Source: Aphanomyces cochlioides (lineage: Eukaryota > Oomycota > Saprolegniomycetes > Saprolegniales > Verrucalvaceae). From it: a stretch of 64,000 nt of DNA. Shown in pieces: positions 1 to 64,000 of this stretch (its first letter is position 1; every line of letters starts with the position of its first letter). Both the position numbers and the translations under genes were made by a program. A model generated the notes under the pieces. It was not told the DNA's origin. It saw nothing but the letters and a program-made list of their open reading frames with translations, and made no database searches. Location: positions 1,577,309-1,641,308 of the forward strand of contig JAHQRK010000018.1 in assembly GCA_019828595.1 (NCBI GenBank), in the 5' to 3' direction.

Positions 1-18
1 ATCCAGATTCCAAGAAAA

Positions 19-70
19 TATCCGGATAAGCTTTATCCGGATAGGGTAAGTCCGGATGTGCTTTCCGGAT
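19..70. repeat. TCCGGA palindromes at left edge
   Basis: The 10-bp palindrome TATCCGGATA occurs twice (19-28 and 34-43), followed by two further TCCGGA cores (51-56 and 64-69). They lie immediately before and over the first codons of the formin gene. The stretch 46-51 reads GTAAGT, a perfect intron donor, so this could be the end of an upstream exon rather than 5' UTR. An in-frame TAA at 47-49 blocks simple extension of the reading frame. No function can be assigned. Confidence 0.5.
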
Positions 71-3000
71 AACGAAAACATCTTTGAAGTGAAAGTCATG
101 ATGGACAAGTCGCCGAGCGCGGAATCGTTCCTTCTTCAAGCGATTCCAATGGATACGCTGAAGATTCCGAGAGGAGAATCGAGTCAAGTGACTATAAGAA
201 GCGAAGAAGGAAGTGCGGTCGTGTGGCAGTTCTGTGTCGTTGCTCTGGATGTTGCATTTCGAGTGACTGTCAATGACATCGAAGTCGAAACATGGACAAA
301 ACGATACGACTCGACGCATGGCATCGTTGAAGGCACGCTGGATAACCTCACAGCAAGCTCACAAATTGTTTTGCATTGGGACAACTCGTATTCGTTACTG
401 CGGACGAAAGAAGTGGGCTATCGAGTCATGAATGTGCCGCTCGCAACGTTGCATGCAGCTCGCGAAGCGGCGAACGAATATCAAATCCAGTACAATCATC
501 CACTCCACACACGTGCACGAGCAGCTAGTGCAGCGTCACGCTCTCATATCCGTCCAACCGCGACGATCTCATACAGCACTTTGATTCAGTCCCTTGAAGT
601 TGCTGTCGTCGACACTGTAGCTGTCTTTATGACTCAACCTGATGTACCGCTGCATGCTGGATCTGCGCGTTCGTTGGTACTAGCTCTTGAAGCCATCCTG
701 CATCATGGCGTTCAGGTACAAGACCGTCCTTTTGTTCTTTACTCATCGTTGCCTTTCTAGGCCCGGTATAACATGGACGTGGACGAGTCCTACTTTCATT
801 TTCTCGTCGAGACGCGCAATGTCCTTCGAGATGACAAGCAAGTTGTCGATGATGCTGAACTATTTACACCACCAAACTACATGCGATACCTGGGCTGGGG
901 TCGAGCTCGCGCCTTTTTGTTCCTGGCACTGAATCGCAACGTCCTTCATCGCGCGCTCGATGTACAGCTTTCTCTCTTCCGAGCGGTATTAACGCTAATC
1001 TTGTAGAATCTCATCAAACGTCGGAGTCTCATCCAGCGGTATTACCACAGCGACGCTCTCTTGGCGCAGTACGACTTGGCCAAGAAAGCAATCTCTCAAC
1101 TCACCGCGCTCTACGGCGTCAAGTTTCAACTCGTGCCGCTCCAAGATGACTTTGGCTTGACGGTCGACACGTTTCCACCCAACTTGTACCAAATGGCAGC
1201 GATGGACGCCTTCGTGACAAACCAAATCCAATTCGACAAGGGCGAGATCGCATTCTTCGTCGGTTCCGCTGCTCTTGATGACTTTACAACGATCCAAGAT
1301 TGCACGCCGACGCGATATCTCTGCCTCTCAACACCAGTTGAAGCTATCAACGTGCCGTACGTTGTCGTCTCGAAATTTATCTCATGCGTTCTCACAGAAG
1401 AGGCGATGTTATCCGCATCCCCCTCGGCATGGACAACGATGCAAAGACTGTCGCGGTCGTGCAGTTTCAAGTCCCCGTCCACCGCGTCAACGTGCTCTTG
1501 GCAGACGAAAATTCACTCACAACTCCATGGACAGTCCAGGGAGCCGACGCGTGGGTCGAATGCGTCGTGCGGATTGAAAGTCCAATGCCAAACCTCCATC
1601 TAGTCTTCGACAACACGCACTCCATGGTACTCTTCTAGCTCTTCATCATGTATCACGCTGAGCCTGTAGCTCCGCGCTAAGAGCGTCCAATATCGCCTTT
1701 TCGTCACGTCGGCAGAGCGCTACTCAAGCGCTTGGACTGCTTGCAAGGACGTCGCGAACGTTATATGCTGGAAACAAGTCCTTCAGCAATCTCTAGACTC
1801 AAGTACAGCTCAAGCAGAAGCTCTCCAAGCGGAAGAGCTGCGCTTACTTGCTCCACCCGTGCCTCCAAAGCCAGACGATGGACTCACGGCGACGATTGCC
1901 GGTAAGAAACCTCTTCCAAGTAGACATCTAAATCCTCGCAAGACTCCATGTCGAATTGGCTCGGCGCGGTCTGGAGCGATGCGTCGTCCTGCGCTCAATG
2001 CGGCGATCCTTTGACGTTGTTTCGACGGCGGCAAGAGTGCTCGCTCTGTTATAAAGCGTTCTGTTTGAGCTGTTCTCGCCACACTTGGGCGTCCAAACCA
2101 GTCTGCGATCGGTGCTATCTCACCTCGTTGGACAAGAAAGTAAGTCGTCCATGATGATTTCCTCCTGGCGCTCATGCTTGGGGGATTCTAGAAAGCCCAA
2201 GTGGACCAAGAAGCAAGCGGAGGCAAGAATCCAGTATTGGAAGCGCTGCGAGTCAATCCAACGTACGACAAGTACTTCAAAATGTTGTCCTTTGGCGTCC
2301 CGCCGTCGGCCGTCGGGCAGAAAATGCAGCAGGACTACATTCCCCAAGACGTCGTTGATCTCTTTGTCCGCAGCCTGGAAGGGCCTTCGACGTCCGTGGA
2401 GCCTTCAACGAGGTTGCTTTCACAGCATCTGCTGAAGAGCTGACAAGTCGTTGTGCGTAGATCCAAGGCGACGACACGGCCTCAACTCCTCCGACGGCAA
2501 AGCACGCTGCGTAAAGTCCACTGGACGACGTTGGATACGTCCAAAGTCGACGTCGCCGCCACGATTTGGACGCGGCAAACCGACAAACGAAAGCATGCGC
2601 CAATTTCACTCTCTGGCCAAGATATGGATCGCGTGATTGCTTACTTTGGGGAGCAAGTTGGCCGCGCCGCGGTCAAGAAAGCGGGCACGAAGACTCACAG
2701 TGCATTGGACGCGAGACGCTCCAACAATATCAACATTGGGCTCAACCGATTCAAAGCAATTGGCGGTGCCACGGCCGTCTTGACGGCGCTCAATCGGTGC
2801 GACTTGAGCGTGCTCCCTGTCGAAATCCTCCAGACGCTGCAAGAAATCGGTCCGACGCCGGCAGAACTGAAGCGGTACTCGAATTTCCGCGGCTCTGTCT
2901 CCGTCCTCGACAGCGCCGAGCGCTTTCTCGTCGACATGGCCAAGATTTACCGCGTCCAGGAGAAGGTAAAGCACTCATGGGAGCTGTCAAGTGCTGAAAG

Positions 3001-4843
3001 ATCGACGGTGTAGATCCATGTCTTGCTCTTTGTCGTGCAATATCCAACGGCGATTCACGAGCTCAACGAACGCTTGCGGGTCATATCGCTCGCTTGCCAC
3101 CAAGTCTTGAGCAGCGAACGTCTTCCGCGCTACTTTGAGATCATCCTAGCGCTGGGCAATGTGCTCAATGAAGGCACAAGTCAAGCCGATGCGTCTGGCG
3201 TGACGCTGGCGTCCTTGCTCAAGGTTTTCTCCATCTTGTGTCTTCTATCTGACGTCTTTTTTTCGTGGCGTAGCTGTCGGAAACGCGGTCGACGGATCAA
3301 AGCATGACATTGCTGCAGTTTCTCCTGCTGCTCATTCATGTTTGCAGCAATTCCATGACATTCCTGACGGTTGTGGCGGTAGGAACGCGGCGAGATCGAT
3401 TTGTTTCACGTCGTGGACGAGTTGGATGTCTTGGGCGATGCAAAACGCTACTCGAACGTGTTGTGCTCGTCGCAGTTTGCCCACTTGCAGAAGCAAACGA
3501 ACCATTTGATGCATGAACTCCAAGAGGAAGAAACAAACGACCGCGTCCTCTTTGAGAAAGCCCAAGCAGCCGAGGCTAGAAAGCAGCGGATGGGATTGCA
3601 AACGGCGGCGCTGTCACTTCCAGGAAACGTGCCATTGAATGGAGAAAGCCAAGGTCGTCAAGCTCTTTTGGCTGCTATTCGACGGAAGAATGAGAGCGAG
3701 ACGACCGACGACGACGGTGCGACGAGTTCAAAGCGCTCGGCGCTCTTGTCAGCGATACGAAAGCGCGCGGAGCCAGCTAGCGATGCCAAGGAGAACGCCG
3801 ACGCTGCTACTGCACCAAGCCGACATATGGACAGATCCGCACTCTTTGCATCGATTCGAGCGATTCAAGCGCCATCTAAAGAGAAAAGCGGCGGCAATGA
3901 AGAGCCCGCTGAAGCAAGCTCGAGTCGCCATGCGCTGCTGGCGTCGATTCGATCCCCTCCACGTGACGCCCAGCCTCGAAACTACAGCGCTGCATTGATG
4001 GCTGCCATTCGACAGCGTCCAGCGACGACGGAAAGCTCCAACGACGGTGAAAACGCCGCTCGTGCCGCCAAGCCATCGCAAGAACGAGCGGCGATTTATT
4101 CCAAAGCAAACAATCCGTTCCTGACCGTCATGGAAGCCCACGCGACGAAAATCCAGCGGGAGATGGCTCTCCTCCATGAAAAGATGCTCTCGATGGGGGA
4201 TCACTGGCACGACGTCGCGGTCTACTTGGGCGAATCGCCCGCGTCGTCCGAGTATGCGCTCGGTCTTCTCCATCGCTTCCTCCTCGACGTCCAAGTCGCC
4301 TACCGTCTCCTCGTCTCGAAAGGATTGATTCAGCCTTTGATCGCCGCGTCGCCGCTCCACGTTGGCGATCGTGTCGCGACGGTCTATGGCGCTGCGACTG
4401 TGCTTGCTCTGCGCCGCGACAAGCTTGACGTTGTCTTTCCATGGGCAGCCCAAGCTTTCCTCACTCCTGCCAGCATTCTTCGCCCTGGGGACCGCGTCTT
4501 ATGCCGCCGATGGGGGCGCGCTATCGTCACCGACACGCGGTACGCCGACGGGTTGATCGAAGTCCGTTTTGGCTTTGGCTACGGCGTCGTCCAAGTCGAT
4601 TCCATCGTCTCGATCGATCCGAAATTCGACGCGGTGGACCATTTACAGCACCACGATCCCGTCATGACGCCATTTGGCCCTGGAAGACTCGTTCAAGTGG
4701 CTTGTCGCGGCGCTCGACGCTGTGCAATCGTCCGTCTCACTCAAATCGGTGGCGCCTTGGCGTTCTTTCAACCCGACGTTGTCCATTTTGCCTACAACGA
4801 AGAGCTGCGGCGGCGACAACAATTTGGCGAGAAACACTCTTAA
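56..4843 (+). CDS. Multidomain formin: GOLD-RUN-GOLD-FYVE-like-FH2 with internal WH2-like repeats
   Basis: Predicted actin nucleator/elongator. Exons inferred: 56-715, 761-961, 1007-1356, 1398-1626, 1670-1901, 1943-2139, 2192-2412, 2461-2965, 3014-3223, 3274-3339, 3383-4843. The ten introns are 41-52 nt and keep frame, giving about 1,443 aa. Domain order: GOLD (about 35-124, with VVWQF and HWDNSYSLLRTKEV); RUN (about 175-330); second GOLD (about 402-492, VFDNTHSM); FYVE-like zinc finger (about 562-617) with four Cys pairs but no RRHHCR signature, so PI3P binding is doubtful; FH2 from about 705 (LRKVHW, then RRSNNINIGLNRF, then LALGNVLNEGT). The FH2 post segment (WHDVAVYLGE) resumes only after about 190 residues carrying five R-x-A-L-hydrophobic-x-x-I-R motifs. 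The C-terminus has three beta-type GDRV/TPFG repeats. No proline-rich FH1 was seen. The start is uncertain: Met15/16 or an exon left of the window are alternatives. Confidence 0.85.
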
Positions 4844-4871
4844 ATAAGCGCCCAAGACGACGACGGACTGT

Positions 4872-7787
4872 CTAGTTGGTCGCGTCGCTGCTTGCTGAAG
4901 ACGGCGTTGGCGAATTCCCAATCGGACGGACGTACGGCCTCGAATATGGCTTGGCGGTCGACAGCACGACGGCGGCATCGTGGTCTTGATCGAAATCCTC
5001 TGGCAGACGCGCGTACATGTCTTGGAATTTGCCACTCGTCGCGTTGACTTTGGGTCGAAACGTGCACGTCTTGGCCGCTTCGGCTTGGAGTTGCTTCTCG
5101 AGTTGCTTGCGCTTGGAATTGTACGTCTCGTGGTATTTGAACATCGTGTCGAAGACTTTGGTCGCGTCGCGCGCTTGTTGCTTCATGATTGTCGTCGATT
5201 TGGCGCAAATCGCGGGTCGAAATGTCATCTCGGCGTCGTTTTGAGCCTCGAGACGCTCGGCGGTCGTCCTCTGTGAAGAAGCGCCAGCGCTGCTTTTATC
5301 GCTGAAGAAGAGCACTTGCGTGTTGGTCAAGTGGCGGCACTGCGCCAGCGTCGCGTCCATGGACGTGTGAAAGTTGTCTTTGGCGATTGGAACCCAGCCA
5401 CAAGTGTCAAAGAGACTCAGCGCGACGTGGCCAAGCTCGAGCGACAGCGCATCCATGTCAAGCAGCCGTGGATCGAGCACATTGTCGTCTTTGGCCACCG
5501 TCGCCGTGCTCGCGCTCGCGTCTTGCAGCAATCTACAGCAGGAAATCGCTCAAAATGCGTCCAAAAAAATTGGCGACGAACGTCAAGATGCGGTCAAAAC
5601 TCTTGGCTTTGCGCTGCTTGAGATGCGTCCTCGACGCTTTCGACATGAAACTCTGGCTCCGCTCTTCCTTGAGCGACGTCATGTGCGCGTGGCGGAGCTG
5701 ACGGTGGACTTGGTCGAATTCCCGACGACTATTGTACAAGAATTCCCCTACAAGACGCCGCTCGTGCCGCCAAAACATTCCAAAAATCACGTACCGATGG
5801 GCAATCCCGTGTCGTTCCTTGCAAATTGCGGCGAGCGGCCGGTCTCGGGCTTGAAATACGGCCGTCCCGTCGCTGGATCCTTGGCGGCGCTGTACTTGGC
5901 GTGGAGTTTCGCCCGCGTCGCCTCGAGCTTGTCGCGGTCTTGAATCGCCAACTTGTAAAAGAGCTCGTCGGGTTTGGCCGATGGCGGGACGAACGTATTG
6001 ACGCCAATGTCGGGGCGGAACGGAAACTGCGCCATGTAGTTGTTCACTTGGATGTGATGGCGCTCGCGCCGGGCGTCGGCGTCGGCGTAGAGCGCGGCGT
6101 GCGGATTGGACGGCCGTTTGTCCTTGACGAGCTCTGTCGACGTCGGGTTGACTTGCGGCGTGAATGGATGGCGCTGAGCGTATTCCGCCTGCGCTGCTTG
6201 CTTATGCCGCTGCCGCCAGAAGACAAACTGGTCGTCCTGGCTTGGTTTCTTGGACTCCTTGGAGACGAGCGTCGGGTGAAACAGCGTTGGCTTTGGTTGT
6301 CCACAGATCGACGGCGGGGATGCTTGCGACGCTGCCGTCTTGGTGGCGCTCTTGCGTTTTATTGACGACTGCTGGAGGTTTGGCTTGCTGGCGGCAGATC
6401 TAAAACGCGATGAAAAGACGGCGATTGCATGGAAGAGAGTACTTGGAAGGCGACGCTTTCGACAGCTTTCCCTTGATGAAGGTATTTTGACACGTGGCGT
6501 CGACGATGCGGTTCATGAAGGCGCACTTTGGACACATCCAGTCCTTGTCGACGTCGAGAGGGCCGAGTGCGAGCTCTGCCGCGTGGTTTTCGTGCTGCTG
6601 CTGGCGCTTGGCGTGGTCCACAAGTGCTTCCCCGTGCAGTCGATCGCCGATCGAGCGATACTGGCCGTTCGTTCGGTTGGCCACGAGTTGTTTGGTTTTG
6701 TCGGCGAGGCGGACTTTGTTGTCGTGCAGCTCGCGCTCGACTTCGTCTTGTTTTTTCTTCTGCGCGCGCTCGAGCCATTCTCGTTGAGCGGCGGCGAGCG
6801 CGTACAATCGCTCCGACGCGACGGACGACGTCCTTGATGCTCTGGCCTTGCTGCCGAGTTGCTTGCCCCCGCCATGATCCAAAGACGAAGACGCGATGGA
6901 CATCCGCCGACTACTCGCCGCTGCATTGGCTTTGTTTTTCTTGCCAAATTTGTCCAGCAGCGCATTGTAATGCCGCTCGGCTTGGTTTGACGACGGCGTC
7001 TTGCGGCCCAACGCGTCGCAAGTCGCGCTAGACGACGCGTCCATGCGCTGAATTTGGTCGTGAATATGCTGCACGAGCGTCGGGACGACGTCAGGCTCCA
7101 AGTTGTGCGCCGAGGCAAAGGCAGACGCGAGAGTTTCCGGGCTGTCGCCTTCATGGACGTGGATGGTTTCCGTCCGGCCGTCGCCAATGACGACTTCCAT
7201 GATCAAGACCAAATCTGGCGACGATGTCGGCGACGACGACGACGACAACGGCAGCAGCGGCGGCTCTTTCTCCGTCGCGAGGCGCGTTGTGGCGGCGTCG
7301 ACGGCGGATTGAATTTCCTCGCACAGTTTGTCCGACATGTCAAACGCGTCGAGGTTCCAATCGATGGCAATCAAGTCGTCGTCGTTGCCCTTGTCACGGC
7401 CATCCTAGCGCCGTGAGTGAGTCAAGATGACGAGCATGGATCTCCAAGTACGTCGTTGGATCTCTGGGGAAGCTCAACTTGGCCTCCATCGCCGCTACTG
7501 TCGTCCTACAACGCGGTTAGCATCGCAAGTGGCGTCATGACAACGAGTTGGTCTTTGTCGTGGAGACGCAAGACGTGCGAATCGAGAAAGATGGGCGACG
7601 TGGCGCTCACCTCGCTCTTTTCAGGCGACGATTCGACGATGCCATCATCTACACAAGACGACACTCTCAACGCGCTGTGGAAGAAAAGAGACGACGACGT
7701 ACGCTTGGCCAGCCACTCTTGAAAGTCGACTGGGGCTGGACGAATGCGAGCTGGCTGTCCCGCGGCGGCGGCGGCGTCGCCAGCCAT
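4872..7787 (-). CDS. Coiled-coil protein with degenerate RanBP2-type finger and F-x-P repeats
   Basis: Function unknown. Inferred exons in coding order: 7787-7703, 7648-7545, 7505-7452, 7404-6443, 6399-5795, 5747-5582, 5532-4872. The six introns are 54, 39, 47, 43, 47 and 49 nt, and the frame stays open for 878 aa. An acidic/Ser-rich N-terminus is followed by a conserved-looking block (VVIGDGRTETIHVHEGD), a charged helix (EWLERAQKKKQDEVEREL), and DWMCPKCAFMNR...C, which resembles a RanBP2 zinc finger but has Thr where the fourth Cys is expected. The C-terminal half repeats short F-x-P boxes (FTPQVNP, FRPDI, FKPET, FRPAI, FRPKVN) between basic coiled coils. Similar F-x-P proteins occur in flagellated protists, so a flagellar or cytoskeletal role is possible but is inference. 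It converges on the formin gene with only 28 bp between the stop codons. Confidence 0.75.
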
Positions 7788-7878
7788 GAGTAAAGTCTCG
7801 TCGAGCGAGCTAATCTTGGTGTGTTGCCTTTTTTGGCGTTTCGCAACTTGTGAAACGACCCACCGCTCTGTCAAAAGG
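7788..7878. promoter_or_regulatory. 91-bp bidirectional promoter region
   Basis: This gap separates the divergent start codons of the F-x-P protein (ATG ending at 7787, minus) and the small membrane protein (ATG at 7879, plus). Its shortness implies a shared promoter. No TATA box or clear Inr was recognised. An in-frame ATG at 7786 on the plus strand would extend the membrane protein by 31 residues but would overlap the opposite start codon. Confidence 0.4.
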
Positions 7879-8384
7879 ATGGCCATCTCGACCGCTCTCT
7901 CGGACATCATCGACTTGTTTGCCATCGCGTTTGAACACGTAAGGACGAGATGGAATTCCCCGCTGACGTCGTAACGTGTAGCATTCGCTGGTCGACCTTG
8001 TCTACGATGGACTCATGTACGCTGTTCTTATCGCTGCTTTCTGACGACTGCGTAGGTCGCGTCTGCTCTACTGGATGCTCTTTGGCTACGTCGTGAGCAG
8101 TCTCCCGATCGTCGTGTGGCATTTACACAAGTTTGACAAGCTCCATCGTCTCTCCACGACGACAGTCGCGATTGTCTCGGTCGTTCTTTGTGGATTTGGC
8201 TTGCTTTTTGTCGACACGCTCGTCAACAAGGTAGAGATTGCGAACGATACATGATGATGGAGAGACTTTGTAGATTTATTTGGTCCTTGGCGCCGTCGGC
8301 GGGGCATTTTGCACGTATCTCCATGGTGAAATTGTCCACTTGGTCGTACAATTCATCAAGGAACGCAAGCCCAAGCACGAATGA
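7879..8384 (+). CDS. Small multi-pass membrane protein
   Basis: Unrecognised 126-aa protein assembled from exons 7879-7938, 7982-8016, 8056-8230 and 8274-8384. The introns are 43, 39 and 43 nt, all GT-AG, and the frame is preserved across each junction. After an amphipathic N-terminus (MAISTALSDIIDLFAIAFEH) come hydrophobic segments around residues 33-53 (LLYWMLFGYVVSSLPIVV), 62-82 (VAIVSVVLCGFGLLFV) and 91-117 (IYLVLGAVGGAFCTYL). It ends in a basic tail, KERKPKHE, ahead of TGA. There is no obvious signal peptide or catalytic motif, so it is likely an integral membrane protein of the endomembrane system. It is divergently transcribed from the F-x-P gene. The gene model is well supported by frame, the function is not. 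Confidence 0.7.
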
Positions 8385-8404
8385 CAGCTCTATAAAGTCT
8401 CTGG

Positions 8405-8410
8405 AATAAA
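8405..8410 (+). terminator. AATAAA polyadenylation signal
   Basis: A canonical AATAAA lies 20 bp past the stop codon of the small membrane protein gene, at a position fitting 3'-end formation for that transcript. Confidence 0.5.
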
Positions 8411-8702
8411 GAAATCTGCAACGATTCCCAACTACTCTCCCCCCGGAGAGAACTTCCTCGGTCGATCTTTCCCCGCGCTCCATAGCGAATTCCCCCTCGT
8501 CGGGGGCCAGCAATTCATTGCAAAAATTGCAAATTTTAGCGTGGCGAGCATATGGGCAGCTCTTTCACAAGAGGAGGCCACTGTCCAAATGACGATGAAC
8601 AAAAGGTAACTCGAGCTCTCGCTTGCTTTTCTAGCTCGTTCTACCCGTGGCGCAAACTCTGTGCTTGTCTTCTCCACACGAGTTGCAGTTGAAAGGACGA
8701 CA
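8411..8702. other. Intergenic, nothing recognised
   Basis: Ordinary composition with short C-rich runs near 8440. The open frames here are short and show no family resemblance. A GT...CTAG pair at 8609-8635 could be spliced but would be only about 27 nt, shorter than any other intron here, so it was not accepted. Confidence 0.4.
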
Positions 8703-9240
8703 TCTCTCGGTCGTCTGGTTGCTGTTAGTTGGTGACGTCACGAAAATTCGAAAGCGTTCACTCGTCGACCTCTCGCCCTCTGTCGTGCCCCCGTTGGACT
8801 TGCCTTTCGACGCCACTCGACCTGTAAAAACAGCTCGAAATGAACCTCGCAGTTGACAACCACAAGAGCCACCACTTGGGTGCGCCACGCGAACCAACGA
8901 GGCCAACAAAATTCACTCTCGTCATGTCCATCCGGTGGCTGTAATGACCCGAATACATGCGACGTGGCTACGCCAATGCATCGCATTGGCTCTCGACATG
9001 AATCCACCTGGTGTTGGACGACTGGGTGGTTCCCATCCTTCCCGTTGCAGTCCAGCTCATCGAGGCCGCCTGTCGGGCGTTCCATCGACGGCAAAATCCA
9101 ACAAATTCGAATCGTCCGCTCGATCCAACGGCCAAGTCTTCTTGCATGGCCATGAAGATTCGTCGTCGGGCCAACCTGTCAGCGCATTGTGACGACGGCG
9201 TGCAATCTGTTTTCCAAAGTTCAAGTTCAACATGAGACAC
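8703..9240 (+). repeat. Left inverted-repeat arm flanking amidotransferase gene
   Basis: About 540 bp that reappear in reverse complement at 10,215-10,755. Similarity is patchy (shared blocks such as GACGTCAC...AAAATTCGAAAG and TTCAACATGAGACACAGC) except for 8926-9039. That core matches 10,448-10,561 at all 114 positions by direct reading. The core contains the near-palindrome GCCAATGCATCGCATTGGC at 8972-8990. This is probably a dispersed repeat or foldback-transposon arm; no transposase was recognised. A 100-codon open frame spans the core, but codon use does not suggest a gene. Confidence 0.75.
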
Positions 9241-9401
9241 AGCAAAGTGCACTTTGAGACGCGAGTATAAGTTCAAATTGACGTCGTGGTTGTACAAACC
9301 GGTGCAACTTGCAGAGCTTGGTCGCTTTGGAAAAGATCTTCGTGGTTGGCATTGTTGAAAAAAACCCACAGCCAGCAGCCAGCCCCCCCAACCAGCGAGC
9401 A

Positions 9402-10124
9402 ATGTCGAGATTTTGCGTGATTCTGACGGAAGACGAGGCGCAGTGGAAGGAACGCACGTATGGCGATATGTTCATTGATGGACTCAAGCAAGAAGGCGAC
9501 ACGTGGACAGTGCTGAGCCCCGCGACGGGCGATTCCTTGGCCCATGTTTTGAACGAAGGGTACGACGGCATTGTCGTCACGGGGTCGCACTACAACGTCA
9601 GTGACAACATGCCGTGGTATGAACCATTGTGCAATATCATCCGCCACGCCGCCAAGACGGGCGCGCCGAGGATGTACGGCGGCTGCTTTGGCCATCAGAT
9701 CATTGCGCACGCGCTGGGCGGCCAAGTGGGGAAGAACCCTCGCTTTGTCATGAAAGCCGAGACGATTCAACTCCTCCCCGCCTTCTCCAAACTCTTCTCG
9801 ATTGACGCGACGTCCTTCAAGATCCTCGAAGTGCACGGCGACTGTGTCTTGACGCTGCCCCCCGAGGCGGAACTCCTCGGCCGATCCGAGTCGTGCTCGC
9901 ATGAATCGTACGTCGCGGGGCCCAAGAAGAACATCTTGTGCTGCCAAGGCCATCCCGAGTTTGACGTCCAGTACTGCTTCAAGGAGCGTCTGTGGCACGA
10001 ATTCGAGGACCGCCTGGGCGACAAGCGAGAAGAGTCCAAGCTGTCCTTTGACACATACACAGACCACGACGCGAAGCGCTTCTTGAAACTTATCTCGCAA
10101 TTCCTACGACATAAATACAATTAA
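9402..10124 (+). CDS. Class-I glutamine amidotransferase-like / gamma-glutamyl peptidase-like protein
   Basis: Single-exon 240-aa cytosolic enzyme of the GATase1 fold. The nucleophile elbow is GGCFGHQ with Cys95, preceded by the oxyanion-strand motif VVTGSHYNVSD (59-69). The His-Glu pair of the triad is GHPEF (His184, Glu186). Length and the GHPEF tail resemble plant gamma-glutamyl peptidases and YLR126C-like proteins, which hydrolyse gamma-glutamyl bonds of glutathione conjugates. No synthetase domain is fused, so it is not GMP synthase. The start is taken at the ATG at 9402 because the frame upstream has no ATG and enters proline-rich leader sequence. The gene lies between two inverted repeat arms about 160 bp upstream and 90 bp downstream. 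The specific substrate is not determinable. Confidence 0.88.
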   Translation: MSRFCVILTEDEAQWKERTYGDMFIDGLKQEGDTWTVLSPATGDSLAHVLNEGYDGIVVTGSHYNVSDNMPWYEPLCNIIRHAAKTGAPRMYGGCFGHQIIAHALGGQVGKNPRFVMKAETIQLLPAFSKLFSIDATSFKILEVHGDCVLTLPPEAELLGRSESCSHESYVAGPKKNILCCQGHPEFDVQYCFKERLWHEFEDRLGDKREESKLSFDTYTDHDAKRFLKLISQFLRHKYN

Positions 10125-10149
10125 TACAACAAAGAGATCAAAATCCTAC

Positions 10150-10164
10150 CTCTCTCTCTCTCTC
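10150..10164. repeat. (CT)n microsatellite
   Basis: About seven CT dinucleotides, shortly after the amidotransferase stop codon and before the right repeat arm. Confidence 0.6.
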
Positions 10165-10214
10165 CTTGCGCTCTCCGGAGGCGTCGCGGCGACGAAAGCT
10201 CAACGTGTACCGCG

Positions 10215-10755
10215 TCCAGCTGTGTCTCATGTTGAACTTGAATTACGGCACTCAGAATGCGCAGTGGGACGGACACTCATGGGCGTCGTGACAAGTCATC
10301 CACGGCTAAAATCTTGACTGCTGTGCACTTCTCTCGAGGAATATAGGTTGATGCTGGCAGCGGATCCAAATGCGCTGGATTTTGCCGCCTGTCGAGTGCC
10401 AAACACGTCCCCCGTGAGGTGCGTCAAGGTAGATGGACAAAACGGGCAGGATGGGAACCACCCAGTCGTCCAACACCAGGTGGATTCATGTCGAGAGCCA
10501 ATGCGATGCATTGGCGTAGCCACGTCGCATGTATTCGGGTCATTACAGCCACCGGATGGACGCCACGTCAGAATACAATGGTCGTTCTTGCGGCGCACCC
10601 AAATCACAGTTGCCTTGAAGAGAGGCGTCTTTACAGTTCGATAGCTGTGCTGAATCTAACATTCGAGTGCACGACAGAGGCAAGTGGGCGATCAGTGAAC
10701 TCTTTCGAATTTTGTGACGTCAGGGACCAGCCAAAATCCAGCGAGAGATTCGACC
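10215..10755 (-). repeat. Right inverted-repeat arm flanking amidotransferase gene
   Basis: Reverse-complement partner of 8703-9240. The innermost shared block is TGTCTCATGTTGAACTTGAA at 10,222-10,241; the outermost is around 10,745. The 114-bp identical core is 10,448-10,561, and its palindrome is at 10,497-10,515. Outside the core the arms are clearly diverged, with many indels. Confidence 0.75.
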
Positions 10756-10937
10756 AAGTCTTGAAAGCGAATGGACGACAGTGCACGGGGCTGCTTGGTG
10801 CAAAGGGTCGCTGGCAGAGAGGGCTGTGGTAGGAGAAGACAGAAGGAGATCACCTCCCCCTTTGTAGTGACAGCTCCCATGATACGTTAGCACTTTGCGT
10901 GGGGAGGATCCAGTGTGGCTGGAGGAGCACATGGACG

Positions 10938-12207
10938 CTAGCTGAGCCTGTCTTGGTGGCGTAGTTTGTCGTTGGCGGGCAGATGCCTTCGGAAGGTATC
11001 TTCACCAGACCACGCTCGCTCCCTGAGCACCCGTCGCAACACTGTAATCTTTTCCGCCTCCTCCATGCCGCTTGTATCTTCGCCCAGACGCTTCGCCATA
11101 GCGTCGAGATTCTCGACTCCAGCATCGGGAAGGTGCAACGATCCAAAGTTGACGAGTCGCGTACACGTATTCGCATCGTCGAGAGGCCGCAAGTCCATCC
11201 TACATGGGAAGATCAGGTCGAGATCAATGGTATGATGATGGAACCAGAGGAGGTCTTGCTGTTGGCGGAGAGGGACCTGGCTGAGGTCGTCCCCTTGGAT
11301 TTGACGCAGGACAAAGACACATCGATCCGCTTCATAAAAGAGCGCTTGCACTGCACTCGAGATGCTGTTAGCCTCATCATCACGAGGAATGGACGCTTTG
11401 TACTGGAACAAAACGGTGTTTTCTGTCCATTCTATTGCCACCTACGCAGAAGCTTCAATGCAACTAAGAGCGGCATCGACTTACAAATTGAACGGGGCCG
11501 AAGGAAATGTCGTTCAAGTGATGGCGAAGAATGAAGCGAACGGTCTGCAAATGTGCCGGCCAAATGATCTGCGAGTACGACGCAAAGCTGATGCACATCT
11601 CAGTCACTTCAAGTCGAATGTAAAGATATCGTCGTCCAGACGTGCGCGTGGAAAGGCCTGGAATGCAGCGTCGGTGTTGTGATACATTTGCTGGGTCGCC
11701 CATTCCTTACAGTGCTTTCTGTGGAATGGATGTGCGCTCAATGCCACGTGCTGCCAAGGAATAAGAGTATTAGGAGAGACCTAGAAGGAAGTATTTAAAT
11801 GACGAGATCTAGAGCTAACGCACCGGAATGCTCTCTGTCACCATGACCCATTGTTGCATTTCGCGCACGAGTTCCATCTGAACCTTGAAGCGTTCGACGA
11901 GAACATCGCGCTCTGCTTGGCATACCCGAGCTTCTCGTCGCAAGCGACAGGTAATCGTACGCCAGGAGAGTGTTAACTCGTCTTGGTTCACAGGATGAAA
12001 GTCGACCTTGTGTTGTACTTGCAGCGATTGCAATCGAGCTGTCAGTTCCTGTACCTCTGCAGAAAGGCGTTCAATCTCATCGCGATCTCTTTGTCGGTAG
12101 TTTCGCCTCTTGTTTCGAAAGTATTCGCGCTGATTCAGCGCATGCGTTGACGCCACGAGGTCTTTGCAGTTCGCATGCTTCAACTTGGTTGTCATCGAAT
12201 TCTCCAT
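10938..12207 (-). pseudogene. bZIP-like (M96-type?) regulatory protein with one frameshift
   Basis: Exons in coding order are 12207-11824, 11780-11485 and 11441-10938, with two 43-nt GT-AG introns. The N-terminus has a basic region (FRNKRRNYRQRDRDEIERL, residues 30-48) followed by leucines at heptad spacing (L48, L55, L62), i.e. a bZIP-like dimeriser. It continues with LSWRTITCRL, a helix rich in acidic residues, and YHNTDAAFQAFPR. The layout matches a Saprolegniales family often annotated as bZIP or M96 mating-specific-like. Exon 2 is 296 nt, one short of a multiple of three. The frame breaks between FDLK and VTEM at about 11,608-11,612, where a TGA follows. Full length would be about 394 aa. 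A recent one-base loss or a sequencing error would look the same; the rest is intact. Confidence 0.7.
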
Positions 12208-12514
12208 CTTGACAACGAACAGTTCAGAAAACCCCTTCACCCCAAACTGTGATAAACCCTGCACCCCACACCTATTAATCCCTACACCCCTAACCCCCTG
12301 AACCCCATATTCCATCACAAGAGTTGCTTCCGACCGACGCGCACTTTTGCTGTGCGCCGCCACTTCTTCCGGCCGCAGAAACCATTGCTTTGCATCTTTT
12401 ACGACAATGTAGAGTCTATTGCAGCCACCACGTAGAAGCTGTATCCGCGCAATGCTCCGCTTTATACCTGTGCTGAGGTCGAGCAGTGGAGCCGCACACT
12501 TTGGAATTCGCGCC
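12208..12514. promoter_or_regulatory. Divergent intergenic region with G/C-rich telomere-like runs
   Basis: This 307-bp region separates the bZIP-like gene (-) and the LPMO gene (+). Positions 12,230-12,308 hold about eight irregularly spaced CCCC/CCCT runs (for example CCCTACACCCCTAACCCCC). On the minus strand these read as GGGG/GGGTTAGGGG runs, so a G-quadruplex is possible. They resemble degenerate telomere-type repeats but do not match a regular TTTAGGG array. No TATA box was identified. Confidence 0.4.
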
Positions 12515-13378
12515 ATGGTGCACTGGTCGTTTGTCTTCTCAGCTCTCGTCGTGGCAAGCTTTGGTGTTGTGGTCTTGAGTCATTCGTGGATTGAATGCAC
12601 GGACTATCGTCCGACTTCCGACGCGGACAAGATCAAGTGGAATCCAGCGAGTTGTCACGGTCGAGCGCGAGGCAGCGGACGTCAAACGGCGGCTGGATTT
12701 GGCGTTGACACTGGATTCAACTTTCAAGGCGACAAATGCAAAGATCCCTTCAAGGCGGATGAACCCGACGTGCCACGAGCTACGTATACGCCAGGCCAAG
12801 AAGTCTGTCTGGCGTATCCCGACAAGAACCACGTTGAAGACAAGAAGCGCCCGTATATGCCAGACCACGGTCTCGTCATTACGCGCACCAAAGTCGGCGA
12901 CACGTCCGACACGTTCGACGGCCACACGTACGAGCACAAGAACGGCGCGCACGTGATGGGCCAAGCCGACTTCAAAGGCTTTCAGCACTGCCTTGGCTTT
13001 GACACGGACGCGAACCATGACAAAGCGCTTTGCACGGTCTGCTTCGACTTGGAGAAGGACTTGGCCCCTGGACGATACGCTTTCAAGTGGACATGGGCTT
13101 TCAACAACGACAACGACAAGTATTCCAACTGCTGGGATGCGACGGTGGCTGCTGGAGGTAGCGCCGGCAACGGTGGCGCTGGTGGCGGCAATAACTCGCC
13201 TTCCCCGTCATCGCCTTCTCCTGCTGGCTCTGGAGATAAGCTTGCCGACGTTCCTGACGCCAAGAAGACGCCAGACGCCGCGTATCCTTCCGCTCCGTCC
13301 AGTGCGCCAACTCCAGCTTTGTACAAGAACAACGACTTGTGCGAAAAGGCTCAAGCCATGACGAAAGCGCTCTGCTAG
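12515..13378 (+). CDS. Secreted AA17-type lytic polysaccharide monooxygenase
   Basis: Intronless, 287 aa. The first 22 residues form a signal peptide (MVHWSFVFSALVVASFGVVV then LS). Cleavage would expose His23 as the mature N-terminus, reading HSWIECTDYR, the start typical of oomycete AA17 copper LPMOs. The second histidine-brace residue is probably His118 in YMPDHGLVIT, and Tyr203 (DKYSNCWD) is the likely axial residue. Many cysteines (Cys28, 48, 75, 98, 159, 173, 176, 206) suggest disulfides. After about residue 212 come a Gly/Ser/Pro linker and a short tail containing LCEKAQAMTKALC. AA17 enzymes oxidatively cleave pectic homogalacturonan during plant infection; here the substrate is inferred from family only. 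The upstream frame stays open to 12,419, but the ATG at 12,515 gives the correct signal peptide. Confidence 0.88.
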   Translation: MVHWSFVFSALVVASFGVVVLSHSWIECTDYRPTSDADKIKWNPASCHGRARGSGRQTAAGFGVDTGFNFQGDKCKDPFKADEPDVPRATYTPGQEVCLAYPDKNHVEDKKRPYMPDHGLVITRTKVGDTSDTFDGHTYEHKNGAHVMGQADFKGFQHCLGFDTDANHDKALCTVCFDLEKDLAPGRYAFKWTWAFNNDNDKYSNCWDATVAAGGSAGNGGAGGGNNSPSPSSPSPAGSGDKLADVPDAKKTPDAAYPSAPSSAPTPALYKNNDLCEKAQAMTKALC

Positions 13379-13498
13379 GCGCCGCGCATGTGTGTGTTCC
13401 AGCTCCGATCCAGCAAGATCGTCGAGCGCAATGTGTCTTCTAATACAATGTCTATCATGATGACAAGGATTGCATGAAGAGGAGCGTCTTTATGAGAC

Positions 13499-13978
13499 TT
13501 AGGATGAGCTGACGGCAGCGAAAGCGCGAATGGGAACGTGGATCTCGACGACAACATTCGCCCAGTCGCCGCTTGCAATGTCGGCGCTCATGGGAACTTT
13601 GACGTAGACTTCGCGGCTCGGTCCATCTCGCACGTACTCCTTGGACGTTTCCACCCAAGGAAGGATCACGTCGTAGGCAGAAGCTATGTCTTCCATGGCG
13701 CCGCGATGGGTGTACACGGCCATGAGCGCTTCTTCTAACTCAGTGTCGACGATGCGATCGTGGGGTGGAAGCACATCCGTCGGATCAAGCGGGACGCAGG
13801 CCGCGACGTCGATTGGATTCATGGAGAAGTACTTGGCGATCGTCGGGCCGCGCGGTTCAATGCCATGGCCGATAACAAACGTCATCAGATCTCCCCAGAG
13901 AACGCATTGCTCGTCAATCGCACCAAGTTGACCACGAAGATACGCGACGCGGATGGGACTCACCTTGCGCACTTCCAT
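13499..13978 (-). CDS. GyrI-like effector-binding domain protein (copy 1)
   Basis: A 159-aa single-domain protein resembling the GyrI-like small-molecule-binding fold (AraC/MerR effector-binding family). Visible landmarks are PIRVAYLRGQ near the start, GDLMTFVIGHGIEPRGP, VPLDPTDV, THRGAMEDIASAYDVILPWV, GPSREVYVKVP and the terminal VEIHVPIRAF. Stand-alone members bind or hydrolyse small aromatic or cyclopropane-type compounds in bacteria; the ligand here is unknown. It is one of two tandem paralogues on the same strand 441 bp apart. They differ mainly at both termini and in the segment after the start. No DNA-binding domain is attached. A bacterial origin is plausible but untested. Confidence 0.75.
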   Translation of the reverse strand: MEVRKVSPIRVAYLRGQLGAIDEQCVLWGDLMTFVIGHGIEPRGPTIAKYFSMNPIDVAACVPLDPTDVLPPHDRIVDTELEEALMAVYTHRGAMEDIASAYDVILPWVETSKEYVRDGPSREVYVKVPMSADIASGDWANVVVEIHVPIRAFAAVSSS

Positions 13979-14419
13979 GGCCGAAACTGTCGTCTCTCTC
14001 GCAAAATGAAGATTGAAACCCGTCGGGGGGATGTAGTGAAACGCATATCTTTGGCGGGCTCAGCGCCACGCGAACACTCGCGCGCGCGGGAGCAACCGGC
14101 TTCTGCGCCGGATGACGGCTTCCAATCTGTTCCAGCTCTTTCGGACAAGATACCGGAGAGAAGCAACTCACATCTTGCTCCCCATGGACAAAGAATGCTC
14201 TGGAGCTCATCAAGAAGAGCTGCCTCCCATCTTGAACTGCATTACTCCACAGAGGAAACGACGATGGATGCTGTTCCTGGCGTATTGAAGGCTGCGGGCC
14301 GAGGAACGCACAGGAAGACACGATGAAGGGAAGCAACGACAGGGATGAAGTCAACGTGTGGCTCGCAGAAGCGCCATTTAACGCGTGGGAAATCAACAGC
14401 AACAAGGTTTAGAGATTGC
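13979..14419. other. Spacer between GyrI-like paralogues
   Basis: Contains the 5' flank of copy 1 and the 3' flank of copy 2. It is GC rich around 14,060-14,100, with CGCG runs (CGCGCGCGGGAG). No further gene or clear promoter motif was seen; open frames on both strands lack family signatures. Confidence 0.4.
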
Positions 14420-14914
14420 TTATGAAGTGGTTGCTGCAGCTGCAGGTCGAATGGGAACGTGAACTTCGACGACGACGTTGTTCCAGTCGCCGCTTTCAAT
14501 ATCGTCCCCCGTGGGAACTTTGACGTAGACCTCTCGACTGGGTCCCGCTTGGACGTACTCGGTGGAAGATTCAACCCACGGCATGATGACTTCATACGCT
14601 GAACCAATGTCTTCCATGGCGCCGCGATGGGTATACACAGCCATGACGGCTTCTTCCAACTCAGTGTCGATGATGCGATCGTGTGGAGGAAGCACATCGG
14701 TGGGATCAAGAGGCGCGCAGACGGCCAAGTCGATCGGATCCATCGAGAAGTACTTTGTCAAGGTCGGGCCTCGAGGTTGGATGTTGTGACCGAGGATGAA
14801 CGTCATGAGGTCCCCCCAGACGCCACTCTGTGCTCGAAAATTGTCGAGCTGGGCTCGAAGGAACGCCACGCGGATCGGACGGACCGTGCGGATCTCAATC
14901 GGTGACGTTGCCAT
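14420..14914 (-). CDS. GyrI-like effector-binding domain protein (copy 2)
   Basis: 164 aa. It shares the scaffold of its neighbour at 13,499-13,978 with roughly three quarters of positions alike by eye: RPIRVAFLRAQ, GDLMTFILGHNIQPRGP, THRGAMEDIGSAYEVIMPWV, GPSREVYVKVP, VEVHVPIRPA. The start ATG at 14,914 (MATSPIEIRTVRPIRV) is preferred; an ATG 30 bp upstream would add ten residues (MRFFIPANKS). The last residues are Ala/Thr-rich. The local duplication retains both frames intact, suggesting both copies are used. Confidence 0.75.
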   Translation of the reverse strand: MATSPIEIRTVRPIRVAFLRAQLDNFRAQSGVWGDLMTFILGHNIQPRGPTLTKYFSMDPIDLAVCAPLDPTDVLPPHDRIIDTELEEAVMAVYTHRGAMEDIGSAYEVIMPWVESSTEYVQAGPSREVYVKVPTGDDIESGDWNNVVVEVHVPIRPAAAATTS

Positions 14915-15685
14915 GGACTTGTTCGCGGGGATGAAAAATCTCAACTGGAGTCAGTTCAGTTCAACCGGCGAAACGACACATTTTCGCGGGTTGAGCTCGA
15001 AGGATGACTTCGCGCGCGAGGGAAAGACTTCGTTTCTCCACTGCGCCAGATGAGTTGCTGGCTGTGGCTTTCCATCTTGTCACTTCCTGCTCCCACAACG
15101 TGTGGTGGAAAGACAGACGGGTCAAATGGAGATGGCATATCAACGAAGATGACAGTTCTCAAGTCAATGGAGGGCAGTTTCCATCGACTAATCGAGGATG
15201 GTCGACAGGAGCACTTCATCCACTCTGTCATCGTCGCAGTGTCAACGCACGGTGAGTCTTTGATATGGACAAGTTGGATGTTACTGATGCGATCGACGAA
15301 GGAGAGATCTCACGATGGTCTCCAATAGAGAGTCCTGCGGCCGCGGCGGCGCCGTCACTCTACCCGAGAGAGCAGTACTTTTGAGAGTGTCATCATGAGG
15401 CACGACGGACTAGTCGGGTAAGAGTGGAGTCGACAGACACCGTGCAAGCCAAAGATGGTGAAGCGAAGCAGTCGTGGAGGAAGCGGCGTTCGAGTGCACT
15501 GATGGCTTCTAGAGCACCATCCAAGTCATGGTGTCCCAAAGTCCTGCCCGAGCTCGTACCGGAATTGAAATTGCCGCTACTTCAAGCGGTGGATTCAAGT
15601 GGTGAATCAAAGAAACGATGGAGCGGTGGTGGTTGTATCCTTCAGCGGCGTGACATGAACTTTGCACTTGATGGATGCTGCTTTT
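14915..15685. other. Intergenic, no gene recognised
   Basis: 771 bp upstream of GyrI copy 2 and downstream of the bZIP-like remnant. It carries a few open frames of 70-90 codons on both strands, none with recognisable domains or plausible splice extension. A weak inverted pair (ACTCTACCCGAG near 15,359 and CGGGTAAGAGTG near 15,416) may be chance. Confidence 0.4.
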
Positions 15686-16321
15686 TCATCCTGTAGTTCC
15701 ATCTTGGTAACTTGGCATCGCAGTTTGTCCAGCAGTGTTCACGCGCTTTTGCAAGGCATCTTGATCCCCTGTCGCCCATTGAGTGAGCGATTGCTGTAGG
15801 ACTGGAAGCTTCTCGTCTTCGTCCAGTTGACTCGTGTCTACGCCAAAGCGCTTGGCATACGCGTCCAAGCGTCCCAGTCCAGAGTCCACAAAGTCGCTCC
15901 ACCCAATGTTGCTTATTCGCACAAGAGTGCGGCCGTGAGGAAGCTCAATGCTATATGCGGGAGTCGAAGTGGCGTGATCACAAATTGCATCATCTCTCGA
16001 TGGAGTTCTTCATGGAATTGGATTCGTTTGATGAGATCGTCATGCTCCGCGGCAAGTGAACTCGAGTCATTTTGTAATTGCGTTGCAATCTGTCGCCACG
16101 AAAGTGCTCTATCGTACGTAAGCTTGCCGTGGAAGGTTCTGTCGTCGTCGACGGGAAGCGATCAGACCTCTTGCTTGGATTTCAAGAGCAGCAACTTGCA
16201 AACGGAGCTGCGCAACCTCCTCACGTTCTTTCCTTCTGGAATCTTGTCTCTTTTCCCGAAAGGACTGCCGCCGCGTGGCGTCGTCGTGAGCTTTTTCGAT
16301 GGATTTGTTCTAGACGTCCAT
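15686..16321 (-). pseudogene. Degraded paralogue of the bZIP-like gene
   Basis: Read on the minus strand, pieces of the family described at 10,938-12,207 occur in the right order but in different frames. There is a basic/coiled segment (KSIEKAHDDATRRQSFREK) after a stop three codons into the likely start at 16,321; then YDRALSWRQIATQLQND with EELHREMMQFVITP; then the C-terminal part YSIELPHGRTLVRISNIGW and LGRLDAYAKRFGVDTSQL, ending at 15,686. The central YHNTDAAF...VQF region is absent, so a roughly 200-residue deletion plus frameshifts and stops have inactivated it. The intact-looking C-terminal frame is only 78 codons. Confidence 0.7.
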
Positions 16322-16796
16322 GTTGGTGACTTTATAAAATCATAAATAGTGTAGGTCATTAAATAGTATAAGAGAAGAACATATTGTCGTTTGGGTCCAA
16401 AATTGGAGTTTTGAGATGTTTCGAAAATGTTTCAATTAATTGACGCATACACTATTTAAGGTTTACGCAAGCATTTTCTCGATCATGAACGTTAAATAGT
16501 GTAATTTCAAACGTTTTAAATGTTTGAAAAAATGTTCGAAGCATTCAATTTCATTACACTTGAAGTTTGTATTGCGTCATTTTTGCGTCAAAATGGCTGC
16601 GTCGATATTTTCATTCCAGTTTTTTTCTAGAGCTCGTTTTATGAAGTCTAATTATACTATAAAGCATAATATAATACAAATCTGTAATCCGCTGAAAAAC
16701 CGATTTCGCACTTAAAAACAAGCCTTTGGATGTTATTATAGTATAATATCAATGGTTCAGAGGTTTTGTTTCAAATTTCATTTTGAGTTGATAACC
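16322..16796. other. AT-rich transposon-debris region
   Basis: Composition turns sharply AT rich here. The string AAATAGTGTA occurs at 16,346 and 16,495, and its reverse complement TACACTATTT at 16,448. The first and third form an imperfect inverted pair about 100 bp apart, possibly a small MITE, but ends and target duplication could not be fixed. There are also several TATAATATAAT runs. Confidence 0.35.
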
Positions 16797-17180
16797 ATGG
16801 ATTCTCGCTTGCTGGTTCTCGCTCTAGAGGATGGAGACGATGAAGCAATGCTATTGCTCCTTGATCGGTCCCTCAGAGAACGTCTCATGATACCGGATGA
16901 AAGATTCTGTATGGACTCGATATGTGATCAGACGTGCCTTACTTTGTTTAGATTTTCGAAGCAAGGAATTACGCGCATGCTTTTGTCAATGAGGTTGCCT
17001 GATGTACTAGTTACCAGCGACAGAGACAAAATATGCACTTATGAGGCGCTTTTGATTGTTCTACGACGTTTGAGCTATCCTAATCGATGGATTGATATGG
17101 CGATGATGTTTGGTCGTAGTATTCCTTCACTTTTCAAAGTGTTTAATGACAGCTGTGAGTCGTTACCGCCATGCCATTGA
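16797..17180 (+). pseudogene. Truncated Harbinger/PIF-like DDE transposase (N-terminal part)
   Basis: 127 codons from an ATG at 16,797. The segment LFRFSKQGITRMLLSMRLPDV...TYEALLIVLRRLSYPNRW...MFGRSIPSLFKVFND resembles the helical region that precedes the DDE nuclease in PIF/Harbinger-like and related eukaryotic transposases (the ALCILLRRLAYPNR / FGRS-S-LS pattern). The frame ends just after, so the DDE catalytic domain is missing. It is followed at once by a Myb-like ORF on the opposite strand, which suggests an internal deletion of a two-gene element. Not functional as a transposase. Confidence 0.65.
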
Positions 17181-17367
17181 GCTGCAAACGCTGCGCAATG
17201 TTTTTCCAACAGTCGCGCATGGGGCTTTCTCTGTTCGAGAACAAGCCGTCATCGCCCAGTACTTCGCGCAAGAGGAGAAGGTCGTGCTCATCCTTGAAAT
17301 TGAACCTTGTCTTCCTTGATTTGGAGTCTTCGGCTGCGTCATTCGGTCCTTCGCATTCGCTTGCCAT
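17143..17367 (-). pseudogene. Myb/SANT-like DNA-binding protein fragment of Harbinger-type element
   Basis: A 74-residue frame on the minus strand starting MASECEGPNDAAEDSKSRK. It continues with TRFNFKDEHDLLLLREVLGD and RDCWKNIAQRL, the first helices of a Myb/SANT-like domain such as Harbinger elements encode beside their transposase. It overlaps the 3' end of the truncated transposase frame, tail to tail. It is probably cut at its C-terminus by the same deletion. Confidence 0.55.
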
Positions 17368-17409
17368 GACAGATTGCAATATGAATGTTGGTTGGTGCTC
17401 ATTTAACAC

Positions 17410-18118
17410 CCTTTAAAGCCATTCTGCAGAATTTGTTTAATTTTAAAGGATATAATATTATGCAGGTCAACTTGCTTTATTCTAGACGCCGTCCTATAAT
17501 GCTTTTATTATGATTTTTAATTATAAAAGGATAGGATTTGGAAGGATCCTTCAAAACACTATATTTATAATATAATCTATAATATAATACAGTTTGCGAA
17601 AACTCCGTAATATGTACTACCGTATTTCTGGTTGATTTATATTGTGATTTCCGTGCAAATTTGCCAATTTCAGGCGATATTCCCAATCGCCTGCAAATCG
17701 ACCAGACGATATGATTGGCTAAAAATAATTTTACTTTCAATTGATTGGCTGAAAACTGACCTAAGTTTGTGTGAAAAAATGCTGGGGTGGCACTTAATCT
17801 CTATGACTCTGAATGACTTCGCAGGGCGACCTCATCTCGTAGAGCATTTCACATTACTCAGCGCTCTTCACATTGAGTGGAGAGGTCACTGGCCTCGCCA
17901 GCGCAGCGACAATGCTTCATCGATTTCGTGTACCGTCCCGATCACGGCTTCAACAAAGAGTCAAAATAACCTTCTAAAATTGATATTTGCATTATATTTC
18001 AGAGGTCTGGCGATTGATTCAACCAATCGCCGGAGGAAAATTTGAGTAGAACACACAATACCTAGCAATTTTAATGACCGATAGGTACAAATCAATCCCA
18101 AAAAAAAGTGTAAAGTGG
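17410..18118. other. AT-rich region with possible foldback structure
   Basis: No gene recognised. Two hairpins sit near the ends of a candidate 0.36-kb element: CAGGCGAT-attccca-ATCGCCTG at 17,671-17,693 and GGCGATTG-attcaac-CAATCGCC at 18,009-18,031. Their surroundings are roughly reverse complements of each other (AAATTTGCC... versus ...GGAAAATTTGAG), as in foldback elements. A 137-codon open frame crosses the region but lacks any family signature. Confidence 0.35.
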
Positions 18119-18120
18119 TA

Positions 18121-18438
18121 CAGTGCCTCCTCGATTTTCGCGCACTCCAAAAGTATTTATTGTTAGAGTATATAAGCTCTTCTGCGTATCAATTATGAGA
18201 GTATTTCTAACAGAGTATATCGCTGAGCCGAGTTTCTAGTCATTCAATAAGTCCGGAATAGCGTTAACGCGCTCGATAGCGCGACGCTCCTGATTGCGCT
18301 GAAGTAAATTTTGAGCTGCTTTTGACGACATATTGTCCCTGATGATTTACATTTTGAATTCGCAACCTCAATATTTAATAATAATCGAGTTTGACAGTAT
18401 ATTCATTGATGGCTTGCGCGAAAATCGAGGAGATACTG
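18121..18438. mobile_element. pogo/Tigger-type MITE with TA target duplication
   Basis: A 318-bp non-coding element. The left end begins CAGTGCCTCCTCGATTTTCG and continues CGCA; the right end is its reverse complement with two mismatches over 24 bp (CAGTATCTCCTCG... when read inward). Both sides are flanked by TA (18,119-18,120 and 18,439-18,440). The CAGT...CCTCG terminus and TA duplication fit pogo/Tigger elements of the Tc1-mariner superfamily. No transposase frame lies inside, so it depends on an enzyme in trans. Confidence 0.75.
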
Positions 18439-18440
18439 TA

Positions 18441-18770
18441 CTTTCACATAGATTCCATTTCTTTCCATTCGATTGGTTAAAATTTTAACAATTTATGAGT
18501 GCCCCGTCGAGCAACTATATCGGTGGCCGAGAAGTTGAGAGTCATACAGGAATATGGCAACTCCATGAATGTGTAAGCCCTGTGAGCTGCGCAGCTCCGA
18601 CTTCCATCTCCAGAATCGCAACCAACGACGTCGACAGCTATGAGAACCATCGACCGATCTCTCTGTGCTGTCCTTCGATCATTGGCACTTTATTGTCCAA
18701 TCGGATCACTCTAGGTACAAATCTTTCCGAAAACCGAATTTCTTTCAAACAATTCATGAGTAAAAATATA
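18441..18770. other. Host flank of the tandem array, nothing recognised
   Basis: Lies between the MITE and the first array unit. An open frame of 94 codons runs to 18,779 and crosses the array boundary, so it is not credible as a conserved gene. The sequence bordering the array reads AAAATATA then CTAG. Confidence 0.4.
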
Positions 18771-18799
18771 CTAGGGTGAGGCCAGGGCTACGCCCCTGG
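18771..18799 (-). terminator. Helitron-type 3' terminus (hairpin plus CTAG), representative copy
   Basis: On the minus strand the stem CCAGGG/CCCTGG (18,799-18,794 and 18,787-18,782) with a 6-nt loop is followed by 7 nt and the terminal CTAG (18,774-18,771). Host T follows at 18,770. In Helitrons such a hairpin acts as the rolling-circle termination signal. The same structure recurs at the low-coordinate end of each unit; unit 23 has one extra base in the spacer and unit 24 has lost the CTAG. Confidence 0.75.
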
Positions 18800-19796
18800 G
18801 TGGAGCGTTTTGCTTTGGAAATAACAAAGATTTGCTCACACACATGAAACGTTTGAAGCCATACTATGAATTTTGAATTTGATTCAGGCCCAGTTCGAAG
18901 TAAAAAATAAGTTAACGCCGAGCATACTGATTGGCTACTGTTGACTGACGAATATTATTTTTCGTCAGGAGATAAATCATGTCCTGACCACAAAACCGTC
19001 GACTCGTACCGAAAGAAAAATAAATTATCCAATCAGAGATCATATTATTTTGAAACTAAGGAGACAGTATTTACTTCGCACTCCTTATTCACTTCTTTCT
19101 TATTTTACTTCGAATTGGCCTCCATAGTTTCCCTGTTTTGTTGTGCAAAAATGCCAGTACTTGCACAGATAACACGAACGACTTATCAGTGATAATACAG
19201 ACGCTCGAGGTACCCAGTCCTATTCACGGCGCATTTGACGGCAAGACAATGATGACCATGCGCTTAGATGATGCTCAAGGCGACTACCAACATGTCGGAG
19301 ACATAGTATATCTAGATGGAGAAAGGCGAACCTTTTATGGTAATCTACGGTTGTGTCCAATGTGATCGTGGCATGTGGTGGGTGGAGGTTCTAGGAGCAC
19401 GGTCAAGAAGGTCAATGTAGATGCTGAAATTTCAGTTGATAATGTGATTGGATCGTAAAAATACTGTGGATATGTGTCCCGCCACTTAAGCTTAACATAA
19501 TGTGGTTTGCCAGAAAATACTACTCATTTCTTTCATAAATCGTACAGAAGTCGCGGTATTTATTAAACATCACATTGTTTAATATCGCGTATTGAACTCG
19601 TACATCCAATGAGTTGAAACTTTGATACTGGGTAATACACCTGCTAAGTATTCATGCAACACCCCTTAAGTGATTCATGATACTCGCCGTAGGCCCACTA
19701 TCAACAGTGGTACTCCATCAAAAAAAGTAGCACCATCAGTTGCAATAGTGGTAACCAACGTTACACATTGTCCCCTTACTGTAAAAAAGTTGAACT

Positions 19797-20156
19797 ATGG
19801 GAGAGGATTTACTCGTCCAAAGTCAATATGAAAATACAGTAAAAACACACGTTTTAGCTGTCCCTGGCTGCTCTATGAAAATGTCCGGTATTTCGAGCCA
19901 AAAAATAACATGGCCCTACTTCGTAACATTCGCATATCGCGTCGGAATTCGCCTTTCGGAGTCCAAGCCTCTGGCCAGAGTATGGCTTAAAGTGGCAGAA
20001 AGGGCTCGTCACCCTACTGCACAGTGTGTTGACCGCTTATTCAGCGGCCTTTTCTGCCCGAGTGAAGCTATCCTAAGACATGCATCTCACCTTGCATCGT
20101 CCCAGAAAAAACCAACTGCCATTCATCTCGTCTTTGGCAGGTATTATTTTAAATAG
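19797..20156 (+). other. Recurrent 119-codon ORF of unknown status in each unit (first copy shown)
   Basis: The longest open frame in the unit, antisense to the proposed Helitron direction: MGEDLLVQSQYENTVKTHVL... to ...VFGRYYFK. I recognise no domain, signal peptide or membrane segment. It is intact in units 1-22 with only R/W and Y/H substitutions, which reflects unit identity and not proven selection. It is broken in units 23 and 24. It could be captured host sequence or chance. The 83-codon (18,941-19,192) and 75-codon frames nearby are equally unsupported. Confidence 0.3.
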
Positions 20157-20398
20157 CAGGACAATATTTTCATTTTGTATGTGGAATTGTTTGATCATTA
20201 ATATTATCGACAACTGGCACGTCCAGCATCATGGGTGCATCGTGACAAAACATGACACCAAGTATTGAGGAACACACCAAATAATTGACAAATGGATATT
20301 TGCCATGGATATCGGGCAATACAACCTTGAGTGGTCAAATTAGTTGATGTTGGTTGGAAGTGCTGACTACTATGAACGAACTTGTCTCAAATTACTCT

Positions 20399-20578
20399 TT
20401 TTTTGACTTGGCGTTTGTATGTAAAAATTGCTCATTTTTGTACTTGGAATTTGTATGTCAAAATGACTCATTTTTTGACTTGACGTTTGTATGTAAAAAT
20501 TACTCATTTTTGTACTTAGAATTTGTATATAAAAATTGCTCATTTGTTGACTTGACGTTTGTATGTAAAAATTACTCT
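20399..20578. repeat. Five 36-bp tandem subrepeats inside the unit
   Basis: Five consecutive 36-mers of the form TTTTTGACTTGACGTTTGTA followed by TGTAAAAATTACTCA, alternating GACTTGACG and TACTTAGAA versions. They lie 50-230 bp from the element's 5' end. Because 36 is divisible by three and the unit has no stop in one frame, they create a spurious 77-codon plus-strand ORF (20,354-20,587). The block recurs in all complete units; unit 24 has lost part of it. Confidence 0.85.
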
Positions 20579-20627
20579 CGTACTTAGTCTCGTACTTACG
20601 TGTTGCGTTAGAGCTTTAAGTAATAGA

Positions 20628-22484
20628 CTAGGGTGAGGCCAGGGCTACGCCCCTGGGTGGAGCGTTTTGCTTTGGAAATAACAAAGATTTGCTCACACAC
20701 ATGAAACGTTTGAAGCCATACTATGAATTTTGAATTTGATTCAGGCCCAGTTCGAAGTAAAAAATAAGTTAACGCCGAGCATACTGATTGGCTACTGTTG
20801 ACTGACGAATATTATTTTTCGTCAGGAGATAAATCATGTCCTGACCACAAAACCGTCGACTCGTACCGAAAGAAAAATAAATTATCCAATCAGAGATCAT
20901 ATTATTTTGAAACTAAGGAGACAGTATTTACTTCGCACTCCTTATTCACTTCTTTCTTATTTTACTTCGAATTGGCCTCCATAGTTTCCCTGTTTTGTTG
21001 TGCAAAAATGCCAGTACTTGCACAGATAACACGAACGACTTATCAGTGATAATACAGACGCTCGAGGTACCCAGTCCTATTCACGGCGCATTTGACGGCA
21101 AGACAATGATGACCATGCGCTTAGATGATGCTCAAGGCGACTACCAACATGTCGGAGACATAGTATATCTAGATGGAGAAAGGCGAACCTTTTATGGTAA
21201 TCTACGGTTGTGTCCAATGTGATCGTGGCATGTGGTGGGTGGAGGTTCTAGGAGCACGGTCAAGAAGGTCAATGTAGATGCTGAAATTTCAGTTGATAAT
21301 GTGATTGGATCGTAAAAATACTGTGGATATGTGTCCCGCCACTTAAGCTTAACATAATGTGGTTTGCCAGAAAATACTACTCATTTCTTTCATAAATCGT
21401 ACAGAAGTCGCGGTATTTATTAAACATCACATTGTTTAATATCGCGTATTGAACTCGTACATCCAATGAGTTGAAACTTTGATACTGGGTAATACACCTG
21501 CTAAGTATTCATGCAACACCCCTTAAGTGATTCATGATACTCGCCGTAGGCCCACTATCAACAGTGGTACTCCATCAAAAAAAGTAGCACCATCAGTTGC
21601 AATAGTGGTAACCAACGTTACACATTGTCCCCTTACTGTAAAAAAGTTGAACTATGGGAGAGGATTTACTCGTCCAAAGTCAATATGAAAATACAGTAAA
21701 AACACACGTTTTAGCTGTCCCTGGCTGCTCTATGAAAATGTCCGGTATTTCGAGCCAAAAAATAACATGGCCCTACTTCGTAACATTCGCATATCGCGTC
21801 GGAATTCGCCTTTCGGAGTCCAAGCCTCTGGCCAGAGTATGGCTTAAAGTGGCAGAAAGGGCTCGTCACCCTACTGCACAGTGTGTTGACCGCTTATTCA
21901 GCGGCCTTTTCTGCCCGAGTGAAGCTATCCTAAGACATGCATCTCACCTTGCATCGTCCCAGAAAAAACCAACTGCCATTCATCTCGTCTTTGGCAGGTA
22001 TTATTTTAAATAGCAGGACAATATTTTCATTTTGTATGTGGAATTGTTTGATCATTAATATTATCGACAACTGGCACGTCCAGCATCATGGGTGCATCGT
22101 GACAAAACATGACACCAAGTATTGAGGAACACACCAAATAATTGACAAATGGATATTTGCCATGGATATCGGGCAATACAACCTTGAGTGGTCAAATTAG
22201 TTGATGTTGGTTGGAAGTGCTGACTACTATGAACGAACTTGTCTCAAATTACTCTTTTTTTGACTTGGCGTTTGTATGTAAAAATTGCTCATTTTTGTAC
22301 TTGGAATTTGTATGTCAAAATGACTCATTTTTTGACTTGACGTTTGTATGTAAAAATTACTCATTTTTGTACTTAGAATTTGTATATAAAAATTGCTCAT
22401 TTGTTGACTTGACGTTTGTATGTAAAAATTACTCTCGTACTTAGTCTCGTACTTACGTGTTGCGTTAGAGCTTTAAGTAATAGA
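20628..22484 (-). mobile_element. Array unit 2
   Basis: 1,857 bp, basic form, seemingly identical to unit 1. Confidence 0.8.
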
Positions 22485-24341
22485 CTAGGGTGAGGCCAGG
22501 GCTACGCCCCTGGGTGGAGCGTTTTGCTTTGGAAATAACAAAGATTTGCTCACACACATGAAACGTTTGAAGCCATACTATGAATTTTGAATTTGATTCA
22601 GGCCCAGTTCGAAGTAAAAAATAAGTTAACGCCGAGCATACTGATTGGCTACTGTTGACTGACGAATATTATTTTTCGTCAGGAGATAAATCATGTCCTG
22701 ACCACAAAACCGTCGACTCGTACCGAAAGAAAAATAAATTATCCAATCAGAGATCATATTATTTTGAAACTAAGGAGACAGTATTTACTTCGCACTCCTT
22801 ATTCACTTCTTTCTTATTTTACTTCGAATTGGCCTCCATAGTTTCCCTGTTTTGTTGTGCAAAAATGCCAGTACTTGCACAGATAACACGAACGACTTAT
22901 CAGTGATAATACAGACGCTCGAGGTACCCAGTCCTATTCACGGCGCATTTGACGGCAAGACAATGATGACCATGCGCTTAGATGATGCTCAAGGCGACTA
23001 CCAACATGTCGGAGACATAGTATATCTAGATGGAGAAAGGCGAACCTTTTATGGTAATCTACGGTTGTGTCCAATGTGATCGTGGCATGTGGTGGGTGGA
23101 GGTTCTAGGAGCACGGTCAAGAAGGTCAATGTAGATGCTGAAATTTCAGTTGATAATGTGATTGGATCGTAAAAATACTGTGGATATGTGTCCCGCCACT
23201 TAAGCTTAACATAATGTGGTTTGCCAGAAAATACTACTCATTTCTTTCATAAATCGTACAGAAGTCGCGGTATTTATTAAACATCACATTGTTTAATATC
23301 GCGTATTGAACTCGTACATCCAATGAGTTGAAACTTTGATACTGGGTAATACACCTGCTAAGTATTCATGCAACACCCCTTAAGTGATTCATGATACTCG
23401 CCGTAGGCCCACTATCAACAGTGGTACTCCATCAAAAAAAGTAGCACCATCAGTTGCAATAGTGGTAACCAACGTTACACATTGTCCCCTTACTGTAAAA
23501 AAGTTGAACTATGGGAGAGGATTTACTCGTCCAAAGTCAATATGAAAATACAGTAAAAACACACGTTTTAGCTGTCCCTGGCTGCTCTATGAAAATGTCC
23601 GGTATTTCGAGCCAAAAAATAACATGGCCCTACTTCGTAACATTCGCATATCGCGTCGGAATTCGCCTTTCGGAGTCCAAGCCTCTGGCCAGAGTATGGC
23701 TTAAAGTGGCAGAAAGGGCTCGTCACCCTACTGCACAGTGTGTTGACCGCTTATTCAGCGGCCTTTTCTGCCCGAGTGAAGCTATCCTAAGACATGCATC
23801 TCACCTTGCATCGTCCCAGAAAAAACCAACTGCCATTCATCTCGTCTTTGGCAGGTATTATTTTAAATAGCAGGACAATATTTTCATTTTGTATGTGGAA
23901 TTGTTTGATCATTAATATTATCGACAACTGGCACGTCCAGCATCATGGGTGCATCGTGACAAAACATGACACCAAGTATTGAGGAACACACCAAATAATT
24001 GACAAATGGATATTTGCCATGGATATCGGGCAATACAACCTTGAGTGGTCAAATTAGTTGATGTTGGTTGGAAGTGCTGACTACTATGAACGAACTTGTC
24101 TCAAATTACTCTTTTTTTGACTTGGCGTTTGTATGTAAAAATTGCTCATTTTTGTACTTGGAATTTGTATGTCAAAATGACTCATTTTTTGACTTGACGT
24201 TTGTATGTAAAAATTACTCATTTTTGTACTTAGAATTTGTATATAAAAATTGCTCATTTGTTGACTTGACGTTTGTATGTAAAAATTACTCTCGTACTTA
24301 GTCTCGTACTTACGTGTTGCGTTAGAGCTTTAAGTAATAGA
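22485..24341 (-). mobile_element. Array unit 3
   Basis: 1,857 bp, basic form. Confidence 0.8.
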
Positions 24342-24713
24342 CTAGGGTGAGGCCAGGGCTACGCCCCTGGGTGGAGCGTTTTGCTTTGGAAATAACAAAG
24401 ATTTGCTCACACACATGAAACGTTTGAAGCCATACTATGAATTTTGAATTTGATTCAGGCCCAGTTCGAAGTAAAAAATAAGTTAACGCCGAGCATACTG
24501 ATTGGCTACTGTTGACTGACGAATATTATTTTTCGTCAGGAGATAAATCATGTCCTGACCACAAAACCGTCGACTCGTACCGAAAGAAAAATAAATTATC
24601 CAATCAGAGATCATATTATTTTGAAACTAAGGAGACAGTATTTACTTCGCACTCCTTATTCACTTCTTTCTTATTTTACTTCGAATTGGCCTCCATAGTT
24701 TCCCTGTTTTGTT

Positions 24714-24830
24714 GTGCAAAAATGCCAGTACTTGCACAGATAACACGAACGACTTATCAGTGATAATACAGACGCTATTATCACTGATAAGTCGTTCGTG
24801 TTATCTGTGCAAGTACTGGCATTTTTGCAC
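24714..24830. repeat. 55-bp perfect inverted duplication, unit 4
   Basis: Arms 24,714-24,768 and 24,776-24,830 are exact reverse complements around a 7-nt loop, CAGACGC. Relative to basic units, two bases (TC) are replaced by the 55-nt arm and one C is lost downstream (net +52). Confidence 0.9.
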
Positions 24831-24882
24831 GAGGTACCAGTCCTATTCACGGCGCATTTGACGGCAAGACAATGATGACCAT

Positions 24883-24966
24883 GCGCTTAGATGATGCTCA
24901 AGGCGACTATGCGCTTAGATGATGCTCAAGGCGACTATGCGCTTAGATGATGCTCAAGGCGACTAC
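24883..24966. repeat. 28-bp VNTR, three copies (unit 4)
   Basis: Three tandem copies of GCGCTTAGATGATGCTCAAG plus GCGACTAT, the last ending in C. Basic units (1, 2, 3, 9, 17) have one copy; most others have two. Confidence 0.9.
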
Positions 24967-26306
24967 CAACATGTCGGAGACATAGTATATCTAGATGGAG
25001 AAAGGCGAACCTTTTATGGTAATCTACGGTTGTGTCCAATGTGATCGTGGCATGTGGTGGGTGGAGGTTCTAGGAGCACGGTCAAGAAGGTCAATGTAGA
25101 TGCTGAAATTTCAGTTGATAATGTGATTGGATCGTAAAAATACTGTGGATATGTGTCCCGCCACTTAAGCTTAACATAATGTGGTTTGCCAGAAAATACT
25201 ACTCATTTCTTTCATAAATCGTACAGAAGTCGCGGTATTTATTAAACATCACATTGTTTAATATCGCGTATTGAACTCGTACATCCAATGAGTTGAAACT
25301 TTGATACTGGGTAATACACCTGCTAAGTATTCATGCAACACCCCTTAAGTGATTCATGATACTCGCCGTAGGCCCACTATCAACAGTGGTACTCCATCAA
25401 AAAAAGTAGCACCATCAGTTGCAATAGTGGTAACCAACGTTACACATTGTCCCCTTACTGTAAAAAAGTTGAACTATGGGAGAGGATTTACTCGTCCAAA
25501 GTCAATATGAAAATACAGTAAAAACACACGTTTTAGCTGTCCCTGGCTGCTCTATGAAAATGTCCGGTATTTCGAGCCAAAAAATAACATGGCCCTACTT
25601 CGTAACATTCGCATATCGCGTCGGAATTCGCCTTTCGGAGTCCAAGCCTCTGGCCAGAGTATGGCTTAAAGTGGCAGAAAGGGCTCGTCACCCTACTGCA
25701 CAGTGTGTTGACCGCTTATTCAGCGGCCTTTTCTGCCCGAGTGAAGCTATCCTAAGACATGCATCTCACCTTGCATCGTCCCAGAAAAAACCAACTGCCA
25801 TTCATCTCGTCTTTGGCAGGTATTATTTTAAATAGCAGGACAATATTTTCATTTTGTATGTGGAATTGTTTGATCATTAATATTATCGACAACTGGCACG
25901 TCCAGCATCATGGGTGCATCGTGACAAAACATGACACCAAGTATTGAGGAACACACCAAATAATTGACAAATGGATATTTGCCATGGATATCGGGCAATA
26001 CAACCTTGAGTGGTCAAATTAGTTGATGTTGGTTGGAAGTGCTGACTACTATGAACGAACTTGTCTCAAATTACTCTTTTTTTGACTTGGCGTTTGTATG
26101 TAAAAATTGCTCATTTTTGTACTTGGAATTTGTATGTCAAAATGACTCATTTTTTGACTTGACGTTTGTATGTAAAAATTACTCATTTTTGTACTTAGAA
26201 TTTGTATATAAAAATTGCTCATTTGTTGACTTGACGTTTGTATGTAAAAATTACTCTCGTACTTAGTCTCGTACTTACGTGTTGCGTTAGAGCTTTAAGT
26301 AATAGA

Positions 26307-28191
26307 CTAGGGTGAGGCCAGGGCTACGCCCCTGGGTGGAGCGTTTTGCTTTGGAAATAACAAAGATTTGCTCACACACATGAAACGTTTGAAGCCATAC
26401 TATGAATTTTGAATTTGATTCAGGCCCAGTTCGAAGTAAAAAATAAGTTAACGCCGAGCATACTGATTGGCTACTGTTGACTGACGAATATTATTTTTCG
26501 TCAGGAGATAAATCATGTCCTGACCACAAAACCGTCGACTCGTACCGAAAGAAAAATAAATTATCCAATCAGAGATCATATTATTTTGAAACTAAGGAGA
26601 CAGTATTTACTTCGCACTCCTTATTCACTTCTTTCTTATTTTACTTCGAATTGGCCTCCATAGTTTCCCTGTTTTGTTGTGCAAAAATGCCAGTACTTGC
26701 ACAGATAACACGAACGACTTATCAGTGATAATACAGACGCTCGAGGTACCCAGTCCTATTCACGGCGCATTTGACGGCAAGACAATGATGACCATGCGCT
26801 TAGATGATGCTCAAGGCGACTATGCGCTTAGATGATGCTCAAGGCGACTACCAACATGTCGGAGACATAGTATATCTAGATGGAGAAAGGCGAACCTTTT
26901 ATGGTAATCTACGGTTGTGTCCAATGTGATCGTGGCATGTGGTGGGTGGAGGTTCTAGGAGCACGGTCAAGAAGGTCAATGTAGATGCTGAAATTTCAGT
27001 TGATAATGTGATTGGATCGTAAAAATACTGTGGATATGTGTCCCGCCACTTAAGCTTAACATAATGTGGTTTGCCAGAAAATACTACTCATTTCTTTCAT
27101 AAATCGTACAGAAGTCGCGGTATTTATTAAACATCACATTGTTTAATATCGCGTATTGAACTCGTACATCCAATGAGTTGAAACTTTGATACTGGGTAAT
27201 ACACCTGCTAAGTATTCATGCAACACCCCTTAAGTGATTCATGATACTCGCCGTAGGCCCACTATCAACAGTGGTACTCCATCAAAAAAAGTAGCACCAT
27301 CAGTTGCAATAGTGGTAACCAACGTTACACATTGTCCCCTTACTGTAAAAAAGTTGAACTATGGGAGAGGATTTACTCGTCCAAAGTCAATATGAAAATA
27401 CAGTAAAAACACACGTTTTAGCTGTCCCTGGCTGCTCTATGAAAATGTCCGGTATTTCGAGCCAAAAAATAACATGGCCCTACTTCGTAACATTCGCATA
27501 TCGCGTCGGAATTCGCCTTTCGGAGTCCAAGCCTCTGGCCAGAGTATGGCTTAAAGTGGCAGAAAGGGCTCGTCACCCTACTGCACAGTGTGTTGACCGC
27601 TTATTCAGCGGCCTTTTCTGCCCGAGTGAAGCTATCCTAAGACATGCATCTCACCTTGCATCGTCCCAGAAAAAACCAACTGCCATTCATCTCGTCTTTG
27701 GCAGGTATTATTTTAAATAGCAGGACAATATTTTCATTTTGTATGTGGAATTGTTTGATCATTAATATTATCGACAACTGGCACGTCCAGCATCATGGGT
27801 GCATCGTGACAAAACATGACACCAAGTATTGAGGAACACACCAAATAATTGACAAATGGATATTTGCCATGGATATCGGGCAATACAACCTTGAGTGGTC
27901 AAATTAGTTGATGTTGGTTGGAAGTGCTGACTACTATGAACGAACTTGTCTCAAATTACTCTTTTTTTGACTTGGCGTTTGTATGTAAAAATTGCTCATT
28001 TTTGTACTTGGAATTTGTATGTCAAAATGACTCATTTTTTGACTTGACGTTTGTATGTAAAAATTACTCATTTTTGTACTTAGAATTTGTATATAAAAAT
28101 TGCTCATTTGTTGACTTGACGTTTGTATGTAAAAATTACTCTCGTACTTAGTCTCGTACTTACGTGTTGCGTTAGAGCTTTAAGTAATAGA
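26307..28191 (-). mobile_element. Array unit 5
   Basis: 1,885 bp: two VNTR copies, no inverted duplication. Confidence 0.8.
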
Positions 28192-30128
28192 CTAGGGTGA
28201 GGCCAGGGCTACGCCCCTGGGTGGAGCGTTTTGCTTTGGAAATAACAAAGATTTGCTCACACACATGAAACGTTTGAAGCCATACTATGAATTTTGAATT
28301 TGATTCAGGCCCAGTTCGAAGTAAAAAATAAGTTAACGCCGAGCATACTGATTGGCTACTGTTGACTGACGAATATTATTTTTCGTCAGGAGATAAATCA
28401 TGTCCTGACCACAAAACCGTCGACTCGTACCGAAAGAAAAATAAATTATCCAATCAGAGATCATATTATTTTGAAACTAAGGAGACAGTATTTACTTCGC
28501 ACTCCTTATTCACTTCTTTCTTATTTTACTTCGAATTGGCCTCCATAGTTTCCCTGTTTTGTTGTGCAAAAATGCCAGTACTTGCACAGATAACACGAAC
28601 GACTTATCAGTGATAATACAGACGCTATTATCACTGATAAGTCGTTCGTGTTATCTGTGCAAGTACTGGCATTTTTGCACGAGGTACCAGTCCTATTCAC
28701 GGCGCATTTGACGGCAAGACAATGATGACCATGCGCTTAGATGATGCTCAAGGCGACTATGCGCTTAGATGATGCTCAAGGCGACTACCAACATGTCGGA
28801 GACATAGTATATCTAGATGGAGAAAGGCGAACCTTTTATGGTAATCTACGGTTGTGTCCAATGTGATCGTGGCATGTGGTGGGTGGAGGTTCTAGGAGCA
28901 CGGTCAAGAAGGTCAATGTAGATGCTGAAATTTCAGTTGATAATGTGATTGGATCGTAAAAATACTGTGGATATGTGTCCCGCCACTTAAGCTTAACATA
29001 ATGTGGTTTGCCAGAAAATACTACTCATTTCTTTCATAAATCGTACAGAAGTCGCGGTATTTATTAAACATCACATTGTTTAATATCGCGTATTGAACTC
29101 GTACATCCAATGAGTTGAAACTTTGATACTGGGTAATACACCTGCTAAGTATTCATGCAACACCCCTTAAGTGATTCATGATACTCGCCGTAGGCCCACT
29201 ATCAACAGTGGTACTCCATCAAAAAAAGTAGCACCATCAGTTGCAATAGTGGTAACCAACGTTACACATTGTCCCCTTACTGTAAAAAAGTTGAACTATG
29301 GGAGAGGATTTACTCGTCCAAAGTCAATATGAAAATACAGTAAAAACACACGTTTTAGCTGTCCCTGGCTGCTCTATGAAAATGTCCGGTATTTCGAGCC
29401 AAAAAATAACATGGCCCTACTTCGTAACATTCGCATATCGCGTCGGAATTCGCCTTTCGGAGTCCAAGCCTCTGGCCAGAGTATGGCTTAAAGTGGCAGA
29501 AAGGGCTCGTCACCCTACTGCACAGTGTGTTGACCGCTTATTCAGCGGCCTTTTCTGCCCGAGTGAAGCTATCCTAAGACATGCATCTCACCTTGCATCG
29601 TCCCAGAAAAAACCAACTGCCATTCATCTCGTCTTTGGCAGGTATTATTTTAAATAGCAGGACAATATTTTCATTTTGTATGTGGAATTGTTTGATCATT
29701 AATATTATCGACAACTGGCACGTCCAGCATCATGGGTGCATCGTGACAAAACATGACACCAAGTATTGAGGAACACACCAAATAATTGACAAATGGATAT
29801 TTGCCATGGATATCGGGCAATACAACCTTGAGTGGTCAAATTAGTTGATGTTGGTTGGAAGTGCTGACTACTATGAACGAACTTGTCTCAAATTACTCTT
29901 TTTTTGACTTGGCGTTTGTATGTAAAAATTGCTCATTTTTGTACTTGGAATTTGTATGTCAAAATGACTCATTTTTTGACTTGACGTTTGTATGTAAAAA
30001 TTACTCATTTTTGTACTTAGAATTTGTATATAAAAATTGCTCATTTGTTGACTTGACGTTTGTATGTAAAAATTACTCTCGTACTTAGTCTCGTACTTAC
30101 GTGTTGCGTTAGAGCTTTAAGTAATAGA
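28192..30128 (-). mobile_element. Array unit 6
   Basis: 1,937 bp: inverted duplication plus two VNTR copies. Confidence 0.8.
28564..28680. repeat. 55-bp inverted duplication, unit 6
   Basis: Same breakpoints and sequence as in unit 4, so it spread by copying and is not a fresh event. Confidence 0.9.
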
Positions 30129-32013
30129 CTAGGGTGAGGCCAGGGCTACGCCCCTGGGTGGAGCGTTTTGCTTTGGAAATAACAAAGATTTGCTCACACA
30201 CATGAAACGTTTGAAGCCATACTATGAATTTTGAATTTGATTCAGGCCCAGTTCGAAGTAAAAAATAAGTTAACGCCGAGCATACTGATTGGCTACTGTT
30301 GACTGACGAATATTATTTTTCGTCAGGAGATAAATCATGTCCTGACCACAAAACCGTCGACTCGTACCGAAAGAAAAATAAATTATCCAATCAGAGATCA
30401 TATTATTTTGAAACTAAGGAGATAGTATTTACTTCGCACTCCTTATTCACTTCTTTCTTATTTTACTTCGAATTGGCCTCCATAGTTTCCCTGTTTTGTT
30501 GTGCAAAAATGCCAGTACTTGCACAGATAACACGAACGACTTATCAGTGATAATACAGACGCTCGAGGTACCCAGTCCTATTCACGGCGCATTTGACGGC
30601 AAGACAATGATGACCATGCGCTTAGATGATGCTCAAGGCGACTATGCGCTTAGATGATGCTCAAGGCGACTACCAACATGTCGGAGACATAGTATATCTA
30701 GATGGAGAAAGGCGAACCTTTTATGGTAATCTACGGTTGTGTCCAATGTGATCGTGGCATGTGGTGGGTGGAGGTTCTAGGAGCACGGTCAAGAAGGTCA
30801 ATGTAGATGCTGAAATTTCAGTTGATAATGTGATTGGATCGTAAAAATACTGTGGATATGTGTCCCGCCACTTAAGCTTAACATAATGTGGTTTGCCAGA
30901 AAATACTACTCATTTCTTTCATAAATCGTACAGAAGTCGCGGTATTTATTAAACATCACATTGTTTAATATCGCGTATTGAACTCGTACATCCAATGAGT
31001 TGAAACTTTGATACTGGGTAATACACCTGCTAAGTATTCATGCAACACCCCTTAAGTGATTCATGATACTCGCCGTAGGCCCACTATCAACAGTGGTACT
31101 CCATCAAAAAAAGTAGCACCATCAGTTGCAATAGTGGTAACCAACGTTACACATTGTCCCCTTACTGTAAAAAAGTTGAACTATGGGAGAGGATTTACTC
31201 GTCCAAAGTCAATATGAAAATACAGTAAAAACACACGTTTTAGCTGTCCCTGGCTGCTCTATGAAAATGTCCGGTATTTCGAGCCAAAAAATAACATGGC
31301 CCTACTTCGTAACATTCGCATATCGCGTCGGAATTCGCCTTTCGGAGTCCAAGCCTCTGGCCAGAGTATGGCTTAAAGTGGCAGAAAGGGCTCGTCACCC
31401 TACTGCACAGTGTGTTGACCGCTTATTCAGCGGCCTTTTCTGCCCGAGTGAAGCTATCCTAAGACATGCATCTCACCTTGCATCGTCCCAGAAAAAACCA
31501 ACTGCCATTCATCTCGTCTTTGGCAGGTATTATTTTAAATAGCAGGACAATATTTTCATTTTGTATGTGGAATTGTTTGATCATTAATATTATCGACAAC
31601 TGGCACGTCCAGCATCATGGGTGCATCGTGACAAAACATGACACCAAGTATTGAGGAACACACCAAATAATTGACAAATGGATATTTGCCATGGATATCG
31701 GGCAATACAACCTTGAGTGGTCAAATTAGTTGATGTTGGTTGGAAGTGCTGACTACTATGAACGAACTTGTCTCAAATTACTCTTTTTTTGACTTGGCGT
31801 TTGTATGTAAAAATTGCTCATTTTTGTACTTGGAATTTGTATGTCAAAATGACTCATTTTTTGACTTGACGTTTGTATGTAAAAATTACTCATTTTTGTA
31901 CTTAGAATTTGTATATAAAAATTGCTCATTTGTTGACTTGACGTTTGTATGTAAAAATTACTCTCGTACTTAGTCTCGTACTTACGTGTTGCGTTAGAGC
32001 TTTAAGTAATAGA
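30129..32013 (-). mobile_element. Array unit 7
   Basis: 1,885 bp: two VNTR copies and the GAGATAGTAT variant (C to T) near 30,422. Confidence 0.8.
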
Positions 32014-33950
32014 CTAGGGTGAGGCCAGGGCTACGCCCCTGGGTGGAGCGTTTTGCTTTGGAAATAACAAAGATTTGCTCACACACATGAAACGTTTGAA
32101 GCCATACTATGAATTTTGAATTTGATTCAGGCCCAGTTCGAAGTAAAAAATAAGTTAACGCCGAGCATACTGATTGGCTACTGTTGACTGACGAATATTA
32201 TTTTTCGTCAGGAGATAAATCATGTCCTGACCACAAAACCGTCGACTCGTACCGAAAGAAAAATAAATTATCCAATCAGAGATCATATTATTTTGAAACT
32301 AAGGAGACAGTATTTACTTCGCACTCCTTATTCACTTCTTTCTTATTTTACTTCGAATTGGCCTCCATAGTTTCCCTGTTTTGTTGTGCAAAAATGCCAG
32401 TACTTGCACAGATAACACGAACGACTTATCAGTGATAATACAGACGCTATTATCACTGATAAGTCGTTCGTGTTATCTGTGCAAGTACTGGCATTTTTGC
32501 ACGAGGTACCAGTCCTATTCACGGCGCATTTGACGGCAAGACAATGATGACCATGCGCTTAGATGATGCTCAAGGCGACTATGCGCTTAGATGATGCTCA
32601 AGGCGACTACCAACATGTCGGAGACATAGTATATCTAGATGGAGAAAGGCGAACCTTTTATGGTAATCTACGGTTGTGTCCAATGTGATCGTGGCATGTG
32701 GTGGGTGGAGGTTCTAGGAGCACGGTCAAGAAGGTCAATGTAGATGCTGAAATTTCAGTTGATAATGTGATTGGATCGTAAAAATACTGTGGATATGTGT
32801 CCCGCCACTTAAGCTTAACATAATGTGGTTTGCCAGAAAATACTACTCATTTCTTTCATAAATCGTACAGAAGTCGCGGTATTTATTAAACATCACATTG
32901 TTTAATATCGCGTATTGAACTCGTACATCCAATGAGTTGAAACTTTGATACTGGGTAATACACCTGCTAAGTATTCATGCAACACCCCTTAAGTGATTCA
33001 TGATACTCGCCGTAGGCCCACTATCAACAGTGGTACTCCATCAAAAAAAGTAGCACCATCAGTTGCAATAGTGGTAACCAACGTTACACATTGTCCCCTT
33101 ACTGTAAAAAAGTTGAACTATGGGAGAGGATTTACTCGTCCAAAGTCAATATGAAAATACAGTAAAAACACACGTTTTAGCTGTCCCTGGCTGCTCTATG
33201 AAAATGTCCGGTATTTCGAGCCAAAAAATAACATGGCCCTACTTCGTAACATTCGCATATCGCGTCGGAATTCGCCTTTCGGAGTCCAAGCCTCTGGCCA
33301 GAGTATGGCTTAAAGTGGCAGAAAGGGCTCGTCACCCTACTGCACAGTGTGTTGACCGCTTATTCAGCGGCCTTTTCTGCCCGAGTGAAGCTATCCTAAG
33401 ACATGCATCTCACCTTGCATCGTCCCAGAAAAAACCAACTGCCATTCATCTCGTCTTTGGCAGGTATTATTTTAAATAGCAGGACAATATTTTCATTTTG
33501 TATGTGGAATTGTTTGATCATTAATATTATCGACAACTGGCACGTCCAGCATCATGGGTGCATCGTGACAAAACATGACACCAAGTATTGAGGAACACAC
33601 CAAATAATTGACAAATGGATATTTGCCATGGATATCGGGCAATACAACCTTGAGTGGTCAAATTAGTTGATGTTGGTTGGAAGTGCTGACTACTATGAAC
33701 GAACTTGTCTCAAATTACTCTTTTTTTGACTTGGCGTTTGTATGTAAAAATTGCTCATTTTTGTACTTGGAATTTGTATGTCAAAATGACTCATTTTTTG
33801 ACTTGACGTTTGTATGTAAAAATTACTCATTTTTGTACTTAGAATTTGTATATAAAAATTGCTCATTTGTTGACTTGACGTTTGTATGTAAAAATTACTC
33901 TCGTACTTAGTCTCGTACTTACGTGTTGCGTTAGAGCTTTAAGTAATAGA
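32014..33950 (-). mobile_element. Array unit 8
   Basis: 1,937 bp: inverted duplication plus two VNTR copies. Confidence 0.8.
32386..32502. repeat. 55-bp inverted duplication, unit 8
   Basis: Identical junctions to unit 4. Confidence 0.9.
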
Positions 33951-35807
33951 CTAGGGTGAGGCCAGGGCTACGCCCCTGGGTGGAGCGTTTTGCTTTGGAA
34001 ATAACAAAGATTTGCTCACACACATGAAACGTTTGAAGCCATACTATGAATTTTGAATTTGATTCAGGCCCAGTTCGAAGTAAAAAATAAGTTAACGCCG
34101 AGCATACTGATTGGCTACTGTTGACTGACGAATATTATTTTTCGTCAGGAGATAAATCATGTCCTGACCACAAAACCGTCGACTCGTACCGAAAGAAAAA
34201 TAAATTATCCAATCAGAGATCATATTATTTTGAAACTAAGGAGACAGTATTTACTTCGCACTCCTTATTCACTTCTTTCTTATTTTACTTCGAATTGGCC
34301 TCCATAGTTTCCCTGTTTTGTTGTGCAAAAATGCCAGTACTTGCACAGATAACACGAACGACTTATCAGTGATAATACAGACGCTCGAGGTACCCAGTCC
34401 TATTCACGGCGCATTTGACGGCAAGACAATGATGACCATGCGCTTAGATGATGCTCAAGGCGACTACCAACATGTCGGAGACATAGTATATCTAGATGGA
34501 GAAAGGCGAACCTTTTATGGTAATCTACGGTTGTGTCCAATGTGATCGTGGCATGTGGTGGGTGGAGGTTCTAGGAGCACGGTCAAGAAGGTCAATGTAG
34601 ATGCTGAAATTTCAGTTGATAATGTGATTGGATCGTAAAAATACTGTGGATATGTGTCCCGCCACTTAAGCTTAACATAATGTGGTTTGCCAGAAAATAC
34701 TACTCATTTCTTTCATAAATCGTACAGAAGTCGCGGTATTTATTAAACATCACATTGTTTAATATCGCGTATTGAACTCGTACATCCAATGAGTTGAAAC
34801 TTTGATACTGGGTAATACACCTGCTAAGTATTCATGCAACACCCCTTAAGTGATTCATGATACTCGCCGTAGGCCCACTATCAACAGTGGTACTCCATCA
34901 AAAAAAGTAGCACCATCAGTTGCAATAGTGGTAACCAACGTTACACATTGTCCCCTTACTGTAAAAAAGTTGAACTATGGGAGAGGATTTACTCGTCCAA
35001 AGTCAATATGAAAATACAGTAAAAACACACGTTTTAGCTGTCCCTGGCTGCTCTATGAAAATGTCCGGTATTTCGAGCCAAAAAATAACATGGCCCTACT
35101 TCGTAACATTCGCATATCGCGTCGGAATTCGCCTTTCGGAGTCCAAGCCTCTGGCCAGAGTATGGCTTAAAGTGGCAGAAAGGGCTCGTCACCCTACTGC
35201 ACAGTGTGTTGACCGCTTATTCAGCGGCCTTTTCTGCCCGAGTGAAGCTATCCTAAGACATGCATCTCACCTTGCATCGTCCCAGAAAAAACCAACTGCC
35301 ATTCATCTCGTCTTTGGCAGGTATTATTTTAAATAGCAGGACAATATTTTCATTTTGTATGTGGAATTGTTTGATCATTAATATTATCGACAACTGGCAC
35401 GTCCAGCATCATGGGTGCATCGTGACAAAACATGACACCAAGTATTGAGGAACACACCAAATAATTGACAAATGGATATTTGCCATGGATATCGGGCAAT
35501 ACAACCTTGAGTGGTCAAATTAGTTGATGTTGGTTGGAAGTGCTGACTACTATGAACGAACTTGTCTCAAATTACTCTTTTTTTGACTTGGCGTTTGTAT
35601 GTAAAAATTGCTCATTTTTGTACTTGGAATTTGTATGTCAAAATGACTCATTTTTTGACTTGACGTTTGTATGTAAAAATTACTCATTTTTGTACTTAGA
35701 ATTTGTATATAAAAATTGCTCATTTGTTGACTTGACGTTTGTATGTAAAAATTACTCTCGTACTTAGTCTCGTACTTACGTGTTGCGTTAGAGCTTTAAG
35801 TAATAGA
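33951..35807 (-). mobile_element. Array unit 9
   Basis: 1,857 bp, basic form, an isolated single-VNTR unit among longer ones. Confidence 0.8.
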
Positions 35808-37693
35808 CTAGGGTGAGGCCAGGGCTACGCCCCTGGGTGGAGCGTTTTGCTTTGGAAATAACAAAGATTTGCTCACACACATGAAACGTTTGAAGCCATA
35901 CTATGAATTTTGAATTTGATTCAGGCCCAGTTCGAAGTAAAAAAATAAGTTAACGCCGAGCATACTGATTGGCTACTGTTGACTGACGAATATTATTTTT
36001 CGTCAGGAGATAAATCATGTCCTGACCACAAAACCGTCGACTCGTACCGAAAGAAAAATAAATTATCCAATCAGAGATCATATTATTTTGAAACTAAGGA
36101 GACAGTATTTACTTCGCACTCCTTATTCACTTCTTTCTTATTTTACTTCGAATTGGCCTCCATAGTTTCCCTGTTTTGTTGTGCAAAAATGCCAGTACTT
36201 GCACAGATAACACGAACGACTTATCAGTGATAATACAGACGCTCGAGGTACCCAGTCCTATTCACGGCGCATTTGACGGCAAGACAATGATGACCATGCG
36301 CTTAGATGATGCTCAAGGCGACTATGCGCTTAGATGATGCTCAAGGCGACTACCAACATGTCGGAGACATAGTATATCTAGATGGAGAAAGGCGAACCTT
36401 TTATGGTAATCTACGGTTGTGTCCAATGTGATCGTGGCATGTGGTGGGTGGAGGTTCTAGGAGCACGGTCAAGAAGGTCAATGTAGATGCTGAAATTTCA
36501 GTTGATAATGTGATTGGATCGTAAAAATACTGTGGATATGTGTCCCGCCACTTAAGCTTAACATAATGTGGTTTGCCAGAAAATACTACTCATTTCTTTC
36601 ATAAATCGTACAGAAGTCGCGGTATTTATTAAACATCACATTGTTTAATATCGCGTATTGAACTCGTACATCCAATGAGTTGAAACTTTGATACTGGGTA
36701 ATACACCTGCTAAGTATTCATGCAACACCCCTTAAGTGATTCATGATACTCGCCGTAGGCCCACTATCAACAGTGGTACTCCATCAAAAAAAGTAGCACC
36801 ATCAGTTGCAATAGTGGTAACCAACGTTACACATTGTCCCCTTACTGTAAAAAAGTTGAACTATGGGAGAGGATTTACTCGTCCAAAGTCAATATGAAAA
36901 TACAGTAAAAACACACGTTTTAGCTGTCCCTGGCTGCTCTATGAAAATGTCCGGTATTTCGAGCCAAAAAATAACATGGCCCTACTTCGTAACATTCGCA
37001 TATCGCGTCGGAATTCGCCTTTCGGAGTCCAAGCCTCTGGCCAGAGTATGGCTTAAAGTGGCAGAAAGGGCTCGTCACCCTACTGCACAGTGTGTTGACC
37101 GCTTATTCAGCGGCCTTTTCTGCCCGAGTGAAGCTATCCTAAGACATGCATCTCACCTTGCATCGTCCCAGAAAAAACCAACTGCCATTCATCTCGTCTT
37201 TGGCAGGTATTATTTTAAATAGCAGGACAATATTTTCATTTTGTATGTGGAATTGTTTGATCATTAATATTATCGACAACTGGCACGTCCAGCATCATGG
37301 GTGCATCGTGACAAAACATGACACCAAGTATTGAGGAACACACCAAATAATTGACAAATGGATATTTGCCATGGATATCGGGCAATACAACCTTGAGTGG
37401 TCAAATTAGTTGATGTTGGTTGGAAGTGCTGACTACTATGAACGAACTTGTCTCAAATTACTCTTTTTTTGACTTGGCGTTTGTATGTAAAAATTGCTCA
37501 TTTTTGTACTTGGAATTTGTATGTCAAAATGACTCATTTTTTGACTTGACGTTTGTATGTAAAAATTACTCATTTTTGTACTTAGAATTTGTATATAAAA
37601 ATTGCTCATTTGTTGACTTGACGTTTGTATGTAAAAATTACTCTCGTACTTAGTCTCGTACTTACGTGTTGCGTTAGAGCTTTAAGTAATAGA
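35808..37693 (-). mobile_element. Array unit 10
   Basis: 1,886 bp: two VNTR copies and one extra A in the A-run near 35,940. Confidence 0.8.
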
Positions 37694-39630
37694 CTAGGGT
37701 GAGGCCAGGGCTACGCCCCTGGGTGGAGCGTTTTGCTTTGGAAATAACAAAGATTTGCTCACACACATGAAACGTTTGAAGCCATACTATGAATTTTGAA
37801 TTTGATTCAGGCCCAGTTCGAAGTAAAAAATAAGTTAACGCCGAGCATACTGATTGGCTACTGTTGACTGACGAATATTATTTTTCGTCAGGAGATAAAT
37901 CATGTCCTGACCACAAAACCGTCGACTCGTACCGAAAGAAAAATAAATTATCCAATCAGAGATCATATTATTTTGAAACTAAGGAGACAGTATTTACTTC
38001 GCACTCCTTATTCACTTCTTTCTTATTTTACTTCGAATTGGCCTCCATAGTTTCCCTGTTTTGTTGTGCAAAAATGCCAGTACTTGCACAGATAACACGA
38101 ACGACTTATCAGTGATAATACAGACGCTATTATCACTGATAAGTCGTTCGTGTTATCTGTGCAAGTACTGGCATTTTTGCACGAGGTACCAGTCCTATTC
38201 ACGGCGCATTTGACGGCAAGACAATGATGACCATGCGCTTAGATGATGCTCAAGGCGACTATGCGCTTAGATGATGCTCAAGGCGACTACCAACATGTCG
38301 GAGACATAGTATATCTAGATGGAGAAAGGCGAACCTTTTATGGTAATCTACGGTTGTGTCCAATGTGATCGTGGCATGTGGTGGGTGGAGGTTCTAGGAG
38401 CACGGTCAAGAAGGTCAATGTAGATGCTGAAATTTCAGTTGATAATGTGATTGGATCGTAAAAATACTGTGGATATGTGTCCCGCCACTTAAGCTTAACA
38501 TAATGTGGTTTGCCAGAAAATACTACTCATTTCTTTCATAAATCGTACAGAAGTCGCGGTATTTATTAAACATCACATTGTTTAATATCGCGTATTGAAC
38601 TCGTACATCCAATGAGTTGAAACTTTGATACTGGGTAATACACCTGCTAAGTATTCATGCAACACCCCTTAAGTGATTCATGATACTCGCCGTAGGCCCA
38701 CTATCAACAGTGGTACTCCATCAAAAAAAGTAGCACCATCAGTTGCAATAGTGGTAACCAACGTTACACATTGTCCCCTTACTGTAAAAAAGTTGAACTA
38801 TGGGAGAGGATTTACTCGTCCAAAGTCAATATGAAAATACAGTAAAAACACACGTTTTAGCTGTCCCTGGCTGCTCTATGAAAATGTCCGGTATTTCGAG
38901 CCAAAAAATAACATGGCCCTACTTCGTAACATTCGCATATCGCGTCGGAATTCGCCTTTCGGAGTCCAAGCCTCTGGCCAGAGTATGGCTTAAAGTGGCA
39001 GAAAGGGCTCGTCACCCTACTGCACAGTGTGTTGACCGCTTATTCAGCGGCCTTTTCTGCCCGAGTGAAGCTATCCTAAGACATGCATCTCACCTTGCAT
39101 CGTCCCAGAAAAAACCAACTGCCATTCATCTCGTCTTTGGCAGGTATTATTTTAAATAGCAGGACAATATTTTCATTTTGTATGTGGAATTGTTTGATCA
39201 TTAATATTATCGACAACTGGCACGTCCAGCATCATGGGTGCATCGTGACAAAACATGACACCAAGTATTGAGGAACACACCAAATAATTGACAAATGGAT
39301 ATTTGCCATGGATATCGGGCAATACAACCTTGAGTGGTCAAATTAGTTGATGTTGGTTGGAAGTGCTGACTACTATGAACGAACTTGTCTCAAATTACTC
39401 TTTTTTTGACTTGGCGTTTGTATGTAAAAATTGCTCATTTTTGTACTTGGAATTTGTATGTCAAAATGACTCATTTTTTGACTTGACGTTTGTATGTAAA
39501 AATTACTCATTTTTGTACTTAGAATTTGTATATAAAAATTGCTCATTTGTTGACTTGACGTTTGTATGTAAAAATTACTCTCGTACTTAGTCTCGTACTT
39601 ACGTGTTGCGTTAGAGCTTTAAGTAATAGA
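37694..39630 (-). mobile_element. Array unit 11
   Basis: 1,937 bp: inverted duplication plus two VNTR copies. Confidence 0.8.
38066..38182. repeat. 55-bp inverted duplication, unit 11
   Basis: Identical junctions to unit 4. Confidence 0.9.
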
Positions 39631-41567
39631 CTAGGGTGAGGCCAGGGCTACGCCCCTGGGTGGAGCGTTTTGCTTTGGAAATAACAAAGATTTGCTCACA
39701 CACATGAAACGTTTGAAGCCATACTATGAATTTTGAATTTGATTCAGGCCCAGTTCGAAGTAAAAAATAAGTTAACGCCGAGCATACTGATTGGCTACTG
39801 TTGACTGACGAATATTATTTTTCGTCAGGAGATAAATCATGTCCTGACCACAAAACCGTCGACTCGTACCGAAAGAAAAATAAATTATCCAATCAGAGAT
39901 CATATTATTTTGAAACTAAGGAGACAGTATTTACTTCGCACTCCTTATTCACTTCTTTCTTATTTTACTTCGAATTGGCCTCCATAGTTTCCCTGTTTTG
40001 TTGTGCAAAAATGCCAGTACTTGCACAGATAACACGAACGACTTATCAGTGATAATACAGACGCTATTATCACTGATAAGTCGTTCGTGTTATCTGTGCA
40101 AGTACTGGCATTTTTGCACGAGGTACCAGTCCTATTCACGGCGCATTTGACGGCAAGACAATGATGACCATGCGCTTAGATGATGCTCAAGGCGACTATG
40201 CGCTTAGATGATGCTCAAGGCGACTACCAACATGTCGGAGACATAGTATATCTAGATGGAGAAAGGCGAACCTTTTATGGTAATCTACGGTTGTGTCCAA
40301 TGTGATCGTGGCATGTGGTGGGTGGAGGTTCTAGGAGCACGGTCAAGAAGGTCAATGTAGATGCTGAAATTTCAGTTGATAATGTGATTGGATCGTAAAA
40401 ATACTGTGGATATGTGTCCCGCCACTTAAGCTTAACATAATGTGGTTTGCCAGAAAATACTACTCATTTCTTTCATAAATCGTACAGAAGTCGCGGTATT
40501 TATTAAACATCACATTGTTTAATATCGCGTATTGAACTCGTACATCCAATGAGTTGAAACTTTGATACTGGGTAATACACCTGCTAAGTATTCATGCAAC
40601 ACCCCTTAAGTGATTCATGATACTCGCCGTAGGCCCACTATCAACAGTGGTACTCCATCAAAAAAAGTAGCACCATCAGTTGCAATAGTGGTAACCAACG
40701 TTACACATTGTCCCCTTACTGTAAAAAAGTTGAACTATGGGAGAGGATTTACTCGTCCAAAGTCAATATGAAAATACAGTAAAAACACACGTTTTAGCTG
40801 TCCCTGGCTGCTCTATGAAAATGTCCGGTATTTCGAGCCAAAAAATAACATGGCCCTACTTCGTAACATTCGCATATCGCGTCGGAATTCGCCTTTCGGA
40901 GTCCAAGCCTCTGGCCAGAGTATGGCTTAAAGTGGCAGAAAGGGCTCGTCACCCTACTGCACAGTGTGTTGACCGCTTATTCAGCGGCCTTTTCTGCCCG
41001 AGTGAAGCTATCCTAAGACATGCATCTCACCTTGCATCGTCCCAGAAAAAACCAACTGCCATTCATCTCGTCTTTGGCAGGTATTATTTTAAATAGCAGG
41101 ACAATATTTTCATTTTGTATGTGGAATTGTTTGATCATTAATATTATCGACAACTGGCACGTCCAGCATCATGGGTGCATCGTGACAAAACATGACACCA
41201 AGTATTGAGGAACACACCAAATAATTGACAAATGGATATTTGCCATGGATATCGGGCAATACAACCTTGAGTGGTCAAATTAGTTGATGTTGGTTGGAAG
41301 TGCTGACTACTATGAACGAACTTGTCTCAAATTACTCTTTTTTTGACTTGGCGTTTGTATGTAAAAATTGCTCATTTTTGTACTTGGAATTTGTATGTCA
41401 AAATGACTCATTTTTTGACTTGACGTTTGTATGTAAAAATTACTCATTTTTGTACTTAGAATTTGTATATAAAAATTGCTCATTTGTTGACTTGACGTTT
41501 GTATGTAAAAATTACTCTCGTACTTAGTCTCGTACTTACGTGTTGCGTTAGAGCTTTAAGTAATAGA
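39631..41567 (-). mobile_element. Array unit 12
   Basis: 1,937 bp: inverted duplication plus two VNTR copies; the only adjacent pair of this form is units 11-12. Confidence 0.8.
40003..40119. repeat. 55-bp inverted duplication, unit 12
   Basis: Identical junctions to unit 4. Confidence 0.9.
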
Positions 41568-43452
41568 CTAGGGTGAGGCCAGGGCTACGCCCCTGGGTGG
41601 AGCGTTTTGCTTTGGAAATAACAAAGATTTGCTCACACACATGAAACGTTTGAAGCCATACTATGAATTTTGAATTTGATTCAGGCCCAGTTCGAAGTAA
41701 AAAATAAGTTAACGCCGAGCATACTGATTGGCTACTGTTGACTGACGAATATTATTTTTCGTCAGGAGATAAATCATGTCCTGACCACAAAACCGTCGAC
41801 TCGTACCGAAAGAAAAATAAATTATCCAATCAGAGATCATATTATTTTGAAACTAAGGAGATAGTATTTACTTCGCACTCCTTATTCACTTCTTTCTTAT
41901 TTTACTTCGAATTGGCCTCCATAGTTTCCCTGTTTTGTTGTGCAAAAATGCCAGTACTTGCACAGATAACACGAACGACTTATCAGTGATAATACAGACG
42001 CTCGAGGTACCCAGTCCTATTCACGGCGCATTTGACGGCAAGACAATGATGACCATGCGCTTAGATGATGCTCAAGGCGACTATGCGCTTAGATGATGCT
42101 CAAGGCGACTACCAACATGTCGGAGACATAGTATATCTAGATGGAGAAAGGCGAACCTTTTATGGTAATCTACGGTTGTGTCCAATGTGATCGTGGCATG
42201 TGGTGGGTGGAGGTTCTAGGAGCACGGTCAAGAAGGTCAATGTAGATGCTGAAATTTCAGTTGATAATGTGATTGGATCGTAAAAATACTGTGGATATGT
42301 GTCCCGCCACTTAAGCTTAACATAATGTGGTTTGCCAGAAAATACTACTCATTTCTTTCATAAATCGTACAGAAGTCGCGGTATTTATTAAACATCACAT
42401 TGTTTAATATCGCGTATTGAACTCGTACATCCAATGAGTTGAAACTTTGATACTGGGTAATACACCTGCTAAGTATTCATGCAACACCCCTTAAGTGATT
42501 CATGATACTCGCCGTAGGCCCACTATCAACAGTGGTACTCCATCAAAAAAAGTAGCACCATCAGTTGCAATAGTGGTAACCAACGTTACACATTGTCCCC
42601 TTACTGTAAAAAAGTTGAACTATGGGAGAGGATTTACTCGTCCAAAGTCAATATGAAAATACAGTAAAAACACACGTTTTAGCTGTCCCTGGCTGCTCTA
42701 TGAAAATGTCCGGTATTTCGAGCCAAAAAATAACATGGCCCTACTTCGTAACATTCGCATATCGCGTCGGAATTCGCCTTTCGGAGTCCAAGCCTCTGGC
42801 CAGAGTATGGCTTAAAGTGGCAGAAAGGGCTCGTCACCCTACTGCACAGTGTGTTGACCGCTTATTCAGCGGCCTTTTCTGCCCGAGTGAAGCTATCCTA
42901 AGACATGCATCTCACCTTGCATCGTCCCAGAAAAAACCAACTGCCATTCATCTCGTCTTTGGCAGGTATTATTTTAAATAGCAGGACAATATTTTCATTT
43001 TGTATGTGGAATTGTTTGATCATTAATATTATCGACAACTGGCACGTCCAGCATCATGGGTGCATCGTGACAAAACATGACACCAAGTATTGAGGAACAC
43101 ACCAAATAATTGACAAATGGATATTTGCCATGGATATCGGGCAATACAACCTTGAGTGGTCAAATTAGTTGATGTTGGTTGGAAGTGCTGACTACTATGA
43201 ACGAACTTGTCTCAAATTACTCTTTTTTTGACTTGGCGTTTGTATGTAAAAATTGCTCATTTTTGTACTTGGAATTTGTATGTCAAAATGACTCATTTTT
43301 TGACTTGACGTTTGTATGTAAAAATTACTCATTTTTGTACTTAGAATTTGTATATAAAAATTGCTCATTTGTTGACTTGACGTTTGTATGTAAAAATTAC
43401 TCTCGTACTTAGTCTCGTACTTACGTGTTGCGTTAGAGCTTTAAGTAATAGA
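41568..43452 (-). mobile_element. Array unit 13
   Basis: 1,885 bp: two VNTR copies and the GAGATAGTAT variant shared with units 7 and 20. Confidence 0.8.
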
Positions 43453-45337
43453 CTAGGGTGAGGCCAGGGCTACGCCCCTGGGTGGAGCGTTTTGCTTTGG
43501 AAATAACAAAGATTTGCTCACACACATGAAACGTTTGAAGCCATACTATGAATTTTGAATTTGATTCAGGCCCAGTTCGAAGTAAAAAATAAGTTAACGC
43601 CGAGCATACTGATTGGCTACTGTTGACTGACGAATATTATTTTTCGTCAGGAGATAAATCATGTCCTGACCACAAAACCGTCGACTCGTACCGAAAGAAA
43701 AATAAATTATCCAATCAGAGATCATATTATTTTGAAACTAAGGAGACAGTATTTACTTCGCACTCCTTATTCACTTCTTTCTTATTTTACTTCGAATTGG
43801 CCTCCATAGTTTCCCTGTTTTGTTGTGCAAAAATGCCAGTACTTGCACAGATAACACGAATGACTTATCAGTGATAATACAGACGCTCGAGGTACCCAGT
43901 CCTATTCACGGCGCATTTGACGGCAAGACAATGATGACCATGCGCTTAGATGATGCTCAAGGCGACTATGCGCTTAGATGATGCTCAAGGCGACTACCAA
44001 CATGTCGGAGACATAGTATATCTAGATGGAGAAAGGCGAACCTTTTATGGTAATCTACGGTTGTGTCCAATGTGAGCGTGGCATGTGGTGGGTGGAGGTT
44101 CTAGGAGCACGGTCAAGAAGGTCAATGTAGATGCTGAAATTTCAGTTGATAATGTGATTGGATCGTAAAAATACTGTGGATATGTGTCCCGCCACTTAAG
44201 CTTAACATAATGTGGTTTGCCAGAAAATACTACTCATTTCTTTCATAAATCGTACAGAAGTCGCGGTATTTATTAAACATCACATTGTTTAATATCGCGT
44301 ATTGAACTCGTACATCCAATGAGTTGAAACTTTGATACTGGGTAATACACCTGCTAAGTATTCATGCAACACCCCTTAAGTGATTCATGATACTCGCCGT
44401 AGGCCCACTATCAACAGTGGTACTCCATCAAAAAAAGTAGCACCATCAGTTGCAATAGTGGTAACCAACGTTACACATTGTCCCCTTACTGTAAAAAAGT
44501 TGAACTATGGGAGAGGATTTACTCGTCCAAAGTCAATATGAAAATACAGTAAAAACACACGTTTTAGCTGTCCCTGGCTGCTCTATGAAAATGTCCGGTA
44601 TTTCGAGCCAAAAAATAACATGGCCCTACTTCGTAACATTCGCATATCGCGTCGGAATTCGCCTTTCGGAGTCCAAGCCTCTGGCCAGAGTATGGCTTAA
44701 AGTGGCAGAAAGGGCTCGTCACCCTACTGCACAGTGTGTTGACCGCTTATTCAGCGGCCTTTTCTGCCCGAGTGAAGCTATCCTAAGACATGCATCTCAC
44801 CTTGCATCGTCCCAGAAAAAACCAACTGCCATTCATCTCGTCTTTGGCAGGCATTATTTTAAATAGCAGGACAATATTTTCATTTTGTATGTGGAATTGT
44901 TTGATCATTAATATTATCGACAACTGGCACGTCCAGCATCATGGGTGCATCGTGACAAAACATGACACCAAGTATTGAGGAACACACCAAATAATTGACA
45001 AATGGATATTTGCCATGGATATCGGGCAATACAACCTTGAGTGGTCAAATTAGTTGATGTTGGTTGGAAGTGCTGACTACTATGAACGAACTTGTCTCAA
45101 ATTACTCTTTTTTTGACTTGGCGTTTGTATGTAAAAATTGCTCATTTTTGTACTTGGAATTTGTATGTCAAAATGACTCATTTTTTGACTTGACGTTTGT
45201 ATGTAAAAATTACTCATTTTTGTACTTAGAATTTGTATATAAAAATTGCTCATTTGTTGACTTGACGTTTGTATGTAAAAATTACTCTCGTACTTAGTCT
45301 CGTACTTACGTGTTGCGTTAGAGCTTTAAGTAATAGA
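43453..45337 (-). mobile_element. Array unit 14
   Basis: 1,885 bp: two VNTR copies, CGAATGACTT near 43,858, GTGAGCGTGG near 44,072 and GGCATTATT near 44,850. Confidence 0.8.
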
Positions 45338-47221
45338 CTAGGGTGAGGCCAGGGCTACGCCCCTGGGTGGAGCGTTTTGCTTTGGAAATAACAAAGATTT
45401 GCTCACACACATGAAACGTTTGAAGCCATACTATGAATTTTGAATTTGATTCAGGCCCAGTTCGAAGTAAAAAATAAGTTAACGCCGAGCATACTGATTG
45501 GCTACTGTTGACTGACGAATATTATTTTTCGTCAGGAGATAAATCATGTCCTGACCACAAAACCGTCGACTCGTACCGAAAGAAAAATAAATTATCCAAT
45601 CAGAGATCATATTATTTTGAAACTAAGGAGACAGTATTTACTTCGCACTCCTTATTCACTTCTTTCTTATTTTACTTCGAATTGGCCTCCATAGTTTCCC
45701 TGTTTTGTTGTGCAAAAATGCCAGTACTTGCACAGATAACACGAACGACTTATCAGTGATAATACAGACGCTCGAGGTACCCAGTCCTATTCACGGCGCA
45801 TTTGACGGCAAGACAATGATGACCATGCGCTTAGATGATGCTCAAGGCGACTATGCGCTTAGATGATGCTCAAGGCGACTACCAACATGTCGGAGACATA
45901 GTATATCTAGATGGAGAAAGGCGAACCTTTTATGGTAATCTACGGTTGTGTCCAATGTGATCGTGGCATGTGGTGGGTGGAGGTTCTAGGAGCACGGTCA
46001 AGAAGGTCAATGTAGATGCTGAAATTTCAGTTGATAATGTGATTGGATCGTAAAAATACTGTGGATATGTGTCCCGCCACTTAAGCTTAACATAATGTGG
46101 TTTGCCAGAAAATACTACTCATTTCTTTCATAAATCGTACAGAAGTCGCGGTATTTATTAAACATCACATTGTTTAATATCGCGTATTGAACTCGTACAT
46201 CCAATGAGTTGAAACTTTGATACTGGGTAATACACCTGCTAAGTATTCATGCAACACCCCTTAAGTGATTCATGATACTCGCCGTAGGCCCACTATCAAC
46301 AGTGGTACTCCATCAAAAAAGTAGCACCATCAGTTGCAATAGTGGTAACCAACGTTACACATTGTCCCCTTACTGTAAAAAAGTTGAACTATGGGAGAGG
46401 ATTTACTCGTCCAAAGTCAATATGAAAATACAGTAAAAACACACGTTTTAGCTGTCCCTGGCTGCTCTATGAAAATGTCCGGTATTTCGAGCCAAAAAAT
46501 AACATGGCCCTACTTCGTAACATTCGCATATCGCGTCGGAATTCGCCTTTCGGAGTCCAAGCCTCTGGCCAGAGTATGGCTTAAAGTGGCAGAAAGGGCT
46601 CGTCACCCTACTGCACAGTGTGTTGACCGCTTATTCAGCGGCCTTTTCTGCCCGAGTGAAGCTATCCTAAGACATGCATCTCACCTTGCATCGTCCCAGA
46701 AAAAACCAACTGCCATTCATCTCGTCTTTGGCAGGCATTATTTTAAATAGCAGGACAATATTTTCATTTTGTATGTGGAATTGTTTGATCATTAATATTA
46801 TCGACAACTGGCACGTCCAGCATCATGGGTGCATCGTGACAAAACATGACACCAAGTATTGAGGAACACACCAAATAATTGACAAATGGATATTTGCCAT
46901 GGATATCGGGCAATACAACCTTGAGTGGTCAAATTAGTTGATGTTGGTTGGAAGTGCTGACTACTATGAACGAACTTGTCTCAAATTACTCTTTTTTTGA
47001 CTTGGCGTTTGTATGTAAAAATTGCTCATTTTTGTACTTGGAATTTGTATGTCAAAATGACTCATTTTTTGACTTGACGTTTGTATGTAAAAATTACTCA
47101 TTTTTGTACTTAGAATTTGTATATAAAAATTGCTCATTTGTTGACTTGACGTTTGTATGTAAAAATTACTCTCGTACTTAGTCTCGTACTTACGTGTTGC
47201 GTTAGAGCTTTAAGTAATAGA
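45338..47221 (-). mobile_element. Array unit 15
   Basis: 1,884 bp: two VNTR copies, a shortened A-run near 46,315 and the GGCATTATT variant. Confidence 0.8.
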
Positions 47222-49105
47222 CTAGGGTGAGGCCAGGGCTACGCCCCTGGGTGGAGCGTTTTGCTTTGGAAATAACAAAGATTTGCTCACACACATGAAA
47301 CGTTTGAAGCCATACTATGAATTTTGAATTTGATTCAGGCCCAGTTCGAAGTAAAAAATAAGTTAACGCCGAGCATACTGATTGGCTACTGTTGACTGAC
47401 GAATATTATTTTTCGTCAGGAGATAAATCATGTCCTGACCACAAAACCGTCGACTCGTACCGAAAGAAAAATAAATTATCCAATCAGAGATCATATTATT
47501 TTGAAACTAAGGAGACAGTATTTACTTCGCACTCCTTATTCACTTCTTTCTTATTTTACTTCGAATTGGCCTCCATAGTTTCCCTGTTTTGTTGTGCAAA
47601 AATGCCAGTACTTGCACAGATAACACGAACGACTTATCAGTGATAATACAGACGCTCGAGGTACCCAGTCCTATTCACGGCGCATTTGACGGCAAGACAA
47701 TGATGACCATGCGCTTAGATGATGCTCAAGGCGACTATGCGCTTAGATGATGCTCAAGGCGACTACCAACATGTCGGAGACATAGTATATCTAGATGGAG
47801 AAAGGCGAACCTTTTATGGTAATCTACGGTTGTGTCCAATGTGATCGTGGCATGTGGTGGGTGGAGGTTCTAGGAGCACGGTCAAGAAGGTCAATGTAGA
47901 TGCTGAAATTTCAGTTGATAATGTGATTGGATCGTAAAAATACTGTGGATATGTGTCCCGCCACTTAAGCTTAACATAATGTGGTTTGCCAGAAAATACT
48001 ACTCATTTCTTTCATAAATCGTACAGAAGTCGCGGTATTTATTAAACATCACATTGTTTAATATCGCGTATTGAACTCGTACATCCAATGAGTTGAAACT
48101 TTGATACTGGGTAATACACCTGCTAAGTATTCATGCAACACCCCTTAAGTGATTCATGATACTCGCCGTAGGCCCACTATCAACAGTGGTACTCCATCAA
48201 AAAAGTAGCACCATCAGTTGCAATAGTGGTAACCAACGTTACACATTGTCCCCTTACTGTAAAAAAGTTGAACTATGGGAGAGGATTTACTCGTCCAAAG
48301 TCAATATGAAAATACAGTAAAAACACACGTTTTAGCTGTCCCTGGCTGCTCTATGAAAATGTCCGGTATTTCGAGCCAAAAAATAACATGGCCCTACTTC
48401 GTAACATTCGCATATCGCGTCGGAATTCGCCTTTCGGAGTCCAAGCCTCTGGCCAGAGTATGGCTTAAAGTGGCAGAATGGGCTCGTCACCCTACTGCAC
48501 AGTGTGTTGACCGCTTATTCAGCGGCCTTTTCTGCCCGAGTGAAGCTATCCTAAGACATGCATCTCACCTTGCATCGTCCCAGAAAAAACCAACTGCCAT
48601 TCATCTCGTCTTTGGCAGGCATTATTTTAAATAGCAGGACAATATTTTCATTTTGTATGTGGAATTGTTTGATCATTAATATTATCGACAACTGGCACGT
48701 CCAGCATCATGGGTGCATCGTGACAAAACATGACACCAAGTATTGAGGAACACACCAAATAATTGACAAATGGATATTTGCCATGGATATCGGGCAATAC
48801 AACCTTGAGTGGTCAAATTAGTTGATGTTGGTTGGAAGTGCTGACTACTATGAACGAACTTGTCTCAAATTACTCTTTTTTTGACTTGGCGTTTGTATGT
48901 AAAAATTGCTCATTTTTGTACTTGGAATTTGTATGTCAAAATGACTCATTTTTTGACTTGACGTTTGTATGTAAAAATTACTCATTTTTGTACTTAGAAT
49001 TTGTATATAAAAATTGCTCATTTGTTGACTTGACGTTTGTATGTAAAAATTACTCTCGTACTTAGTCTCGTACTTACGTGTTGCGTTAGAGCTTTAAGTA
49101 ATAGA
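47222..49105 (-). mobile_element. Array unit 16
   Basis: 1,884 bp: like unit 15, plus a private A-to-T change near 48,479 (R to W in the 119-codon frame). Confidence 0.8.
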
Positions 49106-50961
49106 CTAGGGTGAGGCCAGGGCTACGCCCCTGGGTGGAGCGTTTTGCTTTGGAAATAACAAAGATTTGCTCACACACATGAAACGTTTGAAGCCATACT
49201 ATGAATTTTGAATTTGATTCAGGCCCAGTTCGAAGTAAAAAATAAGTTAACGCCGAGCATACTGATTGGCTACTGTTGACTGACGAATATTATTTTTCGT
49301 CAGGAGATAAATCATGTCCTGACCACAAAACCGTCGACTCGTACCGAAAGAAAAATAAATTATCCAATCAGAGATCATATTATTTTGAAACTAAGGAGAC
49401 AGTATTTACTTCGCACTCCTTATTCACTTCTTTCTTATTTTACTTCGAATTGGCCTCCATAGTTTCCCTGTTTTGTTGTGCAAAAATGCCAGTACTTGCA
49501 CAGATAACACGAACGACTTATCAGTGATAATACAGACGCTCGAGGTACCCAGTCCTATTCACGGCGCATTTGACGGCAAGACAATGATGACCATGCGCTT
49601 AGATGATGCTCAAGGCGACTACCAACATGTCGGAGACATAGTATATCTAGATGGAGAAAGGCGAACCTTTTATGGTAATCTACGGTTGTGTCCAATGTGA
49701 TCGTGGCATGTGGTGGGTGGAGGTTCTAGGAGCACGGTCAAGAAGGTCAATGTAGATGCTGAAATTTCAGTTGATAATGTGATTGGATCGTAAAAATACT
49801 GTGGATATGTGTCCCGCCACTTAAGCTTAACATAATGTGGTTTGCCAGAAAATACTACTCATTTCTTTCATAAATCGTACAGAAGTCGCGGTATTTATTA
49901 AACATCACATTGTTTAATATCGCGTATTGAACTCGTACATCCAATGAGTTGAAACTTTGATACTGGGTAATACACCTGCTAAGTATTCATGCAACACCCC
50001 TTAAGTGATTCATGATACTCGCCGTAGGCCCACTATCAACAGTGGTACTCCATCAAAAAAGTAGCACCATCAGTTGCAATAGTGGTAACCAACGTTACAC
50101 ATTGTCCCCTTACTGTAAAAAAGTTGAACTATGGGAGAGGATTTACTCGTCCAAAGTCAATATGAAAATACAGTAAAAACACACGTTTTAGCTGTCCCTG
50201 GCTGCTCTATGAAAATGTCCGGTATTTCGAGCCAAAAAATAACATGGCCCTACTTCGTAACATTCGCATATCGCGTCGGAATTCGCCTTTCGGAGTCCAA
50301 GCCTCTGGCCAGAGTATGGCTTAAAGTGGCAGAAAGGGCTCGTCACCCTACTGCACAGTGTGTTGACCGCTTATTCAGCGGCCTTTTCTGCCCGAGTGAA
50401 GCTATCCTAAGACATGCATCTCACCTTGCATCGTCCCAGAAAAAACCAACTGCCATTCATCTCGTCTTTGGCAGGTATTATTTTAAATAGCAGGACAATA
50501 TTTTCATTTTGTATGTGGAATTGTTTGATCATTAATATTATCGACAACTGGCACGTCCAGCATCATGGGTGCATCGTGACAAAACATGACACCAAGTATT
50601 GAGGAACACACCAAATAATTGACAAATGGATATTTGCCATGGATATCGGGCAATACAACCTTGAGTGGTCAAATTAGTTGATGTTGGTTGGAAGTGCTGA
50701 CTACTATGAACGAACTTGTCTCAAATTACTCTTTTTTTGACTTGGCGTTTGTATGTAAAAATTGCTCATTTTTGTACTTGGAATTTGTATGTCAAAATGA
50801 CTCATTTTTTGACTTGACGTTTGTATGTAAAAATTACTCATTTTTGTACTTAGAATTTGTATATAAAAATTGCTCATTTGTTGACTTGACGTTTGTATGT
50901 AAAAATTACTCTCGTACTTAGTCTCGTACTTACGTGTTGCGTTAGAGCTTTAAGTAATAGA
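49106..50961 (-). mobile_element. Array unit 17
   Basis: 1,856 bp: one VNTR copy with the shortened A-run, a recombinant of basic and unit-15-like forms. Confidence 0.8.
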
Positions 50962-52846
50962 CTAGGGTGAGGCCAGGGCTACGCCCCTGGGTGGAGCGTT
51001 TTGCTTTGGAAATAACAAAGATTTGCTCACACACATGAAACGTTTGAAGCCATACTATGAATTTTGAATTTGATTCAGGCCCAGTTCGAAGTAAAAAATA
51101 AGTTAACGCCGAGCATACTGATTGGCTACTGTTGACTGACGAATATTATTTTTCGTCAGGAGATAAATCATGTCCTGACCACAAAACCGTCGACTCGTAC
51201 CGAAAGAAAAATAAATTATCCAATCAGAGATCATATTATTTTGAAACTAAGGAGACAGTATTTACTTCGCACTCCTTATTCACTTCTTTCTTATTTTACT
51301 TCGAATTGGCCTCCATAGTTTCCCTGTTTTGTTGTGCAAAAATGCCAGTACTTGCACAGATAACACGAATGACTTATCAGTGATAATACAGACGCTCGAG
51401 GTACCCAGTCCTATTCACGGCGCATTTGACGGCAAGACAATGATGACCATGCGCTTAGATGATGCTCAAGGCGACTATGCGCTTAGATGATGCTCAAGGC
51501 GACTACCAACATGTCGGAGACATAGTATATCTAGATGGAGAAAGGCGAACCTTTTATGGTAATCTACGGTTGTGTCCAATGTGATCGTGGCATGTGGTGG
51601 GTGGAGGTTCTAGGAGCACGGTCAAGAAGGTCAATGTAGATGCTGAAATTTCAGTTGATAATGTGATTGGATCGTAAAAATACTGTGGATATGTGTCCCG
51701 CCACTTAAGCTTAACATAATGTGGTTTGCCAGAAAATACTACTCATTTCTTTCATAAATCGTACAGAAGTCGCGGTATTTATTAAACATCACATTGTTTA
51801 ATATCGCGTATTGAACTCGTACATCCAATGAGTTGAAACTTTGATACTGGGTAATACACCTGCTAAGTATTCATGCAACACCCCTTAAGTGATTCATGAT
51901 ACTCGCCGTAGGCCCACTATCAACAGTGGTACTCCATCAAAAAAAGTAGCACCATCAGTTGCAATAGTGGTAACCAACGTTACACATTGTCCCCTTACTG
52001 TAAAAAAGTTGAACTATGGGAGAGGATTTACTCGTCCAAAGTCAATATGAAAATACAGTAAAAACACACGTTTTAGCTGTCCCTGGCTGCTCTATGAAAA
52101 TGTCCGGTATTTCGAGCCAAAAAATAACATGGCCCTACTTCGTAACATTCGCATATCGCGTCGGAATTCGCCTTTCGGAGTCCAAGCCTCTGGCCAGAGT
52201 ATGGCTTAAAGTGGCAGAAAGGGCTCGTCACCCTACTGCACAGTGTGTTGACCGCTTATTCAGCGGCCTTTTCTGCCCGAGTGAAGCTATCCTAAGACAT
52301 GCATCTCACCTTGCATCGTCCCAGAAAAAACCAACTGCCATTCATCTCGTCTTTGGCAGGTATTATTTTAAATAGCAGGACAATATTTTCATTTTGTATG
52401 TGGAATTGTTTGATCATTAATATTATCGACAACTGGCACGTCCAGCATCATGGGTGCATCGTGACAAAACATGACACCAAGTATTGAGGAACACACCAAA
52501 TAATTGACAAATGGATATTTGCCATGGATATCGGGCAATACAACCTTGAGTGGTCAAATTAGTTGATGTTGGTTGGAAGTGCTGACTACTATGAACGAAC
52601 TTGTCTCAAATTACTCTTTTTTTGACTTGGCGTTTGTATGTAAAAATTGCTCATTTTTGTACTTGGAATTTGTATGTCAAAATGACTCATTTTTTGACTT
52701 GACGTTTGTATGTAAAAATTACTCATTTTTGTACTTAGAATTTGTATATAAAAATTGCTCATTTGTTGACTTGACGTTTGTATGTAAAAATTACTCTCGT
52801 ACTTAGTCTCGTACTTACGTGTTGCGTTAGAGCTTTAAGTAATAGA
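50962..52846 (-). mobile_element. Array unit 18
   Basis: 1,885 bp: two VNTR copies with CGAATGACTT but without GTGAGCGTGG or GGCATTATT. Confidence 0.8.
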
Positions 52847-54745
52847 CTAGGGTGAGGCCAGGGCTACGCCCCTGGGTGGAGCGTTTTGCTTTGGAAATAA
52901 CAAAGATTTGCTCACACACATGAAACGTTTGAAGCCATACTATGAATTTTGAATTTGATTCAGGCCCAGTTCGAAGTAAAAAATAAGTTAACGCCGAGCA
53001 TACTGATTGGCTACTGTTGACTGACGAATATTATTTTTCGTCAGGAGATAAATCATGTCCTGACCACAAAACCGTCGACTCGTACCAAAAGAAAAATAAA
53101 TTATCCAATCAGAGATCATATTATTTTGAAACTAAGGAGACAGTATTTACTTCGCACTCCTTATTCACTTCTTTCTTATTTTACTTCGAATTGGCCTCCA
53201 TAGTTTCCCTGTTTTGTTGTGCAAAAATGCCAGTGCACTTGCACAGATAATCAGTGATAATACAGACGCTATTATCACTGATAATACAAGACGCTCGAGG
53301 TACCCAGTCCTATTCACGGCGCATTTGACGGCAAGACAATGATGACCATGCGCTTAGATGATGCTCAAGGCGACTATGCGCTTAGATGATGCTCAAGGCG
53401 ACTACCAACATGTCGGAGACATAGTATATCTAGATGGAGAAAGGCGAACCTTTTATGGTAATCTACGGTTGTGTCCAATGTGATCGTGGCATGTGGTGGG
53501 TGGAGGTTCTAGGAGCACGGTCAAGAAGGTCAATGTAGATGCTGAAATTTCAGTTGATAATGTGATTGGATCGTAAAAATACTGTGGATATGTGTCCCGC
53601 CACTTAAGCTTAACATAATGTGGTTTGCCAGAAAATACTACTCATTTCTTTCATAAATCGTACAGAAGTCGCGGTATTTATTAAACATCACATTGTTTAA
53701 TATCGCGTATTGAACTCGTACATCCAATGAGTTGAAACTTTGATACTGGGTAATACACCTGCTAAGTATTCATGCAACACCCCTTAAGTGATTCATGATA
53801 CTCGCCGTAGGCCCACTATCAACAGTGGTACTCCATCAAAAAAAGTAGCACCATCAGTTGCAATAGTGGTAACCAACGTTACACATTGTCCCCTTACTGT
53901 AAAAAAGTTGAACTATGGGAGAGGATTTACTCGTCCAAAGTCAATATGAAAATACAGTAAAAACACACGTTTTAGCTGTCCCTGGCTGCTCTATGAAAAT
54001 GTCCGGTATTTCGAGCCAAAAAATAACATGGCCCTACTTCGTAACATTCGCATATCGCGTCGGAATTCGCCTTTCGGAGTCCAAGCCTCTGGCCAGAGTA
54101 TGGCTTAAAGTGGCAGAAAGGGCTCGTCACCCTACTGCACAGTGTGTTGACCGCTTATTCAGCGGCCTTTTCTGCCCGAGTGAAGCTATCCTAAGACATG
54201 CATCTCACCTTGCATCGTCCCAGAAAAAACCAACTGCCATTCATCTCGTCTTTGGCAGGTATTATTTTAAATAGCAGGACAATATTTTCATTTTGTATGT
54301 GGAATTGTTTGATCATTAATATTATCGACAACTGGCACGTCCAGCATCATGGGTGCATCGTGACAAAACATGACACCAAGTATTGAGGAACACACCAAAT
54401 AATTGACAAATGGATATTTGCCATGGATATCGGGCAATACAACCTTGAGTGGTCAAATTAGTTGATGTTGGTTGGAAGTGCTGACTACTATGAACGAACT
54501 TGTCTCAAATTACTCTTTTTTTGACTTGGCGTTTGTATGTAAAAATTGCTCATTTTTGTACTTGGAATTTGTATGTCAAAATGACTCATTTTTTGACTTG
54601 ACGTTTGTATGTAAAAATTACTCATTTTTGTACTTAGAATTTGTATATAAAAATTGCTCATTTGTTGACTTGACGTTTGTATGTAAAAATTACTCTCGTA
54701 CTTAGTCTCGTACTTACGTGTTGCGTTAGAGCTTTAAGTAATAGA
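52847..54745 (-). mobile_element. Array unit 19
   Basis: 1,899 bp: two VNTR copies and a distinct short inverted repeat near 53,250-53,282; also CAAAAGAAAA in place of CGAAAGAAAA near 53,086. Confidence 0.8.
53250..53282. repeat. Short 13-bp inverted duplication, unit 19
   Basis: ATCAGTGATAATA and its reverse complement around the same CAGACGC loop, followed by a partial repeat of the downstream sequence. Its outer breakpoints differ from the 55-bp form, so it is either an independent event or a collapsed derivative. Confidence 0.8.
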
Positions 54746-56629
54746 CTAGGGTGAGGCCAGGGCTACGCCCCTGGGTGGAGCGTTTTGCTTTGGAAATAAC
54801 AAAGATTTGCTCACACACATGAAACGTTTGAAGCCATACTATGAATTTTGAATTTGATTCAGGCCCAGTTCGAAGTAAAAAATAAGTTAACGCCGAGCAT
54901 ACTGATTGGCTACTGTTGACTGACGAATATTATTTTTCGTCAGGAGATAAATCATGTCCTGACCACAAAACCGTCGACTCGTACCGAAAGAAAAATAAAT
55001 TATCCAATCAGAGATCATATTATTTTGAAACTAAGGAGATAGTATTTACTTCGCACTCCTTATTCACTTCTTTCTTATTTTACTTCGAATTGGCCTCCAT
55101 AGTTTCCCTGTTTTGTTGTGCAAAAATGCCAGTACTTGCACAGATAACACGAACGACTTATCAGTGATAATACAGACGCTCGAGGTACCCAGTCCTATTC
55201 ACGGCGCATTTGACGGCAAGACAATGATGACCATGCGCTTAGATGATGCTCAAGGCGACTATGCGCTTAGATGATGCTCAAGGCGACTACCAACATGTCG
55301 GAGACATAGTATATCTAGATGGAGAAAGGCGAACCTTTTATGGTAATCTACGGTTGTGTCCAATGTGATCGTGGCATGTGGTGGGTGGAGGTTCTAGGAG
55401 CACGGTCAAGAAGGTCAATGTAGATGCTGAAATTTCAGTTGATAATGTGATTGGATCGTAAAAATACTGTGGATATGTGTCCCGCCACTTAAGCTTAACA
55501 TAATGTGGTTTGCCAGAAAATACTACTCATTTCTTTCATAAATCGTACAGAAGTCGCGGTATTTATTAAACATCACATTGTTTAATATCGCGTATTGAAC
55601 TCGTACATCCAATGAGTTGAAACTTTGATACTGGGTAATACACCTGCTAAGTATTCATGCAACACCCCTTAAGTGATTCATGATACTCGCCGTAGGCCCA
55701 CTATCAACAGTGGTACTCCATCAAAAAAGTAGCACCATCAGTTGCAATAGTGGTAACCAACGTTACACATTGTCCCCTTACTGTAAAAAAGTTGAACTAT
55801 GGGAGAGGATTTACTCGTCCAAAGTCAATATGAAAATACAGTAAAAACACACGTTTTAGCTGTCCCTGGCTGCTCTATGAAAATGTCCGGTATTTCGAGC
55901 CAAAAAATAACATGGCCCTACTTCGTAACATTCGCATATCGCGTCGGAATTCGCCTTTCGGAGTCCAAGCCTCTGGCCAGAGTATGGCTTAAAGTGGCAG
56001 AAAGGGCTCGTCACCCTACTGCACAGTGTGTTGACCGCTTATTCAGCGGCCTTTTCTGCCCGAGTGAAGCTATCCTAAGACATGCATCTCACCTTGCATC
56101 GTCCCAGAAAAAACCAACTGCCATTCATCTCGTCTTTGGCAGGTATTATTTTAAATAGCAGGACAATATTTTCATTTTGTATGTGGAATTGTTTGATCAT
56201 TAATATTATCGACAACTGGCACGTCCAGCATCATGGGTGCATCGTGACAAAACATGACACCAAGTATTGAGGAACACACCAAATAATTGACAAATGGATA
56301 TTTGCCATGGATATCGGGCAATACAACCTTGAGTGGTCAAATTAGTTGATGTTGGTTGGAAGTGCTGACTACTATGAACGAACTTGTCTCAAATTACTCT
56401 TTTTTTGACTTGGCGTTTGTATGTAAAAATTGCTCATTTTTGTACTTGGAATTTGTATGTCAAAATGACTCATTTTTTGACTTGACGTTTGTATGTAAAA
56501 ATTACTCATTTTTGTACTTAGAATTTGTATATAAAAATTGCTCATTTGTTGACTTGACGTTTGTATGTAAAAATTACTCTCGTACTTAGTCTCGTACTTA
56601 CGTGTTGCGTTAGAGCTTTAAGTAATAGA
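54746..56629 (-). mobile_element. Array unit 20
   Basis: 1,884 bp: two VNTR copies, GAGATAGTAT and the shortened A-run. Confidence 0.8.
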
Positions 56630-58514
56630 CTAGGGTGAGGCCAGGGCTACGCCCCTGGGTGGAGCGTTTTGCTTTGGAAATAACAAAGATTTGCTCACAC
56701 ACATGAAACGTTTGAAGCCATACTATGAATTTTGAATTTGATTCAGGCCCAGTTCGAAGTAAAAAATAAGTTAACGCCGAGCATACTGATTGGCTACTGT
56801 TGACTGACGAATATTATTTTTCGTCAGGAGATAAATCATGTCCTGACCACAAAACCGTCGACTCGTACCGAAAGAAAAATAAATTATCCAATCAGAGATC
56901 ATATTATTTTGAAACTAAGGAGACAGTATTTACTTCGCACTCCTTATTCACTTCTTTCTTATTTTACTTCGAATTGGCCTCCATAGTTTCCCTGTTTTGT
57001 TGTGCAAAAATGCCAGTACTTGCACAGATAACACGAATGACTTATCAGTGATAATACAGACGCTCGAGGTACCCAGTCCTATTCACGGCGCATTTGACGG
57101 CAAGACAATGATGACCATGCGCTTAGATGATGCTCAAGGCGACTATGCGCTTAGATGATGCTCAAGGCGACTACCAACATGTCGGAGACATAGTATATCT
57201 AGATGGAGAAAGGCGAACCTTTTATGGTAATCTACGGTTGTGTCCAATGTGAGCGTGGCATGTGGTGGGTGGAGGTTCTAGGAGCACGGTCAAGAAGGTC
57301 AATGTAGATGCTGAAATTTCAGTTGATAATGTGATTGGATCGTAAAAATACTGTGGATATGTGTCCCGCCACTTAAGCTTAACATAATGTGGTTTGCCAG
57401 AAAATACTACTCATTTCTTTCATAAATCGTACAGAAGTCGCGGTATTTATTAAACATCACATTGTTTAATATCGCGTATTGAACTCGTACATCCAATGAG
57501 TTGAAACTTTGATACTGGGTAATACACCTGCTAAGTATTCATGCAACACCCCTTAAGTGATTCATGATACTCGCCGTAGGCCCACTATCAACAGTGGTAC
57601 TCCATCAAAAAAAGTAGCACCATCAGTTGCAATAGTGGTAACCAACGTTACACATTGTCCCCTTACTGTAAAAAAGTTGAACTATGGGAGAGGATTTACT
57701 CGTCCAAAGTCAATATGAAAATACAGTAAAAACACACGTTTTAGCTGTCCCTGGCTGCTCTATGAAAATGTCCGGTATTTCGAGCCAAAAAATAACATGG
57801 CCCTACTTCGTAACATTCGCATATCGCGTCGGAATTCGCCTTTCGGAGTCCAAGCCTCTGGCCAGAGTATGGCTTAAAGTGGCAGAAAGGGCTCGTCACC
57901 CTACTGCACAGTGTGTTGACCGCTTATTCAGCGGCCTTTTCTGCCCGAGTGAAGCTATCCTAAGACATGCATCTCACCTTGCATCGTCCCAGAAAAAACC
58001 AACTGCCATTCATCTCGTCTTTGGCAGGCATTATTTTAAATAGCAGGACAATATTTTCATTTTGTATGTGGAATTGTTTGATCATTAATATTATCGACAA
58101 CTGGCACGTCCAGCATCATGGGTGCATCGTGACAAAACATGACACCAAGTATTGAGGAACACACCAAATAATTGACAAATGGATATTTGCCATGGATATC
58201 GGGCAATACAACCTTGAGTGGTCAAATTAGTTGATGTTGGTTGGAAGTGCTGACTACTATGAACGAACTTGTCTCAAATTACTCTTTTTTTGACTTGGCG
58301 TTTGTATGTAAAAATTGCTCATTTTTGTACTTGGAATTTGTATGTCAAAATGACTCATTTTTTGACTTGACGTTTGTATGTAAAAATTACTCATTTTTGT
58401 ACTTAGAATTTGTATATAAAAATTGCTCATTTGTTGACTTGACGTTTGTATGTAAAAATTACTCTCGTACTTAGTCTCGTACTTACGTGTTGCGTTAGAG
58501 CTTTAAGTAATAGA
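56630..58514 (-). mobile_element. Array unit 21
   Basis: 1,885 bp: the same three diagnostic variants as unit 14. Confidence 0.8.
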
Positions 58515-60397
58515 CTAGGGTGAGGCCAGGGCTACGCCCCTGGGTGGAGCGTTTTGCTTTGGAAATAACAAAGATTTGCTCACACACATGAAACGTTTGA
58601 AGCCATACTATGAATTTTGAATTTGATTCAGGCCCAGTTCGAAGTAAAAAATAAGTTAACGCCGAGCATACTGATTGGCTACTGTTGACTGACGAATATT
58701 ATTTTTCGTCAGGAGATAAATCATGTCCTGACCACAAAACCGTCGACTCGTACCGAAAGAAAAATAAATTATCCAATCAGAGATCATATTATTTTGAAAC
58801 TAAGGAGACAGTATTTACTTCGCACTCCTTATTCACTTCTTTCTTATTTTACTTCGAATTGGCCTCCATAGTTTCCCTGTTTTGTTGTGCAAAAATGCCA
58901 GTACTTGCACAGATAACACGAATGACTTATCAGTGATAATACAGACGCTCGAGGTACCCAGTCCTATTCACGGCGCATTTGACGGCAAGACAATGATGAC
59001 CATGCGCTTAGATGATGCTCAAGGCGACTATGCGCTTAGATGATGCTCAAGGCGACTACCAACATGTCGGAGACATAGTATATCTAGATGGAGAAAGGCG
59101 AACCTTTTATGGTAATCTACGGTTGTGTCCAATGTGAGCGTGGCATGTGGTGGTGGAGGTTCTAGGAGCACGGTCAAGAAGGTCAATGTAGATGCTGAAA
59201 TTTCAGTTGATAATGTGATTGGATCGTAAAAATACTGTGGATATGTGTCCCGCCACTTAAGCTTAACATAATGTGGTTTGCCAGAAAATACTACTCATTT
59301 CTTTCATAAATCGTACAGAAGTCGCGGTATTTATTAAACATCACATTGTTTAATATCGCGTATTGAACTCGTACATCCAATGAGTTGAAACTTTGATACT
59401 GGGTAATACACCTGCTAAGTATTCATGCAACACCCCTTAAGTGATTCATGATACTCGCCGTAGGCCCACTATCAACAGTGGTACTCCATCAAAAAAAGTA
59501 GCACCATCAGTTGCAATAGTGGTAACCAACGTTACACATTGTCCCCTTACTGTAAAAAAGTTGAACTATGGGAGAGGATTTACTCGTCCAAAGTCAATAT
59601 GAAAATACAGTAAAAACACACGTTTTAGCTGTCCCTGGCTGCTCTATGAAAATGTCCGGTATTTCGAGCCAAAAAATAACATGGCCCTACTTCGTAACAT
59701 TCGCATATCGCGTCGGAATTCGCCTTTCGGAGTCCAAGCCTCTGGCCAGAGTATGGCTTAAAGTGGCAGAAAGGGCTCGTCACCCTACTGCACAGTGTGT
59801 TGACCGCTTATTCAGCGGCCTTTTCTGCCCGAGTGAAGCTATCCTAAGACATGCATCTCACCTTGCATCGTCCCAGAAAAAACCAACTGCCATTCATCTC
59901 GTCTTTGGCAGGCATTATTTTAAATAGCAGGACAATATTTTCATTTTGTATGTGGAATTGTTTGATCATTAATATTATCGACAACTGGCACGTCCAGCAT
60001 CATGGGTGCATCGTGACAAAACATGACACCAAGTATTGAGGAACACACCAAATAATTGACAAATGGATATTTGCCATGGATATCGGGCAATACAACCTTG
60101 AGTGGTCAAATTAGTTGATGTTGGTTGGAAGTGCTGACTACTATGAACGAACTTGTCTCAAATTACTCTTTTTTTGACTTGGCGTTTGTATGTAAAAATT
60201 GCTCATTTTTGTACTTGGAATTTGTATGTCAAAATGACTCATTTTTTGACTTGACGTTTGTATGTAAAAATTACTCATTTTTGTACTTAGAATTTGTATA
60301 TAAAAATTGCTCATTTGTTGACTTGACGTTTGTATGTAAAAATTACTCTCGTACTTAGTTCGTACTTACGTGTTGCGTTAGAGCTTTAAGTAATAGA
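58515..60397 (-). mobile_element. Array unit 22
   Basis: 1,883 bp: variants of unit 14 plus one-base losses near 59,150 and 60,360. Confidence 0.8.
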
Positions 60398-62276
60398 CTA
60401 GGGGTGAGGCCAGGGCTACGCCCCTGGGTGGAGCGTTTTGCTTTGGAAATAACAAAGATTTGCTCACACACATGAAACGTTTGAAGCCATACTATGAATT
60501 TTGAATTTGATTCAGGCCCAGTTCGAAGTAAAAAATAAGTTAACGCCGAGCATACTGATTGGCTACTGTTGACTGACGAATATTATTTTTCGTCAGGAGA
60601 TAAATCATGTCCTGACCACAAAACCGTCGACTCGTACCGAAAGAAAAATAAATTATCCAATCAGAGATCATATTATTTTGAAACTAAGGAGACAGTATTT
60701 ACTTCGCACTCCTTATTCACTTCTTTCTTATTTTACTTCGAATTGGCCTCCATAGTTTCCCTGTTTTGTTGTGCAAAAATGCCAGTACTTGCACAGATAA
60801 CACGAAACGACTTATCAGTGATAATACAGACGCTCGAGGTACCCAGTCCTATTCACGGCGCATTTGACGGCAAGACAATGATGACCATGCGCTTAGATGA
60901 TGCTCAAGGCGACTATGCGCTTAGATGATGCTCAAGGCGACTACCAACATGTCGGAGACATAGTATATCTAGATGGAGAAAGGCGAACCTTTTATGGTAA
61001 TCTACGGTTGTGTCCAATGTGATCGTGGCATGTGGTGGTGGAGGTTTAGGAGCACGGTCAAGAAGGTCAATGTAGATGCTGAAATTTCAGTTGATAATGT
61101 GATTGGATCGTAAAAATACTGTGGATATGTGTCCCGCCACTTAAGCTTAACATAATGTGGTTTGCCAGAAAATACTACTCATTTCTTTCATAAATCGTAC
61201 AGAAGTCGCGGTATTTATTAAACATCACATTGTTTAATATCGCGTATTGAACTCGTACATCCAATGAGTTGAAACTTTGATACTGGGTAATACACCTGCT
61301 AAAGTATTCATGCAACACCCCTTAAGTGATTCATGATACTCGCCGTAGGCCCACTATCAACAGTGGTACTCCATCAAAAAAAGTAGCACCATCAGTTGCA
61401 ATAGTGGTAACCAACGTTACACATTGTCCCCTTACTGTAAAAAAGTTGAACTATGGGAGAGGATTTACTCGTCCAAAGTCAATATGAAAATACAGTAAAA
61501 ACACACGTTTTAGCTGTCCCTGGCTGCTCTATGAAAATGTCCGGTATTTCGAGCCAAAAATAACATGGCCCTACTTCGTAACATTCGCATATCGCGTCGG
61601 AATTCGCCTTTCGGAGTCCAAGCCTCTGGCCAGAGTATGGCTTAAAGTGGCAGAAAGGGTCGTCACCCTACTGCACGTGTGTCGACTGTTATCCAGCGGC
61701 CTTTTCTGCCCGAGTGAAGCTATCCTAAGACATGCATCTCACCTTGATTCGTCCTACAAACCAAACTGCCATTCATCTCGTCTTTGGCAGGCATTATTTT
61801 AAATAGCAGGACAATATTTTCATTTTGTATGTGGAATTGTTTGATCATTAGATTATCTACAACTGGCACGTCCAGCATCATGGGTGCATCGTGACAAAAC
61901 ATGACACCAAGTATTGAGGAACACACCAAAATAATTGACAAATGGATATTTGCCATGGATATCGGGCAATACAACCTTGAGTGGTCAAATTAGTTGATGT
62001 TGGTTGGAAGTGCTGACTATGATGAACGAACTTGCTCCAAATTACTCTTTTTTTGACTTGGCGTTTGTATGTAAAAATTGCTCATTTTTGTACTTGAATT
62101 TGTAATGTCAAGCTTACTCATTTTTGACTTGACGTTTGTATGTAAAAATTACTCATTTTTGTACTTAGAATTTGTATATAAAAATTGCTCATTTGTTGAC
62201 TTGACGTTTGTATGTAAAAATTACTCTCGTACTTAGTCTCGTACTTACGTGTTGCGTTAGAGCTTTAAGTAATAGA
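60398..62276 (-). mobile_element. Array unit 23 (degraded)
   Basis: About 1,879 bp: an extra G in the terminal spacer, many one-base indels after 61,040 and substitutions around 61,670-61,760. The 119-codon frame is broken. Confidence 0.7.
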
Positions 62277-64000
62277 ATGAGGCCAGGCTAGGCTACGCCC
62301 CTGGGTGGAGCGTTTTGCTTTGGAAATAACAAAGATTTGCTCACACACATGAAACGTTTGAAGCCATACTATGAATTTTGAATTGATTCAGGCCCAGTTC
62401 GAAGTAAAAAATAAGTTAAGCCGAGCATAATTGGCTACTGTTGACTGACTATTTTTCGTCAGGAGATAAATCATGTCCTTACCACAAAACCGTCTGACTC
62501 GTCCGAAAGAAAAATAAATTATCCAATCAGAGATCATCTTATTTTTGAAACTAAGGAGACAGTAATTTACTTCGCACTCCTTATTCACTTCTTTCTTATT
62601 TTACTTTTGAATTGGCCTCCATAGTTTCCCTGTTTTGTTGTGCAAAAATGCCAGTATTGCGCAGATAACACGAACTACTTATCAGTGATAGAACAGACGT
62701 CTTGATACGGGTCTTATCACGGCGCATTTGACGGCGAATAATGATGACCATGCGCTTAGATACGATGCTCGAGGGCGACTGATGCGCTTAGATGATGCTC
62801 AAGGTGACTACGACATGTTGGAAGACATAGATGTGAAGATGAAGAAACGAACCTTTTATGGAATCTACGGTTGTGTCCAATGTGAGCGTGGCATGTGGTG
62901 GTGGAAGAATTCTAGGATGCCGGAAGGTTAATGAAGATGTTAAATTTCAGTTGATAATGTGATTGGATCGTAAATACTGTGGATATGTGTCCCGCCACTT
63001 AAGCTTAACATAATGTGGTTTGCCAGAAATACTACTCATTTCTTTCATAAATCGTACAGAAGTCGCGGTATTTATTAAACATCACATTGTTTAATATCGC
63101 GTATTGAACTCGTACATCCAATGAATTGAAACTTTGATACTGGGTAATACACCTGCTAAGTATTCATGCAACACCCCTTAAGTGATTCATGATACTCGCC
63201 GTAGGCCCACTATCAACAGTGGTACTCCATCAAAAGTAGCACCATCAGTTGCAATAGTGGTAACCAACGTTACACATTGTCCCCTTACTGTAAAAAGTTG
63301 AACTATGGGAGAGGATTTACTGTCCAAAGTCAATATGAAAATACAGTAAAAACACACGTTTTAGCTGTCCCTGGCTGCTCGATGAAAATGTCCGGTATTT
63401 CGAGCCAAAAAGTAACATGGCCGACTTCGTAACATTCGCATATCGCGTCGGAATTCGCCTTTCGGAGTCCAAGCCTCTGGCCAGAGTATGGCTTAAAGTG
63501 CAGAAGGGCTCGTCACCCTACTACACAGTGTGTTGACCGCTTATTCAGTGGCCTTTTCTGCCCGAGTGAAGCTATCCTAAGACATGCATCTCACCTTGCA
63601 TCGTCCCAGAAAAAACCAACTGCCATTCATCTCGTCTTTGGCAGGTATTATTTTAAATAGCAGGACAATATTTTCATTTTGTATGTGGAATTGTTTGATC
63701 ATTAATATTATCGACAACTGGCACGTCCAGCATCATGGGTGCATCGTGACAAAACATGACACCAATATTGAGGAACACACCAAGACAAATTGACAAATGG
63801 ATATTTGCCATGGATATCGGGCAATACAACCTTGAGTGGTCAAATTAGTTGATGTTGGTTGGAAGTGCTGACTACTATGAACGAACTTGTCTCAAATTAC
63901 TCTTTTTTGACTTGGCGTTTGTATGTAAAAATTGCTCATTTTTGTACTTGGAATTGTATGTAAAAATTACTCTTTTTTTGACTTGACGTTTGTATGTAAA
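62277..64000 (-). mobile_element. Array unit 24 (degraded, cut by window end)
   Basis: Incomplete. The terminal CTAG is lost (the boundary reads AATAGAATGAGGCC), indels are frequent to about 63,550, and part of the 36-bp block is missing near 63,950. Confidence 0.65.

Follow-up and report, generated by a model that had tools for sequence, protein, structure and literature searches.

The final 64 kb of contig C10 in the assembly of Aphanomyces cochlioides (76.2 Mb, 94 contigs), a stretch of 64,000 bp hereafter called the window, carry on the minus strand, from position 18771 to the contig end, head-to-tail copies of what its termini and relatives identify as a non-autonomous canonical Helitron. 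Joined to copies at the start of contig C20, they make up an array of about 63.4 kb, which I consider, with a probability of roughly 0.72, to be a concatemer founded by rolling-circle copying, with later exchange between its units.

Layout, extent and sequence of the array

The units, 1856-1965 bp in length, abut end to end without spacer (Table 1). The window holds 24 unit starts, of which 23 are clean (18771 to 60398, pattern CTAGG+TGAGGCC) and one, near 62277, is garbled, the window sequence being visibly damaged at its end, which is also the contig end. A previous, sequence-only reading of this DNA had counted 24 units with exact CTAG|TC junctions; the number of unit starts stands, but the junction is exact at 22 of the 23 internal positions rather than at all of them, and at one of these 22, the junction at 60396, an additional G stands immediately inside the 3' end. 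The hexamer GACTAG, which reads CTAGTC on the minus strand, is present 22 times in the array at a spacing of 1856-1965 bp, and across the whole window it is observed 26 times versus 17.3 expected; as it is not rare by itself, the significance rests on the complete repeated unit. The same reading had correctly placed a hairpin 7 nt before CTAG, where a 6-bp stem is located, and a host T after the outermost 3' end, where the edge of the array on the C10 side is clean and CTAG is directly followed by T. The folding energy of this hairpin is modestly better than that of shuffled sequence (69 of 1000 shuffles are as low) and, taken alone, is weak evidence. The 5' terminus of the unit is TC, as all exact junctions read CTAG|TC, and the dispersed 5' ends of the family begin TCTATTACTTAA.

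Table 1. Features of the window, in window positions
Feature	Position	Strand	Remark
Host flank	18084..18770	.	Genome search with window:15800-18770 (query 2285-2971) lists no match elsewhere
Tandem array of non-autonomous Helitron	18771..64000	-	24 unit starts; last unit cut by contig end; continues on contig C20
3' terminus CTAG of outermost unit	18771..18774	-	Host T next
Outermost (3'-edge) unit, 1857 bp	18771..20627	-	Identical to the next two units
Subterminal hairpin CCAGGG-GCGTAG-CCCTGG	18782..18799	-	11 nt from 3' end
36/72-bp short repeats, 5' part of unit	20389..20577	-	Present in each unit
First internal CTAG|TC junction	20626..20631	-	21 more exact ones up to 60396-60401
28-bp repeat	24877..24965	-	One to three copies among units, three here
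52-bp inverted duplication of neighbouring unit sequence	28627..28678	-	Example from the 1937-bp units
Stretch duplicated at start of C20 (1514-27998)	33951..60397	-	Units in identical order; overlapping contigs or two haplotypes
Incomplete last unit with its damaged junction	62230..64000	-	At contig end

Among 28 array units (8 from the window and 20 from C20) the mean identity is 99.9% and the minimum 99.7%, gaps excluded, and the longest stop-free frame in the unit has 120 codons; the array thus has the satellite trait of a long series of near-identical, non-coding, head-to-tail units. Its G+C content is 40%, whereas window positions up to 16 kb have 51-59%. The length classes of the units arise from the copy number of the 28-bp repeat and from the 52-bp inverted duplication. 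The three 3'-edge units have a single copy of the 28-bp repeat, as have relatives on C1, C5, C14 and C20, so that this state is probably ancestral and the single-copy form probably the founding form of the array.

The unit also opens contig C20, in unchanged orientation. When the window units at 33951-58515 are compared in register with the C20 units at 1514-26114, 10 of 14 show no differences and 3 show 2-3, while the unit at 52847 differs from its C20 counterpart in 75 alignment columns; eight shifted registers all fit worse. Most simply, and as far as these alignments indicate, C10 and C20 would be overlapping contigs of one locus, or its two haplotypes. The joint array then measures 63,384 bp, composed of 8 window units (15,180 bp) and C20:1514-49717 (48,204 bp), and contains 33 full units and one truncated unit; four of the 33 (C20:39305-46842, 4 x 1884.5 bp) were counted by length, with the sequence read at 39305-40300, 42000-42200 and 46000-46842. 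At its C20-side edge a unit is cut at position 895 (C20:49717), 5'-truncated and lacking the TC end. Apart from itself, the DNA beyond this edge matches only C20, in short stretches or at 71%, and C10 in one place. In translation the C20 DNA past the array matches the window at 10.9-12.1 and 15.7-16.3 kb; both flanks thus have members of one gene family, which supports the adjacency of C10 and C20. A subtelomeric position, suggested by the contig end, is ruled out, as the array extends into C20 and gives way there to other DNA, and an open array of more than 84 kb is ruled out by the two contigs being in register. The array, previously given as longer than 45 kb, is therefore bounded and not open-ended.

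Relatives of the unit and their insertion sites

Larger elements have ends that match unit positions 1-1191 on one side and 1342-1857, or 1193-1857, on the other. At C2:267403-274180, unit positions 1-1191 (about 90%) and 1648-1857 (98%) flank a coding region with one ORF of 1481 aa that contains Helitron_like_N and PIF1 domains and a second with Pif1 2B and C-terminal helicase domains. At C1:2698204-2706439, the sequence of which was examined outside 2699441-2700499, unit positions 1-577 (interrupted by an insertion) and 1193-1857 flank Rep and helicase ORFs; the domains of both elements are PF14214 and PF05970. The full 1-1191 and 1193-1857 are not combined in any single element examined. 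A further relative, at C20:301894-307600, has the Rep part only, and a copy at C5:1374452-1376936 has the same deletion as the unit plus an insertion, with T following it. Genome-wide there are 148 matches to PF14214, some of which are pieces of one element. As the unit has the ends of Rep-helicase Helitrons from the same genome and is missing their coding region, it is, judged by sequence, an internal-deletion derivative and a non-autonomous canonical Helitron, and the predicted RepHel of a relative could mobilise it in trans. The earlier identification as a Helitron-like element is borne out by TC, hairpin, CTAG and these relatives, and the genome search it had proposed for a Rep-helicase element with shared termini did find such elements, on C2 and C1.

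The last 12 bp of the unit have 243 exact copies in the genome (the reversed 12-mer has 6 matches, and longer control patterns have none), and the next base is T in 242 of them. Sixty-one of these ends continue with T and a base other than C, and one with a base other than T, hence 181 continue with TC; 167 of the 181 run on as TCTATTACTTAA and are exact joints of a 3' to a 5' end. Of these joints 29 lie in an array on C1 and 21 in the C10 part of the window array, and many of the remaining ones adjoin evenly spaced Rep copies. Exact 5' ends that are not preceded by G number 213, and among the 100 listed the preceding base is A in 90, T in 7 and C in 3. Leaving out 36 in an array on C8 and 3 on C52, there are 51 A, 7 T and 3 C (n = 61), where some of the 61 repeat one another and one T is the damaged junction of the window. 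In two further 5' ends outside arrays the preceding base is a G that has a base other than A before it. Taken over the whole family, these termini point to the A|T target preference of canonical Helitrons, though not without exceptions. The C1 array, with host sequence ...GAGATCTA before it and TTCATTCT... after it, shows no target-site duplication, as the sequence-only reading had expected. Its expectation that copies elsewhere would keep the same ends holds for the T after 242 of 243 3' ends and for the 51 of 61 5' ends after A, but not for the piece repeated on C8 and C52, which stops inside the unit.

Probable founding and expansion of the arrays

Besides the array in the window there are two more Helitron-derived arrays in this genome. 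The one at C1:2706440-2747518 has 29 units of 1346-1423 bp, each a rearranged relative of the window unit with inner segments inverted, and its order is host A, the Rep-helicase element, the 29 deletion-derivative units and host T. The other, on C8 and C52, has units without the 3' end; those in which C8 ends are about 965-982 bp long, cover unit positions 1 to about 1059 and are joined as GTGA|TC. This joint occurs 140 times, and the 100 places listed are all on C8 and C52. It can be read as a copy that was inserted at an internal A|T and then expanded, or alternatively as the product of copying a circle without terminator, a model that a passage in PMC12628747 ascribes to Xiong et al.

For the window array, the best fit is a founding by rolling-circle read-through or by circle insertion, as proposed earlier and now seconded by the shared ends and the 167 exact joints. 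RepHel would start at TC and copy a strand, and would then pass the 3' hairpin, or copy a circular intermediate several times; several units would be produced and inserted together, unequal crossing-over or gene conversion between units would later multiply and mix the variants, and the 5' edge was probably lost afterwards, leaving the unit cut at position 895. Rolling-circle founding accounts for exact joints being found at numerous loci, for the retention of T and for the Rep-helicase element that heads the C1 array. Later exchange accounts for the recurrence of the 52-bp variant and of SNP classes in separated units, and for the presence of all four combinations of the SNP pairs 485/1261 and 485/1559 (29 units); this four-gamete test is based on few SNPs, the rarest class having 1 unit in one pair and 2 in the other, and recurrent mutation may be the source. 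The similarity of neighbouring units exceeds chance only weakly (P = 0.027 at lag 1, and no P below 0.05 at lags 2-6). The proposed expansion as a satellite thus agrees with the shared variants and the four-gamete pairs, but the relative share of rolling-circle copying and of unequal exchange is one that I infer. Against the rolling-circle explanation stands the 5' edge of the window array, which is truncated and not at A|TC, and the C8/C52 array, with 140 joints and a repeated unit that has no 3' terminator, shows that large arrays can form in this genome without terminator read-through.

Unequal crossing-over may instead have been dominant, so that the 34 units came by ordinary recombination from a chance head-to-tail dimer or from two insertions side by side, with rolling-circle copying contributing at most the first joint. 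I regard this as unlikely. In its favour, the units have variants in common in mixed order, the SNP pairs look recombinant, and the C8/C52 array expanded from a joint that resembles an insertion at an internal A|T, with no terminator passed. However, the 167 exact CTAG|TC joints are scattered over many loci, and an insertion beside an existing 3' end needs G|T, whereas the listed host insertions are mostly after A (51 of 61). The same preference for A at the listed host sites makes it very improbable that the array grew by repeated self-targeting, in which RepHel-borne copies add one unit per step by inserting directly behind the CTAG of an older copy (CTAG|T): every exact joint is indeed at the same point, and the T after 242 of 243 3' ends could be the host-site T that was kept, but the preceding base would then be G, and the non-array 5' ends of this kind, after a G without A before it, are only the two given above. 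An inflation of the unit count by mis-assembly is scarcely credible, even though C10 ends inside the array with a damaged tail and overlaps C20 unmerged, as the contigs agree within 3 differences in 13 of 14 units, rare variants included, and exit the array into different DNA on each side, both with members of one gene family.

Beyond the founding of the window array by rolling-circle copying, one could tentatively suppose that in this Helitron lineage a leaky 3' terminator is normal and concatemers are the usual product, with at least three separate satellites formed by two routes, one in which the terminator is kept (C10/C20 and C1) and one in which it is lost (C8/C52). That concatemers would be the usual product is suggested by the 167 of 243 exact 3' ends that run straight into a 5' end, but I hold this wider view to be less probable than its opposite.

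Known Helitron arrays and the meaning of this one

The comparisons made here concern parts of the papers cited. Canonical Helitrons have the termini TC...CTRR and insert at A|T (PMC5148889), and they carry a hairpin some 10-12 nt upstream of the 3' end; the present element resembles them in its 5'-TC, its 3'-CTAG, the hairpin 11 nt from the 3' end, the T that follows and the Rep-helicase partners with the same ends, and differs in being found in a head-to-tail array of about 34 units. The previous reading called such an array unusual, which is too strong, as tandem Helitron arrays are in print (PMC5876387, PMC5148889, PMC12628747). According to passages in these papers, plants and bats have Helitrons joined head to tail and in tandem arrays (PMC5876387), Myotis lucifugus, Drosophila, rice and maize have multiple insertions in tandem (PMC5148889), and the centromeres of plants contain tandem arrays (Xiong et al. 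2016, as cited in all three). The multimers of plants and bats are there likewise ascribed to rolling-circle copying, and the C8/C52 array matches the published pattern, in which 5' ends are numerous and 3' ends scarce. However, the plant arrays are, in these passages, described as mostly truncated, whereas the full units of the window array all keep the 3' hairpin and CTAG, and the host is an oomycete.

In the close relative Aphanomyces euteiches (19 best protein matches, 71-90% identity), 10 of 41 satellite DNA families resemble transposable elements including Helitron, according to the part of PMC8780586 used here, so that Helitron-like satellite DNA is found there as well; the monomers in that survey are of 100-500 bp, and a full-element monomer of 1.86 kb is outside that range. 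Satellites borne by Helitrons or Helentrons in oyster and Drosophila, as outlined in PMC12628747, also have a rolling-circle transposon as the source of tandem repeats, but repeat internal segments, whereas the monomer of the window array is the whole element. Among the listed titles and abstract openings of the (mostly open-access) literature on Helitron tandem repeats or satellites and on Aphanomyces, no description of a Helitron array in an oomycete was found. The turning of a transposon into satellite-like DNA is a known phenomenon, of which the window array is a clear new case; new here are a monomer of 1.86 kb with full ends, the two borders of its array, and the presence of three Helitron-derived arrays in one Aphanomyces genome.

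One genome thus displays a series of steps that begins with a Rep-helicase Helitron and leads by way of a deletion derivative and a concatemer to a mixed, satellite-like array. The C1 array retains the Rep-helicase element at its head, the full units of the window array retain both ends, and the C8/C52 array is without the 3' end, and these three types of array in one genome make terminator read-through versus unequal crossing-over a testable question.

Arrays built from the Helitron and its derivatives

Within the Helitron array, some 30 kb at the end of contig C10 overlaps with the start of C20, and the assembly left these two contigs unmerged. Within this array, several units that are not adjacent to one another have a 52-bp inverted insert in common, the form of which suggests an origin as from template switching. 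On C1, a Rep-helicase element directly precedes an array whose unit is a rearranged relative of that in the window, with inner segments inverted. The monomer of the array on C8 and C52 corresponds to the first ~1059 bp of the Helitron and lacks the 3' end, and its joint, GTGA|TC, was found 140 times in a genome-wide search. Near 37-39 kb on C52 the orientation of the units switches, which may reflect either a palindrome or a product of the assembly.

Features of the arrays and of the window's flank
Feature	Coordinates	Description
52-bp insert	window 28627-28678; corresponding position in other units of 1937 bp	duplicates sequence close by in the unit, in inverted orientation
Truncated-Helitron array	C8:1866249-1902082; C52:9765-71658	units of 965-982 bp; stretch L090 holds two joints
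Helitron-derived array	C1:2706440-2747518	29 units of ~1.42 kb each; stretches L087, L088
Flank repeats	window 16381-18083	beside the array; copies at at least 40 other places in the genome
Predicted protein	window 12419-13378	319 aa

Genes and repeats beside the window's array

The Helitron array is flanked on either side by members of a single gene family (window 10956-12135 and 15737-16273; stretches L083 and L085), and the window member tested had no Pfam match. Neither had the predicted 319-aa protein, which likely carries a signal peptide, and whose start after that peptide may resemble that of a copper monooxygenase. The flank repeats are probably other transposons.

Insertions near one position in two copies

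The copies in L011 (on C5) and L089 (on C1) each contain an insertion of roughly 0.7-0.8 kb near unit position 497-504. As unit positions 497-503/504 are present on either side of it, this may be the target-site duplication of another transposon.
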